A stretch of 64,000 nt of DNA from Acidobacteriota bacterium (GTDB lineage: Bacteria; Acidobacteriota; Terriglobia; UBA7540): positions 1 to 64,000 of the forward strand of contig PLSX01000112.1 in assembly GCA_003165315.1 (NCBI GenBank). Direction: 5' to 3'. The notes under the pieces are model-generated. The model saw nothing but the letters and a program-made list of their open reading frames with translations, did not search any database and had not been told where the DNA came from. Shown here piece after piece: positions 1 through 64,000 of the stretch. A program made the position numbers and the translations under genes. Positions within the stretch are counted from its first letter, which is position 1. The number at the start of each line of letters is the position of its first letter.

Positions 1-214
1 ACTTAACATAGTAATACTAGGAGGGGGACGATTCCGGCTGCTGGGTTAAGAGGTGTTCCGCCCGGGTCTAAAATTAATGCATCCTTGAGGATTCGCTATG
101 CGTCCAATAGGATGGCTAAAGGACTTAGATCAAATCAGAGGGCGGTCAGGCGGGGCGAGCGAATCTGAATGCCTCAATCAGTATCAACAGAGTCAAGGAC
201 AGAGAGGTTGGCAA

Positions 215-1174
215 ATGCTGATAAAGAAGGTGTTGGAAACTGCTTCCTCGGAGATTACTCCGAAGTGGCTTTATATGAACCGTCGCAAATTCCTATCGGG
301 CGCACTTGGCGTGACGGCTGGAGCGATTGCGGGGAAAACACTGCAAGAATTGGTCCTGCCCCCGCAGCAAATCCTGGCGGGGACCAAGTTGAGCGTTGCC
401 GCCAAGAGCCCTTTTAGCACCACCGAGGCAGTAACATCCTACGAAGACGTAACGCATTACAATAATTTCTACGAGTTTGGCACCGGAAAAGAAGACCCTG
501 CCAAGAATGCGACCCATTTTCGCACCTCGCCGTGGAGTGTAAAAGTAAGCGGGCTAGTGGACAAGCCGCGGACTTTTTCCCTGGAAGAGTTACTGCAATT
601 GGCGCCCCTGGAAGAGCGGGTTTACCGTCATCGATGCGTCGAGGCATGGTCGATTGTTGTGCCGTGGATCGGCTACTCATTTAATGCTCTACTGAAGGAA
701 GTGGCGCCACAATCCAAGGCAAAATTCGTGGCGTTTGAAAGCTATTACAGCTCCAGCCAGATGCCCATGGCGAATTACGCGGGGATTCAGTTCCCCTACA
801 TTGAGGGTTTGCGGCTGGACGAAGCGATGCACCCTCTGGCTCTGCTCTGCTTTGGCATGTATGGGGAAACGTTGCCTAATCAGGATGGTGCGCCGGTTCG
901 CATGGTGCTGCCGTGGAAGTATGGCTTCAAGAGTATCAAATCACTGGTGCACATCAAGCTGGTGGAAAAGAAGCCGGATACGACTTGGAACCTCTCCGCT
1001 CCCAACGAATACGGATTCTACTCCAATGTCAATCCTCAAGTGGATCACCCCCGTTGGAGTCAGGCCAAAGAGCGGCGACTGGGGGACTTCTTTCGCCGTT
1101 CAACCCTTATGTTCAATGGTTACGATCAGGTTGCATCGTTGTACGCGGGCATGGACTTGAGGAAGAATTTCTAA
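215..1174 (+). CDS. msrP: Protein-methionine-sulfoxide reductase catalytic subunit MsrP (YedY-like molybdopterin protein)
   Basis: ORF 98..1174; ATG at 215 precedes NRRKFLSGALGVTAG Tat-like signal; HRCVEAWSIVVPWIGY and PWKYGFKSIKS motifs typical of YedY; directly followed by an MsrQ-like membrane protein. Confidence 0.93.
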   Translation: MLIKKVLETASSEITPKWLYMNRRKFLSGALGVTAGAIAGKTLQELVLPPQQILAGTKLSVAAKSPFSTTEAVTSYEDVTHYNNFYEFGTGKEDPAKNATHFRTSPWSVKVSGLVDKPRTFSLEELLQLAPLEERVYRHRCVEAWSIVVPWIGYSFNALLKEVAPQSKAKFVAFESYYSSSQMPMANYAGIQFPYIEGLRLDEAMHPLALLCFGMYGETLPNQDGAPVRMVLPWKYGFKSIKSLVHIKLVEKKPDTTWNLSAPNEYGFYSNVNPQVDHPRWSQAKERRLGDFFRRSTLMFNGYDQVASLYAGMDLRKNF

Positions 1175-1861
1175 ATGGGTGAACGTTTGCGAAAACTTCT
1201 CAGCGCTAAATGGATCAAGTTGCCGGTGTTTGGTCTATGCCTCTTACCTCTTGGGCAATTGGGCTGGCGGGCCCTACACCACCATTTGACCGCCAACCCC
1301 ATTGAGTACATCACCCACCAGACGGGTGACTGGACGCTGATCTTTATTGTCGCCGCGCTGGCCGTCACCCCCCTCCGTAAAATGCTGGCGCTGCCTGAGT
1401 TGATTCGATTTCGCCGCATGCTGGGGTTGTTTGCCTTCTTTTACGGGCTGCTCCACTTCAGCACCTGGATTGGGCTGGATAAGTTCTTTGATTGGACGGA
1501 CATGCTGCGTGACGTTCGCAAGCGGCCATTCATCACTGTGGGATTCACCGGGTTCGTGCTGATGCTTCCTCTTGCTTTGACCTCCACGGCTGGTTGGATT
1601 CGCCGTTTGGGGGGAAGGCGCTGGTTGGCGTTGCACCGGCTGATTTACGTTACGGCAATCGCCGGGGTGGTGCATTACTACTGGCTGGTGAAGTCGGACG
1701 TGCGGAAGCCCCTGTTTTACGGAGAGCTGGTAGTTTTGCTTTTGGCGTTACGGGTGGGCTATTGGCTGGTCGCTAAGCGGGGGAAAATGGCTGGGAAGGT
1801 TCTGGAAACCAAGCTTACAACCGCGGAGACGGCACGAACTTCACACATTCCGCCACATTAA
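1175..1861 (+). CDS. msrQ: Heme-binding membrane subunit MsrQ (YedZ-like, ferric reductase-like domain)
   Basis: Multi-TM ORF adjacent to msrP; RFRRMLGLFAFFYGLLHF and LHRLIYVTAIAGVVHYYW motifs. Confidence 0.92.
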   Translation: MGERLRKLLSAKWIKLPVFGLCLLPLGQLGWRALHHHLTANPIEYITHQTGDWTLIFIVAALAVTPLRKMLALPELIRFRRMLGLFAFFYGLLHFSTWIGLDKFFDWTDMLRDVRKRPFITVGFTGFVLMLPLALTSTAGWIRRLGGRRWLALHRLIYVTAIAGVVHYYWLVKSDVRKPLFYGELVVLLLALRVGYWLVAKRGKMAGKVLETKLTTAETARTSHIPPH

Positions 1862-2589
1862 GTCCTCAAATGACAGTTTAGGAAGGCGCGAGTTAGCGCC
1901 CAAGCCTGGTGCGCTGCGCCAGGATTATAACTGGGACGGGCGTCGCAGAAGAATCCATGATCGGCGTCAGCGAACTCGACGTTCACAAAAGGCTTGCCGG
2001 CTTTGCGTAAAGCTTCTGCCACCGATTGCGTTTGCTCCGGTCTAATGTGCTTGTCAAGGCCGCCCCAGAAGAAGAGTTGCGGGGCCTTCAAATCACGAGC
2101 TCGGTTGAGCGAGCCGGGAGTCATGGGGTTTGGCGCAATTCCGGCACCGTAGAAGGATATGGCAGCTCTAACTGGCAGGGTAGAATTGGCGAGGAAGGAC
2201 ACGCGTCCACCCAAGCAGAACCCGATGCAGGCGATGGGAATCTCGGGTGCGCCTACATTCGCGCGCAGCCAGACGTAGGCCGCGCGAGCGTCAGCATCGA
2301 GGTCCTGTTCCTTGAGGGCGCGTACGTGGGGCATGACCCCCTCAAAATTACCATAAGCACCTTCAAATCCTGGCGCGGTGCGGTGAAAGAGCTCCGGGGC
2401 AAGGGCATGGTACCCCTCGCGCGCAAAGCGTTCCGTAACATCACGGATATGCGCATTCACGCCGAAGGCTTCTTGAAAAACCAAGATTCCTGCCCGAGGG
2501 TCGCCTTCTTGTGGCCGGGCGAAGTACCCGCGCATGGCAGTTCCATCTGTAATTTGCAAATTGACCCAGTCCGTTCGAATTTCCGCCAT
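1858..2589 (-). CDS. Dienelactone hydrolase family protein
   Basis: 243 aa; IGFCLGGRVSF nucleophile elbow and DADHGFFCD His motif. Confidence 0.9.
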   Translation of the reverse strand: MAEIRTDWVNLQITDGTAMRGYFARPQEGDPRAGILVFQEAFGVNAHIRDVTERFAREGYHALAPELFHRTAPGFEGAYGNFEGVMPHVRALKEQDLDADARAAYVWLRANVGAPEIPIACIGFCLGGRVSFLANSTLPVRAAISFYGAGIAPNPMTPGSLNRARDLKAPQLFFWGGLDKHIRPEQTQSVAEALRKAGKPFVNVEFADADHGFFCDARPSYNPGAAHQAWALTRAFLNCHLRT

Positions 2590-2759
2590 ATCAGGCTCTC
2601 CAACTCTTAGCTCTCAAGAATGTCGAAAGCATCGTTTCCCGCCAGCATTTTCCATGCAGATTACACACCACGTCAACCTCATAATCATCTTAGAGCCTCT
2701 TGCAGAAACGAAAAGGTCGACATGGCTTTGCCGCGCACAGGGCAGTTACCCCAATTCCA

Positions 2760-5700
2760 TCAATTTCCCGGCATGCAAAGGTAGTTAATGACATCCGCGG
2801 CGGTTCCCGATAGCGAAATGCCCGATACGCTCACTGTGGGTGTGATTTGGTGTGTGCTGTTCGTAACGTCAAAGAAAACGCATACAGGGGCCGTTGTCCA
2901 TGCACCGCTTGCACCTGGGCCCTGACTAAATGTATAACCGCCCGAACCTGAAGAAAGGGTGATCACCCCTCGATTGTCCGTATTTGTGGTTGTGGCCACG
3001 TTATTAGCCGCAGCCGCCCCAATCGTCGTGGCCCGAAAAGTCCCCGACCACGCGCTGACCCCAGCATGATACAGGGTATTGTTGGCGACCCAAATTCCCG
3101 GAGCGCCAGTCGTCAAAGATGAGTCTGTCTCGCTCAAAACCGAGGTGCCGTTGTGATAGAGCGTAAGGGTGGTACCAGAGACCCCCAGTCCGATGGTGTC
3201 GGATAGTGCTATTGTGACAGAGGTAGTTCCAAGTGACGAGTAGGTGTTATTGACAAATTTTGCTATGGTGCATGTGGAGGTGCCCGCGGGGCCGACGCAG
3301 TAGCCAAAATAATAGTTAAGGCCGTTGAGTCCGCCCTGGGCAACCCTCACTGCCGCTCCTACCTTCGACTGATTATCCGCAAAGGCGCTGATCGTAACCG
3401 TCGAGGTTTGATTTGACGGGAAGGCATTCGCATTCCAGTATTCCAGATAGTTATTTGTCCCGGCGTTGTTGATCCCCGTGGGAGTCACCGCACTGCTGTA
3501 AAGCTGTAACGCCAACCCTCCCGCAGCGATGCTCCAGTTGCCCGCCAAGGGACTCTGATTGCCCGCATTAAAAGTCTGCGAATAAGTGACCGTTGAGGTC
3601 GTGCCACTGGGACTCCCAGAAATTGCGAACGCCGGAAGAATTGTTCTGTGCGTTGCGTCCGAATACACATAGGTGAGGCCACTGGCCGAGTCGAAAATTT
3701 GCAAACCACCCCACTTCGAGACTCCCTGCCAAACTCCCGAAGCATCAGGGTCACCGGCATTGGTACTTTTACCATTGATGACCGTGCGCGTCCCCAGGTC
3801 CGAAATCACGGCATGGGGTTCATTGATAGTGACGTCTGCTGCGCCACTTTGAACGCAGATGTCCGTGGGGTTGTTGTAGTATGTGTTTGGCCCGATTTTA
3901 GAGCCGGAAGCATTCGCCGTTACAACCAGGCCACACGCTCCGGTATTGATGGAGCTACTGCCAATTTCATTTCCCACCACGACGATCCGCGCGGCATCAA
4001 TGATGACGTTGCTGATTCCACCGGCGTTAGCGTCTGGGTCGCTGAACCGGTTCGCCGCAATGATTGAATCAGGAGAAGCATCATAGACATTTGCAGGATG
4101 CGCTGAAGTCGCACAGCCATCTGCCTCGCAAGTGCGGAGAACGTCATTGCCAATTATGCTAAAGTGATAGCCGCTCGTGTCGGACACATAGATGCCGTTG
4201 TACTGGCTGTCCGTCGCAATGGAGCCTTCAACTCGACCCCAATAAAAAGGGCCACCGTTAAAATAGAAACCATACCCAGCATTGACTGAATAGCTGTCTC
4301 TGACCTGGATATAATCGCCTGCCGTGGCATAAACTGAATAACCGCAATCCGTGAATCTAACGTGTTCAACCCACGTGGTATCCGCCGGCCCCAGGCTGCC
4401 GATGCAAGCTCCGTTGGTGGGGGCCTCACCATAACCCACAAGGTATAAGTCTTTGAGAGTGATGCCGCCAGGGCGGACGGTAATGCTCGTAGCATTGACA
4501 TCAATTAAGTCAGTGTTGCTGCCGTTGCCCACGATGCGAGTTCCCCATGTCCCAATGGACTGCGCATTAGGCTGCTTGGGGAAACCAGTCGCCATGCCCT
4601 GAATCGTAATAGCGGAATCCTGTGCATTGTTGCTGAAAACGATGGGCGTTGAGACGTTAAATTCACATGGAGGCAGGGTCACAGAACCACCCGAGGAGAA
4701 TCCTTCGAAGCCCGCAATTGCCGTCTGGATGCCCGCAGTATTGTCTGTGTTTGTGTAGCCGTTATTACAACTACCAGACTCATTGGCCAGCAATTGAGGT
4801 TGCAGTACGTTCGGAATCGCGACAACTTGCGAAGATTGATTCGTGACCACCGGAGCCCCGGCGGGCACCGAAGCGCCGTTGACTTTACCCACGCTGGTAG
4901 CGCCTTGAGTTCCCGACACATCTCCAGAAAGACTGCCGCTGAAGTTTGTGGCCAGAGTAGCAGTGGCGGCGTTGCCGTTATATGAACCACCGGTGACCTC
5001 AAACCGCTGGACTCCACCCGATGAGTTCACGGGTGTAACGATCAAGCCGGCGGCGTTCGTTGTGCTCGTTGAAAAATTCAATGTGGTCTGGGATGTGTTA
5101 TTGGTTCCATTGGTCTGAATCGCGACACTGGGGCTGCAAACGCTTCCCGTGCCGCTTAAACTCCCTGCCGCACTAAGCTGAGCACACTGAGGTCCACCCG
5201 ATGCGAGATAGAAGAATGTGGGCAGACCAGCTACGGTCAAATCCCCAGTAGTGTTGCGTGTCGGCGCATTGTAGGCAGAAGTCGAAGTGCCCGTATCCAT
5301 TGCGGCGCCTGGCCCGATTCGCACATTTGTATAGAGGCTGGTGGAGGTATTTGATTTCAGAATGTCCCACGTCGCATTAGACCAAGGGTCGGTCCCACCG
5401 GCAATGGCGGAGGGAACCTGAATCAAATTGTAATTGGTCGAATTGGGATTAGTGATAACTGTGGCAAAGCTGCCTGCGCTGGGAAGAGTCACACCGCCAT
5501 TGATATGGGCAACAAGGTAATGAGGTACCACGGAGCACAGGCTGGGATTTGCCGTGCAATAACCGGCGGGCATCGGCGTTAATGTGGGGGCGGCAGGCGT
5601 GGGAAGCTGGTTAAAGGCGTTCGGGCCATACGTGGTAATTCCCGACATTGAATAGAGGGAGCCCAAGCGAAGGTTAAGATGCCCACAATACCCATACGTC

Positions 5701-8600
5701 GAGCACTCATTCCCCCCCGAAGGAATGTCGAGTGATGCGCCATTGACAATCGAGGTTGGATTTCCAGGATTGAAGTAATTAAGGTTTAGACTTCCAATTG
5801 GCTGCCCGTATCCAGGCTGGCGCGTATCGCTCCCCGAGGTAAAGTTAATACCCTGGGGGCCGACAGGGACGTAATAAGGCGCTGTCCCCGCATATCCGGC
5901 GCGATTGTTCGGATACAGCGAGATTGTGTTCGATGTTGCGCCGTTCACGATGTAATCAAGGTCTTCGATTGTGGGGTTAAGCCCGATAACACCAGTAACA
6001 ACGTTGGTTTTTGCCCCGGCGTTCACGACCACAAAAGCCGAATTGCCGTTTACACCATTTCCCGAATACATCTCCCACGTTACACTTCCATCAGAGGTTT
6101 TTGTACCTTCGGTTGTTGGCCAGCTTGGAACTGTACTCCCCGACGTGGTGGAATAACCGGCTGAATCCGGCGTTACGTCGATTTCACAGTTCGTACCGTC
6201 CCATATTACAGCGCCCCTTCCATAGGCAGTATTAGCCGCCCAGCCTGCACGTCCGTTACAATAAACGTTCTCATCGTCGCCGCTCAGAGTCAACGTGGAC
6301 GCTTGAGACGACGCGAACACTGCCAGGTTGTCGCCTTCATAATCCTGCACGCCGTCGTAGACGTTGTTATAACCACCCGACCCCGAATTCAAATAATCGC
6401 CGGTCCCGTTCCCTCCTCCCCCGTAAACGTTATCGAAGATGTGATTTGAGTTTGCCTGCCCTCCATAGGGGGTATCGTCCAGTACAGTTCCAGCCCAAAA
6501 GTTTGAGTTCGGATTTTCGTTAAAGGTGTTATTCCAAATCCGATTCCAATATCCCGTTGTCAAGATTCCAGTCACGCAATCAAAGGTATTATCATGAATA
6601 TTCGCACTGAGTGATCCCCCCGACGTGTCAAGAAAATCGATGCAGGGGCCGATCCCGGAATTGGAGATTTCGAGGTTTTCAATATCAATTGCACTCGGGG
6701 CGCTTCCTGAATTTACTCCGATAACTGTCGCGGTCGAGTCATTACCGGTGATAATTGTGGAGGCCTTGCCCTGTCCTATGAGCCGACCATTGGTTCCCAC
6801 CTCGATCTGCATGCCACTCGCCCTCGTAAGGGTTAACATGCCAGCGAGCAAAATCGTAATAGGCTGATTTGCAGTGCTGAAAAGCACGTTTTCCCCTAAA
6901 GTCTGCGAGCCACTCAGCCCCCGAGCGTCTATTACGCAGCCATTGGAGGGGCATGCCGCGATGGCGGCGTTGATTTTTGACCCGAAGTCCGCACCCGCTT
7001 GCAGGCTTGCATCGATTACTGTCGTGCCGTTGCCCAAACCCGTGGAAGACCCACCGGTGGCGGCCGCACAAATCGGCGCGCCCGCCGTGGAAATCTGACT
7101 CAGGAACTGGCCGGTCGAGCAAGTTACGGATTTAATTCCTCCCAATGTACTGGCGGCGGGAGTGGGAAGGTCGGCTCCGATCAACGCGCGAAATGTGGGG
7201 ACCGCAGCGCTACCGGATGCAGGCCCCGCCATGAATAGATTGGCACTCTGATTCGCCAAAGATGCCGTTAACGTCCCGGACCCGGTCACTGGCGAACCGG
7301 AAACCGAAAATATGGAGGGCATCGCGAGCCCGACGTTGGTAACTGTTCCGTTCCCTGTACTACAGGAGCCCCAGACCGGATCCGTGCCATTCGAGGTCAG
7401 ACATTGGCCGTTAGCGCCTTTGGCGAGACGGGTATTTGCGGAAGAATGATAGTAAAGAATATCGCCCTCTGTCGTAAGCGGCGAAAGCGCATTGAAAGCG
7501 GATGATGCTGTGGTTTGCCCCGTGCCGCCTTGTGAAATAGCCGCCGTCCCGCTGACGTTGCCAAACGTTGGTTGAATCCATGCGGGCAGCCCGCCGCTGA
7601 TTCCCAGGAATTGATTTGTCCTCCCAATGGGCAGTCGTGACAGGGCAGGCGCCGAGTTCGCAAAAATAAGATCACCCGCCGAAGTGAGGGGTGTTTGCCC
7701 TAGGGTCAAAGAACCCGAAAGGTTTCCGAATCCAGGCTGCTGGCAGTTGGCATTGCCGCTGGTGGAAATCCCTGTGGCCCAGTTGTTGCTGCTGCACTGA
7801 GTGGGAGGGGATGCCAAGGCCGTGGCCGTTGCGGCATTGCCCGTCGTGCTGCTGAATAATGTCGCAGGCAAGTCGCCCGGCGCCAGTGCGCGGAATGTTG
7901 GCGTGGCCGCCTGTCCTGAGCCCGGACCCGCCAAAACCGTGTTGGCCGTCTGGGTGAGCAGTTGCGGTGCCAGCGTTCCGTTCGATGTGATTGGAGATCC
8001 TGAAACGGTTGGGCTGAAGATGATGCCATCGCCTGTCATCCCCACGCTGGTCACGGATCCGGAACCGCCAGCGCCACCCGAAACGAACAGTGTACGGTCG
8101 TCAGTGATGGAGGAAATCGCCGTGCCATTGGTGACGACCGTAGCGATGGGGATGGTTGTTGCACTGAAGCCGGTGGTATTTGATGCCGGCACACAATTGT
8201 TGGAAGTGTTGAGGTACACATAGTTCGTTGCACTGGGTGCAAGAGTCAGCGTGCCGCCGGCATAAGTGATAACGATATTGCTGCAAACCGCCGTTCCCGG
8301 CGCCAAATTCAGGGTCAGGTTTGAGCCGGCGGTCGGCCAGTACCCCGGCCCGAACCCTTGCACATATTTCGCATTGACAGGGAAAAGCTCCTGGACTGCT
8401 TGTGTCTGAGGCTGCTGGGCAAACCCGGCAGGCAGAAGGCAATAAGCGGTCAGCAGCACACACAAGACAATGCTCGTAATAAAGGACTTGTGATTTTGGC
8501 ACTCAGTCCCCACATCACATCCTTCATTTTTACGTCTGGATCCTGACTCCCGACTCCGATAAGCTGACTTTTGAATTCTGATTTCTGTGTTTTTTACCAT
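2760..8600 (-). CDS. Large tail fiber / adhesin-like protein with repeated fiber region and two pectate-lyase-like right-handed beta-helix regions; N-terminal signal-peptide-like segment
   Basis: ORF 2760..8681; GDLIFANSAPALSRLPIG / GQGGTGQTT-type fiber repeats; two beta-helix-like stretches; MVKNTE start at 8600 near the end of the upstream ORF. Confidence 0.75.
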   Translation of the reverse strand: MVKNTEIRIQKSAYRSRESGSRRKNEGCDVGTECQNHKSFITSIVLCVLLTAYCLLPAGFAQQPQTQAVQELFPVNAKYVQGFGPGYWPTAGSNLTLNLAPGTAVCSNIVITYAGGTLTLAPSATNYVYLNTSNNCVPASNTTGFSATTIPIATVVTNGTAISSITDDRTLFVSGGAGGSGSVTSVGMTGDGIIFSPTVSGSPITSNGTLAPQLLTQTANTVLAGPGSGQAATPTFRALAPGDLPATLFSSTTGNAATATALASPPTQCSSNNWATGISTSGNANCQQPGFGNLSGSLTLGQTPLTSAGDLIFANSAPALSRLPIGRTNQFLGISGGLPAWIQPTFGNVSGTAAISQGGTGQTTASSAFNALSPLTTEGDILYYHSSANTRLAKGANGQCLTSNGTDPVWGSCSTGNGTVTNVGLAMPSIFSVSGSPVTGSGTLTASLANQSANLFMAGPASGSAAVPTFRALIGADLPTPAASTLGGIKSVTCSTGQFLSQISTAGAPICAAATGGSSTGLGNGTTVIDASLQAGADFGSKINAAIAACPSNGCVIDARGLSGSQTLGENVLFSTANQPITILLAGMLTLTRASGMQIEVGTNGRLIGQGKASTIITGNDSTATVIGVNSGSAPSAIDIENLEISNSGIGPCIDFLDTSGGSLSANIHDNTFDCVTGILTTGYWNRIWNNTFNENPNSNFWAGTVLDDTPYGGQANSNHIFDNVYGGGGNGTGDYLNSGSGGYNNVYDGVQDYEGDNLAVFASSQASTLTLSGDDENVYCNGRAGWAANTAYGRGAVIWDGTNCEIDVTPDSAGYSTTSGSTVPSWPTTEGTKTSDGSVTWEMYSGNGVNGNSAFVVVNAGAKTNVVTGVIGLNPTIEDLDYIVNGATSNTISLYPNNRAGYAGTAPYYVPVGPQGINFTSGSDTRQPGYGQPIGSLNLNYFNPGNPTSIVNGASLDIPSGGNECSTYGYCGHLNLRLGSLYSMSGITTYGPNAFNQLPTPAAPTLTPMPAGYCTANPSLCSVVPHYLVAHINGGVTLPSAGSFATVITNPNSTNYNLIQVPSAIAGGTDPWSNATWDILKSNTSTSLYTNVRIGPGAAMDTGTSTSAYNAPTRNTTGDLTVAGLPTFFYLASGGPQCAQLSAAGSLSGTGSVCSPSVAIQTNGTNNTSQTTLNFSTSTTNAAGLIVTPVNSSGGVQRFEVTGGSYNGNAATATLATNFSGSLSGDVSGTQGATSVGKVNGASVPAGAPVVTNQSSQVVAIPNVLQPQLLANESGSCNNGYTNTDNTAGIQTAIAGFEGFSSGGSVTLPPCEFNVSTPIVFSNNAQDSAITIQGMATGFPKQPNAQSIGTWGTRIVGNGSNTDLIDVNATSITVRPGGITLKDLYLVGYGEAPTNGACIGSLGPADTTWVEHVRFTDCGYSVYATAGDYIQVRDSYSVNAGYGFYFNGGPFYWGRVEGSIATDSQYNGIYVSDTSGYHFSIIGNDVLRTCEADGCATSAHPANVYDASPDSIIAANRFSDPDANAGGISNVIIDAARIVVVGNEIGSSSINTGACGLVVTANASGSKIGPNTYYNNPTDICVQSGAADVTINEPHAVISDLGTRTVINGKSTNAGDPDASGVWQGVSKWGGLQIFDSASGLTYVYSDATHRTILPAFAISGSPSGTTSTVTYSQTFNAGNQSPLAGNWSIAAGGLALQLYSSAVTPTGINNAGTNNYLEYWNANAFPSNQTSTVTISAFADNQSKVGAAVRVAQGGLNGLNYYFGYCVGPAGTSTCTIAKFVNNTYSSLGTTSVTIALSDTIGLGVSGTTLTLYHNGTSVLSETDSSLTTGAPGIWVANNTLYHAGVSAWSGTFRATTIGAAAANNVATTTNTDNRGVITLSSGSGGYTFSQGPGASGAWTTAPVCVFFDVTNSTHQITPTVSVSGISLSGTAADVINYLCMPGN

Positions 8601-9250
8601 ACTTGCACCTTTGCGGTTACCCCAGCGTCGGAGGCAACAAGATAGAGGTTTACGTCGTCCACGTCCGTGGGCGATTGCCACCAGATGGCGCCCGGACTGG
8701 TCATTCGGATTTGCGCCCCAATGGGAACACGTCCCAGCAAATGCGGCACGGTAAAGTTGCCAGGACCCAAGGGCGTCACCGGAAGCTGGCCGAAGAGGTT
8801 CGTCGCTTGAGTCACGTTGGTGACTTGCGCCGCATTCGTCACAATGATGCCAATGAAGGCATCCCCCGGTGTCAGTGCGGCAAGAACAGGCCGGTAGTAG
8901 TAACTGCTGGGCCAGTTCTCCTGTTGATAAAACAGGTAGGAGGTTGAATTCGTGGGTGCCGCATCGAGGGTGAGGTCGGTGGGTGCGTACCGCGTGCCGT
9001 TAGCGTAGAGAATTCCATTCGTTACGCCGGGATAAAGTGAATTTGAGGTTGCGAGCTGAAAGCCGCTCACCACCCCGTTTAATCCCAGGTCTCCCACCAG
9101 CGTGTCCGCAACCGACGCCAGGTCGCTCAAGAACGCAACATTGGCGTCGAGTAGTGCCATGTTGCCGTCCATGTCCGATTCGTATTGAGTTATTCCATGC
9201 TGCGGCTGGACAAAACCCTTTCGCGGTAGGATCGTTCTTACGATAGCCAT
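8594..9250 (-). CDS. Phage structural protein, hypothetical (tail/fiber associated)
   Basis: 218 aa, co-directional within phage block. Confidence 0.6.
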   Translation of the reverse strand: MAIVRTILPRKGFVQPQHGITQYESDMDGNMALLDANVAFLSDLASVADTLVGDLGLNGVVSGFQLATSNSLYPGVTNGILYANGTRYAPTDLTLDAAPTNSTSYLFYQQENWPSSYYYRPVLAALTPGDAFIGIIVTNAAQVTNVTQATNLFGQLPVTPLGPGNFTVPHLLGRVPIGAQIRMTSPGAIWWQSPTDVDDVNLYLVASDAGVTAKVQVW

Positions 9251-9265
9251 TCGAGCACCTCTTTA

Positions 9266-9351
9266 ATTGCCGATTGCGGATTGACGATGGCGCAAGATCG
9301 ATTGGCGAACTGCCTTTTAATCGGCAACCGAATATCGAAAATCGTCAATTT
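9266..9351. repeat. Heptamer palindrome, flavour ATTGCCG
   Basis: Left ATTGCCG ATTGCGG ATTGACG ATGG; right CGGCAAC CGAATAT CGAAAAT CGTCAAT. Confidence 0.75.
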
Positions 9352-9352
9352 T

Positions 9353-9862
9353 TCAGTCTCCACTTACCCCGGCAGGCAGGTTGACACTGAGCCGTTGGCA
9401 AATTGCCATGACCTTTGCCGTACCTTGATTCTCGGCTCCGCTGGTCGACCAATAGGTTTGAATCACGACCCTGCCACTTGAATCATTGACGTCGAGTTGA
9501 TATGGGCAGACAACCAGGCTGCCTTGGCCAGGGTCGCTATTGGCAAGGGCAGGCGGGGTGGCTTGCCCTGGAACATAACCCGCCGCTGGCGAACGGGAAG
9601 AATACAGAATGGGGATAAACAGACACTCCGCGTAGCTGTAGGCGTAGCCATCCACGGGTGAGACCGGCGGGGAAACGGTGTCGCCCGGACCGTAAAATCC
9701 TATATATATGACCTCGCACCTGACTGCCCCGAACTTGGCATTGTGTGAAATCTTCGCCAGGGCGTAATCCGTAAGCGGTTGGCCGCCGGCAATCGTCGAG
9801 TCGGCTAAATCAAAGAACCCCGGAATCGAACTCATCAGCATTTGGGACATGAGAACCTCCAA
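9353..9862 (-). CDS. Hypothetical phage protein
   Basis: 169 aa; C-terminal end abuts the palindrome at 9266-9351. Confidence 0.6.
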   Translation of the reverse strand: MEVLMSQMLMSSIPGFFDLADSTIAGGQPLTDYALAKISHNAKFGAVRCEVIYIGFYGPGDTVSPPVSPVDGYAYSYAECLFIPILYSSRSPAAGYVPGQATPPALANSDPGQGSLVVCPYQLDVNDSSGRVVIQTYWSTSGAENQGTAKVMAICQRLSVNLPAGVSGD

Positions 9863-9988
9863 AAGGTGCCAAGTGCCAGATATCAGGCGTCAGGGAAACA
9901 ATCTGGTATCAGGCCAGCGTCAGTGGGTTCCCATGCACCTGAAACCTGAAATCCTCTTTTCTGACACCTGGCACCTGACACCTGCTTT
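9862..9988. repeat. Heptamer palindrome, flavour AGGTGCC
   Basis: aggtgccaagtgcca...cacctgaaacctga...tgacacctggcacctgacacctg. Confidence 0.8.
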
Positions 9989-12900
9989 CAAAAAATCGTG
10001 CTCAGTCCCTCCCCGTAAACTCCATTCGTGGAGGGCGTAATGAAAAAGTACATCTCCTGCTGATCCTCCGTTGCTTGCGCATAAGGGGGCAGGACCATCG
10101 AGGCAGAAGGCACGATTTCATAGGGCGACGTGGTGCTGGCGCGGCGCATATCCAGAAGCGTGAAGCGCACCTGGCCGTTCGCGTAATCGGGCGAGCGGCC
10201 GATGATTTCGCACGGAATATTGGTGACCCCTCGCCCGCCGCCGATGTAATCCGGAACTAATGGATGGGTAAGTGAAACCCAGTCTTTCAACTCAGGCTGA
10301 AGCGCCCCGAGTTGTGTCACCAGCTGATAAACCGGCGTGGCGAATCCATAACGCCGGAATAGTTGGTCCCCCAACAGGAAGGCTCGCAGTGAGCCCCCGC
10401 GCCCCATCTTGAGCCCCGCACTTTCCACCTGGTGGTTGTAGAGATAGCGGAAAAGGTTGTAGCTTGCCTGCTGGAGCATGGTCACGGTGCTGTTGTAAGT
10501 CCGCGCGCTGGTGTTGGTGGCGCCGTCATCAGCATCCAGGCGATAAGCGAGGGCGTTAATAACAGGCGCCAGATGGACCTCAGGAATCCCCACGATGCTG
10601 CGTTGTGTGAGGCCGAGCACCGGCGTTTGATCAGCCGGATTTTTCATCGCTTTCAACGTAAGCTGGCCTGAGGCGGTTACGACCATCACCAGACCCAGCG
10701 GTTTCAGGATCTGATCCTCCAACCAACTCCGCGCCTGTTGTGGCGACGTGATTTTGAATTCAAACCAGTCTCCCGAAAACATCGAGTCGCGAAGCGCCGT
10801 GATGCCGGTCACGTCGAGATAGGAGTTGGGATTGATCAAGGTTGAGGGGTCGCCCGCAGTGGCAGCCATCGCGAGCGGAACGTACTTGGCCCAGAATGGA
10901 TTTACCACTGCCACCAATTCGCCCGTTCCGCTGGCTCCCACGACGGCGCTCAGCGCCTGGTCCTGACCAACCCCCAGCTCGTTCTGCATGGCCGCGAGAA
11001 AAATATCCAGCGGGTTGCCGCTGACCCAGCGCGGGTTATCATTCGAGACAGCATAACTATTGGCCAGCCATTGTGCCCCATTGGGCTGCCAGGTATTCTT
11101 CTGCCCCGGCAAGAATTCTTCCGGCCCGCCGTTAGCCCAAAGAAAGGCTCCTTGCGCAAAGCGTTTGAGGTCTTCGGCTTTAAGGATGACGCGGCCGTCA
11201 GCGTCGAACCCAATTTCGGAGATTTGCATGACGTGAAGTGGAACAAAGTCGCCAATGGCGCTTTCGGGAAACCCCATGCTGAACGTCACAACCTGCCCGA
11301 TCAACGCTTCCTGCGCGGCCAGCGTGTGCAGCAATCCGCCGGGATCGATGCAGTGAATTTGCATTTGACCCACGGAACTGGAGCCGTTCTTGTCGTCGAT
11401 GGATTGTTCAGCGCCGGGCGGAACATACATGTAGGGCAACAATTGCGGCAAGCCTGAGACGGTGAGCAGCAAGCTGGGATTTGTTGCCACCAGCCACATC
11501 CATGCGGTCGGAGCGAGGGCGGGCCAAACTTCAAATTCGTAAGGTAGTCCGCGAGCCGCGAGTGAATAGGCCAACAGCGATCCGTTACCGGTCGCTTGCA
11601 ATAGGCTTGCTTGTCCCCTGATCAGCGTCGTCAACGCCGCGTCGAGGGTCGTGCCGAGGCCGGTGAAAAAGCCGGCAAGGCCGGAAATGTTATACAGCTC
11701 AAGGAGCATCAGGATCATGCCCCAGGTACCTTCCTGCCACACCGATGCGGGCGAACCGGAATACCCGCCGGGCGAATCGTTGTAGGGTTTCATTCCGCTA
11801 AATGGAGTCGTGACCTGGAAGGCTTGATTGTAGGAATTCGCGTGGTTGGAAAGAGCGATGGTCTGGTTATTCACCAGGAATGTTGTGTAAGCGAACTCCG
11901 CGCATTGCAGGGCGATGTCATCGCGCCCACTGGCGTGCGCCCAGAGAGCCGCCCAATGGCCGGAAGCGTCGAGTGCCTGGCTCGTGTCCAGCGTGTTACT
12001 GATCGCACCCTGCGCAAAGTGCCCCGGTACAACACCCGCGGGCGCTATATAGAGATTCGTGATCAGCTTGGCATCGATGCCGGCGGCTGCAGCGCTGGCA
12101 AGACCGGCAGTAGCTAGATATGAATTTGCTTGCGCAGAAGTGATTTGCCCCGTCTTTGCCAAAGTGGTTGCAGCCAACGACAGCACATGGGCAGCGCGCT
12201 CGAAGGCGAACCACAGGTCGATTTGGTGTTCGGTAGAAACGGTGGCCAACATGCCTGGGACAAATTGATAGCCCGGATTCTGGTAGCTCCCATACCCTTC
12301 GTAAAAAAGTCCGTTGGTAAGGTCCGCCGCTGTGCTTTGCAGGGTGAGAAGGAAGTTAATCATCCCTTGCAACTGAGAAATTGAGCTGAAGTCCTGCGCC
12401 ATGGGCATATAGACACAGTAGGCGTAAACCACCCAGGCCATTGAGCCGGCGCGGATGTAGGCCTGGTCCACCTGGCCGTTATAAGTGTCGTAGCTGAAGC
12501 TCAGCGAATTCGCGGGCTGCAAGGTCCCGGCGCTCAGGTTATCGAAGTAAAGGTCTGTGTTCGCTGCCGTAATTGTGAGTTTGAAGCCGGTAATCTTCGC
12601 GAGCGAATCGCTCGCGAGATTCACAATTAAAGATTCAAGATTCAAGAGCGTGGTCCGCCAAACCATCGTTCCCGGTCCGATTGGAACCGTGATGTTTGTT
12701 CCAGAAAGTGTTGCCGGGCCGGCCGCGCCACTCGTAACCTGAATGTCCGTAACCATGCCATGCGTTGTTACAACACTGATGTCGAAAACAAAGCCCGCGC
12801 CGGGAGCTTCCATATGTTCGAAGCTTAAATAAGTGTCGGCGGAATCGGGGAAGCCGCTGCCCGTGTAGGTGAACACATCACCGGCGGAGCCGGCGTGAAA

Positions 12901-14484
12901 ATCCAGAATGTTGCCATTGCCATAAGGTGGTTCTTGAGGTGTAACAGAGCTGGCCGCGATGTTCGCCACTGCCGCGCCAGTGCCTGTTTTCGACCACCGC
13001 GCTGTGGACCCATCTTCGGCGTTTTCCAGCACCAACGAAGCCAGGTACCCAGGGTTGGCGAGGAATGCATTCAGTTGGCTGATAACTTTTTCCGCCGCCG
13101 CAAAATTTCCTGCCGAGGTGTAGGCAAGGATGGCCAGGGCGGCGTCGTATATGAAGCTGCGATTTTGGATGGCGGGGATGTCTGTGGCGCCGGGATTGGG
13201 AACGAACAATGGATCACTGGTGGGAACGTCGAACGACCGCGGCAAGTCCGAATACTCCAGCTTGGCGCCCAGGGAGTCAAGGACTTCCGTCCATCCCACG
13301 ATGGGGTCGTTATAGAGAATATGCACGCTCGGATTTCCCAAGTCCGAATTCAGAATCACGGAGCTGCCGGCGCGTGCGTGGAAGCCGTCGCTTTGAACGA
13401 TGATGGGGATGTTGTCTTCCTGAAGATATTCGATGTCCGTCTTGACGTAAATTTGTGCCTTGTAGTTGGTCAGCTTGCCGCCCAGGGTGGTTCCCGCTTG
13501 CGGCATCTGGCAAACGCCCGTGTTGGTGTGAGCCAGCCAGCCGGAAGGAATGGAGGTGCCGCTCCAACCGCCTGCCGGCTGCGCCACGCTCGCTGGGTAG
13601 AGTGCCGCGAGCAGCAGGCCAGGGTGAACCCTTCCCAAGCTCCAGGTGTACCCTCCAGCGTAAGCTCCCCCTCCAACCGGAACCATGGTTTCAAGGCTGG
13701 AGCTGCCCTGGTAGTACCAAACGTCGCTATGCACAAATACATCGACCCGATATAAACCCTGGGCATTCAGCAAATTGAAGACGTACCCCATTGCTACCCA
13801 GCCAGCGTTCTGATAGCCAAGAGCAATGAGTTTCCAGATTTGGGTGTTGTCTCCCGTCAGCGCACCAAGCGTGGCCGGCCAGCTCGGAGGATTGCTGGTA
13901 TTTGCGGTAAGGCCGTTGAAGAGGGCCATCTGGACGTTGTTATTCGAATCGACAATCAACGAGCCAAAGGGGTAGTTGGCATTGGCCGTCCACTTGGCGA
14001 TCACGCCTGGCGTCTGTGGCTGCCCCGGCGTAATCCAGGTGGAAGTGGCGTTGTAAAGTAGAGTGTTTACGGACTGTTGCATCGCCGCGGTGACTTCGTA
14101 GCCGTTCACGAACAGGTTGCCCCACGGAAGCGCCTGGCCTGATTCGTTCACCGGATAGCCATCCGGACCCAATTGATTATCTGCCCATAGCCCCGGCGGC
14201 ATTGCTGCCACTATTGACTCAATGGGTGACATGGGTATCGGAGCTTCCTGCGCGCCGCTCACAGTAAGACCAGTCAAGAAATCGATCTGCGAACTGATGC
14301 CGCACTCCACGAGCCCTGTTGCGGGCTCTTCCGCCATGGCCGAGGCCGCGGCGCCTTGCGTCAGCAACGCATTGGCAAGCCAGTTTCCCGCGGGGCTCGA
14401 TTGCCGGCCATAAAGCCAGGCCAACGACTGGTTCATCGCCTGCCAAAAATTGCCAGGCCAGTATGTGGATACATTGGGCATCAT
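9988..14484 (-). CDS. Large tail hub/baseplate-type protein with an N-terminal alpha/alpha-barrel glycosidase-like region
   Basis: 1498 aa; VSTEHQIDLWFAFERAAHVL resembles six-hairpin glycosidase-like folds; C-terminal ~500 aa resembles phage tail proteins. Confidence 0.65.
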   Translation of the reverse strand: MMPNVSTYWPGNFWQAMNQSLAWLYGRQSSPAGNWLANALLTQGAAASAMAEEPATGLVECGISSQIDFLTGLTVSGAQEAPIPMSPIESIVAAMPPGLWADNQLGPDGYPVNESGQALPWGNLFVNGYEVTAAMQQSVNTLLYNATSTWITPGQPQTPGVIAKWTANANYPFGSLIVDSNNNVQMALFNGLTANTSNPPSWPATLGALTGDNTQIWKLIALGYQNAGWVAMGYVFNLLNAQGLYRVDVFVHSDVWYYQGSSSLETMVPVGGGAYAGGYTWSLGRVHPGLLLAALYPASVAQPAGGWSGTSIPSGWLAHTNTGVCQMPQAGTTLGGKLTNYKAQIYVKTDIEYLQEDNIPIIVQSDGFHARAGSSVILNSDLGNPSVHILYNDPIVGWTEVLDSLGAKLEYSDLPRSFDVPTSDPLFVPNPGATDIPAIQNRSFIYDAALAILAYTSAGNFAAAEKVISQLNAFLANPGYLASLVLENAEDGSTARWSKTGTGAAVANIAASSVTPQEPPYGNGNILDFHAGSAGDVFTYTGSGFPDSADTYLSFEHMEAPGAGFVFDISVVTTHGMVTDIQVTSGAAGPATLSGTNITVPIGPGTMVWRTTLLNLESLIVNLASDSLAKITGFKLTITAANTDLYFDNLSAGTLQPANSLSFSYDTYNGQVDQAYIRAGSMAWVVYAYCVYMPMAQDFSSISQLQGMINFLLTLQSTAADLTNGLFYEGYGSYQNPGYQFVPGMLATVSTEHQIDLWFAFERAAHVLSLAATTLAKTGQITSAQANSYLATAGLASAAAAGIDAKLITNLYIAPAGVVPGHFAQGAISNTLDTSQALDASGHWAALWAHASGRDDIALQCAEFAYTTFLVNNQTIALSNHANSYNQAFQVTTPFSGMKPYNDSPGGYSGSPASVWQEGTWGMILMLLELYNISGLAGFFTGLGTTLDAALTTLIRGQASLLQATGNGSLLAYSLAARGLPYEFEVWPALAPTAWMWLVATNPSLLLTVSGLPQLLPYMYVPPGAEQSIDDKNGSSSVGQMQIHCIDPGGLLHTLAAQEALIGQVVTFSMGFPESAIGDFVPLHVMQISEIGFDADGRVILKAEDLKRFAQGAFLWANGGPEEFLPGQKNTWQPNGAQWLANSYAVSNDNPRWVSGNPLDIFLAAMQNELGVGQDQALSAVVGASGTGELVAVVNPFWAKYVPLAMAATAGDPSTLINPNSYLDVTGITALRDSMFSGDWFEFKITSPQQARSWLEDQILKPLGLVMVVTASGQLTLKAMKNPADQTPVLGLTQRSIVGIPEVHLAPVINALAYRLDADDGATNTSARTYNSTVTMLQQASYNLFRYLYNHQVESAGLKMGRGGSLRAFLLGDQLFRRYGFATPVYQLVTQLGALQPELKDWVSLTHPLVPDYIGGGRGVTNIPCEIIGRSPDYANGQVRFTLLDMRRASTTSPYEIVPSASMVLPPYAQATEDQQEMYFFITPSTNGVYGEGLSTIF

Positions 14485-14493
14485 TCACTCGTG

Positions 14494-14560
14494 TTGGGTA
14501 GGCAGTAGGCAGCAAACGTGCCCTGCTGCCCACTGCCTACTGCCTTCTGCCTACTCTGCT
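14494..14560. repeat. Heptamer palindrome, flavour GTAGGCA
   Basis: GTAGGCA GTAGGCA GCA / TGC CTGCCCA CTGCCTA CTGCCTT CTGCCTA. Confidence 0.8.
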
Positions 14561-14743
14561 TTAGGTTCCCCACCCGCCAATTCCCCACGTCATCACCCCG
14601 TATCCCGATTGGGTGAGTGACTGGATTTGCGACTGCGTGAAGCTGGCGAGCACAATTCCGAATTGGGGGATTTGCAAAATATACAAAGGCTGCTTCTGCG
14701 GCGAAGTCAGGCCGAATTGCCAGATTTGATTGCCAGAAATCAT
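14561..14743 (-). CDS. Small phage tail-associated protein
   Basis: 60 aa ORF in the phage array, hydrophobic/Gly-Trp-rich C-terminus (YGVMTWGIGGWGT); preferred over the overlapping 14481..14753 frame. Confidence 0.45.
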   Translation of the reverse strand: MISGNQIWQFGLTSPQKQPLYILQIPQFGIVLASFTQSQIQSLTQSGYGVMTWGIGGWGT

Positions 14744-14755
14744 CGGTCACCATGA

Positions 14756-14860
14756 CAGTTGAAACTGTCGAAAAGCCAAAGAAGTTGCAAGATTCTGCTC
14801 CTCGTGCATTTTCCCTCTATCAACTTCTTCGACTCTTCGACTTTTCAACCTCTTTCACGT
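14756..14860. repeat. Heptamer-type palindrome, flavour GTCGAAA
   Basis: gttgaaactgtcgaaaagccaaagaagttg ... caacttcttcgactcttcgacttttcaacc. Confidence 0.7.
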
Positions 14861-15238
14861 GATTACTTGTCTAAACTTCAAATGAAAGCTGTACTGCCCC
14901 GCTGCCTTATAGGCTGCCGTCCAGTTTGTGTCCTCAAGCCAGTAATTGGTATAGAGGGATTGTGAGCTGTCGGGATAATAGGCAAAAACTCCGCCCTGCA
15001 GCGCAAAACTCATGAATTGCGCCCACCCCGCCACGTCGCCGCCAGCGCCCACCCATTCCAGATCGAGATCAAGGAAATTATCGATGCGTTCAAGCACGGA
15101 TTCACGCACGCCGCTCGAGGCCACGTTATCGTGCCGGATAGCCACGGCGGAATAAGCCGGTACGCGCCGGGGCGGCCGCTGGAACAAGAGCGTCGTCGAA
15201 CCAGTGCCGTAGGGATAAACGATTGCTGGATTTGCCAT
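14855..15238 (-). CDS. Phage tail protein, hypothetical
   Basis: 127 aa; position between tape-measure-like gene and tail hub. Confidence 0.6.
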   Translation of the reverse strand: MANPAIVYPYGTGSTTLLFQRPPRRVPAYSAVAIRHDNVASSGVRESVLERIDNFLDLDLEWVGAGGDVAGWAQFMSFALQGGVFAYYPDSSQSLYTNYWLEDTNWTAAYKAAGQYSFHLKFRQVIT

Positions 15239-15248
15239 ATTAATCCTT

Positions 15249-15331
15249 AGGTCTCAGGTGTCGGGTGCCAGGTGTCAGGCAAGCGCAAAAGCCTTGGACC
15301 TGACACCTGATACCTGGTACCCGACACTTCC
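15249..15331. repeat. Heptamer palindrome, flavour AGGTGTC
   Basis: aggtgtcgggtgccaggtgtcagg / cctgacacctgatacctggtacccgacact. Confidence 0.85.
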
Positions 15332-15334
15332 TCT

Positions 15335-16165
15335 TTAATGTCCTACCGGACTACCGCGTTGCGCGCTGGTTGCCGTCACGTTCACTCCTCGCGAAACGGC
15401 CCCGTTTACGGCGCTAGCGACGTAGTTTTCAAAATCCTGGGTGCCGCGAATAATCACCACGCCTGATCCTCTGAATCGCGAGGAGGCTCCGGCCGCACCC
15501 GGGGCCAGAGCTGCGGAATCCGGAATCCGCGATCCGGAATCGCCGAGAGCGCCGAGCCCTGAATCGCGAGACCCGCCGCCACCGCCTCCCGCGCTCCGCC
15601 GATGCCCGCCCGTACCGGCGAGCAGGGCATATTGGGCCGCCGCCTCAAAGTGGAGGCCGGCGGCCATGATGGCGGCGGGGTTGGGAGGCCACGATCCCTC
15701 CGCCAGCAGTGCGATGCCGCGCGCCGTCTCCCAAACCGCCTCCACTCCCGCCTGGGCCTTGCGTCCTGCAATCAAGCCGGCGAGCCCACTGGTCATCAAC
15801 TCCGCGCCAGCTGCTGTTTGTGAGCGCAGGGCAAGAGCCGCGCGTTGGACGGCACTCGTTTGCAAATCAGTCTGGGCCGTCGTCGATGTTATCTCTGGCG
15901 TTAGGGCGCGGAAGGCCTCGTGCATCTGGCGGATGGGCGCCACCGCTATCTGGCTTTGGTTGTGCAAACGGGAAAAGATCGCGATGGAATCCTGCTGGGC
16001 CTTTGCGGCCTTTAGAATTTCTTCCGTATTTTCCCTCATGGCCTTGGAGTCCTTCTCCAGCCCGGCGGAAGACGACTCAAGAATTTTCAACGCCGACTGC
16101 GCACGCTGAGGATGTGCACCGAGTTGCAGCAGCAAGCTGAGGATGTTGTTTCCACCTTGTCCCAT
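15335..16165 (-). CDS. Short tape-measure-like / tail assembly protein
   Basis: 276 aa, helical Ala/Gln-rich; position after tail chaperone region; contains R/S/D/P/G-rich insert GSRDSGLGALGDSGSRIPDSA. Confidence 0.5.
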   Translation of the reverse strand: MGQGGNNILSLLLQLGAHPQRAQSALKILESSSAGLEKDSKAMRENTEEILKAAKAQQDSIAIFSRLHNQSQIAVAPIRQMHEAFRALTPEITSTTAQTDLQTSAVQRAALALRSQTAAGAELMTSGLAGLIAGRKAQAGVEAVWETARGIALLAEGSWPPNPAAIMAAGLHFEAAAQYALLAGTGGHRRSAGGGGGGSRDSGLGALGDSGSRIPDSAALAPGAAGASSRFRGSGVVIIRGTQDFENYVASAVNGAVSRGVNVTATSAQRGSPVGH

Positions 16166-16277
16166 TTTTAGCTCTCACTTTCAGGTTTCGGCGATCAGCG
16201 TGCCCTTGTCTCTCATCAGCAGTCCGGTTGCTAAGGGCGACGGGCATGCGACCACGAACCACTGACATCTTTTCCCG

Positions 16278-16571
16278 TCACCACTCGAGTACATTCTCTT
16301 CCTTGTCAAACTCGCCATGCTCTCGCGCGGCAAGGGTCTCAGCCGCGGTGCAGTCCACCAGATAAGCCGGCATGCCCGTGAGTTCCAGAAGCTCGCTCGG
16401 CCGGCAAAAGCTCCGTTTTGCCACTTCCGCCAGGTACAGAACCCGCTCCTTGTCCCCCAGGAAATCGCCCGAGGTCTTCAGTCGAGGTGACAGGTGACAG
16501 GTTACAGGTTGCAGGGATCTCATCCCTGTTCCCTGTAACCTGTGACCTGTTCCCTGAACTGAACACCTCAC
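16278..16571 (-). CDS. C-terminal part of tail assembly chaperone-like gene (frame-shifted relative to upstream ORF)
   Basis: TSGDFLGDKERVLYLAEVAKRSFCRPSELLEL is in a different frame from the 16339..16923 ORF; annotated start is GTG inside a palindrome. Confidence 0.45.
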   Translation of the reverse strand: MRCSVQGTGHRLQGTGMRSLQPVTCHLSPRLKTSGDFLGDKERVLYLAEVAKRSFCRPSELLELTGMPAYLVDCTAAETLAAREHGEFDKEENVLEW

Positions 16572-16923
16572 CTCGCAGCCAGAGGAATACGAACTTCAGA
16601 TCATCGATCAGAATATCGGCCAGGCCGATCTCATCTGCTGTGGGAGTCGCCGCGAAGCGGGGTTGCACAAACAAGCGCGTGAGTGTCGCAGACAGCCACT
16701 GGGTAAACGCCTCAACGTCTTCCACCTTAACTTCCTCGGGCTTGGCGTCGGTAACCCGGGCTTGCAGCAATGTACCCGTTCGCCCCATTTCGAGCGCGGC
16801 AAACACGGGAGGCCGGCAGAGCAAGACGGTTAAGCCGCTCGCGGGAAGTGCTACCCTTTCGACATTCGAGTGCTCTATAGCTCGCTTGAAATCTTCCGAC
16901 TTGGCAATACAGTCATCAGGCAT
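16339..16923 (-). CDS. Tail assembly chaperone-like protein, N-terminal part
   Basis: ORF 16339..17019, ATG at 16923 (MPDDCIAKSEDFKRAIEHS); reading frame after LWLRGEV runs through a palindrome. Confidence 0.5.
   Translation of the reverse strand: MPDDCIAKSEDFKRAIEHSNVERVALPASGLTVLLCRPPVFAALEMGRTGTLLQARVTDAKPEEVKVEDVEAFTQWLSATLTRLFVQPRFAATPTADEIGLADILIDDLKFVFLWLRGEVFSSGNRSQVTGNRDEIPATCNLSPVTSTEDLGRFPGGQGAGSVPGGSGKTELLPAERASGTHGHAGLSGGLHRG
16486..16566. repeat. Heptamer palindrome, flavour AGGTTAC
   Basis: aggtgacaggtgacaggttacaggttgcaggg / ccctgttccctgtaacctgtgacctgttccct. Confidence 0.85.
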
Positions 16924-16937
16924 TACAACCTCGTCAC

Positions 16938-17030
16938 TATTGCCCTTTGCGCTTTGATTTTTGCCTTTTGACTTCTGGCATTTAGAAATGCAAGTCAAAA
17001 GGCAAAGCGCCGAGGCCAAGAGGTAAAACC
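16938..17030. repeat. Heptamer palindrome, flavour TTTTGCC
   Basis: TTGCCCT TTGCGCT TTGATTT TTGCCTT TTGACTT / aagtcaaaaggcaaagc. Confidence 0.8.
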
Positions 17031-17035
17031 GAAAC

Positions 17036-17824
17036 CTAAACCTGCCGATAGACCTTCCCCCCTCGGTCCCCCACGGGTCGATTCAGGTCCGCGATCGCTT
17101 GAAAGGTGATCTTGTAGGTTGTCTCTTTGCCGCGCTGGAACGGCAGCTTCACCGTCTCTTTTTGATAGGCGCGATAGATTTGTGAAACGACAAACTTCAG
17201 CGTCTGGTCCTTGCGTTTGGAAATCAGCAACACACTATATTTGGGCACCGGCTTCAGGCCACCAAAAGCGATCTCCTCGTAGGTTTGTGCGCCCGCCGGC
17301 AGCGCCGTGTCGGTGCCAGTGGCGTAGGTGCCGTGGGGAACGAAAAGCTGAAGCTTGTTGCAGTCGGACTCCTTTAAGGTGACCGCGATCGAATCCACTT
17401 CACCCGTCATGACAGCATCGATGGGCAGCGTTTCCTGGTCGGCAGTGGTCTCTTCAACCTTGGCTCCTATATCGAGATCCGTGGCGCCTTCCAGCGCCCC
17501 GGCAAAAAGGTATGCCGGCGCCAGTGCCGCGCACGTCCAGACCACGGTGGCGCCGTCGGAGGTTGTCGCTCCGAGTGCGGTTCCCCAGGCACCGGGCGCG
17601 CTCGTATAGGTGGTGCCGCCCGTCGTGCACTCCTGCACGTTGCCGTTTGAGTCCACGATCATCTGCCCAGCGGTGACGGTTTGCCCCGCTGCCCATGCAG
17701 GTTGCAGGGGCGTGCCATCGGTTCCGATGATGTGCCGCTTGCCGCTGGCCGGCGCGCAGACGTTTAAATAGATCCAGCCCGGGCCTTGGTGAATCAGGGT
17801 TGGTGTGGGTGTTCCGAGTGCCAT
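17036..17824 (-). CDS. Tail tube/major tail-like protein with inserted W..G...D.NGN.Q..DG..W domain
   Basis: ATG at 17824 (MALGTPTPTLIHQGPG); the ORF upstream of it is repeat-derived; position after capsid/neck genes. Confidence 0.65.
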   Translation of the reverse strand: MALGTPTPTLIHQGPGWIYLNVCAPASGKRHIIGTDGTPLQPAWAAGQTVTAGQMIVDSNGNVQECTTGGTTYTSAPGAWGTALGATTSDGATVVWTCAALAPAYLFAGALEGATDLDIGAKVEETTADQETLPIDAVMTGEVDSIAVTLKESDCNKLQLFVPHGTYATGTDTALPAGAQTYEEIAFGGLKPVPKYSVLLISKRKDQTLKFVVSQIYRAYQKETVKLPFQRGKETTYKITFQAIADLNRPVGDRGGKVYRQV

Positions 17825-17831
17825 GATGTCT

Positions 17832-17930
17832 CCTTCACTTTTGCCTTTTGCGTTTTGACTTTTGATTTGCTCCGGCCCCAGGGAAGAACAAGGCAAAAGG
17901 CAAAACGCAAAAGTCAAATGGCAAAAGTTA
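17832..17930. repeat. Heptamer palindrome, flavour TTTTGCC
   Basis: cttttgccttttgcgttttgacttttg / caaggcaaaaggcaaaacgcaaaagtcaaatggcaaaag. Confidence 0.88.
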
Positions 17931-18500
17931 CGTTTCCTCTAATTCAAACACCACCGTCAAAGTCACACGCATGATGGGCGCATCCACCTCGGGTACGTTG
18001 ACTTTGGCGGGGGCATGCGATTCCACAAAAACGTCGTTCACGGCTCCCGAGGCATTCGGCGCCGTTTCTCCGCTGGGTACCGTCTCGTGTTGAATGGGCA
18101 GGGAGGTGGTCCAATCGCCGAGTGACGGCCAGGGGCCGGCGCTGGTGATCATCATGTCGAGAAGGCGCGCGTAATCCTGCGCATCCTCCTGGGCCATCTC
18201 CAAATCATATTGGCCAGTGTCGAGAGCCAGGCTAATTCGGACTTCGTGGTGCCGTGTTGCCTTGTCATCATCGCGATTGAAATTCGTGGGACCTATTTCC
18301 AGAAAGAGCCACGGCCAACTGGTGCGCGAACCGGGTCCCTTGTGGAATTCCGCAATGGGGCTGAGCGGTTGGTTCCCGTCCACTGCGCGCGCGGCATTGA
18401 TGACGGCGAGCGCGGCAGCTTGATCGCGCTGAATAATCGCGATCATTTGATTAACCAGCGGCTTGGCGAAATGTGCTTGATAAGCTTGCGTCCAAGGCAT
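17928..18500 (-). CDS. Tail completion/minor tail protein (Mu gp37-like position)
   Basis: 190 aa, synteny. Confidence 0.5.
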   Translation of the reverse strand: MPWTQAYQAHFAKPLVNQMIAIIQRDQAAALAVINAARAVDGNQPLSPIAEFHKGPGSRTSWPWLFLEIGPTNFNRDDDKATRHHEVRISLALDTGQYDLEMAQEDAQDYARLLDMMITSAGPWPSLGDWTTSLPIQHETVPSGETAPNASGAVNDVFVESHAPAKVNVPEVDAPIMRVTLTVVFELEET

Positions 18501-18502
18501 TG

Positions 18503-18592
18503 TTAGCTCTCAGTCATCAGCTCCCAGCTAAAGCGATGGCCAGGCCCTTCCGGGCACTAACTGACGGCTGATAGCTGGAAGCTTCCTTTCAA
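18503..18592. repeat. Heptamer palindrome, flavour CAGCTAT
   Basis: AGCTCTC AGTCATC AGCTCCC AGCTAAA / gacggctgatagctggaagctt. Confidence 0.75.
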
Positions 18593-19122
18593 AATTCCCT
18601 TCGGTCCCACTTCTTAAAAACGTTCGTTGAACTCTCACCCGACGTGTCGTCAGGATACTGGTCCCCGCCAGCCACGCCGCCCAGTTGCGCGCGCGGGGTT
18701 TCCACTTTGGCGAGAGGGTCGAAAAGGTAGTCGTAATCTCCGCCCTCGGCCTGCGGTTTGCCGTCCGGATCGCGGGCGTTGAGCTTGTTGGACAGTTCAT
18801 GAAACTGGTCCTCAAAGCTCTTCGCCACGTGGGCAGCAGCGGCAATTCCAGAGGTTTCAAACACCTCGGCAAGTTGGGCGCAGGCGCCATACCGGTTGAT
18901 CTTTTCCAGTAGGTTCAATTGGTCTGTAGCGAATGCGCCCTGCCAGGCGGTGAATCCCAGGCTTGAATAGGCTTCCTGGAAGCGTCGTTGCAGGATGGCG
19001 TCAATTTCCCCCGCCACGTCATCGATGAATGTCTGGATGAGCGTGTTGGAGGGCCCCTTGACGCCGTTCTGGGTGAAGCTCGGAAACATGCCGGCAACTT
19101 GAGTGACTGTCGTATATGACAT
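18589..19122 (-). CDS. DUF1320-like (Mu gp36-like) head-tail protein
   Basis: MSYTTVTQVAGMFPSF...FIDDVAGEIDAILQRRFQEAY pattern. Confidence 0.65.
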   Translation of the reverse strand: MSYTTVTQVAGMFPSFTQNGVKGPSNTLIQTFIDDVAGEIDAILQRRFQEAYSSLGFTAWQGAFATDQLNLLEKINRYGACAQLAEVFETSGIAAAAHVAKSFEDQFHELSNKLNARDPDGKPQAEGGDYDYLFDPLAKVETPRAQLGGVAGGDQYPDDTSGESSTNVFKKWDRREF

Positions 19123-19129
19123 GGAAACT

Positions 19130-19206
19130 CCAGCCTGTCAGCTATCAGCTCCCAGCAATCAGCCAGACCTTTAAGCTGACCGCTGAGTGCTGATTGCTGA
19201 ACGCTA
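19130..19206. repeat. Heptamer palindrome, flavour CAGCTAT
   Basis: gtcagctatcagctcccagcaatcagc / gctgaccgctgagtgctgattgctgaacgct. Confidence 0.82.
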
Positions 19207-19494
19207 TGCAGTGACGTAAACGCTAATCGTCGTCCCGGTGCCGGAATCGACCGTGTAGTAGAGATTGGTGGAGTCGGCTGCCTGCGTGCGATGAACCGCG
19301 ACGTTCGACGTCAGCAGAACAATTTCTTCCTTGGGCGTCTGGCCCACCGCTTGATTGTTGGGCGCCATGATGCCGTGTGGAATCGTGTTGGCCCCGCTGG
19401 CGAGGCCCGTTATATCCACCCTGATCCGCCGTACAAGCTGCCGGCGGTCCAGTCGGAATGTGTAAAGCGTGGTAAAGCTTGCGGAAGCTGACAT
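19204..19494 (-). CDS. Hypothetical phage protein
   Basis: 96 aa, between palindromes in the head module. Confidence 0.55.
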   Translation of the reverse strand: MSASASFTTLYTFRLDRRQLVRRIRVDITGLASGANTIPHGIMAPNNQAVGQTPKEEIVLLTSNVAVHRTQAADSTNLYYTVDSGTGTTISVYVTA

Positions 19495-19502
19495 GATACC
19501 TC

Positions 19503-19576
19503 CTAGGTTACAGGTTATAGGTTACAGGCTATAGGAACTGGTCTTACTATTCCCTGTAACCTGTTTCTTGTTCCCT
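19503..19576. repeat. Heptamer palindrome, flavour AGGTTAC
   Basis: AGGTTAC AGGTTAT AGGTTAC AGGCTAT AGG / CCCTGTAACCTGTTTCTTGTTCCCT. Confidence 0.8.
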
Positions 19577-19916
19577 ACTTCTTTTTTGCCGCCTTGACGG
19601 CTCGGAACGCTACGAACTCCTCGTACTCTGCCTTCTCAGCGGCGGCCTTAACGGCTGCTGCCTCCGCGTCATCCCGGGCTTTCTTTTCCCGGCCATCCAT
19701 GCCGCCGATCGGATCAGGTTTGCCCTGGAATAGCGGCACCTGGCCGCAAGTCAGAGCGCCGGCTTCGTCTTCCGTCAGTTCGATTTCCCCTGACGCGTCC
19801 ACCGGAATCAGCTTCCCGTGGCAGGCGCTGGGCAACGACTTCGCGACCTCTGCGCCCCTGGCAACGTAAATGACGTTGTCTTTTTCGATGGGCTGTAAAA
19901 CTAGATACTTGGGCAT
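19575..19916 (-). CDS. Hypothetical phage protein
   Basis: ATG at 19916 (MPKYLVLQPIEKDN); upstream ORF extension is repeat-derived. Confidence 0.55.
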   Translation of the reverse strand: MPKYLVLQPIEKDNVIYVARGAEVAKSLPSACHGKLIPVDASGEIELTEDEAGALTCGQVPLFQGKPDPIGGMDGREKKARDDAEAAAVKAAAEKAEYEEFVAFRAVKAAKKK

Positions 19917-19925
19917 TATTAGCTC

Positions 19926-20024
19926 CTGGCAAAAGATGCTTTCAGCCATCAGCTATCAGCCAGTACGGTCGCCAGGCGCAGGGCCAGGGCTGACCGCTGA
20001 AAGCTGATAGCTGACAGCTTCCGG
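19926..20024. repeat. Heptamer palindrome, flavour CAGCTAT
   Basis: tcagccatcagctatcagcc / ggctgaccgctgaaagctgatagctgacagctt. Confidence 0.82.
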
Positions 20025-20029
20025 TGTCG

Positions 20030-20971
20030 TTACGCCACCGCGTTCTTGAACACATACATCGCGCCGGGCACGACGATCTTTACGCAGTAGTAGGTTTGGA
20101 ATTCGATCATGTCGCCGCTACGTTCTTCCACCCGGTAGCGTTTGACAATCATTCCGCCGTTGTTGGGCACGCCATACGTCCAGCGGAAGGTGGTGCCGGG
20201 AGTGATCATCAACTGCCCTTGCCCCGGCGGCACATACGCGAGAACGGCATTCTTGCCCCAAATGTAGTTGAGATTGTGCGAGATGCCCTGTTGCGAAGTG
20301 TCATACAGTGATTTGGCAACAATAAGGTTGTCAACGTTGAACAGGCCGGCCAGCTGCTGGTCGGTGGGATACCCGAGCGGCAGCGCGTGGTTCTTGAACC
20401 GGTCGAGGATGATGGGGTGCTGGATCAGTTGCAGCCACACCGGATAGCCGATCAGCAGCGTATTGGGCTCCTTGGTGCAGCTCAGCAGAATCGTCGACCG
20501 CTGCGCGGTAATTGCCGCAACCGGGTCGGAATTCTGAAAGTCGCTCCATTGGCCCGTGCCCGCCAGCGTGGTATTGGGCACTGAGGTGGAGTTCATGACG
20601 AGGTTGTAGATTTGGATTTCCCGCTGCTTGTCGATGATGTCGGCCAGCGTTTCCGTGGTAAAAATCTCGGGGCCAGTGGAGAAATCCCATTTGGCCCGCA
20701 GTTCGTCCGGGATCAGCTGCTTCTGCGCTTTGCCGTCGCAGTAGTACTCATCGTTCGACATGCGCCAGCCGGGCATTTCATTGGCTTCCGTCCCCGGAGC
20801 GCGTTCCGTGTTGTAAGACTTGAAACGCTCGAAACCGAAAATCGGGTAGCGATCGTTCTGCTTTGAAACCGGGAAATCGGGGAACAGCCGTCCCCCCACG
20901 AAATCCTGGTTGCGGTAGAGGACAGAATAGTTGGTCAAAAACTGGTCAAGATGGGCTAAAGAGACTTCCAT
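20030..20971 (-). CDS. Phage major capsid protein
   Basis: ATG at 20971 (MEVSLAHLDQFLTNYSVLYRNQDFVGGRLFPDFPV); length, position and capsid-like N-terminus. Confidence 0.8.
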   Translation of the reverse strand: MEVSLAHLDQFLTNYSVLYRNQDFVGGRLFPDFPVSKQNDRYPIFGFERFKSYNTERAPGTEANEMPGWRMSNDEYYCDGKAQKQLIPDELRAKWDFSTGPEIFTTETLADIIDKQREIQIYNLVMNSTSVPNTTLAGTGQWSDFQNSDPVAAITAQRSTILLSCTKEPNTLLIGYPVWLQLIQHPIILDRFKNHALPLGYPTDQQLAGLFNVDNLIVAKSLYDTSQQGISHNLNYIWGKNAVLAYVPPGQGQLMITPGTTFRWTYGVPNNGGMIVKRYRVEERSGDMIEFQTYYCVKIVVPGAMYVFKNAVA

Positions 20972-20989
20972 CAAAAACTCCTTGGGTAG

Positions 20990-21156
20990 AGAGTCCGAAG
21001 TCCGGCGGCCGGAGTCCGAAGCCAAAACCCACGCGCGCACCGCAGTTGTTTGTCAAACGACAAATTCTGCGGCGGGCGCTGATCCGCGATCCAGAATCCG
21101 AGTTCCCGGAGCCCCGCGACTCCGGACTTCGGACCTTGGACTTCGGACTAAAGCTT
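20990..21156. repeat. Heptamer palindrome, flavour GAGTCCG
   Basis: GAGTCCG AAGTCCG GCGGCCG GAGTCCG AAGCC / CGACTC CGGACTT CGGACCT TGGACTT CGGACT. Confidence 0.85.
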
Positions 21157-21651
21157 TACTTGTTGCAACGTCACCGAGATCCGGATGCGCTGGTTCACCG
21201 CGGTGGATGGGTATTTCGCCCGCCCGACGCAGTAATACATGGTGCCGGTAACGCCGTTGCGGATGGAGGTTACGCGCCCGTAGGCATCGGCGATGTAAAC
21301 CAGGTCATCCGCCTGAATCGTGGTGTCCGCCGCGATCACTTCGGCCTCGGGGGCGTTGGTGATCAATCCCCACGCGCGGCCTTGTGAAACAAAAGGCGAG
21401 GGCGGCACTGTCCCGTTGATGGGGTTGCCGGTGTTGGGGTCGAGCCACAGTTCCGATGTCAGCGGGTACCCGGGCTCCACCACGTCCTGAGCCAGCACGC
21501 CCACGGGTTGCACATTCGCGCCCGTCGGCAGGCCCGCATAGAAGTCCGATTCGGTTGAGGGATTACTCACCGGCAAGCCCATCACGGTCCCGCGCAGCGC
21601 GCGGATATTCGTGTCGAACTTGGCGGCCGTCAATCCTTGATTTCCTAACAT
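21148..21651 (-). CDS. Capsid decoration / DUF2190-like head protein
   Basis: 167 aa next to capsid gene; beta-rich. Confidence 0.55.
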   Translation of the reverse strand: MLGNQGLTAAKFDTNIRALRGTVMGLPVSNPSTESDFYAGLPTGANVQPVGVLAQDVVEPGYPLTSELWLDPNTGNPINGTVPPSPFVSQGRAWGLITNAPEAEVIAADTTIQADDLVYIADAYGRVTSIRNGVTGTMYYCVGRAKYPSTAVNQRIRISVTLQQVKL

Positions 21652-21666
21652 GTTGTTCCTCCTTTA

Positions 21667-21748
21667 GATCAGGTTATAGGTTACAGGTAACAGGTTACAG
21701 AAGAGGTGTTACTGTCACCTGTAACCTGTGCCCCGTAATCTGTTCTTA
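21667..21748. repeat. Heptamer palindrome, flavour AGGTTAC
   Basis: aggttataggttacaggtaacaggttacag / ctgtcacctgtaacctgtgccccgtaatctgt. Confidence 0.85.
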
Positions 21749-23164
21749 TGCGCTCTTCGCATCCGACCGGTAGGTCTTCAGCAAATCGGGATTTTCCTTC
21801 GCCACCAGGGCCCCGGCCCGGCGATACGCTTCCAGTTCACCCAGGCGGACGTCTGCCTGCATGAGTTCCTTTTTTTGCGCTTCCACCATCTTGGAAAAGA
21901 GCTGGCGGGGCGACTCCACTTCCGACCCCGATCCGCCAATGCCCACCACCGTGTTGGCTTTAATCAGGGGCGAGCGGTCTTCAATCAGCGATTTGAAAGC
22001 CGCGCCGTCCGCTAGCGCCAGGCGCAGGGGCGCGCCCGTGGCCATCATGGCGGGAGTGATCAGCCCGCGGTTCAAGGCGTTCTGCACGCGCTGTTCGGCG
22101 TCTTTGGCGCGGCGCCAGCCGGAGCGGCTGATCTTGCCGGAATCGTCAAGCGCATCCAGCTTGCTATTATCCAGTTTGCCGTTTGAGCCGATGGATTCGG
22201 AGAGCAGCGTGACCTCGGCCTTCAGCGGGTGGAGCGCCAGGGTCACCAGACCGCGGATCTCCTCTCTGCTCCGTCCTTCCGCGCCAACCTCGCTCGCGAA
22301 TGTGGAATAGGCGTCGTTCAACGCCTGGACGCCCATGCCCCGCGCGCTCAGCTTGCCCTCCACAGAAGGCCCGTCCTTTCCTGCGTGCCTGCTTGCATAG
22401 TCGTAGAGATGGTCGTTTGCGATCTCGCCGACTTTACGATCTCCGTCGTAGGCTTCGTGCGTGCCTTCGGCGGAGCACTTGATGTTCAACGTTGGCATTT
22501 TTCCTCCTTGTTCCGCCGAGAGGCGGGTTAAAAACGGTCCGCTGTCCGGTGTCCGGTGTCCGGGGTCAGAAGGCCCCGACTCCGGACTCCGGACTCCGGA
22601 CCTCGGACTCTCGACGCTCAGCCACACTTCCGGTAATTCGTCGAGAAACGGTTGATTGGTCAGCGCCACGCTGGTGAGCGTCAAGCCTTGCGACTCTCCC
22701 GTCTTGCGGTCGGGATAGTCCTTGGCAAAGGCCGCCGAAACGTAGCGGTATTCGCGGTTCTTGATCAGTTGCCGCGCCCGGGCCGTGGGTTCGTACCGGC
22801 CATACAGAATGAAGCGGGGCTGGGGGCTGGGTGCTGGAGGCTGGGATTTTCCCGAGCCCCGAGTCCCGAGTCCCGACTCCCGAAACTCTTCCGGCCGATC
22901 CAGCTTCAGGATTCTTCCCGCGCTGGGTGTGGGCTCGCCCGCGGCGCGTTCCAGTTCCTCGCAGGCGTGGTCGTAGTCCACATTCAGGTCGTGGTTGGCA
23001 AGTTTTTGAAAGTTGTCCACGGCCTGGTCAAGGTCCTCGCGGGTGAAGGAAACGTCGCGTCCCCCTTTCACCCAACTGCCGGTAACGAGAATCGGTATGC
23101 GCGCAAGCCCGTCGGCAGGGACGGCACTGAGTTGCGAGATGAAGTGGAACTGTGCGTGACTCAT
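21746..23164 (-). CDS. Phage head maturation protease / scaffold (Mu I-like) with two in-frame repeat-derived inserts
   Basis: VTGSWVKGGRDVSFTREDLDQAVDNF and LDVNYDHA-type N-terminus; inserts FRESGLGTRGSGKSQPPAPSPQP and SPRSGVRSPESGPSDPGHRTPDSG. Confidence 0.7.
   Translation of the reverse strand: MSHAQFHFISQLSAVPADGLARIPILVTGSWVKGGRDVSFTREDLDQAVDNFQKLANHDLNVDYDHACEELERAAGEPTPSAGRILKLDRPEEFRESGLGTRGSGKSQPPAPSPQPRFILYGRYEPTARARQLIKNREYRYVSAAFAKDYPDRKTGESQGLTLTSVALTNQPFLDELPEVWLSVESPRSGVRSPESGPSDPGHRTPDSGPFLTRLSAEQGGKMPTLNIKCSAEGTHEAYDGDRKVGEIANDHLYDYASRHAGKDGPSVEGKLSARGMGVQALNDAYSTFASEVGAEGRSREEIRGLVTLALHPLKAEVTLLSESIGSNGKLDNSKLDALDDSGKISRSGWRRAKDAEQRVQNALNRGLITPAMMATGAPLRLALADGAAFKSLIEDRSPLIKANTVVGIGGSGSEVESPRQLFSKMVEAQKKELMQADVRLGELEAYRRAGALVAKENPDLLKTYRSDAKSA
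22530..22612. repeat. Heptamer palindrome inside protease CDS, flavour GTGTCCG
   Basis: ctgtccggtgtccggtgtccggggtc / gactccggactccggactccggacctcggact. Confidence 0.85.
22816..22890. repeat. Heptamer palindrome inside protease CDS, flavour GGGTGCT/CGGGACT
   Basis: gctgggggctgggtgctggaggctggg / cccgagccccgagtcccgagtcccgactcccg. Confidence 0.8.
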
Positions 23165-23171
23165 GATGCTC

Positions 23172-23284
23172 CTTAGCTTTCAGCGTTCAGCAATCAGCGT
23201 TCAGCGTTCAGCCTTCAACGTTTAGCGTTCAGCTTTTAGCGACCAGCCAGGGCCGTGGCTGACAGCTGATCGCTGAGGGCTTCC
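23172..23284. repeat. Heptamer palindrome, flavour CAGCGTT
   Basis: tttcagcgttcagcaatcagcgttcagcgttcagcc... / gctgacagctgatcgctgagggctt. Confidence 0.8.
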
Positions 23285-23803
23285 TCATTTGTAAATCCCC
23301 GTAATTGTCACGGGCGCGCTGGTGCCGTAGGCTGAGCAGGCGAAGGCGTATTCCGTCAACTGGCCGAACCCCGCCGCCGCCGTGCTGCTGACCGTTGTGG
23401 TGGTGACGCCGGTGGAGACGGGCGCCTGTTGATAGATGTCCCAGGCATTCACGGCATTGCTGCTGACGGTGATGGCCGCCGCACCGCCCAGGTTGAGAAA
23501 TGTCGCGCCGTCGAAGCTGGTCTTGGCCTGCACGGTGCATCCCGTGTAGGTCCCGGAAACCGTGCCGAACACCCAGGTGACGTGAGCGGTTGAAACGCCG
23601 CTGGTGGACGTTGGGTTGGTGGCTGTGCCGGCACCGGCAATCGTCAGGTAAGGATTATCCAGAATGTAACCAAATGCCGGAAAGCGATGCGAGCTGTAAG
23701 GGTCGGCATTCACTTGCGGCAGCCACCGGCTTGACGCCGCCAGCAGGGTCAAAAGAGCGGCAATGCCCGCGGAAATCAGAAGGGAAGTGCGTAAGGTTCT
23801 CAT
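23285..23803 (-). CDS. Secreted/anchored hypothetical protein in phage block
   Basis: N-terminal hydrophobic segment LLISAGIAALLTLLAAS; 172 aa. Confidence 0.55.
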   Translation of the reverse strand: MRTLRTSLLISAGIAALLTLLAASSRWLPQVNADPYSSHRFPAFGYILDNPYLTIAGAGTATNPTSTSGVSTAHVTWVFGTVSGTYTGCTVQAKTSFDGATFLNLGGAAAITVSSNAVNAWDIYQQAPVSTGVTTTTVSSTAAAGFGQLTEYAFACSAYGTSAPVTITGIYK

Positions 23804-23989
23804 AGCGTCTCCAGTTCAAAAAGATCGGTCTATCGGGTCATCGTTATACTGAGCGGCATAAGTGTTCGCGCCTCCGGCTGTAGCGGCGGTCTCTGACCGC
23901 CGCCGTCGATCGGAGATCGACCCCGCAATTTACGTCGCGCTCAAGGCCAGGCAGCCGGCTACTGACGGAAAACGGGCAACAGCAGGCTG

Positions 23990-25807
23990 TCAGTTGTTGG
24001 CTGCCGGCTCGCCCACAACCTCATCATCCACATACTCGCCAAACCCCAATTCATGCCTTGCCTGGTTCACGCTTGCGCGGTCGTTCACCCACGCTCCCGC
24101 CCCGGCAAGTTGGGCGATGATGGCGGCCATGGAATCGATCGACCGCGCCTGCACGTTGGCCGCAACCAGATGGGGAATGGGCGCGTCGGGCCCAAAGTTC
24201 CATTCCACCAGCCGCCGGATGGTTGAATTGCGGATCTGGTGCGCGATATAGTCCGCGGTGTTCTGCGTGGCCAGCATAAAGAAGTCGGTTTGCGAATCGC
24301 CCAGCGCGCGCGAGCCGGTTGCCGTCTGCCCCAGCTCCATAAACATGGCCAGGCACGACGTGGCGATCTGCTGTTTGTGGTACTGGATGGAGGGCAGAAT
24401 CTCGCGAATGCGTCCTTCGATGCCTACCAGTTTGAACTCCGCGCCGTTGGGCAGGGAGAGCCCGGTCTTCTCATGCGCGGCCAACTGCGTCACCCAATTC
24501 TGCGCCGTCTGCACGTCCTGCCTTGAGGGATTGGGCGGCAGCATGATCATGGGCACGCCCAGGGAGTTGCGTTCGCAGGCGATGGCGTCAATCCGTTCCA
24601 AATGCTTCTTCACAAACCAGTGCGGATACATGGCGCGGGTCAGCGGGATACCCCAGAAGTTTGCGCCCTCCTGCTCGTGGGTAAAGACGCACGCCTTGTC
24701 CGTGGGCAGCAGCACGTTTTCAAACCGGTTGCCGCGGTAGCCCCATTGTTCCAGGGCGTAGAGCGTTTCGCCGTCGTCATAAACAAACGGCGGCAGGCTG
24801 GGATCAAGAACCTGCGGATCGGTGTGCCAGCGGTAGAACGTCAGCGCCTGGCGGTCGCACATGCGGCGCAGGCGGATGCGGTCGCCATCCACGGTCACCA
24901 CTTCCTCGTAGCACGCCGCGCCAAAATCCTGCATGCGCAGCGCGTAGCGCACCACCTCTTTCCAATTCTGCGTGTGCCATGAGCCGCGATGGTCCTGCCA
25001 CTCCAGCTTGCCAAACAGGTTGGCGCGTACGAATTCCGCCACCTCCTTGGCCTTCTCCGCCGTCTGCACGCCCACCCCGGTGTTGGAAACGGCGTGGGAG
25101 TTGGGAGTAGGGAGTAGGGAATCGCCCGGCTGATCTTGCTCGTCCCGAGTCCCGAGTCCCGAAACATCCCCCGGCACGACCTCCCACTTCGCGGAAAGAA
25201 TGGGCATCTTGCAGGCGCGCAGCGTGCCCGCCACCTGGCCATCGCCGCGCCGCATTTCCTGATAAGTCCAGATGCCGTTCACGCCTTCCAGCTTGGGGTT
25301 GTACTCGCCCAGGTCGCGCACAAAGCCGGAGGTGATAGGCGTTCCCGGCAGTCCCATCACCGGAGTCCAACCGGCGCGGATGCGTTCCGTATACTCCGTC
25401 ATCGAAATCGGCTCCGGCGCAGGCGTGGCAGGAACGGAATGTGTTGGCGCTACGGGAAGGCCGCTGGACAGCGCGGGACTCGGGACGGAAAAGCCGGAGC
25501 TCGTGACTCGTGACTCGGGACTCGGGGCAAGGGACAAGGGAGTAGGGACACGGGAAAACGAGTCCGAGGTCCGAGGTCCGATGTCCGAAGAAGAAAGTCC
25601 GGCGTCAGAAGTCCGATGTCCGAGGTCCGAAGTCCGCGGCCCGATGCTTGATGCCGGATGTCCGGAATTCGGAATGCTGAATTCGGAATGCTGCAGTCCG
25701 ACTTCACGATCAGCCAATTTCACGGCCGCATCGATCTGCGCTTGCAGCGTCGAGCGCCGTTCGCGATTGAGTTTCCGACTTTGATTGCCGTTACCAGAAC
25801 TTTTCAT
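23990..25807 (-). CDS. Phage portal protein, DUF935 (Mu gp29-like), with in-frame repeat-derived inserts
   Basis: 605 aa; EYTERIRAGWTPVMG..., WTYQEMRRGDGQVAGTLRACKMPILSAKWEV; position after terminase. Confidence 0.85.
   Translation of the reverse strand: MKSSGNGNQSRKLNRERRSTLQAQIDAAVKLADREVGLQHSEFSIPNSGHPASSIGPRTSDLGHRTSDAGLSSSDIGPRTSDSFSRVPTPLSLAPSPESRVTSSGFSVPSPALSSGLPVAPTHSVPATPAPEPISMTEYTERIRAGWTPVMGLPGTPITSGFVRDLGEYNPKLEGVNGIWTYQEMRRGDGQVAGTLRACKMPILSAKWEVVPGDVSGLGTRDEQDQPGDSLLPTPNSHAVSNTGVGVQTAEKAKEVAEFVRANLFGKLEWQDHRGSWHTQNWKEVVRYALRMQDFGAACYEEVVTVDGDRIRLRRMCDRQALTFYRWHTDPQVLDPSLPPFVYDDGETLYALEQWGYRGNRFENVLLPTDKACVFTHEQEGANFWGIPLTRAMYPHWFVKKHLERIDAIACERNSLGVPMIMLPPNPSRQDVQTAQNWVTQLAAHEKTGLSLPNGAEFKLVGIEGRIREILPSIQYHKQQIATSCLAMFMELGQTATGSRALGDSQTDFFMLATQNTADYIAHQIRNSTIRRLVEWNFGPDAPIPHLVAANVQARSIDSMAAIIAQLAGAGAWVNDRASVNQARHELGFGEYVDDEVVGEPAANN
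25089..25166. repeat. Heptamer palindrome inside portal CDS
   Basis: gggagttgggagtagggagtaggga / tcccgagtcccgagtcccga. Confidence 0.8.
25470..25700. repeat. Long compound heptamer array inside portal CDS
   Basis: GAGTCCG AGGTCCG AGGTCCG ATGTCCG ... AAGTCCG ATGTCCG AGGTCCG AAGTCCG ... GGAATTC GGAATGC TGAATTC GGAATGC. Confidence 0.85.
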
Positions 25808-25919
25808 AGGCGTTAGTGATTCATCCTTTTCACCGAAAAAGGCATCGAGCTGTGGAGGTCAGGCCATGGAATTCAAAATTCTTAATTCTTAATTCCTAAT
25901 TCCTCTCCCTCTCACCGCG

Positions 25920-27665
<1,746 letters not shown>

Positions 27666-27689
27666 GGATACGTTGTCTCTCATTAATCG

Positions 27690-27756
27690 ATTCGTAGGGG
27701 CTGGCCTTGTGCCTGCCCGGTTCCGGGCCCCCACAAGGGGTGCCCCTACATGTTCA
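27690..27756. repeat. REP-like hairpin (GTAGGGGC...GCCCCTAC)
   Basis: gtaggggctggccttgtgcctgcccggttccgggcccccacaaggggtgcccctac. Confidence 0.75.
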
Positions 27757-27814
27757 ACGCGGTCCTTATCCCGCACCGCTCTTGTTCAACACTGCTCTTT
27801 TTCAGCACCACCCC

Positions 27815-27925
27815 GGCGCTTTCCGCGCCGTCCCTCCTCGTCTGAGGAGGGGAGTTGTTTCCAAAAGCTCCCCTCCTGATTCAGGAGGGGTGGCGCCTAT
27901 GCGCCGGGGTGGTTACCGGCAACTG
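27815..27925. repeat. Nested palindrome (CACCCCGGCGC...GCGCCGGGGTGG with CTCCTC internal stems)
   Basis: caccccggcgctttccgcgccgtccctcctcgtctgaggagggg ... cccctcctgattcaggaggggtggcgcctatgcgccggggtgg. Confidence 0.8.
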
Positions 27926-28054
27926 TGCGGTTACCGGCAACAGCGTGGTTACCAGCGCCGTCCGGTAACCTGCGGTAGGGGGCTTCCCGCAGCTTGTAAA
28001 ATCCCGCATTTCCGTTCCTCATCGTCAAGCGCCTCGCGAGTTGCAACAATCGGA

Positions 28055-28639
28055 TCATTCTGGTTTCACGCATTCTGTCGGCGCTTCAGAACTCGCTGAA
28101 TTGGCCAGCACGGGAAGTCTTGCGAATCGCGGTTTGGGTGGCTCATCGCCCGCCAGTCCGAAAATCTCTTTAATCCTCTGCATCGCTCGCCGCGACTGGG
28201 CAATGGGATCTTCTTCTTCCTCAGGTTTGGGCGGCTTCAGTTGCCCCGTCTTGAACAGGAATTCCTGCTCCTTAAGGTCTTGCGCCCTGATCTTGATGAA
28301 CAGAGTGCGTGCCGCAATCAGTTGGGGGATGGTCATCTTATCCATCATCTCCCAGAGCTTTGCCAGGAGTAGGGCATCGAACCCTTTTTCACCCCCAAAC
28401 GCAGCTACAGCAGCCTCAATCGTTTCTTTCTTCTCCGCCGTGTGATCTTTTTCCGGAACCCAGCGCTTTTTGCGAAAGCCTTCCACCATCTGTAAGGTCA
28501 CGGAAACACCGAATTGCTGGTAAACCAGGGCTGGGATCTCCGCTGTCGTGCGGCCGTGGTCGAGGTGCGTTTTCACCACAGTAAGCAAGTCCGGAGTGCA
28601 TCCGCCGATTTTCTCTAATTTCAATAGGACTCTAGGCAT
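28055..28639 (-). CDS. Phage small terminase-like / gp27-like (DUF3486-type) protein
   Basis: 194 aa upstream of TerL; HTH-like N-terminus shared with three neighbours; ...FRKKRWVPEKD. Confidence 0.65.
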   Translation of the reverse strand: MPRVLLKLEKIGGCTPDLLTVVKTHLDHGRTTAEIPALVYQQFGVSVTLQMVEGFRKKRWVPEKDHTAEKKETIEAAVAAFGGEKGFDALLLAKLWEMMDKMTIPQLIAARTLFIKIRAQDLKEQEFLFKTGQLKPPKPEEEEDPIAQSRRAMQRIKEIFGLAGDEPPKPRFARLPVLANSASSEAPTECVKPE

Positions 28640-28681
28640 TGAGCCATACTCCTCTGGAATCAGTTAACCCTCTCACTTCAT

Positions 28682-28990
28682 TCATCCCCGAGCCTGGACG
28701 GCCATGGACGCTCTTACCTCTTGCTCGTGTGCAACCTCAAGGGCAGCCAAGATCGATAATTTCTTGTCCTCCAGGAGTTCTTGCTCGGGCACCCAGCGTC
28801 GCGAGCGGAAGCTGCTGACCGGAGATGACGTTAAAACAACTCGGTAATGGTTGTAGAGGAGTACCGCTATTTGTTCCGACGAAATACCCTGTGAAAACCA
28901 CTTCTTCACGTTTTCGGCGAGACCGGGGATACGCTGGTCAAGTTGTTCAATTTTGGTCAGACGCTTCATTTTCATTTGCAACGCCTCCAA
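28682..28990 (-). CDS. Truncated paralogue of the gp27-like protein
   Basis: KIEQLDQRIPGLAENVKKWFSQGISSEQIAVLLYNHYRVVLTSSPVSSFRSRRWVPEQ. Confidence 0.6.
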   Translation of the reverse strand: MEALQMKMKRLTKIEQLDQRIPGLAENVKKWFSQGISSEQIAVLLYNHYRVVLTSSPVSSFRSRRWVPEQELLEDKKLSILAALEVAHEQEVRASMAVQARG

Positions 28991-29119
28991 GGCTTCAAAT
29001 CACCGTGACGCCTTCTCATCGGGCCATTGACCCAACCATCCATCGGGCCGGCGATCCTTGCACGCGAATTCAGAATTCAGATTTCATAATTCCGGATGGC
29101 GCTTCTTCCCGCGCCATGT

Positions 29120-29464
29120 TCAACGGCTATACGGAGCGACATTTGTATTCGCGCCTCCGTTTGTAGTGCCGGATAATGGTGTCAATTGCTGTGCCATGGC
29201 CATCCTGGCCATGCGCGGGCACGGGCAAGTTGCCCGTCGCAATTTCAAAATTCCCGTGGCGCGCATGAGTCTCCGCTCAGGCACCCAACGGTCGGATTGA
29301 AAGCGGCCGACCATACGCGGCGATATTGAAACCTGGTACTTCTCGAAGAGGAGCCGCGATATCCTCGCCGACGTAATGCCTTGTAAGAGCCATCGCCTCA
29401 CGTCATCCGCGAGGCCCGCAAACTGCAAGTCGAGTTGTTCGATCTTGGTCGGTTGATAGTGCAT
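29120..29464 (-). CDS. Truncated paralogue of the gp27-like protein; C-terminus encoded by a hairpin repeat
   Basis: KIEQLDLQFAGLADDVRRWLLQGITSARISRLLFEKYQVSISPRMVGRFQSDRWVPE. Confidence 0.55.
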   Translation of the reverse strand: MHYQPTKIEQLDLQFAGLADDVRRWLLQGITSARISRLLFEKYQVSISPRMVGRFQSDRWVPERRLMRATGILKLRRATCPCPRMARMAMAQQLTPLSGTTNGGANTNVAPYSR

Positions 29465-29554
29465 TTCACGTCCTCAAATCGATCCCGCCATCGGGCCGCT
29501 GATTCACCGGTCCCTTGACCCACCCGCTGATCGGGCTGGCGATCCTCGCACGCG

Positions 29555-29602
29555 ATCTCAGAATTCCGAATTCTTAATTCCCAATTCTTAATTCCAATAG
29601 TT
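29555..29602. repeat. Heptamer array, flavour TTAATTC
   Basis: AGAATTC CGAATTC TTAATTC CCAATTC TTAATTC CAAT. Confidence 0.75.
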
Positions 29603-29816
29603 CTTCCCGCCACAAATCCCGACATTCCTTCCTATAAGTAAGGAGGGAGTGGCGGCCGATCACCTCGCCGTACTGCGCCCGGACGACCCTGACAATGGCG
29701 CGGATGGGGACAAGAGCCTTGAACATCGCCTCCAACTGCCGGCACAAGCCGGGATAACGGTGTTCAAGTGTTTCCAGTCGGGAAAATCTGTGCATTGCCA
29801 TGAAATTGCACCTCAT
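29574..29816 (-). CDS. Divergent paralogue of the gp27-like protein
   Basis: LETLEHRYPGLCRQLEAMFKALVPIRAIVRVVRAQYGEVIGRHSLLTYRKE aligns with neighbours. Confidence 0.5.
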   Translation of the reverse strand: MRCNFMAMHRFSRLETLEHRYPGLCRQLEAMFKALVPIRAIVRVVRAQYGEVIGRHSLLTYRKECRDLWREELLELRIGN

Positions 29817-29852
29817 CTTTAAGCTGAAAGCTGATAGCCGAGAGCTTTTTCC

Positions 29853-30164
29853 TCACCTGGCTTCGCCCAGCGCCATGCATCGCCGGTCATACTCATCCAC
29901 GCCGTTGGCGGTGATGCGAGTCCAGCGAATCACTTCCGGCTGGCCCACCAGCTTCTCGATGCCGAGCTCCACCCAGCCGCGGTCGCGCATATAGCGCAGA
30001 TGAAAATCCACCGCCGTCACGCTGACCGGACGCAGACAATCATCCAGGTAGATCAGGATGCTCTTCGGCGTTACCGGCTGAAGTCCGCATTCGTTCAAGT
30101 AGCGAAGAATCTCCGTCCGATCGAACTCTTGCTCACACTTGGTTTTCACTTTGGACATATGCAC
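29853..30164 (-). CDS. Winged-helix-like phage protein (Mu gp26-like position)
   Basis: 103 aa; ILRYLNECGLQPVTPKSILIYLDDCLRPVSVTAVDFHLRYMRDRGWVELG. Confidence 0.55.
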   Translation of the reverse strand: MHMSKVKTKCEQEFDRTEILRYLNECGLQPVTPKSILIYLDDCLRPVSVTAVDFHLRYMRDRGWVELGIEKLVGQPEVIRWTRITANGVDEYDRRCMALGEAR

Positions 30165-30191
30165 TTCCTCGATTCGGAATTTGCTGATTGA

Positions 30192-30472
30192 TCTCAGGTG
30201 CTAGGTGCTAGGTTCCAGGTGCTAGGTGCTAGGTTCCAGGTGCTAGGTGCCAGGTGTCAGAGAGCGGAAAGGTGTTAGGCGTCAGGTGTCAGAGGGCAGA
30301 AAGGTATCAGGTGCCGGGTGTCAGGTGTCAGGAAGAACCGCACGCCTTGCATCCTGTCTCTAACTTCCGCCTTTTCGCACCCGATACTAAACAATCCGCA
30401 CCTCGCAATTAGACCTGACACCTTCTTTTCCACCTAACCCCTAACCCCTAACACCTAGCACCTAACACCTCT
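30192..30472. repeat. Longest intergenic heptamer palindrome, flavour CAGGTGC
   Basis: CAGGTGC TAGGTGC TAGGTTC CAGGTGC TAGGTGC TAGGTTC CAGGTGC TAGGTGC CAGGTGT ... cacctaacccctaacccctaacacctagcacctaacacct. Confidence 0.88.
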
Positions 30473-30474
30473 CC

Positions 30475-30870
30475 TCACTCATCTTGCGCATAACAACTAA
30501 ACCCTTCGATCTTTCTCGACATCAATCGCAGCTCCCTGCCAATCTGTTCGCGTTCGTTGCTCATCTTCAGAATCTCCTCGCGCGTCGCCATCAGCAGAGC
30601 CTTCAATTCCATCACCTGGTCTGACAAGCAGTTCTGGTTTTCCACCGCGTGCACGGCGCGCTCCATGTATTCCGCGCCCTTCTCCAGGCTGATGGGGACG
30701 CGCAAGACTCCATGCGTGGCGGCGGAAAACAACCGGAAGGCTCCCACCCCCGCCATGCAGGTGCCAATGAACCCACCCGACCCGAGCAAAAGCGCTTGAA
30801 CTGTGGCCGCGGAAATCATGGGGAACTTAACCTCAAGTGGTCGTTCTTGGAGCGCCGCATGGTTCATCAA
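30475..30870 (-). CDS. Membrane-anchored coiled-coil phage protein (Mu gp25-like position)
   Basis: 131 aa; one hydrophobic segment then helical C-terminal part. Confidence 0.5.
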   Translation of the reverse strand: MMNHAALQERPLEVKFPMISAATVQALLLGSGGFIGTCMAGVGAFRLFSAATHGVLRVPISLEKGAEYMERAVHAVENQNCLSDQVMELKALLMATREEILKMSNEREQIGRELRLMSRKIEGFSCYAQDE

Positions 30871-30992
30871 GGTTATCGGCTCTCAGAGAATCGGGAGATC
30901 CGGAGATTGGTTGACCGGTCGAACAAGTTGATCGGGGGGTACGGTCCTTCGTTGTTCACCCGATCACCCGATCTTCTGATCTCCCGACGCTG
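30868..30992. repeat. Octamer-period palindrome, flavour GATCGGGA
   Basis: AATCGGGA GATCCGGA GATTGGTT GACCGGTC / TCACCCGA TCACCCGA TCTTCTGA TCTCCCGA. Confidence 0.75.
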
Positions 30993-31336
30993 ACCCTAAC
31001 CTGACTGCTCGGTGACGCGACAATGTGCCTCCACAGCCCTTCGTACAACGCATGCTGCGCGGCGAATTGGAATACGGCGGAAATCACGAACGTGGCGAAT
31101 CCGCGCAAAAGCGTTGCGCCATCGGGCCAGCTCACCGTAAGGCTGTGCGGCGCACGCGCAAACTCAATCCCCATGGAAGTCAGCAGCGCCATAACCCCGC
31201 TGGTCAGTACGCAGACCTTCGGCTTGTTCTGGTCGATCCACGAAAAGGCCGCACTCCGGCTGCGCTTGGCCAACTGAATCAAAAGGGGCATCACGAAAGT
31301 TATGAGGGCTTGCATTTGTATCGATTGAATATCCAT
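30956..31336 (-). CDS. Holin-like small membrane protein
   Basis: ATG at 31336 (MDIQSIQMQALITFVMPLLIQLAKRS); two to three hydrophobic segments; near lysis-type genes; C-terminal SSQVRVSVGRSEDRVIG is repeat-derived. Confidence 0.5.
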   Translation of the reverse strand: MDIQSIQMQALITFVMPLLIQLAKRSRSAAFSWIDQNKPKVCVLTSGVMALLTSMGIEFARAPHSLTVSWPDGATLLRGFATFVISAVFQFAAQHALYEGLWRHIVASPSSQVRVSVGRSEDRVIG

Positions 31337-31351
31337 TTGCTTAACTCCCTT

Positions 31352-31484
31352 CTTAGGTGTCGGGTGCCAGGTGTTAGGAACCAGTAAAAGCTCACCCTTC
31401 ACTCACACTCCACTGATGTCATGCCATCTCCCAATTTGTCCCTATCACCCTGTTTTCACTCCTGACACCTGACCCCTGACACCT
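31352..31484. repeat. Heptamer palindrome, flavour AGGTGTC
   Basis: aggtgtcgggtgccaggtgttagg / cctgacacctgacccctgacacct. Confidence 0.82.
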
Positions 31485-32526
31485 CTTCCAAATCGCTCTC
31501 CAGCGTCGCCAGATCAAACCCGCTCGGCGCCACTCCGCTCAACTTCAACCAGTCTTTTGAAACCAGCGCGTAGGCTTCACTGCAATACTTCTCAAACCAG
31601 GCAAAAGTCATCTTCTTAGGCTTGCCCCAGGTGATGCAGGTCAGAGTTGGGGGCTGGGCGCTGGGTGCTGGGGACTGGGGAGAAGCAACTCGGGACTCGG
31701 AGCCGGCGATTCGTGACTCGATCTTAGAGGTTTGAGTTTCGGAATCCGAAACACTGGCTCCAGAATCCGGAATGCGGAATCCGGAAACTGAAACGCTCGA
31801 TCCAGAATCCGCCGTTTGAGTTCCGGAATTCGGAATGCGGGATGCGGAATCTGAGCTTCCTAATCCCGAGTCCCGAGTCCCGGGTCCCGAGTCCCGCATG
31901 TCATACCCCACCAGATAAATCGCATGTCCGCCCCAAGAACCCGGTTCATCATCGGGCCCGAGATTGGCTGGCACATCCCAAACATCCTGTGTCTGCGCCC
32001 TGATGGGCAACTCCACGCCAATGTAAGCCCCGCCAAAAACCCAGATGGCTTGCGTGACTTCGGACATCGGACTTCGGACCCCGGACAGTCCTATCTCTGC
32101 ATACGCATCCAGCGAAACTCCGCCAAATCCCTGCTGCCGCCAATCGTTCAAGACATCGAGTTCCACTCCGCCCTGGTCGGTCGAGGGGTTCGCGGGGTTA
32201 TAGCCATCCCACTTCTCGTAGTATTCAAGGATGGTGGAATCGGGCACGGTCAGTTCCTGGCTGGCATTGGCAGTCCAGGTCTGAACAGCGTGCCCGACGG
32301 CCGCAATCGTGCAGCAGCCCAACTGGTCATTCAGCATCATTCCCCAATCCCTGATGCCGCACGTGTAGTCAACGCTGGCAGGCGGCTGAATTGGCTGGGC
32401 TTGTCCGGGCAACGCCTGTCCTGCCTGAGCTTGTCCCGCCGCCGTCAAATAACGAGCCAATTGCAACGTGCGTGGGTCATGCCGCCGGGCACGCTTGCCG
32501 AGTTTTAAGTGCGAGTGGTCAGTCAT
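31456..32526 (-). CDS. Papain-like (C1-type) cysteine peptidase with long in-frame repeat-derived insert
   Basis: VDYTCGIRDWGMMLNDQLGCCTIAAVGHAVQTW and WGGHAIYLVGYD; insert of ~80 aa RDSGPGTRDSGLGSSDS...SPAPSAQPP. Confidence 0.65.
   Translation of the reverse strand: MTDHSHLKLGKRARRHDPRTLQLARYLTAAGQAQAGQALPGQAQPIQPPASVDYTCGIRDWGMMLNDQLGCCTIAAVGHAVQTWTANASQELTVPDSTILEYYEKWDGYNPANPSTDQGGVELDVLNDWRQQGFGGVSLDAYAEIGLSGVRSPMSEVTQAIWVFGGAYIGVELPIRAQTQDVWDVPANLGPDDEPGSWGGHAIYLVGYDMRDSGPGTRDSGLGSSDSASRIPNSGTQTADSGSSVSVSGFRIPDSGASVSDSETQTSKIESRIAGSESRVASPQSPAPSAQPPTLTCITWGKPKKMTFAWFEKYCSEAYALVSKDWLKLSGVAPSGFDLATLESDLEEVSGVRCQE
31650..31900. repeat. Long compound heptamer array inside C1 peptidase CDS
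   Basis: gctgggcgctgggtgctgggga ... ccgaaacactggctccagaatccggaatgcggaatccggaa ... cccgagtcccgagtcccgggtcccgagtcccg. Confidence 0.85.
32048..32085. repeat. Short heptamer array inside C1 peptidase CDS
   Basis: gacttcggacatcggacttcggaccccggac. Confidence 0.75.
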
Positions 32527-32534
32527 CGTGAACT

Positions 32535-32655
32535 CCAAGTAATAGGTGATAGGGAACAGTTGACAGGTAGCAGGTCACAATTAAGAGGTGACGTTGAAAA
32601 GCGAACAGGTGACAGGTCTTCCTGTAACCTGTGCCCTGTAACCTGGAACCCCTAT
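32535..32655. repeat. Heptamer palindrome, flavour CAGGTNA
   Basis: gttgacaggtagcaggtcac ... aggtgacaggtcttcctgtaacctgtgccctgtaacctgg. Confidence 0.75.
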
Positions 32656-33197
32656 TTCAGCGGCTTGAATCTCGAGTCGCCAGCAACGATCTTGTTGAAC
32701 TGCTGCTTAAAGTCCTTCGCCTTCCAGCCCTTCGCCTGAAGGGGCGCAGCAGCGGTTTTGCCGAGCCCCGTGTCCCGAGTCCCGAGTCCCGTGTTTGCCG
32801 GCACCAAGGCCGCGATCTCCGCCACCGCCTGCGAAAGCAATTGCACAACTTCCGTCACGGTTGTTTTGGTTGCGGCATTTTTGATTTGCGCGGCGCTTTC
32901 CAGTTGCGCAACATTTGTATTCACCGCGGCAAACGCCGCCTGCACCGTCTGAAGATTGGTGGCCGTGGGCGAGGCCTTGAAGGCGTCAAGCGTCTTCGCC
33001 AGCGCCGCAAAGCCGTTCTCAATCAGGCCCACCAGGGGCGCAAGCGCAGGGTCAATGACGTCAATCAAGCTGCCGGCAATCGGCGCCGCAACCTCGGCAT
33101 CAGCCTCCACCGTGTTCACCCAAGCCGGAACCGAGCAGGCCAGGAACCCCAGCGTGCACCCGAGTATTACTGCAAAGAAAACGTTTTGAAGTTTCAT
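32652..33197 (-). CDS. Putative lipoprotein in lysis-like module
   Basis: ATG at 33197; MKLQNVFFAVILGCTLGFLACS lipobox-like. Confidence 0.55.
   Translation of the reverse strand: MKLQNVFFAVILGCTLGFLACSVPAWVNTVEADAEVAAPIAGSLIDVIDPALAPLVGLIENGFAALAKTLDAFKASPTATNLQTVQAAFAAVNTNVAQLESAAQIKNAATKTTVTEVVQLLSQAVAEIAALVPANTGLGTRDTGLGKTAAAPLQAKGWKAKDFKQQFNKIVAGDSRFKPLK
32762..32794. repeat. Heptamer array inside lipoprotein CDS
   Basis: cgagccccgtgtcccgagtcccgagtcccgtg. Confidence 0.78.
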
Positions 33198-33351
33198 GTT
33201 TCTCTCCTTAGAATCTTTCAAATTCACAGCTAAAGGCTGTCAGCGCGGACTTATGCTTTCATTCGTCAGTTCCCGGTTATCAGTCATTGCCTCGGCCCGG
33301 GCCCCGGGACTCGCAAAAGCGGCAGTCAATTCAACTCATCCGCTGTTTAGG

Positions 33352-34563
33352 TCACGGCGAACTGTGGACTGCCGGCTGTGAGCTGTCAGCCACTCTTCCC
33401 GGGTCGACTCCAGTGGCAAACCACTCGACCGCGCGTGAATCATTCAAGCGGTACAACTCGATCAATTTGATAAGCTCCGCGGAGTAGCTGGGATTTGTGG
33501 AATATCCACAATGCTCCGAATCAAGCGGGGAGGATTTGGGCCCCAGCCGCTCCGCAAACTGTTTCCAATCGTGACGCACCGCAAAAGCCGGCCGGTAACG
33601 TGGCGAACAGAGCAATTGCGCATGCGCCTTAAAGGCTTCGGTTAAATTGGGAAAACGCTGGAACTGGGCGATTATCACCTTCTTCTGCCCGTTCACGATT
33701 TCCCAGGTCTGAGCATCAAAAGCACCGTAAGGGTCGGGAATGGAGTGGTCGTCCGACCCGATGATCGGGGGACTCGGTGACCCGGTGTTCGATTGGCTGG
33801 TCGAACCGGTGATCGAGTGATCGTCTGAAGGGACGCGGGCTTGCCCTATTCTTTCCGGTCCGCCTGCCTGTGCCGGCCGCTGGGCACCGAGCTCAGGGTG
33901 CAGGGAATTGGGGGTCAGCGATCTTGAATCTTGAATTGTGAATGTTGAATCGCCGCTGCGTGGCTCCGCTTCGGAATCTGGAATCCGCGATCCGGAATTG
34001 TGAGCCGGTCCGTCAGTCGATGGCCTTTCTTGGTCGTCAATGGCTCGACGATCCGCTGGCTCAATGGCCCGATTGCCTGCCCCATAATGTTCATACTTGA
34101 TGCCAAACGGATTGTTGGCGATCCGGAACAGCGAACTGCTGCCCCAGCCGGCGGACGTGGCGCTTTCTAAAATCGCCTGCGCCAATGTGACGCAAGCAGG
34201 AATCTGATATATGCGTTCGCTCTCTAGCGCCCCAGGCGCGACCCGCAAAAGGAATTGCAGTTCCTGCGAGGAAAGATGCGGAATCTCTAATTGGACGTTT
34301 GGTATCGGGGGTCTTGAACCTTGAATCTTGAATTTTAGATCGGAAGTCTGCGTCAGAGGTTCCGCAGTCGGGTACCTGGGATTTTGAGTCTTGAATTGTG
34401 AATTGGATTGCGGGACTCTTAAATCGGGCCTTTGGGTTCTTGAATCTTGAATCTTGGTTTTTGAATCCGGAATTCGGAACCCGGAATCCGGATTCGCATG
34501 ATCCGCGGAAATTCCACTTTGGGGGGCAGCTTCGAGTTGTGTGTTCTGAATATTTTCGGTCAC
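33352..34563 (-). CDS. Glucosaminidase/muramidase-like endolysin with repeat-derived low-complexity regions
   Basis: IPACVTLAQAILESATSAGWGSSSLFRIANNPFGIK typical of glucosaminidase domain; HCGYSTNPSYSAELIKLIELYRL. Confidence 0.75.
   Translation of the reverse strand: MTENIQNTQLEAAPQSGISADHANPDSGFRIPDSKTKIQDSRTQRPDLRVPQSNSQFKTQNPRYPTAEPLTQTSDLKFKIQGSRPPIPNVQLEIPHLSSQELQFLLRVAPGALESERIYQIPACVTLAQAILESATSAGWGSSSLFRIANNPFGIKYEHYGAGNRAIEPADRRAIDDQERPSTDGPAHNSGSRIPDSEAEPRSGDSTFTIQDSRSLTPNSLHPELGAQRPAQAGGPERIGQARVPSDDHSITGSTSQSNTGSPSPPIIGSDDHSIPDPYGAFDAQTWEIVNGQKKVIIAQFQRFPNLTEAFKAHAQLLCSPRYRPAFAVRHDWKQFAERLGPKSSPLDSEHCGYSTNPSYSAELIKLIELYRLNDSRAVEWFATGVDPGRVADSSQPAVHSSP
33755..33830. repeat. Octamer-period array inside muramidase CDS
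   Basis: GATCGGGG GACTCGGT GACCCGGT GTTCGATT GGCTGGTC GAACCGGT GATCGAGT GATCG. Confidence 0.72.
33912..34000. repeat. Heptamer array inside muramidase CDS, flavour TTGAATC
   Basis: atcttgaatcttgaattgtgaatgttgaatc ... ggaatctggaatccgcgatccggaatt. Confidence 0.78.
34315..34505. repeat. Compound heptamer array inside muramidase CDS
   Basis: TTGAATC TTGAATC TTGGTTT TTGAATC CGGAATT CGGAACC CGGAATC CGGATTC. Confidence 0.82.
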
Positions 34564-34773
34564 TTAGGGCAGCGGCAGTGTGTGCACCCACCGCCGCCCT
34601 CACTCACGCTGATCAGGCGCGAGCTAAGATGGATTTACTGCAACAGTCGTCAAATGCGGTCAAACTTATGTATTCGGTCCTCAGTGTTCAGTCTTCAGTT
34701 CAACGAGATCGTCTGTAGCGACGGTTGATGTCCGCCGCGTTCCGCGTCCCTTAAGCAGGGAGGGCGTCTGGAT

Positions 34774-35277
34774 TCACCACAAATCGCTCCGCTCGGTATC
34801 ATCATTAATAATGGCCAACGTCGAAGCACGTTCTTTCTCTTCATTCTGGTCTAAGTCTCTCTGGCAAAAGGGAAGCGGGCGAACGGAGAATCCTCTGCCG
34901 TCTTGCGCGGCGTCACTGTTCGCGGCACCCATGGTTTCCTGCAGATCTTGGCCATCTGAATCGAATGGCAATGCCAGGCCCAATGGCCGGTTTTGTTTTT
35001 CATTCACACGACGATCCGATGGCCCCACAACCCGATTCTTCTTGCCTCGTCGATAATTCCGTGAAATCGTTTCGGGTGTAATGCCCAGCGCAATGGCGGC
35101 CCGCATCTGTGTGCCCGCCAGTTGCCACGCCTGGCTGAAGATGGCGTCGCGAATTTCCCGATAAGGGGTGCCCAGGGGGACATCAATCTGAATCCGGGGA
35201 GGTCCCGGGAGGTTATTTTCGCGCTGGATGGCCTCGTTTCCGGGGGGCTGGGGTCGGGCTGTGATGTACTCGCTCAT
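34774..35277 (-). CDS. Fis-type helix-turn-helix regulator, first gene of phage block
   Basis: ATG at 35277; AGTQMRAAIALGITPETISRNYRRGKK Fis-type HTH. Confidence 0.65.
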   Translation of the reverse strand: MSEYITARPQPPGNEAIQRENNLPGPPRIQIDVPLGTPYREIRDAIFSQAWQLAGTQMRAAIALGITPETISRNYRRGKKNRVVGPSDRRVNEKQNRPLGLALPFDSDGQDLQETMGAANSDAAQDGRGFSVRPLPFCQRDLDQNEEKERASTLAIINDDTERSDLW

Positions 35278-35286
35278 TACTGGTAC

Positions 35287-35316
35287 ATCATACAACACAT
35301 GATAGGCTATTGTCAA
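35287..35316 (-). promoter_or_regulatory. Candidate sigma70-like promoter for the phage block
   Basis: Minus strand TTGACA (35316-35311), 18 nt spacer, TATGAT (35292-35287), ending about 10 nt upstream of the ATG at 35277. Confidence 0.55.
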
Positions 35317-35793
35317 GTAAAATGTGGGCTAGATTGCTGTCAAAACGGACAAATAGGAAGATTTTCTTAAAATAATTACTGCCGGCGGGAAATAATAGTA
35401 AAGTCACGCCCCATCGGCCCGCGGTGCCGATGACATAAAGGCGGTTTCGGGCGCCTGCCCGGACTTTTTCACTAGTCAAATAGTCTAGAAGAGCAGGATG
35501 CCGCGCGGGGACGATCGCCACGCCTGCCGAATTGGGGCGCTACAGGGCCTGTTCCTTCGCAAAACTCCGCCTTACTCCTACATTCGCCGGCTTGCGCCGG
35601 GCTATTCGCCCTAGTTACCCCGGCCCGGGGGGCGGCACGTGTAGGATCAAAAAGGCATGAATTAAAACTGTGGCAATCGCCACGCCCGGGAATGCCGCTT
35701 CAGGATAATTGAGGTCTGGGAGGAAAAATTCAGATTAGGATCCGCGATGTAGAATGTTAGTTGATTGCTTACACAAATGGTGCCAACGATTTT

Positions 35794-37098
35794 CTATACC
35801 AGCGGATCTTTGAAGCCTGAATCGCGCCAGCGCTTAAGATGGGGCCTTGCATCTTCGATTAGGCGCAGGACTTCCGGTGCTTCTTTTGTTTCCATCACTC
35901 CATCGCCCCAAATTTGGGCCAGCAAATCGTGGGCGGGTTTATCGGTTTGCAGGAATGATGGGTCGAGGGTGGCCAGGGCAGCGGCTGATCCCACGGCATA
36001 ACGGCGGGGAACGATGTTTTCCCGCAAAGCCAAGCGCAATGTTCCCACCAGGCGGTCGTCCCAGCCCAGCTTGCGTTGCGGATCTCGACCCACGCGCTCA
36101 ACGCTATCCTGCAAGAAAGGGTTGGTCATTCTTTCCAGCAGATCGAGCGCATACTCGCGGTAGCCATCAGCCGTGAACAGGCGATCCTTGCCGGCGTACT
36201 TGCGAATCAAGGCCTCACCCGATTCTTTCAGGAACGCATCGCGAATGAACGCAAGGAGAGCGGGGTCCTGGCGCAAGTCAGTGATATATTGAAGTCCCCG
36301 CACGGAACAGAGATAGGCGGCCATGGCATGTGTGGCGTTGTGGCCGTAGAGCTTGGCCTCCTCAAAAGGTAAAAGGTCTTCCTTTTCCACGAAGGCGGCA
36401 ATACCCCGCTCAAATGGTGGTTCACCAGCGGCTCGGGGAAAGTTCACTTGAGAGACTAGGATGCGGTTGAAGGATTCCACCAAGAAAACCCGGGAACTGT
36501 CAGGAGTGACCGTTGCCAGGTGCCGGGCTTGAGCTTCCCGTGCATCCGCTATGACACCGCTCATCTTGCCAATCACGGTATTGAGAAAACACACCCGGTT
36601 GCGTACCAGGGGTCTTTCATCGGCTGGAATTTCGGCAAAGACGGCTGCTTCCAGGATTTCCGCAGCCTGGTTATGGTTTTCGGCGGCGTAGACAACGGCG
36701 CGTGGTCCGCCTGTGGAGACTTTCTTGCGCAACCCTTCCGCCATAATACGATGAATGCTGCCGGGACCGGGTGAGGTATAGAAACGCACGCTAGGCACGG
36801 CGGTGGAGATCTCTGCCGCCTCGGCCACGGCATTCACCAGGCAAGCTAAATCCAAGGGTACGACGGGATTCTCAATCTGCACCGGACCAACGCGCGCGAC
36901 TTCCACGCGATCATGGTGGGCAATGTTCACTGCGTAGCAACCGGCGTGGTGGCGAAGGGCTTCCACAGCGTCCGGGGCCACCTCTCCCACCACCAGCCGG
37001 GAGAATCCCCCCGAACGATAAGCTTCGTAAAGAAAAAGGCCCGCTTGGATGGCGCCGAATCCAAACCCTACAAATGTGCGTTGTCCAGTCAGTGGCAC
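35794..37098 (-). CDS. Mannitol dehydrogenase family protein (MtlD-like)
   Basis: FVGFGFGAIQAGLF N-terminal Rossmann motif; VCFLNTVIGKMSGV; GHNATHAMAAYL. Confidence 0.85.
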   Translation of the reverse strand: MPLTGQRTFVGFGFGAIQAGLFLYEAYRSGGFSRLVVGEVAPDAVEALRHHAGCYAVNIAHHDRVEVARVGPVQIENPVVPLDLACLVNAVAEAAEISTAVPSVRFYTSPGPGSIHRIMAEGLRKKVSTGGPRAVVYAAENHNQAAEILEAAVFAEIPADERPLVRNRVCFLNTVIGKMSGVIADAREAQARHLATVTPDSSRVFLVESFNRILVSQVNFPRAAGEPPFERGIAAFVEKEDLLPFEEAKLYGHNATHAMAAYLCSVRGLQYITDLRQDPALLAFIRDAFLKESGEALIRKYAGKDRLFTADGYREYALDLLERMTNPFLQDSVERVGRDPQRKLGWDDRLVGTLRLALRENIVPRRYAVGSAAALATLDPSFLQTDKPAHDLLAQIWGDGVMETKEAPEVLRLIEDARPHLKRWRDSGFKDPLV

Positions 37099-37127
37099 GG
37101 TGAAGTCCTCGCTAAAAGGGAGTAATT

Positions 37128-37262
37128 ATTGGAGAGTGGCGAGTGGGCAGTTGTTGGCTGCTGGTTGCGGGTGGACAGTTTCTGAAGGGAAGTGATTTGT
37201 GGGTGTCGTCCCCCCCCGCTAACCACTAGCCACTCACCACTATTCACTTACCACTATCCACT
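37128..37262. repeat. Heptamer palindrome outside phage block, flavour GAGTGGC
   Basis: GAGTGGC GAGTGGG ... CCACTAG CCACTCA CCACTAT TCACTTA CCACTAT CCACTGA. Confidence 0.82.
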
Positions 37263-38576
37263 GACCTCCAGCCACTGCTTCTCATCTTGTGCCGTCCACG
37301 ATGTTACGCAACGAATCTCCGCGCACGGCCGATGGGGATAGACGACGGCCTTGCCATCAATAGCTTGCGCTTTAATCATTTGCAGGAAATCGCCCGCATG
37401 GGCAAGATCTCCAATGCGTGCAATATGATCCCCCGCGTCGATTTCATGCGCAGCCATCAAATCCAGGGTGCGTGCCACATCCCAGGGTGAACCGCCGCTG
37501 GAGCCGGTAATGTTCACTTCTTTGTAGTGGATCAGGCTGGTCTCAAACCCCACCGTATCTTCGCCCTTCTTCAGTCCGCCAAACAGGTTCAGGACGGAGC
37601 CGCGGCCGAGCAGGCCTTGCGCATCGGCAATGACCTGCCGTGCGCCGACGGCCACGATGACGTCGTCTGCGCCAGCATAACTCGTTAAGCTGTTTACCGC
37701 CTGCGGCAGATCTTCCTTTGTGGGATTGAGGGCGCGAAGGTCGATCCCGAGTTCCGCGGCGCGAGGGCCAAAGAGCTTACGTACCACATCAAGGCGCGAT
37801 TCCACCAAATCGGCCACAACAATCGCGCGTGGGCGATAGCTCATGGCTAGCGCTACATGCATTCGCCCCATGGCGCCGGCCCCTTGAACTACTGTAACGC
37901 CACCGGCCTTCAAGCCTTTTATTACCCCCCGCTGACCCAGCGGATTATCCTGCGTCAGATGGACATGGTGATCCTGTGCCGAGATGACGCAGGAGAAGGG
38001 CTCACTTAAGGCCGCGTGGGCATAGGGCAGGGAGGCGTCAGGCAGGGGAAGCAAACAGCCCGCCTCCAGAATTTCCTCGGTGACGAGAACGTATTCTGCC
38101 AAGTGCCCGGCCAGTGTGTAGCCAACCGCCACTTTGTTGACTCCGCGCGCGCCATCACGATAACGCTCACGGTGGTTGATCGGTGAGATATCCACCGAAG
38201 GCTGAATGACATATCGTGCGCCGGGGTGGTAACGCGAGTGCAATTCGGCGCCAACCTCCACCAAGGTGACGGATCCCTCATCTCCAAGAATGAGGGGGAA
38301 ACTTGTAATGTCCCAACCGGAAAGAAGTGGATGGTTCGGACCTTGTTCAATTAACTTGATCAACGAGGTACAAATCCCCGCCGCATCCACCCGCGCCAAC
38401 ATCTGCCGCGGACCCGGTCGGGGCGTCGGCACCTTGCGGACGGCCAAGTGTGAGAACCCGGTTCCGTCCAGAACGACAGCACGCATTTCTCCCGGTATAG
38501 TGTTAATGGCGCGGAGCTTATCAGCCGAACTCTTGTTTTCCTTGCCGGATCGATCAATCACCTCTGCTTGTGTCAT
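37254..38576 (-). CDS. Zinc-type alcohol/sorbitol dehydrogenase family (L-sorbose-1-phosphate reductase-like)
   Basis: VTVVQGAGAMGRMHVALA nucleotide-binding motif; PFSCVISAQDHH; adjacent to mannitol dehydrogenase family gene. Confidence 0.8.
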   Translation of the reverse strand: MTQAEVIDRSGKENKSSADKLRAINTIPGEMRAVVLDGTGFSHLAVRKVPTPRPGPRQMLARVDAAGICTSLIKLIEQGPNHPLLSGWDITSFPLILGDEGSVTLVEVGAELHSRYHPGARYVIQPSVDISPINHRERYRDGARGVNKVAVGYTLAGHLAEYVLVTEEILEAGCLLPLPDASLPYAHAALSEPFSCVISAQDHHVHLTQDNPLGQRGVIKGLKAGGVTVVQGAGAMGRMHVALAMSYRPRAIVVADLVESRLDVVRKLFGPRAAELGIDLRALNPTKEDLPQAVNSLTSYAGADDVIVAVGARQVIADAQGLLGRGSVLNLFGGLKKGEDTVGFETSLIHYKEVNITGSSGGSPWDVARTLDLMAAHEIDAGDHIARIGDLAHAGDFLQMIKAQAIDGKAVVYPHRPCAEIRCVTSWTAQDEKQWLEVSG

Positions 38577-39237
38577 GTTTCAATCTCCCATATCATGCAG
38601 CCGGTCCTACACTTGATGGCCAGCTACGGACGATGCCACTCAGGGCCGTTAATAGTGGCCGAAACAGCGCGCCCGGTCAACTGGAATTCGTAGGGATGTG
38701 ATATCCGGAACATTAAGTCAGCCGCCTTACTGGAGAGGATTTCATCCATGGGGTAATGGGGGAAGAGGACGCTTTCGGCTTTTAGGTATGCAACAGCCTG
38801 AATGGGATGGGTGGTTGGGTTGCTTACATCCGTCAGATTAATTGATGGATTATTTGAGATTGGACTTTTTGTCGGTTTTGATATAGTATCATCACAATTG
38901 CCTTGAAAGCGGAGGCTTCCAAGTTTGTGGAGAGGATTACGAGTTGGAAGCGAACGTGGGCTAATGGCAACGCATCTCCCCACCGATTTCGGACGAGGTT
39001 GCAAAATAACCGATACCTTCTAAGTAGACCCGTGTACGTGAGTAACCCCATTAGAATACTGGCCATTGAGCAAATTAGCGCACCATGATGCATATCACTA
39101 CACTTTGCCGGGGGTAAAATTTTGTCTGTTTGGAAAGTACAGAAAATTAACGGTTTCTAACGACACAAACGGACAAAGAATTCACATCTTTGGCTAACCC
39201 CGTGCTATCTAGTCAGGCTCGGACGGGTTACGATTCA

Positions 39238-40725
39238 ATGCAGACGAAGAAAAGACCTCAAGGAATTCGCTCAGAAGAAAGCATCAACGGCGGGTTATTA
39301 CCTCGCACAGTCCTGATGCTTGCTCTGCTCTTGGGCCTGGCGGTTCCTAGGTTGGAGGCCGCCCGGCATCCGGCGCTTGATGCAAACGTTGACTCGGCCA
39401 AGTGCATTACCTGTCATGCGGACAAAACCAACGCCAAATCGGCACATGCCAAGGTTCCAAACGGCTGCCTGAGTTGCCACGAAGTGCGTGTAAACAAAGA
39501 TATTACACGCGTTAAGCTGATTGTTCCCACGCCTGCGGCTCTCTGCTTCACTTGCCACAAAGATAAGAATCCCGCGAACATCACGGGCAGGATTCATCCT
39601 CCCGACGCCCGGGATTGCCTGAAGTGCCACGACCCCCACACTTCCAACAATCCGTCCCTTTTATTAAAGCCGATGTCGGGCGGCGAGAAGGTAAACCTCT
39701 GTCTTGACTGTCATGATGTCGGCGTGCATGTTGCCAAAGGTGGCAGCCGTCATCCAGCCCTTGATGGTGGCTGCGACACCTGCCACATCATTCATAAATC
39801 GGGCGATCCCCAACAGCGCGAGTTTGCCTATCACCTTACTAAGGATGCTCCCGCGCTCTGCATCGACTGCCACGACGTAAAAGACCCGGCGATCATCAAA
39901 GCCCATCATGGCCAGCCTTTTGAGACAGCCGATTGTATTCAATGTCATGACGCCCGCCAGTCAAATTCACCGAACCTGATGCAGTCGTTTCTGCACAACC
40001 CCTTTGAAAACAAGGAGTGTGACGACTGCCATCAACCTGCCAAGAACGGCAAGGTTGTTCTGACGCAAAAGGACGTCAAATCCACTTGTGCGGTTTGTCA
40101 CGAGGAGCAGGCCAAGCAGATTGCCAACGCCAAGGTACAGCACCCTGGCGCACAGGACGATTGCACGGTGTGCCACAATCCTCATGGTGGACAGGCCCCA
40201 GGGTTCTTACAGCCCGGCCCCGTGGCAGCATGCCTCGTTTGCCACCCCGAGAGAGCAGACGATCTCAAAAAGAAGCATGTGCATCAGCCTGCCTCTGACC
40301 TGGGATGTGCCACCTGCCATGAGCCGCACGGTGGCAACAACGCCCATCTTTTGCGCAAAGCGAATGTGAACGAACTGTGCCTCGAGTGCCACGGGCCCGA
40401 CGCCAACCCGCAGAAGGTGGAAGGACAGCCCCTAGTGACAATCTTCGATGGCAAGGTAAAGCTGCCGGTAAACTACTTCAGTAAGGTTCCTGTCCTGCCC
40501 CTAAAATATGGCCTGGGGCACCCGACAGAGAACCACCCAGTTGGTGACGCACTGGTCCCGAAAGCCGGGAAGGTGTTTCCGATGAACTGCCTCACCTGCC
40601 ATCAACCCCATGCGAGCAACGAGCCGGGAATGCTGGTGAAAGACCAGAAGAATGACATGAATTTCTGCAAAACATGCCACGCCAATGGATTGGACCTCAC
40701 GGATGTTCGTATGGGAGGGAAGTAA
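39238..40725 (+). CDS. 16-heme c-type cytochrome, secreted
   Basis: 16 CXXCH motifs counted; signal peptide LPRTVLMLALLLGLAVPRLEA; ATG at 39238 preferred over TTG at 39190. Confidence 0.9.
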   Translation: MQTKKRPQGIRSEESINGGLLPRTVLMLALLLGLAVPRLEAARHPALDANVDSAKCITCHADKTNAKSAHAKVPNGCLSCHEVRVNKDITRVKLIVPTPAALCFTCHKDKNPANITGRIHPPDARDCLKCHDPHTSNNPSLLLKPMSGGEKVNLCLDCHDVGVHVAKGGSRHPALDGGCDTCHIIHKSGDPQQREFAYHLTKDAPALCIDCHDVKDPAIIKAHHGQPFETADCIQCHDARQSNSPNLMQSFLHNPFENKECDDCHQPAKNGKVVLTQKDVKSTCAVCHEEQAKQIANAKVQHPGAQDDCTVCHNPHGGQAPGFLQPGPVAACLVCHPERADDLKKKHVHQPASDLGCATCHEPHGGNNAHLLRKANVNELCLECHGPDANPQKVEGQPLVTIFDGKVKLPVNYFSKVPVLPLKYGLGHPTENHPVGDALVPKAGKVFPMNCLTCHQPHASNEPGMLVKDQKNDMNFCKTCHANGLDLTDVRMGGK

Positions 40726-40726
40726 A

Positions 40727-42076
40727 GTGTTGATGTGCAGGTCAAATGCGCTTCGTCGCAGGGAATTCGGAATCGCAGTGGTAAGCTTGCTGGCGCTAGC
40801 ATTGGTTTCACCTTCGACTCTGCATGCAAGTAAGAAAAAGGACGACACCCCTCCTCCGGTAAGTTTGGGAGATCAGCGGGTAAAGGCATATGTTGACATT
40901 ACAAAGATTGTTTGGCCGAATCCCCCAGCAATAGCGAGGATTGCGTTCAAGGAACTCTACACGGGAGAGAAGATCGATCCCAGCCTATTTACCAAGAAAT
41001 CCAAAAAGCAAGGCTGGATGGATCGCCTGGCTGGCGCACAAGATCCCGGTGAAGTCAGAGTGGGCACGCTCCCCTTCCAGTTAATTCGCACTTACGGAGT
41101 GGGCGTCGATACGAAGGGCAATATCTATGCAGCGGACCAAGCCGTGGGCGCCGTGTTCATCTTCGATCCCGAAAACAAGAACCACGTCGAGCTGATCCGC
41201 CACGGTCGCCAGGCAAATCTCGATATGATTGCAGGCCTTGCCCTCGACGACGACGACCGCCTTTTTGTTACAGACGCCAAGCTGCACCACGTCCTGGTCT
41301 TTAACCCCAAGCATGAGCAGATCGGGGTCTTTGGAGGCGATGTGCTGGGTCGCCCCGGCGGTGTTGCCATTGATCGGGAGAATCGGTTTATCTATGTGGT
41401 AGACAGCGCCAACGATGTGGTGGATGTCTTTGACGCCGACAATTTCAAATATTTACGCCAGATTGGCAAACCTAGTCACAAGCACGACCAGACCGATCCG
41501 GGAACTTTTTCGCTGCCCGAATGTGTAGCCGTAGACAAGGATGGCAACGTTTACGTCACCGACACCTTTAATAACCGGGTCGAGACTTTTGATGCCGACG
41601 GAGAGTTTATCAGTGCCTTTGGGAAGAACGGGGATGGTCCGATGGACCTGGAACGGCCAAAGGGGATTGCCATCGATGGAGATGGCCACATCTGGGTGGT
41701 GGATGCTGCCCAGAACCGGGTAAAAGTCTTCAATCAGCAAGGCCGCCTCCTTATCTATATTGGGGGGCAAGGAAGTTATCCCGGTCAGTTCATGGGGCCA
41801 TGGGGAATCGCCATCGACGCTTCCAACCGGGTCATTGTATCTGAGACGTATCCCGGGCGGGTGCAGGTTTTCCGCTACGTGACTGATGCTGAGGCTGCAG
41901 TCGAGAAGGCGCGCCGGGAAGCTGCCGAGCAGAAAGCGTCTCTCTCGCCCGCATCCAGGCGTCAAGATGATAGCGTTGCGAAACCTGCGGGAGTAGCGCC
42001 CCAACAGCAACCGGTACCCGAGGCTTCGCAGGCAAAGCCGGAAGTCCCGGCCAAAAAGGAATCCGCGGCGCAATAG
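40727..42076 (+). CDS. NHL-repeat (six-bladed propeller-like) secreted protein
   Basis: Repeated GVAVDKDGNVYVTDTFNNRVETFD-type motifs; GTG at 40727 or ATG at 40733. Confidence 0.88.
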   Translation: MLMCRSNALRRREFGIAVVSLLALALVSPSTLHASKKKDDTPPPVSLGDQRVKAYVDITKIVWPNPPAIARIAFKELYTGEKIDPSLFTKKSKKQGWMDRLAGAQDPGEVRVGTLPFQLIRTYGVGVDTKGNIYAADQAVGAVFIFDPENKNHVELIRHGRQANLDMIAGLALDDDDRLFVTDAKLHHVLVFNPKHEQIGVFGGDVLGRPGGVAIDRENRFIYVVDSANDVVDVFDADNFKYLRQIGKPSHKHDQTDPGTFSLPECVAVDKDGNVYVTDTFNNRVETFDADGEFISAFGKNGDGPMDLERPKGIAIDGDGHIWVVDAAQNRVKVFNQQGRLLIYIGGQGSYPGQFMGPWGIAIDASNRVIVSETYPGRVQVFRYVTDAEAAVEKARREAAEQKASLSPASRRQDDSVAKPAGVAPQQQPVPEASQAKPEVPAKKESAAQ

Positions 42077-42181
42077 CGCTGCCACAAGTTTCGGCTATCG
42101 TGAGATAGCCAAAAACGCAGCCCTGGGCCAAGCCCGGTGCAGCAAAGCAGTAAAAATATAAATGGAGGTCTTTGTACTACC

Positions 42182-43195
42182 ATGAAGAAACTTTCACTTC
42201 TTATCTTTGTAGCTCTAATAGCCGCAAGTATGGCTATGGCCCAAACCCCCTGCGTGCCCAGTGCTGCCACACCGTGCGGCCCGTATCCTGGTGGGTACAC
42301 CCCCAATGGTCCCTATACTTATGCCAATCCCTCAGGAGGAGCAACTTCAGCCAACGGCGTCATTGGTCAAGACATCCTTGGTGCCCACAACGGCTACGGC
42401 CGTGGCTGCGTCATGTGCCACGCTCCGCATAGCGGCGCATTCGGCAATGGCAAGGCTACCAGTGGTGATACTCAAAACGGTATGTATGCTCTGTGGGGCC
42501 AGGACCTTACTCCCTTATTTGGCCAAACCTTCAACTTCAGTGGTGACGGCGCTGCTAAATACCCGGTAACGCTGCCATCCGATGGAGGCATCACCAGTGC
42601 TCATGACGCCAACACCGTCATCCTCTTCTGCTTGAGCTGCCATGATGGCCTTTTGACCAAGGTTGGCATGATGCAAGGGACAACGGTTGAAACCCTGCCT
42701 ATCGTGGGCGGAAAAGCTCCCACGCTGCTCGGGTTGGCAAAACCCGCTAGTGGTGGAGAATATACCAACGACCATCCCGTGGGCGGCAGCGCCATCGTAG
42801 GATGCGGCGGGGCTTACAACTGGAACTGCACCGGCGGGGCGAGCGGTGCTGCTGGAACGGGTGCAACACCTACTCCCATCACGTTTGGCGGTACGACTCA
42901 AACGGCTGCGTTCCTTACCAACTACCCTGGCTCCTTCTGGGTGGGTGGCGGGAACCCGCTGGCGAGCTTTGGTGGTACGTACGGGACATCCAGCGCGGTC
43001 ACCTGCACCACCTGCCATAACCAACATAGCATGACCGTTTACACCAACAAGAACGGCAGCTACCCAACCATGTTCTTCATCAATGGCTGGTACAACCCGA
43101 ATAGCAATGGCAACAGTGTGGCCCAGTTCTGCCGCAATTGCCATGGCGGTGAGTCCAACGAAATGAACGGCTTGTTGAACGTGCCGACCATCTAG
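42182..43195 (+). CDS. Tetraheme c-type cytochrome, secreted
   Basis: CVMCH, CLSCH, CTTCH, CRNCH; signal peptide MKKLSLLIFVALIAASMAMA; HAPHSG, CHDG, NDHPVGG pattern. Confidence 0.9.
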   Translation: MKKLSLLIFVALIAASMAMAQTPCVPSAATPCGPYPGGYTPNGPYTYANPSGGATSANGVIGQDILGAHNGYGRGCVMCHAPHSGAFGNGKATSGDTQNGMYALWGQDLTPLFGQTFNFSGDGAAKYPVTLPSDGGITSAHDANTVILFCLSCHDGLLTKVGMMQGTTVETLPIVGGKAPTLLGLAKPASGGEYTNDHPVGGSAIVGCGGAYNWNCTGGASGAAGTGATPTPITFGGTTQTAAFLTNYPGSFWVGGGNPLASFGGTYGTSSAVTCTTCHNQHSMTVYTNKNGSYPTMFFINGWYNPNSNGNSVAQFCRNCHGGESNEMNGLLNVPTI

Positions 43196-43218
43196 TCTGT
43201 GTTTCTAAGTCTTTCATC

Positions 43219-43248
43219 GGGGGGAGAGATGATCCTCCCCCCATTTTT
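43219..43248 (+). terminator. Rho-independent terminator-like hairpin after tetraheme cytochrome
   Basis: GGGGGGAG-agatgatc-CTCCCCCC followed by ATTTTT. Confidence 0.75.
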
Positions 43249-43277
43249 CCGGGATTGATTGGAAGGGAGTTATCAGC

Positions 43278-44381
43278 GTGAAGTACCGAAGCAGCACGGC
43301 GACTGGAACGACTGGAGCCCAAACGAATTACCATGTCACCCAGGCGCGAAGAAGTCTAAGGCTTACTTTCCTTTCTCTATGTCTTGGCGCCTTGGTGGTG
43401 AGTACAGTCTCAGCACAGGTGGCATCTCACGCCCCCGTAGTGATCCAGCCGCCATCGGCGGACTCTGCTGTCTCATTGCAGCCGGTGGGGCGGCCTGTGG
43501 TGAGGGTAAACGGCGCGGTACTGACGGATCGCGACCTCTTGCGCGAAATGTACGCGATCTTCCCTTATGCGCGCGTGCATAACGGATTTCCCAAGCCCAT
43601 GGAAGCGGATATCCGCGACGGTGCGATCAGGATGATGATCTTTGAGGAGTTGGTGTATCAGGATGCCAAGCACCGGAACATGACCGTACCCGCCACCGAG
43701 ATGGCCCACGCCCTGGCGGAGTTTCGACAACAATTTCATACCCCGCAGGAATATCAGCAATTCCTCCAGGTGGAGTTCAAGGGTTCACAAAAGCTGCTGC
43801 AAGAGAAGGTGGAGCGTTCATTACTTATTGACAAGTCTCTGAAGCAGGAGGTGACGGACAAAGCGACAGTATCTGTTGCTGAAGCGAAGGCCTACTTTGA
43901 TCAACACCCTGAGCGCTTCAACCTGCCGGAGTCCTTCTCCTTCCAGAGCATTTCCATCCTGCCTCCACCGAATGCCACTCCTGCCCAGTTGTTGGAAGGG
44001 CGCCAGCGTGCCGCGAGTGCGCTCCGCCAAGCCCAGGCTACAAAGAGTTACGAACAGTTCGGGAGTCTGGCAGAAAAGATCTCCGAGGACGATTTCCGTG
44101 TGATGATGGGCGACCACAAGACTGCTGACCGCTCCAAACTACCCCCCGCGGTCGTGAAGGCCCTCGAATCAATGCAGCCTGACCAAGTGAGTAACCTCGT
44201 CGAGTTTGACGCCAACGACTTCACAATCCTCCGGCTTAATTCACACAATCCGGCCGGAATGCAGAAGTTCGAAAACATCAAGGACGCGTTGCGCGACCAA
44301 TTGACAAAACAAAAGACAGAGCAGCTTCGAAACGCACTCGCCACCAAATTGAGCAAAAACGCCAAGATTGAAAAGGCGTGA
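43278..44381 (+). CDS. SurA/PpiC-type peptidyl-prolyl cis-trans isomerase
   Basis: VSVAEAKAYFDQHPERFNLPESFSFQSISI parvulin-type linker; signal peptide. Confidence 0.82.
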   Translation: MKYRSSTATGTTGAQTNYHVTQARRSLRLTFLSLCLGALVVSTVSAQVASHAPVVIQPPSADSAVSLQPVGRPVVRVNGAVLTDRDLLREMYAIFPYARVHNGFPKPMEADIRDGAIRMMIFEELVYQDAKHRNMTVPATEMAHALAEFRQQFHTPQEYQQFLQVEFKGSQKLLQEKVERSLLIDKSLKQEVTDKATVSVAEAKAYFDQHPERFNLPESFSFQSISILPPPNATPAQLLEGRQRAASALRQAQATKSYEQFGSLAEKISEDDFRVMMGDHKTADRSKLPPAVVKALESMQPDQVSNLVEFDANDFTILRLNSHNPAGMQKFENIKDALRDQLTKQKTEQLRNALATKLSKNAKIEKA

Positions 44382-44394
44382 CGATCAATCATGG

Positions 44395-44545
44395 TCGTTT
44401 GTTGATTTGTGATTGGGGCGATTTACTCTTTATTGATCGACAGAGGATGATTGCAGACATTAACAGTCTAAGATCATTAGTCGATAACCGCCAACGGCAT
44501 TCATTACATCGACAATCGTCAATCATTCTTCGCCTAATTTTGGAC
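44395..44545. repeat. Degenerate palindromic array between PPIase and barrel genes
   Basis: gttgatttgtgattggggcgattt ... attcattacatcgacaatcgtcaatcattc. Confidence 0.5.
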
Positions 44546-44570
44546 GAAAACGTGCATTGAGTCATAAGCT

Positions 44571-46412
44571 GTGAGTAAAAATGTCGCTATTCTCGCTGCC
44601 TTCTTATTGGCCCTTGCCCCCAATACGTGGGGGCAGGTCAAGTCGGGCGAAGCCAGCGTTAATTTAAGCGGCTCCATAGCAGCCGGATACAGCGATGATT
44701 ATACGAACCTCTCGGGTTCCGATCACAGCATCGAGGGCGCAGGCAGCGCCGACCTTTCCGGTATCTACTACAATCCTAATTTTTTCTCTTTTGACGTTCA
44801 GCCCTTTTACAACCAGTCACGGCTCAACTCAAATTTTCAGTCGATTACCTCCAGCAGCGGTGTGAACGCAACTACCAGGATCTTTAGCGGCAGCGAATTT
44901 CCAGGGTCAATCAGTTATTCCCAGACGTTCAATGGCAGTGGAAATTTCGGGATTCCAGGGCTCGCCAATTATACGACGCATGGGGACACTAGCAATCTCG
45001 CCGTCAACTGGGGCATTCACCTCCACAATTTACCCAGTCTCAATTTCAGTTTCTCAGACGGCGACAGCGAGTATTCGGTCTACGGATTGAACAGCCAGGG
45101 GAGACTACACTCGCTCACTTTTTCGGCCACGGCGGCCTATACCATTGCGGGGTTCAGCCTGAACGGGGGTTACCTGCACGATGCCACGCGAACCGTCACA
45201 CCAGTGATTCTAGCGGGTGAGGTGGCGCAAAAATCCAACTCAGGCGCCAATTCATTTTTCATCGGGATTGGGCACAAATTGCCATGGCACGGCAACTTTG
45301 CCGCCAACGCCACTCGCGAAGGCCTCAATACCACTTTGGACGACACTACATATAATGACAAGTACGATACAACGCTGGACACGCTGACGAGTTCACTCTC
45401 TTTCACTCCAAGGGAACATTTGAATGTGGGGGCAACCACCTATTACACGGATAACCTTGAGGGAAGTCTCTACAATACCCTGGTTACGGCCGGGGTTATC
45501 GCGCCACCGATCACAGGACAACAGGGGTCGCACGACCTTGGCCTGACTGGCTATGCCAACTACGACATGCCGGCTGAGCATCTGCACTTTAATGCCTACG
45601 CCGAGCGCCAGCAACAGAGCTTTCTGGGATTGTCCTTCGCCTCCGATTCCTACAATGGCACGGCAGATTATTCCAATACCCTTCTGGGGGGACAGTTTAA
45701 TGGGGTGCTGGGTCTAACGCGAACCTCGGTAAGTACCACCAACGAAAGTACACTGGGTTTGAACACCATGGTCAATTACACTCATCAGATCCAGCGATGG
45801 ACCGTGGCGGGGGGCTTTGCCTATTCCCAGGCCAACCAAACTGTATTGATCGCCTATACGAGTTCGGGTTACTCGTACTCTGGCAGCCTGGGCCGTAGGA
45901 TCGGACGAAGGTCGTATTGGGGAGTTTACACAAGCGGCGCGAGGAGCTTGCTGACCGACGAACCCGGGTCCGCCGATTCCAGTCATAGCTACTCCACCTC
46001 ACTCTCCGTGCCCCATTTCAGCATTAATGGCGCTTACTCGACCTCCAGTGGGAATGCCCTTTTGACTTCCACAGGACTGGTAAGTAACCCTATTCCCCTG
46101 CCTGTCGTTAACCCGGCAGACGTTGTGCTTTATAATGGTAAGTCGTACTCCTTGGGAGTTGGGTCCAGCCCATTGCGCGGGTTGACACTTACCGCGAGTT
46201 ACGCCAGGGCCCTGAGTGGAACCGATAGCAACTCGACGAGTTCCAATAACAAGAATGAGAATTTGTATTTCATGATGGTCTACCAGTTCCGCAAGGTGTT
46301 TTTCGAGACCGGATATAGCCGGTTAGTCCAGGGGTTCAGCATTACCGGAACGCCGCCGACACTACAAGGCTCGTTCTTTGTGGGAGTTTCGAGATATTTT
46401 AATTTCTTTTAA
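44571..46412 (+). CDS. Outer-membrane beta-barrel protein
   Basis: 613 aa, alternating amphipathic strands, signal peptide ILAAFLLALAPNTWGQ, C-terminal aromatic FVGVSRYFNFF. Confidence 0.8.
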   Translation: MSKNVAILAAFLLALAPNTWGQVKSGEASVNLSGSIAAGYSDDYTNLSGSDHSIEGAGSADLSGIYYNPNFFSFDVQPFYNQSRLNSNFQSITSSSGVNATTRIFSGSEFPGSISYSQTFNGSGNFGIPGLANYTTHGDTSNLAVNWGIHLHNLPSLNFSFSDGDSEYSVYGLNSQGRLHSLTFSATAAYTIAGFSLNGGYLHDATRTVTPVILAGEVAQKSNSGANSFFIGIGHKLPWHGNFAANATREGLNTTLDDTTYNDKYDTTLDTLTSSLSFTPREHLNVGATTYYTDNLEGSLYNTLVTAGVIAPPITGQQGSHDLGLTGYANYDMPAEHLHFNAYAERQQQSFLGLSFASDSYNGTADYSNTLLGGQFNGVLGLTRTSVSTTNESTLGLNTMVNYTHQIQRWTVAGGFAYSQANQTVLIAYTSSGYSYSGSLGRRIGRRSYWGVYTSGARSLLTDEPGSADSSHSYSTSLSVPHFSINGAYSTSSGNALLTSTGLVSNPIPLPVVNPADVVLYNGKSYSLGVGSSPLRGLTLTASYARALSGTDSNSTSSNNKNENLYFMMVYQFRKVFFETGYSRLVQGFSITGTPPTLQGSFFVGVSRYFNFF

Positions 46413-46440
46413 ACGATCAAATGGGGAATCGGGTGATCGG

Positions 46441-47541
46441 ATGATCCAGAGATCGGGTGAACAAAGACCCATTTGCCGTCGTTTGTTCTGGCTGCTGCCC
46501 ACTGCGGGCAGCCTCGTGTTTCTCTTGCTGCTTCCAGTTGTCGCGGCCGCCGGGTCAAAAGCAAAGCCCCAATCCCTTGTGACGCTCCCCGAACTGGAAC
46601 TTACTGGCGGACGCAAGCTTTTGTATGAAGGTAGCGTCGGCTCAGAGAAGGAAGTTAAGACCAAACATACTTTCTGGGGCCGCCTTCTTGACGTGGTGGC
46701 GGGTGAACCTGACTACCACGCGCTCATTAATCCTTATAGCGTGGTCACCGACTCTCAAGGTCGGATCATCGTAGCCGACCCGGGCTCGAGCGGCGTCCAC
46801 ATCTTTGATTTCATCCAGCACAAATACAAGTTCATCTCCCGCATCAGAGATGTTGATGGAATGTCTTCGCCCCAGTGCGTGGCCGTGGATGCCGAGGACA
46901 ATATTTACGTCACAGATTCGTACGAGGGAAAAATTTTTGTCTTTGACCCCAGTGGAAAATTTCGGCGGATCATTGGCAGCATCAAGGGCGAGGGATATTT
47001 CAAACGAGCAACCGGCATCGCCATTGATTCTCCCGCCCAAAAGATCTTCGTAACGGACACATTGCGACAGCAGATTTGGGTGCTCGATCTGCAGGGTAAT
47101 GTCGTACAGAAGATTGGCACGGCAGGCACCGGCGATGGACAATTCAATTTTCCTACGGAATTGCGCTTGGATGGCCAGGACCTGCTGGTGGTGGACGCCA
47201 TGAACTTTCGCGTTCAGGTTCTGGATCGATCCGGTAAGTTTGAATACGCCATCGGCCAGATTGGGGACGAATCGGGGTACATGTTCAGGCCGAAGGGAAT
47301 CGGCAGGGACTCCGAGGGCCACCTTTACGTGGTGGAGGGTTTGAGCGGAATGGTGCAGGTTTTTGATCGCCAAGGCCGGTTGCTCTATTACTTTGGCAAG
47401 AAGGGGACCGGCTTCGGAGAATTTCAATTACCCACCGGCTTGTTCATTGATCATAACGACCGCGTCTTTGTGGTCGATTCCTACAACCGGCGCATCAAGG
47501 TCTTTCAGTACATGGCATTGGGGAAGAATGATCAACACTAA
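46441..47541 (+). CDS. NHL-repeat protein (second copy)
   Basis: ATG at 46441; repeated GVAVD/IYVTDS motifs. Confidence 0.87.
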   Translation: MIQRSGEQRPICRRLFWLLPTAGSLVFLLLLPVVAAAGSKAKPQSLVTLPELELTGGRKLLYEGSVGSEKEVKTKHTFWGRLLDVVAGEPDYHALINPYSVVTDSQGRIIVADPGSSGVHIFDFIQHKYKFISRIRDVDGMSSPQCVAVDAEDNIYVTDSYEGKIFVFDPSGKFRRIIGSIKGEGYFKRATGIAIDSPAQKIFVTDTLRQQIWVLDLQGNVVQKIGTAGTGDGQFNFPTELRLDGQDLLVVDAMNFRVQVLDRSGKFEYAIGQIGDESGYMFRPKGIGRDSEGHLYVVEGLSGMVQVFDRQGRLLYYFGKKGTGFGEFQLPTGLFIDHNDRVFVVDSYNRRIKVFQYMALGKNDQH

Positions 47542-49708
47542 GACACAAGAACCTGAAACCGGCAGTCGGAAGCCCACATTCAGGACGAATCCGCTTTTCT
47601 ATCGGCTTCCGGACCCTGACTTTCGTTTCCAGTCCTTGTGCCTCGGTCTCCTGGTGGTAGCTTCCCTTGCTTTCGCCCGCCCCGCACTGGCGCAGACGAC
47701 TCCGCCAGCGGTGACAGATGTCATCGGTTCGCACGACCTTTCTCCCGGGGGGACGGGTTCCCCGATTAAGGGGACTCTTTCTGGTTCCTGCCTTTACTGC
47801 CATGCTCCGCATTCCGGCTTGAATGGCTCTGCGGGCCTCGCTCCTACGCCACTCTGGGACCAGAAGCTCTCATCGGTTTCGTCCTACACGGTTTACTCAA
47901 GCGGGACATTGGTTAACACACCCAACCCTTCACCTCAGCTGGGTACTAACTCCACCCTTTGCCTGAGTTGTCATGATGGCACTGTGGCAGGGTCCCCGGG
48001 CGCCCTTGTCCCTTACGGGCAAGTTCCGATGACGGGGCAGATGAATGCTGCAGACGTGTTTGGCACCAACCTTTCCACGATGCATCCAGTCAGCTTCATC
48101 CTCCCGTTAAAAAGTTCTCCGGATTTGTGGCCGTCCGTTTATGCCAGTCCCCCATCGACTCAGGATCAAACTGGCGCTGTGCAGCTTATTAACGGAAACG
48201 TGGAGTGCAGCAGCTGCCACAATGCCCACGTGCAAAATATCGACCCGAACAATCCAAATTTCCTGGTCCTGAATAACGCCAATGGTGCACTTTGCGCGGC
48301 CTGCCACAATCCTACTGTCCCCACCGGAACAGGGATGGGGTTGACCAGCCCACAGGTGGCCACCCAAACTGTGCTGCGCGCAGCGGGATCACCCCTTTCA
48401 TCCAGCGCCGCATCGAGCAAACCTAATCCGCTTGCGGGTTGGACCACCAGCATTCACGCCACAGCATCGAACCGGGTGCCTGGTCGGATTTTGCTGGAAA
48501 CCACTGCAACGCCCTCGAAGGGGAGCTCCACCAGCAAAGTACAGGCATCCCTTGGACCTTATGGCACGGTGGCCAGGAATGCTTGTGCATCGTGCCACGC
48601 TACCCACAATGCCCAAGGCGGCAATTCACTGCTTCGGGCCGCTGAAGACCAAGCTTGCGTTGTTTGCCACAATGGAAGTTCGACGACGTCTCCCCCCACC
48701 GCCAATATCCTTGCCGAAACCTTGGCGCCGAAGTATGGGCATGCTTTTTCGCCAGGGAACAGCTCTCACCTGCCGCATGAGGGCGCGCTCTTGAATCAAA
48801 ACCGACATGTTACCTGTGTGGATTGCCATAACCCGCATTCAAGCAGTCGGGTCGCTGCATTTACCGAGGCGCCCGCGATTCGTCTTTCCCAGGCCCAGGT
48901 GGTGGGGATCAGCGGGACGGATGGCAAGACCGTGGTCACACCCGCCAGCAACCAATATGAGAATTGCCTGCGCTGCCATGGAACCAGCACTGGCAAACAA
49001 GCTAAAATTATTTACGGATATTTACCGATCAGGGCGGTTGCCGCAAGCGACGCACTGAACGTAGCTCCAGAATTCAGCACTTTCGCAACATCAAGTCACC
49101 CCGTTTTCCACGACAGCACCAGCACATTTCCGCAGCCAAGCCTGCGCACTAGCATGCTAAAGCTTGATGGCATGACGATTGGACGTAACATGGGGGTGCG
49201 AATCCTGTGCACGGACTGCCACAATAGCGACGACAATCGTGAATTCGGCGGCAGTGGACCGAATGGACCGCACGGATCGATTTTCCCTCACATCCTGGAA
49301 CGCCGATATGAATTTAGTCAGGCAGGGGCCCCCGGCGCGGCCATTTCCAATCTGTTCCCGAACCCCACCTTGAACGCGCAAGGCGGGCCCGGTGGCGGCC
49401 CCTACGCGCTGTGCGCCAAGTGCCATGACCTCAACCAGATCATGAACAATACTAGCTTCAGTGAGCATTCCCGCCATATTAAAGATGGATTCTCTTGCTC
49501 TGCATGCCACGTTGCCCACGGGATGGGAGCCCAATCGGCTACCATTTCTGGCCAACGACTGGTAAACTTCGATATCAAAGTCGTCGCACCCAGCGGTGGT
49601 ACTCCGATCTCCTATAGCCGTGCGACCAATTCCTGTGCTCTGGTTTGCCATAATCACACTCATCAGCTCCGGGCGGCTGGCGGATCGGTAAAACCTAGCT
49701 TTCGATAA
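47528..49708 (+). CDS. Multiheme c-type cytochrome, 11 CXXCH plus one CXXXCH
   Basis: ATG at 47528 overlapping the NHL gene; heme motifs counted in the translation; signal-like segment LCLGLLVVASLAFARPALAQ. Confidence 0.88.
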   Translation: MINTKTQEPETGSRKPTFRTNPLFYRLPDPDFRFQSLCLGLLVVASLAFARPALAQTTPPAVTDVIGSHDLSPGGTGSPIKGTLSGSCLYCHAPHSGLNGSAGLAPTPLWDQKLSSVSSYTVYSSGTLVNTPNPSPQLGTNSTLCLSCHDGTVAGSPGALVPYGQVPMTGQMNAADVFGTNLSTMHPVSFILPLKSSPDLWPSVYASPPSTQDQTGAVQLINGNVECSSCHNAHVQNIDPNNPNFLVLNNANGALCAACHNPTVPTGTGMGLTSPQVATQTVLRAAGSPLSSSAASSKPNPLAGWTTSIHATASNRVPGRILLETTATPSKGSSTSKVQASLGPYGTVARNACASCHATHNAQGGNSLLRAAEDQACVVCHNGSSTTSPPTANILAETLAPKYGHAFSPGNSSHLPHEGALLNQNRHVTCVDCHNPHSSSRVAAFTEAPAIRLSQAQVVGISGTDGKTVVTPASNQYENCLRCHGTSTGKQAKIIYGYLPIRAVAASDALNVAPEFSTFATSSHPVFHDSTSTFPQPSLRTSMLKLDGMTIGRNMGVRILCTDCHNSDDNREFGGSGPNGPHGSIFPHILERRYEFSQAGAPGAAISNLFPNPTLNAQGGPGGGPYALCAKCHDLNQIMNNTSFSEHSRHIKDGFSCSACHVAHGMGAQSATISGQRLVNFDIKVVAPSGGTPISYSRATNSCALVCHNHTHQLRAAGGSVKPSFR

Positions 49709-49855
49709 ATAAGAAGTGCGAAGCTGGAAGCGAGAAGCTTGAAGTTAGAACCCGGGTTTCTTGATGTTAGCTGCGACGATTGGGGCAAAGTTTCTCCTCC
49801 ACTCTGGATTCTAAATTCTGACTCCAGGCTCCTGTTTTCTGACTCCTTTTTCTAT
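49705..49855. repeat. Degenerate heptamer-type palindrome downstream of multiheme cytochrome
   Basis: gaagtgcgaagctggaagcgagaagcttgaagttagaa ... ctggattctaaattctgactccaggctcctgttttctgactcc. Confidence 0.6.
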
Positions 49856-51029
49856 GTTTTCCTCCCGCACCAACTGGCCACTCGCTCCAAATCTTCTCTC
49901 CCAACTTTTGCGCGAGCGCCGGGAGCTCGGCCTGCCCACTCTGGACTTGACGGAATCCAATCCTACACGATGCGGTTTTGCGCTGGATGCGGATGATACT
50001 CTGGCCCCGCTCCACGACCCTCTCGCGCTGTTGTATCAGCCCGACCCACGGGGACTGCGTGTGGCCAGGGAAGCCGTGGCGGGGTATTACGTTGAGCATG
50101 GAGTTCAGCTTGACCCGGAACAAATCTTTCTTACCGCCAGCACCAGCGAGGCTTACTCATTTGTGTTCCGTCTGCTCGCCAACCCAGGCGATAAGATCCT
50201 TGCGCCCCAGCCTAGCTATCCTCTTTTTGATTTTCTCGGCGCCTTGAATGACGTCAACGTGGTCCCGTACCCGTTGGCTTATAACGATGGCTGGCAGGTG
50301 GATTTGCAAGGACTCGCCTCGCGATGGGATTCACGCTCGCGCGCTGTACTGGTTGTTCATCCCAACAACCCCACGGGTTCTTACATTCAAAATCGCGAGT
50401 TGATTGCGATGACGGAGATTTGCCTGCAACACCAAGGTGCCATCATCGCAGATGAGGTCTTTTCCGACTATGGTTTCGCAGCGGACGCGGACCGTGTGGT
50501 GACCCACGCACAAAATACGGAGGTTCTCACCTTCACGCTCAGCGGGCTCTCGAAGATTTCTGCCCTGCCGCAGATGAAGCTTGCATGGATTGTTGTGAAT
50601 GGCCCGGCGGATTTGCGCCGTCAGGCGCTGGCGCGCCTCGAGGTAATTGCAGACACCTACCTTTCCGTCAGCGCCCCTGTGGCCCTGGCTACACCAAGGT
50701 GGCTTGCGCAGCGCGGTCCCATCCAATCGCAAATACTGGATCGGGTGCAAGCTAATCTGCGGCAGCTTGATGCCATGCTCACGCCGGAATTGCCCCTGAG
50801 TAGGCTAAAAGTCGAAGGCGGCTGGTATGCCATTCTTCGTGTGCCTTCCACACGCAGCGATGAGGATTGGGCGGCGGAGTTGCTGACTCAAACAGGCGTA
50901 TCGTTGCATCCGGGCCACTTTTACGATTTCCCTTCGGAAGGCTTCCTTGTTTTGAGCCTGCTGCCCGCCCCGGGAGCCTTTGCGGATGCCTTGGGTAAAG
51001 TGGTTTCCCTGATCTCCTCGCAAAGCTGA
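49854..51029 (+). CDS. PLP-dependent aminotransferase class I/II
   Basis: TESNPTRCGF, HPNNPTGSYI, SGLSKISALPQMKLAWI motifs. Confidence 0.9.
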   Translation: MFSSRTNWPLAPNLLSQLLRERRELGLPTLDLTESNPTRCGFALDADDTLAPLHDPLALLYQPDPRGLRVAREAVAGYYVEHGVQLDPEQIFLTASTSEAYSFVFRLLANPGDKILAPQPSYPLFDFLGALNDVNVVPYPLAYNDGWQVDLQGLASRWDSRSRAVLVVHPNNPTGSYIQNRELIAMTEICLQHQGAIIADEVFSDYGFAADADRVVTHAQNTEVLTFTLSGLSKISALPQMKLAWIVVNGPADLRRQALARLEVIADTYLSVSAPVALATPRWLAQRGPIQSQILDRVQANLRQLDAMLTPELPLSRLKVEGGWYAILRVPSTRSDEDWAAELLTQTGVSLHPGHFYDFPSEGFLVLSLLPAPGAFADALGKVVSLISSQS

Positions 51030-51063
51030 CTTGTTTATTTGATTTTTGCTCGGCGACGCCCAC

Positions 51064-53088
51064 CTACCACGAGCCCCGTTGGGCCGCCTCAACGAGTTTG
51101 CGGACAGGCGCAACAATCATCAGCAGGAGTTCCGCGTGGGGTTTGGCTGCCAAGTCGAGCAGGACACGCTGCTCTTCCGCCCAGGCAGGTGGGGCGGGAT
51201 GGCCGGAGTCAAGATAGTCCAGCGGTTCCAAGCCAGTCTTTGCCACCGCCGACAAATCTTCCGCCAATGGGATATTTTCTTGAAGCAGCGCCGACTGCTG
51301 GAGAATCGGCAACAAAATTTCGCGACTGTCGCGCCAGATTATAAGTTGCTTGCGTATCCCGTCTTGATCGGTGGGCAGATGATCCACTCTTACGGCGAAA
51401 ATCCGTGCCGATTCACTCTCCGGTCGCGCCGCATCAACAAGCCGATTGTACGGGGTCAGACTGGTGTAATCGCGCGCGTCTTCGCGGTCATAGTCCTTGA
51501 TAGGCTCCACAACATCAGCCAGAGTTTTGAGCGTTTCGGGCGACTGCATGCCAGCCAGGCGGGCAAGCATCCGGGTGTAGTTGGAGATATGCGTCGCGCC
51601 CACCCAGTCCAGTTCGCGGCTGACGACTTCGAGCCGTCGATACATGGAATCCACATCTTTCACTTCTTGGGGCGACCAGAACCGTTCGGCAATGGCGGCC
51701 GCGGAGGGCCAGATGCGGGAGTCAATGTTCTCCGGCGTTACAAGTTCGCTCCACATGCAAGCCTCGCCGCCCAGGATGTGTGAAGCCTGATCGGGTGTCA
51801 GGTTGGTGGCGCCAGCAAGCGGGTCAACTTGGTAGTAATTTGCCGGCGCCAGTGCGAGATCAAGATAATAGCCATGGGAGAGAATGCTCATGTAACCCAG
51901 TTGCGCTGTTTGAACCAGGGATTCAGGGCCGCGCCACGACTGCACAACAATATCTTTCGGGAGGCCGGGATGAAAGATTTCGTCCCATCCAATCATCTTC
52001 TTCCCATGCCTCTGGACAATGGCCAGCAGGCGGCGATTAAAGTAAGTCTGGAGGCCGGCATTATCTTTGATGCTTTGCGCTTGCTTGAAGGCCGAAATCT
52101 GTGAATTGGCATCCCATTGCACGCCGTTGACTTCGTCACCGCCGACGTGGAAGTACTCATCGGGAAAGAGTCCGGCGATTTCGCCAATCAGGCCGTCGAG
52201 AAACGTGTACGTTTCCTCGCGCATTGGATTCAAGGTCGGATTGAAAATTCCCCATTTGCGCTCAATTTGAAACGGGCCACGCCCGCTTGCGAGTTCCGGA
52301 TATCCCACGAACCAGCTTGTGGAATGGCCCGGCATGTCCATCTCAGGAACGACGCGAATGCCGCGGTCGCGCGCGTATGCCACCAGTTCGGTTATTTGCG
52401 CCTGCGTATAATAGTGCCCGTCCGATCCCAATTCTTGCAGCTTGGGAAATTTCTTGCTTTCAATGCGGAAGCCCTGGTCATCGGAGATGTGAAGGTGCAG
52501 TACATTCAGTTTTACCGCGGCCATGGCGTCAATATTGCGCTGCAACACCCCCATTGGCATCCAGTGCCGGCACACGTCGATCATTAAGCCTCGCCACGGA
52601 AATCGCGGATGATCGGCGATGTGCACGGCGGGCACGCTAAATCCCTGCGCGTCGAGGCGGACAAGCTGGAGGAATGTTTCCATGCCGCGAAGGACTCCGA
52701 CGGGCGTCGTTGCCGTCAGACTTGCGTCTTGTGCGGTGACGTCAAGTTGATAGGATTCTTCTTCGCGCACCGACTGAATTTCCTCCCCCGCGTGGTCGCA
52801 ATGCAGCACCAGTGGTGCTCCAGGTGTGTTTTCCAATCCATTGGGGAAGGGGATTCCTGTCTGGAGCGAAAGGCGGTGAACCAAGCGGGCAGCTGCGGCC
52901 TCAAGGCGGGGCTCCCGGAATCCCTCCAGCGCCACGCGGAACCTGCCGTCAATAACCAATCGCCCGGAACCGGGTTCGAGTTTCGCCGGTTGGGGCATTA
53001 GGTTGTAAGTCTCTGCCCAAGCGGGTCGGTGGCTCAGCATCATGGCGACGATGAATCCCACCAAACATAATTTTCTTAGGCCTTCCAT
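51064..53088 (-). CDS. Beta-N-acetylhexosaminidase (GH20)
   Basis: RGLMIDVCRHWMP, HLHISDDQGFRIES, FHVGGDEVNG active-site motif. Confidence 0.92.
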   Translation of the reverse strand: MEGLRKLCLVGFIVAMMLSHRPAWAETYNLMPQPAKLEPGSGRLVIDGRFRVALEGFREPRLEAAAARLVHRLSLQTGIPFPNGLENTPGAPLVLHCDHAGEEIQSVREEESYQLDVTAQDASLTATTPVGVLRGMETFLQLVRLDAQGFSVPAVHIADHPRFPWRGLMIDVCRHWMPMGVLQRNIDAMAAVKLNVLHLHISDDQGFRIESKKFPKLQELGSDGHYYTQAQITELVAYARDRGIRVVPEMDMPGHSTSWFVGYPELASGRGPFQIERKWGIFNPTLNPMREETYTFLDGLIGEIAGLFPDEYFHVGGDEVNGVQWDANSQISAFKQAQSIKDNAGLQTYFNRRLLAIVQRHGKKMIGWDEIFHPGLPKDIVVQSWRGPESLVQTAQLGYMSILSHGYYLDLALAPANYYQVDPLAGATNLTPDQASHILGGEACMWSELVTPENIDSRIWPSAAAIAERFWSPQEVKDVDSMYRRLEVVSRELDWVGATHISNYTRMLARLAGMQSPETLKTLADVVEPIKDYDREDARDYTSLTPYNRLVDAARPESESARIFAVRVDHLPTDQDGIRKQLIIWRDSREILLPILQQSALLQENIPLAEDLSAVAKTGLEPLDYLDSGHPAPPAWAEEQRVLLDLAAKPHAELLLMIVAPVRKLVEAAQRGSW

Positions 53089-53349
53089 TTCGACCTCCCT
53101 GCGGCGGCATGCGGCTTCGCAGTAAATGTTGCTTGAATGAGACCTTCGGCTGCGAAAAGAAAAAGCAGCGGCGACGCGCATGACAATAGTTGAACCGCTG
53201 GACAATTGCAATCTCAGCCGTGGGTTGCTGCTTTGTCATTCAAATTATCTGTTGCGGGGCGTAGAATGTTCATAGGGATTGCCGAAAGCTTATCGCCCAG
53301 CGTGCCCCGGCAAAGTTACGGATCGATATGCCCCGTAATTGAGATTAAT

Positions 53350-53622
53350 ATGGCAAGAGGATGGGAAAGCAAATCGGTTGAATCACAAATGGAAACGTCG
53401 CAGTCTAATAAAGAGGAAGCCGGCAAAAAGCGTGTGAGTTCGGAAGTGGCTGCCGCCATTCGGAAGAAGGAAACTCTCCTGTTAGCTCGCGCCCACCTGC
53501 TGCAGCAAATGCAATTGACGCAGCATCCGCGCCGCCGCGAAATGCTCCAAAACGCGCTTATGGATTTGGAGAAGCAAATCGCGGATCTGAGTGTGCTTGA
53601 TCGTGCGGCAGGAAGTGACTGA
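53350..53622 (+). CDS. Hypothetical helical protein
   Basis: ATG at 53350; charged/helical 90 aa. Confidence 0.4.
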   Translation: MARGWESKSVESQMETSQSNKEEAGKKRVSSEVAAAIRKKETLLLARAHLLQQMQLTQHPRRREMLQNALMDLEKQIADLSVLDRAAGSD

Positions 53623-53692
53623 ATGGAACGGCGTTCTGCACCTTGGTGGGGGGACGGCGGAGCAGTGCGGAAACTTTGCCTCTTACTTTACC

Positions 53693-54142
53693 TCATTCAT
53701 CCTTCACAAATTTCAGCGCGGCGGAATTGATGCAATAGCGCAGGTGAGTGGGTGGGGGGCCATCCTCAAACACGTGCCCCAGGTGCGCGTCACATCGGGC
53801 ACACTGCACTTCTGTCCGCCTCATGCCGTAGCTCGTGTCGGTCTTAACTTGAATGTTCTTGTTCTCAACCGGGTCCCAGAAGCTCGGCCAACCCGTGCCG
53901 GATTCGAATTTCTTCTGGGAGTGGAAAAGGTCCGCCCCGCAACAGATACAGCGGAAGACTCCCTCTTCATGAATATTCCAGTATTGGCCGGTGAAAGCGC
54001 ACTCGGTGCCGCCATGGCGGGTCACCTGGTACTGTTCGGGGGTAAGAATTGCCTTCCATTCCGCGTCTGTCTTGACCACTTTTTCGATGCCCACTTTGCC
54101 CTCCTGATCGCGCGGAATGTCGCCCTGCCATTTTTCCTGCAT
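53693..54142 (-). CDS. msrB: Peptide-methionine (R)-S-oxide reductase MsrB
   Basis: [40 protein letters not shown]. Confidence 0.95.
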
Positions 54143-54226
54143 GGCGCATTCGGAATCCTGATGTTTTTGCGTTGCCCACGGGCGCCCCGTAGAGCGCCCT
54201 AAAGTCGGCCAGTCCAGCCCAGCCCT

Positions 54227-54565
54227 CTATTTCTTGAGTGAACGGATGTACTTGACCAGCGACTTTACCTGATCGTCACTCAGAGAGTCCTTGAAGGGCG
54301 GCATCGCCGTACCCGTTTTCCCGTTCTTGATGGTCTTCGTTAGTTCTTCATCGGTCAGTGAGGCCTGCACCTTGGGGTCGGTGAAGTCGGGAGTCTTGAG
54401 CGCTGGGTAACCCTTGCCATCAGCCCCGTGGCACATCGCGCACTTTTGTTTGAAAAGATCGCCGCCCCCGTCGGGGGCCGGACCCGCCTGAAGCGCAATG
54501 CAGAAAATGAGCAAGAACGTACCAACTCCCAAAACTTTGAAGAACGTCGTTACCTGAAATCGCAT
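54227..54565 (-). CDS. Small monoheme cytochrome c
   Basis: CAMCHGADGKG and signal peptide. Confidence 0.88.
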   Translation of the reverse strand: MRFQVTTFFKVLGVGTFLLIFCIALQAGPAPDGGGDLFKQKCAMCHGADGKGYPALKTPDFTDPKVQASLTDEELTKTIKNGKTGTAMPPFKDSLSDDQVKSLVKYIRSLKK

Positions 54566-54596
54566 GGTGCTCCTTGGGTTTTAGAATTTGACGGAT

Positions 54597-54869
54597 TTAC
54601 TTGATTGGAACATAGCCTGGGATTTGCGCCGACCCTGCGCCAAAGAAAAACTGCTCCATCTGGGCGCCGATAAAATCCTGCGCTTCCTTTGTCGAAGTCA
54701 CCAGGCGATATTCGTTGATCAACATTCTTAAGTGGTTCAGCCACTCGTTCCACGCTTCCTGTGATACGTTATCGTAGATGCGCTGCCCGAGTTCTCCAAA
54801 CCACGGGGCCTCATCGAGACCCGGCAGTTCCTTATGAAGCCTTACGCACTTCACCATTCGTTGTGCCAT
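54597..54869 (-). CDS. yggX: Oxidative damage protection / Fe(II)-trafficking protein YggX-like
   Basis: MAQRMVKCVRLHKELPGLDEAPWFGELGQRIYDNVSQEAWNEWL. Confidence 0.9.
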   Translation of the reverse strand: MAQRMVKCVRLHKELPGLDEAPWFGELGQRIYDNVSQEAWNEWLNHLRMLINEYRLVTSTKEAQDFIGAQMEQFFFGAGSAQIPGYVPIK

Positions 54870-54989
54870 AGAGATACCTCTTCCCGGAATGAATTCTCTG
54901 TTTTTAGTCTGCTCATGGTGCCCACACCGGGCTTTCCCGGCCATCAACCACGCCCACTTACAACACCATTATACAGGAAATCCGGTGGC

Positions 54990-55652
54990 TTATTTCTTAC
55001 GGTGAATTTCCAGTTCAACTTCCTCGCCATTGAACAGCGGAAGCTGTGTGTGGGGATGGAGCACTCCATCCTGAAACGTGGCGGCAATGGATTGAGGCTT
55101 CGGCGGGGCGGGATTGGAAGTTGATTGGAGTTGGCGCACCCGGTTGACGAACTGTGCCGCCCGCTCAAGTTCTTCCGGGGTCTGATTGGATACCTTTGGC
55201 GACGGGGCGGCAGGTGGCGGATTGCGTGGTGCTTTTCCGCTGGCCGCATCGTCCATCGCCTCATTTGCCAGCCGGTCGGCTTCGCGATTCTGCTCGCGAT
55301 AAACATGCCGAATGGAAAAGGACTCAAGCCGGGAGATCAAACCCCTTGCCTTATCGAACAGTGGTTTCAGATCAGGGCTGCGAACCTTGTAGCGGCCATT
55401 AATCTGGTGCGCCATCAATTCCGAATCCGTCAGTACCCGCAGACTTGGATGATCGTGGTTCAGTGCGTATTCCAGCGCCGCCAGCAGCCCCTGGTATTCG
55501 GCAACATTATTGGTTGTCTTTCCAATGTACTTCCCAAAGGCCGTGACGGGATCGCCCTGCGGGGTTTCAATGGCAACGCCGAAGGCCGCGGGGCCCGGGT
55601 TGCCGCGCGATCCGCCGTCAATATGGGCAATAATTTCAGGTGAGTTGGGCAT
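54990..55652 (-). CDS. Ribonuclease HI-family protein
   Basis: HIDGGSRGNPGPAAFGV, NNVAEYQGLLAALEYA, VLTDSELMAHQINGRYKV. Confidence 0.88.
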   Translation of the reverse strand: MPNSPEIIAHIDGGSRGNPGPAAFGVAIETPQGDPVTAFGKYIGKTTNNVAEYQGLLAALEYALNHDHPSLRVLTDSELMAHQINGRYKVRSPDLKPLFDKARGLISRLESFSIRHVYREQNREADRLANEAMDDAASGKAPRNPPPAAPSPKVSNQTPEELERAAQFVNRVRQLQSTSNPAPPKPQSIAATFQDGVLHPHTQLPLFNGEEVELEIHRKK

Positions 55653-55654
55653 AG

Positions 55655-55768
55655 GGTGAAGGTTATCGGTTACAGGTCACAGGAAATAGGTCTCTGGTCA
55701 TGGATGAGAGGTGGTAGCGAAGGGTTTTAGATTCTGTAACCTGTTCCCTATGACCTGTAACCTGGTCT
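55655..55768. repeat. Heptamer palindrome, flavour AGGTTAC
   Basis: ggttatcggttacaggtcacagg / cctgttccctatgacctgtaacctgg. Confidence 0.8.
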
Positions 55769-56529
55769 TACGACATTGACACTCGCGTACCATCGCCACC
55801 GTCAAGGGCCGGATCTTCCGCCGGAGGTCCGGCATAATACTGAATGCGGCTGCAGTTTTCGCAGACCATCACGGTCTCGCTTGTCCGGATTTCGTTATAC
55901 ACTTGGGGCCTCAGTTGGATATTACAGGCAGTGCACAGGCCATTGCGAACTTCCGCCACCGCCGGGGGTTTGCGGTAGGTGCGGATGCGCTCATAGAGCT
56001 CCAGAACCTCTTCACTCAGAGTTGCAGCCACTTCCTTGCGCCGGGCTTTCAGCCGTTCGCACTCACCAATGTCCTTCTGCCGCTCGTTCTCAAGCTTCTT
56101 GATTTCCTCCGCCACGCGAGCCTTCTCGCCTTCCAACTTCGCTGCCGCCTCCTCCACCAGCTTCTGGATCTCCTCCGACTCGATCATCTTTTCCAGAATC
56201 TTGTCCTCAACCTTGCGGATGCTGGCCTCTTCCCCTTCAATCTCCTTCAGCAGCGCCTTGTACTGATCATTGGTCTTTACCTGATAGAGCTGGTCGCGGT
56301 GGCGGGAAATCTTGTCCTGAGTGGCTTTGATGTCGCCCTCCAGATCCTTGCGCTCCTTCAGGTTGGCGGCCACGCGCTTCTTGCGTTCTTCGTGGGAATT
56401 GATGAAATTGTCCAGCTGCGCTTGCAGGGTTTGAATCTCTTTGGGCAAGGAATCGGTCAGCTTCGTCAGTTCCGCAACTTCCAGGTCAAGCTGCTGGACC
56501 TCGACGACGGCTTTAAGGTCAGGATGCAC
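55768..56529 (-). CDS. C4-type zinc-ribbon coiled-coil protein
   Basis: Long coiled coil then CTACNIQLRPQVYNEIRTSETVMVCENCSRI. Confidence 0.87.
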   Translation of the reverse strand: MHPDLKAVVEVQQLDLEVAELTKLTDSLPKEIQTLQAQLDNFINSHEERKKRVAANLKERKDLEGDIKATQDKISRHRDQLYQVKTNDQYKALLKEIEGEEASIRKVEDKILEKMIESEEIQKLVEEAAAKLEGEKARVAEEIKKLENERQKDIGECERLKARRKEVAATLSEEVLELYERIRTYRKPPAVAEVRNGLCTACNIQLRPQVYNEIRTSETVMVCENCSRIQYYAGPPAEDPALDGGDGTRVSMS

Positions 56530-56726
56530 TTACTCTCCTTGGACGTGTGGTGTCCCCCGAGTGGGAAGGCGCATGCTCCAACGGATGCAAGCTGCTCCTT
56601 CCGTCACCCAACATTTTTGCATATTCCCAGCCAGCGCGGCAAGGAAATGCGAGCGGACCCCTGAGAATGAACGGTTTAAGAGCAGTTCACATCCGAAACA
56701 TCACGACCCGCGAGGCAGGTTGTGGG

Positions 56727-57320
56727 CTATTGCTTGGGCGCCCCAAAATCAACCTTGGGAGCTTCGCGCGCGCTTTCGGAGGCAGCAAAGTAATCGTTAT
56801 TCCGTTGGAATCCCGCCCACCCGGCATAAATACTGTTGGGGAACTGGCCAATGTAGGTGTTGTAGTCCTGAATGGCCTCGTTGTACCGGCGGCGCTCCAC
56901 GGCGATACGGTTCTCGCTTCCGGCCAACTCGTCCTGTAGGGCGGCGAAGTTCTGATCGGCTTTGAGGTTGGGATAGTTTTCGACCACCAGCAGCAATCTG
57001 CCGATGGCGCCATCCAACTGTCCGTTGGCGGCGATCTTGTCAGCGGGCGTCTTGGCATTCAGCAGACCAGCGCGGGCATTGGCGATGTCTCCGTATACCT
57101 TCTCTTCATGCTGGGCATAGCCCTTCACCGTAGCGACGAGGTTGGGAATCAGGTCAGCCCGCCGTTGCAGCACCACATCCACCTGCGCCCACTCTTGCTT
57201 GATGGCTTCGTTCTTGGTGACCATCGTGTTCTTGGCGCCGACGTACGACGCCCCCACCGTGGCGGCAACCAGCAATACCAGAACCAGAACCACTCCCACC
57301 ACAGCCAACAGAATCTTCAT
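56727..57320 (-). CDS. LemA family protein
   Basis: ATG at 57320; AIKQEWAQVDVVLQRRADLIPNLVATVKGYAQHEEKVYG. Confidence 0.92.
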   Translation of the reverse strand: MKILLAVVGVVLVLVLLVAATVGASYVGAKNTMVTKNEAIKQEWAQVDVVLQRRADLIPNLVATVKGYAQHEEKVYGDIANARAGLLNAKTPADKIAANGQLDGAIGRLLLVVENYPNLKADQNFAALQDELAGSENRIAVERRRYNEAIQDYNTYIGQFPNSIYAGWAGFQRNNDYFAASESAREAPKVDFGAPKQ

Positions 57321-57340
57321 AACTCTCCTCCTTTGAAAAC

Positions 57341-57485
57341 CCGTCCCCTGTGGCACAGGCACTCCTGCCTGTGCGCGAAATGGCACCCTAATGCATCGGG
57401 GGTGCTCACCTGCATAGCCAAGACCTGTCCCGATGGTTTTATCGGGATGGCCATGGCACATTTACCGGGCGGTTCGCAAACCGCC
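57341..57485. repeat. REP-like multi-hairpin intergenic element
   Basis: CAGGCA-CTCC-TGCCTG; TCCCGATggttttATCGGGA; GGGCGGTTCGCAAACCGCCC. Confidence 0.75.
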
Positions 57486-58217
57486 CTACTTTGCCGGCGG
57501 AACCGCCAGCCGCCGGTCCATTTCTTCTGCGATGTGTGCAACCCTGTCCAAGTATGCCCCGAAAGTCGCCTGCACATCCAGATCGCGTTCCCGTTTGCGC
57601 CCCTCGCGAACCTCAAAGATGGCTTGAAACGGCCCGGGATCGAACCCCAGCACAGTGCCTAGCCGATCCATCGTTGCTCGCTTACTGGAGGGTGATTCTT
57701 CCCCCAAGGCAATCAAGGCATGGCGAAACAGCGCCGCAAACGATGAAATCGATGACGTCATCAGCTCCAGGGTCTTTTTGGCGTCGGTTGGGTATCTCAA
57801 GTAGTGCTGGCGCAGGCGCAACGTATTGTTCCGCAGCTCACGCTCCACTTGCAGGCGGTGGCGATCCATTGGAATTTGGAGCGAGGTTATGACATCTTCA
57901 CCGTGAAGAATTCGGTGCGCGGCTTTGATGTCCAGCAGTTCGATGGCGAAGACATCGGCCGATTGGCGCAGTTCATCCAGGGTGAAGAAGAGCGGTGCCG
58001 GATGGCCTTTCTTCGCCCACCACGCCGCAGGCGCATGGAGCTTGGCCAAATCTTCCCGTCCAAGACTCCCCATGACGCAGAGAATATTCAGGTCGGAGTG
58101 CCCCTCGTGGAATTCATCCGTTGCCGCCGAACCATAGAGGATGGCGGAAAGCAGATTGCCCCCCGCCGCGTCCTTTAGTTTAGTCACCAGGTCTGTCAAG
58201 TCTTGCTCATTGATCAT
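57486..58217 (-). CDS. Nucleotidyltransferase-domain protein
   Basis: AILYGSAATDEFHEGHSDLNILCV. Confidence 0.75.
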   Translation of the reverse strand: MINEQDLTDLVTKLKDAAGGNLLSAILYGSAATDEFHEGHSDLNILCVMGSLGREDLAKLHAPAAWWAKKGHPAPLFFTLDELRQSADVFAIELLDIKAAHRILHGEDVITSLQIPMDRHRLQVERELRNNTLRLRQHYLRYPTDAKKTLELMTSSISSFAALFRHALIALGEESPSSKRATMDRLGTVLGFDPGPFQAIFEVREGRKRERDLDVQATFGAYLDRVAHIAEEMDRRLAVPPAK

Positions 58218-58267
58218 GGCGCTTGCTCCAGCAAAACACTTTTGCCCTTTGACTTGCTTTCAGGCTT

Positions 58268-59101
58268 TTACCAACTGCCGCCGGCCCCACCTCCGCCCGA
58301 CGAACCCCCGCCAAACCCGCCGAATCCACCCCCGCCCCCACCGCCGCCAAATCCGCCGCCTCCCCAGCCGTCGTTGCCGCGCCCTCCGCCTCCCATCAAG
58401 AGCGAGAGGAAGAACCATGGACCCAGGAACTTAAGCAGGATGGGCGCAATGATGAGGAAAAGAATGACCAGCGCAATGATCTCTCCGGTGGTCAGGTGCA
58501 CTTGTTGCCCCCCGCCATCGTTCTCAGTGGAATCGGGCGGTTGGAAGCCGGTCAAGCTAGCCAGCGAAACGTTGCTATCCTGGGCAATCACCTGGGCAAT
58601 CTGGCTCACAATTTGAGTGATGGCGCTGTTGTAGTCGTTCTGGCGCAAGAGCGGAACCATGCTGCGTCCAAACCCGCCCACTTTGCCATCGGGAAGGATT
58701 CCTTCCAAGCCGTAACCCACTTCTGTCCAGTACTTGTGGTCATTCGTGGCCAGCAGAACCATCACGCCGCGGTCCGTTCCCTTGGCCCCCACGCCCCATT
58801 TCTGGAAGAGGTGATTGGTAAAGTCTTCCTTGGTATCATTTTCCAGGGTCTTGATGGTGACCACAGCAATCTGGGCTTTGGCTTTTTGATCAACCTCGGT
58901 ACTGATCTGATTGAGCTTCGCCACCGTCGACGGATCCAGCACGCCGGCAAAATCGTTGACGTAGCCCTGCACTTCGAGCTTTTGCCACTGCTCCGCTTGG
59001 GCAGGAGCAGATGAAATCAGCAGCATTGATAGCAGAATGAAAAGTGAAAGCGATTGGAAACGGAAGCGCCCGTTAAAGTGGTTGAGCAGGGAAGGCATCA
59101 T
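58268..59101 (-). CDS. TPM domain protein (YgcG-like)
   Basis: VNDFAGVLDPSTVAKLNQI, GRSMVPLLRQNDYNSAI; Gly-rich C-terminus. Confidence 0.88.
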   Translation of the reverse strand: MMPSLLNHFNGRFRFQSLSLFILLSMLLISSAPAQAEQWQKLEVQGYVNDFAGVLDPSTVAKLNQISTEVDQKAKAQIAVVTIKTLENDTKEDFTNHLFQKWGVGAKGTDRGVMVLLATNDHKYWTEVGYGLEGILPDGKVGGFGRSMVPLLRQNDYNSAITQIVSQIAQVIAQDSNVSLASLTGFQPPDSTENDGGGQQVHLTTGEIIALVILFLIIAPILLKFLGPWFFLSLLMGGGGRGNDGWGGGGFGGGGGGGGFGGFGGGSSGGGGAGGSW

Positions 59102-59224
59102 TCCTCAGAAAACCGATCTGCCAAAGCGTACCGTGACGGCGGAATCAAAGCGCCGGAACCTCGTGATCGCACGCGCAAATTGCCTCCACATAATTGTACG
59201 CGGCATTCGAGGCAGGCGCAACTT

Positions 59225-59345
59225 GGCGGGGGAGCGTACCACGGGCATCCTGCCCGTGTCGGAGAACATGGCTGTAACGGCCATCGAGCATTTGTCGCGC
59301 GGTTCGTGAATGGCGAGGTTCGCGAACCGCCCCCACAAGGTGCGT
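59225..59345. repeat. REP-like multi-hairpin intergenic element
   Basis: CACGGGCATCCTGCCCGTG; GCGGTTCGtgaatggcgaggttCGCGAACCGC. Confidence 0.72.
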
Positions 59346-59417
59346 GTGGGGCTATAATGCAGGGCGCATTGCATGCCGGGATTTGCAATTACAATGATGA
59401 ACTGATCTGGAGGACGC

Positions 59418-60377
59418 ATGGGAAAAACACTGGCGGCGGTATTGCTGATCCTGCTGGCAACAATCACCGCTTCTGCCCAGGAAAGGCTCGATCAAGCCGC
59501 CGAGTGGGCCACAAATGCCTTCAATGAGTTCCACGTTTCGCCGAACATTGTCTATCAGCGCGCCAATGGCGTCAGCCTGAAGCTGGACGTGATCACCGCT
59601 GGGCCCGCATCAACCACGCGCCCAACGCTGATCTATTTTCACGGAGGGGGGCTGGTGGAAGGCGCCAAGGAAGGCGCCATGCTTTATCCGCTGCCATACC
59701 TTGCCCGCGGCATGAATGCTGTGAATGTGGAATACCGCTTGGCGCCGGATTCGCTGGCTCCTGCCGCTGTGGAGGACAGCCGCTGCGCGCTGCACTGGGT
59801 TTATGACAACGCAGAAAAGTATGGGTTCAACACCTCCAAGATCGTGGTGGCGGGCCACTCGGCTGGCGGCTACCTGGCGTTGATGACGGGAATGCTTGCA
59901 CCCGGCGACAATCTGGACAACTCCTGCGCCCGGCTCTCAGCCGATTGGCGTGAAGGCTCCATCCGCGATGTCAAAGTGGCCGCCATCGTCAATTTCTTCG
60001 GCATCACCGACTACGTCGATCTATTGCAGGGGCCCAACACGCGGAACTTCGCCGTGCGCTGGTTCGGCGATCTGCCCAGTCGCATGGAGCTTGCGCGGCA
60101 GTTATCCCCGCTGAGCTATGTTCGCAAGGGCAATCCCCCCATCATCACGATTGCCGGCGACAAGGACCCCATCGTGCCGTATCAGCATCAGGTGCGCCTG
60201 CACGAAGCGCTTGCGCGCCAGGGAATTCCCAATCAGCTTGTGACCATTGCGGGCGGCGGCCACGGATTAACTCCTCCCTTTGAATGGAATCGCGAGCAGA
60301 AACTCCACGCGCAGGAAGAGATCTTTGAGTTTCTTGAAAAGCACGGGATCATTCCGCCTGTGACGGTTGGAAAATAG
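59418..60377 (+). CDS. Alpha/beta hydrolase (esterase-like)
   Basis: YFHGGGLVEG, VVAGHSAGGYLAL, GGGHGL. Confidence 0.88.
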   Translation: MGKTLAAVLLILLATITASAQERLDQAAEWATNAFNEFHVSPNIVYQRANGVSLKLDVITAGPASTTRPTLIYFHGGGLVEGAKEGAMLYPLPYLARGMNAVNVEYRLAPDSLAPAAVEDSRCALHWVYDNAEKYGFNTSKIVVAGHSAGGYLALMTGMLAPGDNLDNSCARLSADWREGSIRDVKVAAIVNFFGITDYVDLLQGPNTRNFAVRWFGDLPSRMELARQLSPLSYVRKGNPPIITIAGDKDPIVPYQHQVRLHEALARQGIPNQLVTIAGGGHGLTPPFEWNREQKLHAQEEIFEFLEKHGIIPPVTVGK

Positions 60378-60528
60378 GGATTCAAGTGCACCGATTTGCA
60401 TCAGCCTGGGGTTCGCTACGGCAACTGAAGGTGCGCGAAACGCTTTTGGATTGCTGCCGTTCTGCGGCTCTGTGGTGAATCCTTCACAATGGGGATAAGC
60501 TGAAAGTCGCGTTTGACTGGGGAAATCA

Positions 60529-62613
60529 ATGGACCGCCGAAAGTTTCTAAAAAACTCACTGAAAACGTGCGGCGCGCTGGCGCTGCCCGCGCCAGGTCGG
60601 GCGGCGGACTCCCCCGTCGTGGATTCCACGGCTGTGGATGCTCCCACTCCAACGGGCAAAATCAAGATCCAATACCTTCGCGAAGACATTCCTCACTTTG
60701 AGATCCCGCCGTATCGTGGCAAATCTTATGAAGACAATGTCCCTGACACGCTTGACCTCGCCGAGACGCTCAAGCTCGGCATTCACGGCATCACCAGTAT
60801 TGCCGACCCCAACGCAGACTATGAAATCTACTGGCTCGCCGACTTCTTCCGCAATCCTCCCGTGGTGGCGCACGACTTCAGCGATTGGGTGCAGATTCAG
60901 GAAGGTCTGATGGAGGCGCTGCCGCTGCTGCGACTCGCCACGGGAGAGAGTCTGAACAATCAGGTTGACCCGGTCTGGATGGCTTCAATGCTGAAGTCGG
61001 TGGGGCCGGACGGGCTGGTCTACAATCCCCTGAATGGCCGTCCCTGGGGCCGCACCAAGGCGAGCGGAGTGCACCCCGTCTGGAAAGCTGATGGCAGCAA
61101 GACCACCTTCGACGATCCTTCCGTCAGCCAGTTCACCAATTCCGCTTCCTGCGGGCGAGCCATCGGGACCCTGACCGTCTACTACCTGCGCGACAAGAAC
61201 CCCATGTGGAAGGCGCTGATCGAAACCATGATCCAGAGGTTGTCGCAACTGACGATTGACCGGGGAGACTGGAGCTACTTTCCCGGCGGGGTGTTTGAGC
61301 CCAGTCTGAAGGTTGACCCCAGCGCGGATATGCCCCGGGGGAGCTTATGGGGAACCACCTGCAACGCGCGAGTGATTCAGGCGCTGGGGCAATATCATCG
61401 AATTTCTGGATACGAGCCCGCCCGCCAGCTTGCCGCGAAGCTGGTTCCCTACACGCGATTCCACGGCGAGATTTTTGATGACGAGGGCAGGTGGTTGCTT
61501 GACCCTGAGTTGAAGGGCAAGACGTGGGAGTCACGAGGTGTTGGTCACAACGCCGGTGGCAACCTGGGCGAGCAGTTGCATCAAGGCGTGGTGGCTTACA
61601 ACGTGGAAGGCCTCGCGTTCGGCGGCCAGTCGCACGGCCACTCCATCGCCCTGCTGAGCGTTCTTGACTATGCGCTTGCAGTGGGCGACAAGGACTCCAT
61701 CGCCTTCGTGAAGGCGAGTTTCGACTGGCTCCTCAATCCAGGGCAGATTTACACCGTCTCCACGCTCGTGGGATGGTTCCCGGAATGGTATGTGCCGGAT
61801 TTCCCCGCGTGTGAAAGTTGCACGCTGGGTGATTTCGCCGGGATGGCCGTGAAGATGAGCGAGGCGGGAATTGGGGATTATTGGGACGACATCGACAGGT
61901 GCGTGCGCAATCATTATACCGAGGCGCAGCTCACCAGCGTCGATTGGGTCTACCGCATGGCGGAACACCAGCCCGCCAAGCCGGTGGCTTTCAATGAAAT
62001 CGCCGATCACGCGCCGGAAATGAATATCGGTGCGTGGTCGGGTTGGGCGGGCGTGAACGAATGGGCGACCTGGGTTGGGATTCAGCACTGTTGCACGGGC
62101 AATGCCTCGCGCGGTCTCTACTACATTTGGGAACATATCGTCGACTACCATGACGGCGAATTGAAAGTAAATCTGCTGATGAACCGTGCCTCGCGCTGGG
62201 CGGATGTGTACAGCTACATTCCCTGTCAGGGACGCGTGGACCTCAAGATGAAGGAACCGTGCAGGAACGTAGCGGTGCGGGCGCCGGAATGGGTGGAAAC
62301 GGGCAGTCCCCGCATGGAGTGTAAGGTGAACGGCGCATCGCGGCCTCTGCGTTGGGACGGCCGATACGCGAGCGTGGGCGCGGCGATGCAAGGTGACAAG
62401 GTGGTCGTGACGTTTCCGATTTCGGAGCGGACGGTGAAGGAGAAGATCGGTCCGGAGACATACACGCTGATAATCAGGGGTAACACAGTGGTGTCAATCG
62501 ACCCGGCGGGGAAGAACGGGCCCTTGTACCAGGGGCGGGAAAAATACCGAACCAGCGAGGCTTCGTGGATACAGGTGAGGCGCTTCGTATCGGATGAGAC
62601 GATTGAATGGTAA
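60529..62613 (+). CDS. Tat-signal secreted protein, GH127-like (alpha/alpha barrel)
   Basis: MDRRKFLKNSLKTCGALALPA Tat-like signal; QHCCTGNASRGLYYIWEHIV, IPCQGRVDLKM. Confidence 0.65.
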   Translation: MDRRKFLKNSLKTCGALALPAPGRAADSPVVDSTAVDAPTPTGKIKIQYLREDIPHFEIPPYRGKSYEDNVPDTLDLAETLKLGIHGITSIADPNADYEIYWLADFFRNPPVVAHDFSDWVQIQEGLMEALPLLRLATGESLNNQVDPVWMASMLKSVGPDGLVYNPLNGRPWGRTKASGVHPVWKADGSKTTFDDPSVSQFTNSASCGRAIGTLTVYYLRDKNPMWKALIETMIQRLSQLTIDRGDWSYFPGGVFEPSLKVDPSADMPRGSLWGTTCNARVIQALGQYHRISGYEPARQLAAKLVPYTRFHGEIFDDEGRWLLDPELKGKTWESRGVGHNAGGNLGEQLHQGVVAYNVEGLAFGGQSHGHSIALLSVLDYALAVGDKDSIAFVKASFDWLLNPGQIYTVSTLVGWFPEWYVPDFPACESCTLGDFAGMAVKMSEAGIGDYWDDIDRCVRNHYTEAQLTSVDWVYRMAEHQPAKPVAFNEIADHAPEMNIGAWSGWAGVNEWATWVGIQHCCTGNASRGLYYIWEHIVDYHDGELKVNLLMNRASRWADVYSYIPCQGRVDLKMKEPCRNVAVRAPEWVETGSPRMECKVNGASRPLRWDGRYASVGAAMQGDKVVVTFPISERTVKEKIGPETYTLIIRGNTVVSIDPAGKNGPLYQGREKYRTSEASWIQVRRFVSDETIEW

Positions 62614-62682
62614 GGGTTCGACGTGGAATGTCTTAAATCAGAGAACCATGGACTTTGCAGCGCGGACCTTGAATGGCAAGAC

Positions 62683-62897
62683 CGCGCTACCTTGTTGGAT
62701 GGGCTCCGCCCGCTGCTTTGCGGAAAGGCTCTGCCTTTCCGGCCCTTCGCCCAATCATTTCCCTCATCCGCGCCGCGGCGCCCCGAGGGATCGGGGCGGC
62801 GGCGCGGATGAGGGTGTTGATTGTCCCCCGGCAACGGAAGGGCGAAGCCCTTCCGCAAAGCAGCGCGGCGAAGCCGCAACCAAAGCATGGTAGCGCG
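62683..62897. mobile_element. Candidate 215-bp nested palindromic MITE-like element
   Basis: Outer CGCGCTACC...GGTAGCGCG; inner GCTGCTTTGCGGAA...TTCCGCAAAGCAGC; central CATCCGCGCCGCGGCGCCCC/GGGGCGGCGGCGCGGATG. Confidence 0.65.
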
Positions 62898-62962
62898 TGC
62901 TTTATAGGCCCGCGGTTCTTCCTCTTGTAGGTGAAGCGCAAACGTAACTTTGGGGTGAGGCG

Positions 62963-64000
62963 ATGAGTCAGGCGAAATCCGAGAGGCTCGGCAACGGATT
63001 AGGCGACAACAATGGTCTGTCGTGGCCCGGCGGCTACGCGCGGGTGATGGGAGCGCAGGAGCCCACCATCAGTCCTGGGGATCGAATAATCATTCGTGAA
63101 CATACGAAGCGAGTAGCTGAAATCGCCGCCGATCCATCGCAGGAGATCAAGAAGCAACTCTGGATCAGTCACAACGCCCTGGGGGAAACCCGGCCCCTGA
63201 TTTTCGCTGACCCGGAGAACGCGTGGTACGAAATCATTCCTGCGGCGCAACTTCAATGCCAGGGAAGCCTGGCGCGAATGTGGGAATTCAGGCTCTTGAA
63301 GGAGATTTTCTGGGCAGAGAGGATTCATGACGACAGGGTCATCGAACCCGCTTTCACGGTGTATCGCGTCTTCGAAGAGAGTGAACGGGGTTTCGAAGCG
63401 AAGATCATTGGCGGGGATGGCGGCGGAGCTTACCGGTGGGACGCACCGCTTACCGACTACGCTGATCTGGAAAAGCTGCGGTTCAGGACGATCAAACTGA
63501 ATCCTGGTAAAACCTCCAGGTTTTGTGACCTTGCGAATGACGTTCTGGGAGACATCCTCGAAGTGCGGCTCGCGGGCGTGTGGTGGTGGTCGCACGGCAT
63601 GACCTCCGACCTGATCATGCTGCGCGGATTTGAGCAAGTCCTGTACGACATGCATGACAACGCGGAGGGCCTGCACCGGCTCATGGCCTTCCTGCGGGAT
63701 GAAAACCTGGCGAAGCTGGATTTTCTCCAGAACAACGGGCTGCTCTCCCTCAACAACGGCGGCGACTTTGTCGGCACGGGTGGCTATGGCTGGTCCGGCG
63801 AACTTCCCGCCGTGGGCTTCGATGGCGAGCGCGTGAGAACCCAGGACATGTGGGGATTTTCTGAAAGCCAGGAGACCATCGGTGTCTCCCCACAGCGGTT
63901 TGAGGAGTTTGTGTTTGCCTATCAGTTGCCCATTCTCGAACGCTTCGGGCTCAATATCTACGGCTGTTGCGAGCCGCTCGACGGCCGCTTCGACATCATC
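62963..64000 (+). CDS. Uroporphyrinogen decarboxylase-like (URO-D) domain protein, truncated by window end
   Basis: Manual translation from ATG 62963 is open to 64000 (MSQAKSERLGNG...YQLPILERFGLNIYGCCEPLDGRFDII); absent from the ORF track because no stop lies in the window. Confidence 0.65.
   Translation, partial: MSQAKSERLGNGLGDNNGLSWPGGYARVMGAQEPTISPGDRIIIREHTKRVAEIAADPSQEIKKQLWISHNALGETRPLIFADPENAWYEIIPAAQLQCQGSLARMWEFRLLKEIFWAERIHDDRVIEPAFTVYRVFEESERGFEAKIIGGDGGGAYRWDAPLTDYADLEKLRFRTIKLNPGKTSRFCDLANDVLGDILEVRLAGVWWWSHGMTSDLIMLRGFEQVLYDMHDNAEGLHRLMAFLRDENLAKLDFLQNNGLLSLNNGGDFVGTGGYGWSGELPAVGFDGERVRTQDMWGFSESQETIGVSPQRFEEFVFAYQLPILERFGLNIYGCCEPLDGRFDII

What the first reader, a model, noticed from the sequence alone, without database searches (positions are those of the whole stretch)
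8400..34505. Dispersed palindromes built from degenerate tandem heptamers permeate the phage block
About 30 loci within ~26 kb (plus several outside) share one architecture: a left arm of 2-10 degenerate 7-mers, a short centre, and a right arm of reverse-complement 7-mers. The 7-mer differs from locus to locus (AGGTGTC, AGGTTAC, CAGCTAT, GAGTCCG, TTTTGCC, GTAGGCA, GAATTCG, ATTGCCG) while the period and symmetry persist. They occupy many gene-gene junctions of the phage block. Precedents for parts of this exist (heptanucleotide STRRs in cyanobacteria, Rickettsia palindromic elements), but I know of no named family that combines palindromic arms, heptad period and locus-specific flavour.
Basis: partly seen in the sequence, partly recalled or inferred. 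Interest (0 to 1): 0.92.

Follow-up and report, generated by a model that had tools for sequence, protein, structure and literature searches.

The report
Heptamer palindromes filling phage gene junctions
A conserved phage-type gene cluster in soil Acidobacteriota is filled, between and even inside its genes, with small palindromes built from 7-letter tandem repeats; similar repeats are known in cyanobacteria and Xanthomonas, but here the sequence is swapped at the same place between relatives while the shape and a fixed strand direction are kept.

Summary
The repeats are real. The 26-kb block has 58 period-7 arrays (0.5 expected in shuffles; 5 in the other 38 kb), and 30 have an inverted partner within 260 nt. 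Rfam has no match. The kind is known: degenerate heptanucleotide (STRR-type) repeats, paired as hairpins and replaced at one locus, are published for the Nostoc trnL intron, and convergent pairs for Xanthomonas. New here: (1) In related capsid clusters the same junction holds a palindrome of another flavour; other lineages have none, so it is not needed. (2) Density is 5 to 60+ times that of the host genome in several genera. (3) The arms share a 5-nt core with two adjacent free positions, but unit order is not mirrored, so arms are not inverted copies. (4) Polarity is fixed: 103 of 106 palindromes agree within a flavour, and no genome of 396 has both polarities of the TCAGC palindrome. (5) Arms sit around older sequence (a covarying RNA hairpin before the capsid gene) and in frame in terminase loops, where a relative carries REP-like elements. 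Best reading: mostly selfish palindromic elements, spreading from founder copies, growing in 7-nt steps, tolerated in unconstrained gaps. How the 7-nt unit arises is not shown.

The parts
14498..14555 (.). Palindrome, flavour AGGCAGT, at a junction between the long tail gene and g14481
   Evidence: arms 14498-14512 / 14526-14555, gap 13
15246..15327 (.). Palindrome, flavour AGGTGTC, between g14855 and g15335
   Evidence: fold
16485..16556 (.). Palindrome, flavour AGGTGAC/AGGTTAC, inside the 3' part of ORF 16339-17019
17838..17927 (.). Palindrome, flavour TTTTGCC, between the Ig-domain gene and g17928
   Evidence: fold
19138..19200 (.). Palindrome, flavour TCAGC, between g18589 and g19204; the same flavour is at this junction in L044
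19504..19577 (.). Palindrome, flavour AGGTTAC, between g19204 and g19575
19938..20019 (.). Palindrome, flavour TCAGC, between g19575 and MCP; other flavours or non-heptamer hairpins at this junction in L041, L044, L046-L049
20992..21149 (.). Two AGTCCGA arms enclosing the conserved MCP leader RNA hairpin
21031..21080 (-). Conserved RNA hairpin upstream of the MCP gene: 12 of 18 pairs have compensatory changes in 8 sequences; present without arms in the repeat-free sister clusters
21670..21729 (.). Palindrome, flavour AGGTTAC, between g21148 and the protease gene; same flavour in L044, others in L041, L045 and L048
22537..22610 (.). Palindrome, flavour GTCCGGT/GACTCCG, inside the protease ORF 21746-23164
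22816..22883 (.). Two arrays, GGGGCTG then TCCCGAG, inside the protease ORF
23175..23277 (.). TCAGC array of about 10 units with a short right arm, at a junction
25096..25162 (.). Arrays GGGAGTA and GTCCCGA, in frame inside the portal ORF; absent at this place in L044
25500..25693 (.). Long composite of CTCGTGA, AGTCCGA and GAATTCG arrays near the portal N-terminus, in frame; L044 has different arrays (CAATCGG, CAATCAC) there
26315..26346 (.). CGGGACT array in terminase loop 3, in frame; L044 has a REP-like palindrome here
26555..26587 (.). Inverted CGGGACT array in terminase loop 2, 208 nt of conserved coding sequence away from the one above
26831..26967 (.). AGTCCGA palindrome in terminase loop 1, in frame, with a 61-nt centre
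30195..30470 (.). Long AGGTGCT/AGGTGTC arms with an inverted arm at 30433-30470, between g29853 and g30475
31648..31896 (.). Composite of several flavours inside ORF 31456-32538
20030..20971 (-). Major capsid protein gene, the anchor of the comparison (phrog_1005)
25920..27776 (-). Terminase large subunit with three repeat-bearing loops

Best explanation
The palindromes are STRR-type heptanucleotide palindromic elements: short, non-coding, probably selfish. Shown: they are insertions at places that tolerate extra DNA (stop-to-Shine-Dalgarno gaps, the outside or tip of structured RNA, in-frame protein loops); relatives lacking them keep the genes; within a genome a flavour recurs with fixed polarity; the arms share only a 5-nt core plus two adjacent free positions. 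Inferred: each flavour in a genome descends from a founder palindrome or half-palindrome that is copied or gene-converted to other tolerant sites; arms then grow and shrink independently in 7-nt steps and drift at the free positions; elements replace one another, so the same junction holds different flavours in different lineages. The phage-type operon is densest because it offers many short unconstrained junctions and exchanges DNA. The enzyme and the origin of the 7-nt step are not shown.
For: Chance excluded. The same junctions carry different flavours in 7 related clusters, while the sister cluster with MCP 76-78% identical, partly in the same MAGs, has none. Arrays are in-frame insertions in three terminase loops hit independently in several genera. 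In G003 two of those loops hold a GTRGCACAG..CTGTG REP-like palindrome with about 35 copies in that genome, so they are landing sites. Flavour sharing within genomes is 8.5% against 3.5% between genomes (the own-genome figure is partly inflated by contig choice), and 100% against 1.3% in the G049 cluster. Polarity: 103/106 within flavour; TCAG family 72:4; in 396 genomes 15 have only one polarity, 3 only the other, none both. Unit order is not mirrored. Junctions in repeat-free lineages mostly lack hairpins.
Against: No insertion boundaries, target-site duplications or transposase were identified. Loops are clearly alike only in one phage contig. REP tags are not enriched at palindrome feet, and Y1 transposase counts do not separate rich from poor genomes. 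Arms around an older centre (MCP leader) are not a simple palindrome insertion. Why the capsid cluster is so much denser than the host genome is only guessed.
Confidence: 0.5

Rival explanations
1. Functional RNA stems: selection keeps a long hairpin at operon junctions (mRNA protection, translational insulation, closing off the leader RNA), whatever its sequence.
For: In the genus, nearly every structural junction longer than about 40 nt has a strong hairpin running from just after the stop codon to just before the Shine-Dalgarno, with unrelated sequences. Arms of five different flavours enclose the covarying MCP leader hairpin. Stop-to-start arms also occur in the dcw operon. Host arrays avoid divergent junctions: 0.32/kb against 1.08 and 1.42.
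Against: Repeat-free lineages keep the same genes in the same order, mostly without junction hairpins. Arrays inside terminase, portal and protease ORFs have no junction role. REPs show the same junction bias (PMC3733652). A need for a hairpin would not fix polarity.
Confidence: 0.2
2. Directional heptamer writing: an activity adds 7-nt units to free DNA 3' ends at paired nicks or breaks. The two ends get the same core in opposite orientation, which gives fixed polarity, arms that are not mirror copies, and old sequence in the middle.
For: Polarity 103/106, unmirrored unit order, arms flanking conserved sequence, period 7 far above 6, 8 and 9, five constant plus two adjacent variable positions.
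Against: No enzyme found: reverse transcriptase (RVT_1) is absent from the 98%-complete, repeat-rich G054. At least 166 different 5-mer cores would need many templates. Inherited founder copies explain polarity as well.
Confidence: 0.12
3. Local slippage only: each locus starts from a chance small hairpin and each arm expands by 7-nt polymerase slippage (proposed by Mrazek and co-workers for heptanucleotides, cited in PMC4679880).
For: Independent arms, 7-nt indels reported between close Cyanothece strains, locus-specific flavours.
Against: Chance seeds would give both polarities of a core and no genome-specific flavours; observed are 103/106, mutually exclusive genomes, and a single flavour through the whole G049 cluster.
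Confidence: 0.1
4. They are ordinary REP/MITE elements moved by RAYT/Y1 transposases.
For: Palindromic, intergenic, polar, sharing landing sites with a REP-like family in the same genus. Y1_Tnp is present in most rich genomes and absent from three repeat-free ones.
Against: No GTAG or CGTC tag at the feet (38 and 14 of 444, against 41 and 20 in shuffles). No conserved element sequence. Y1 is plentiful in poor genomes G050 and G051 and absent in G019, which has arrays.
Confidence: 0.08

Closest known systems
Heptanucleotide repeats in the P6b stem of the Nostoc trnL group I intron (Class I TDNGATT, Class II NNTGAGT; PMC4476775, PMC3488679)
   Same: Degenerate 7-nt units with two adjacent free positions in Class II, paired as a hairpin, one flavour replacing another at the same locus while the structure is kept; located at the outside of a structured RNA
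   Different: One locus and two flavours in cyanobacteria; here tens of loci per cluster, many flavours, Acidobacteriota and phage-type genes, also inside proteins
GGGAATC heptamer repeats of Xanthomonas (PMC4692102)
   Same: Intergenic degenerate heptamers; 70-75 cases in convergent inverted pairs; fixed polarity; not at the same genes in related species
   Different: One dominant flavour per genome; host-wide rather than concentrated in a capsid cluster
Cyanobacterial STRRs and TAACTGA repeats of Beggiatoaceae, Cyanobacteria and Bacteroidetes (PMC4679880)
   Same: Patchy distribution over phyla, intergenic, 7-nt indels between close strains, mixtures of heptamers in Microcystis
   Different: Mostly described as direct repeats without paired arms
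REP/BIME elements (PMC3733652)
   Same: Polar palindromes between co-directional and convergent genes, sometimes intragenic; they share landing sites with the heptamers here
   Different: REPs have a conserved sequence and a GTAG/CGTC tag; these do not
Rickettsia palindromic elements (from general knowledge)
   Same: Palindromic insertions tolerated in frame inside protein genes
   Different: RPEs are sequence-conserved families without a 7-nt period; not compared by sequence here

Membership tests
Heptanucleotide STRR (cyanobacteria/Xanthomonas type) | Tandem degenerate 7-nt units far above chance | tested here: met
Heptanucleotide STRR (cyanobacteria/Xanthomonas type) | Mainly intergenic, many dispersed copies | tested here: met
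   80 of 100 arrays intergenic in own host contigs with about 14% non-coding
Heptanucleotide STRR (cyanobacteria/Xanthomonas type) | Sequence identity with the published STRR consensus units | not tested
   Single units resemble published ones (e.g. consensus CCCCAGT at 26598-26634) but no systematic comparison was made
Nostoc P6b-type heptamer hairpin | Heptamer arms pair; flavour replaced at the same locus | tested here: met
Nostoc P6b-type heptamer hairpin | Part of a group I intron | tested here: not met
   No Rfam match in the window
REP (GTAG/CGTC-tagged) | Unpaired GTAG or CGTC tag at one foot | tested here: not met
   No enrichment at 444 feet
REP (GTAG/CGTC-tagged) | Associated RAYT/Y1 transposase | tested here: inconclusive
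   Present in 22 of 26 genomes but does not track repeat density
MITE | Defined ends with target-site duplication and conserved internal sequence | tested here: not met
   Loops and outer flanks are not conserved in G000 families and arm lengths vary; target duplications could not be scored
CRISPR array | Direct repeats of 21-47 nt with unique spacers | tested here: not met
   Basic period is 7 with inverted arms
Gene transfer agent (for the cluster) | Single, mostly vertically inherited capsid cluster without replication or integration genes | tested here: inconclusive
   One MCP per genome in most of 39 genomes, synteny kept, partial agreement with the FtsW tree (rho 0.36-0.42); packaging of host DNA not testable

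The most novel reading that the evidence does not exclude
A strand-specific activity writes 7-nt units onto 3' ends at nicks or breaks in bacterial and phage DNA, making polar, unmirrored palindromes around older sequence. That would be a telomere-like end-addition process outside telomeres, and would explain the 7-nt period shared by cyanobacterial, Xanthomonas and acidobacterial STRRs.
Probability: 0.1. Interest if true: 0.92.

Novelty: new variant of a known kind. Interest (0 to 1): 0.62.

Why it matters
Heptanucleotide repeats have been noticed in scattered bacteria for decades without a mechanism. The capsid cluster gives a natural experiment: homologous junctions with different flavours, lineages without them, and fixed internal controls (protein reading frames, a covarying RNA). 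The polarity rule and the unmirrored arms constrain any mechanism, and they can be tested by sequence comparison alone. The findings also warn that short junction hairpins in phage operons can be parasitic rather than regulatory, and they expose a widespread, mostly vertically inherited capsid cluster in this Acidobacteriota family.

Tried and rejected
Inverted copying of one arm from the other: rejected, because permuting unit order leaves complementarity unchanged (190 pairs). REP membership: no tag. Reverse transcriptase as a necessary agent: absent from a 98%-complete repeat-rich genome. Y1 transposase: no clean correlation. Known RNA family: no Rfam match. Essential junction function: repeat-free lineages. 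Simple rule 'G-rich strand first': holds for 84 of 107 flavours but not for the commonest TCAGC family, so polarity belongs to the flavour and lineage rather than to base composition. Host contamination or a single bad assembly: excluded by independent MAGs and IMG/VR contigs. A wrong flavour pattern was searched in G049 and carries no information. Not tested: G-quadruplex potential, terminator activity, target-site duplications.
Full report
WHAT IS THERE. The block 8400-34505 of this Acidobacteriota (Terriglobia) MAG holds 58 period-7 arrays. Shuffles give 0.5 on average, and the other 38 kb hold 5. At the strictest threshold only period 7 and its multiples stand out. Thirty arrays form 17 inverted pairs within 260 nt, against 0 in shuffles; eight more have weaker partners and about 20 have none. 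One palindrome is octameric (30891-30987). The host genome has the repeats too, but at 0.87 arrays per 10 kb in unselected contigs against 18.8 in the block; 80 of 100 host arrays are intergenic. Junction classes differ: co-directional 1.08, convergent 1.42, divergent 0.32 arrays per kb. The essential dcw operon also carries arms around stop-to-start junctions (murF/mraY, murD/ftsW).

THE BLOCK. It encodes terminase, portal, protease, major capsid protein (MCP), tail proteins and endolysin. A homologue of the MCP is in 32 of 39 genomes of the family (16 of 18 genera), usually a single copy, 42-48% identical between genera. The gene order terL-portal-protease-MCP-...-tail is kept. The MCP tree agrees partly with the FtsW tree (Mantel rho 0.36-0.42, at most 1 of 2000 permutations). 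The cluster is therefore old and mostly vertically inherited, perhaps a gene transfer agent; this was not proved. Unrelated phages can carry the repeats as well: an IMG/VR contig with terminase, portal, tape measure and a replication-initiation protein has 22 palindromes, all of the TCAGC flavour and all of one polarity.

COMPARISON WITH RELATIVES. In seven clusters with MCP 83-91% identical, nearly every junction longer than about 40 nt holds a strong hairpin running from just after the stop codon to just before the Shine-Dalgarno, often with a different flavour at the same junction. Two junctions keep their flavour between the window and its nearest relative L044; others do not. The sister cluster (MCP 76-78%, found in some of the same MAGs) has none. 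Across genera the cluster is repeat-rich in some (5 to 12 arrays per 10 kb in G017, G049, G054 and G042) while random pieces of the same genomes have 0 to 1.0. In G013, G022, G050, G051 and G021 both are near zero. Junctions in repeat-free lineages are mostly 30-90 nt without marked hairpins. A junction hairpin is therefore not required.

WHERE THEY INSERT. In the terminase, arrays are in-frame insertions in three loops between conserved blocks, and the same loops are used in several genera with different flavours. In L044 (genome G003) two of these loops instead hold a REP-like palindrome, GTRGCACAGGCACTCCTGCCTGTG, of which that genome has about 35 copies. Before the MCP gene lies a 50-nt RNA hairpin with compensatory changes in 12 of 18 pairs among 8 sequences. 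A covariance model finds it in the repeat-free sister clusters directly before the start codon (sequences), whereas in the window's clade the palindromic arms lie on both sides of it. In genera such as G054, G017, G053 and G019 palindromes sit between CTCCGCG and CGCGGAG of a conserved leader (the pairing was read by eye, not modelled). The arms can thus surround older sequence.

ANATOMY. In arrays with exactly two variable columns these are adjacent in 55 of 83 (21 at distance 2, 7 at distance 3; a third each expected), i.e. five constant and two free positions. Array pairs share an inverted core in about 41% of cases below 200 nt against 6% far apart in the block and its relatives. Inverted exceeds direct clearly only below about 150 nt, so the 208-nt terminase pair could be chance. 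Unit order is not mirrored: permuting the units of one arm does not lower complementarity (190 pairs, median share of permutations at least as good 0.76; power is limited because units are alike). Polarity is fixed within a flavour in 103 of 106 palindromes and 72:4 in the TCAG family. In 396 genomes of the phylum the palindrome TCAGC..GCTGA occurs in 15, the opposite order in 3, both in none. In viral contigs CAGGT..ACCTG is found in 11 stretches and the reverse in 2. These counts are not fully independent, since related contigs occur. Flavour sharing is 8.5% within and 3.5% between genomes, though the own-genome figure is inflated because contigs L001-L020 were chosen by one flavour; in the G049 cluster it is 100% against 1.3%. 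Loops are alike in the IMG/VR phage, hardly at all in the own genome.

HOW IT MOST LIKELY WORKS. Shown: insertion at tolerant sites, lineage-dependent presence, replacement of flavours, fixed polarity, independent arms. Inferred: founder palindromes spread within a genome and their arms change by 7-nt steps. Not known: the agent, the reason for seven, and why capsid clusters are so rich. Functional stems (0.2), directional end-addition (0.12), pure slippage (0.1) and REP/MITE transposition (0.08) remain as rivals. Reverse transcriptase is not needed and Y1 transposase does not track density.

RELATION TO KNOWN REPEATS. Degenerate heptamers paired in a hairpin, with replacement of one class by another at the same locus, are described for the Nostoc trnL intron (PMC4476775, PMC3488679). 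Convergent inverted heptamer pairs are described for Xanthomonas (PMC4692102), direct heptamers for Beggiatoaceae, Cyanobacteria and Bacteroidetes (PMC4679880), and a slippage idea for seven nucleotides is credited there to Mrazek and co-workers. REPs share the junction preference but have tags, which are absent here (PMC3733652). This is a new, multi-flavour and phage-borne variant of a known kind rather than a new category.

LIMITS. Most data are draft MAGs; presence and absence near contig ends is uncertain. IMG/VR loci L056-L257 were chosen by two flavours. Arrays below threshold are missed. No expression data exist.

Noticed in passing
window 2760-34563; L288-L304: The phage block is a conserved capsid cluster found, usually once per genome, in 32 of 39 genomes of the family with kept gene order and partial agreement with a host tree: a candidate gene transfer agent or long-domesticated prophage.
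   Followed up: partly
window 21031-21080 (minus strand): A covarying RNA hairpin just upstream of the major capsid gene, found also in the sister clusters, with no Rfam match; possible autoregulatory leader.
   Followed up: partly
L288, L289, L298, L302, L296 upstream of MCP: Other genera have a different conserved MCP leader (..GTCAGC.GCCGGGG..CTGCTGACGGGTCTCCGCG..CGCGCGGAGCGC..); palindromes lie between its apparent pairing halves.
   Followed up: no
G000 (31 places, e.g. window 57350-57373) and G003 (35 places): A REP-like family GTRGCACAGGCACTCCTGCCTGTG, often in inverted pairs, two of them inside the G003 terminase gene.
   Followed up: partly
window 30891-30987; L044, L045, L046 junctions: Palindromes of octamers (GATCGGGT) occupy the same kind of junctions, so the unit is not always seven.
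   Followed up: no
L046, L047 junctions: Non-heptamer palindromes beginning GGTAGCCACGGCAC replace heptamer palindromes at homologous junctions.
   Followed up: no
L010 5117-16991: dcw operon with arrays in gene ends; MurD carries a C-terminal extension of several hundred residues that contains an array.
   Followed up: partly
L091, L136, L140 (IMGVR_UViG_3300045936_000120): A tailed-phage contig with 22 TCAGC palindromes, all of one polarity, mostly at gene junctions, loops often TAAACCGC-like.
   Followed up: partly
L050-L054, L305, L306: A second, repeat-free cluster type with MCP 76-78% identical, in the same MAGs as repeat-rich clusters.
   Followed up: partly
window 39190-49708: Genes for several multihaem cytochromes (CXXCH) and an NHL-repeat protein next to the phage block.
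   Followed up: no
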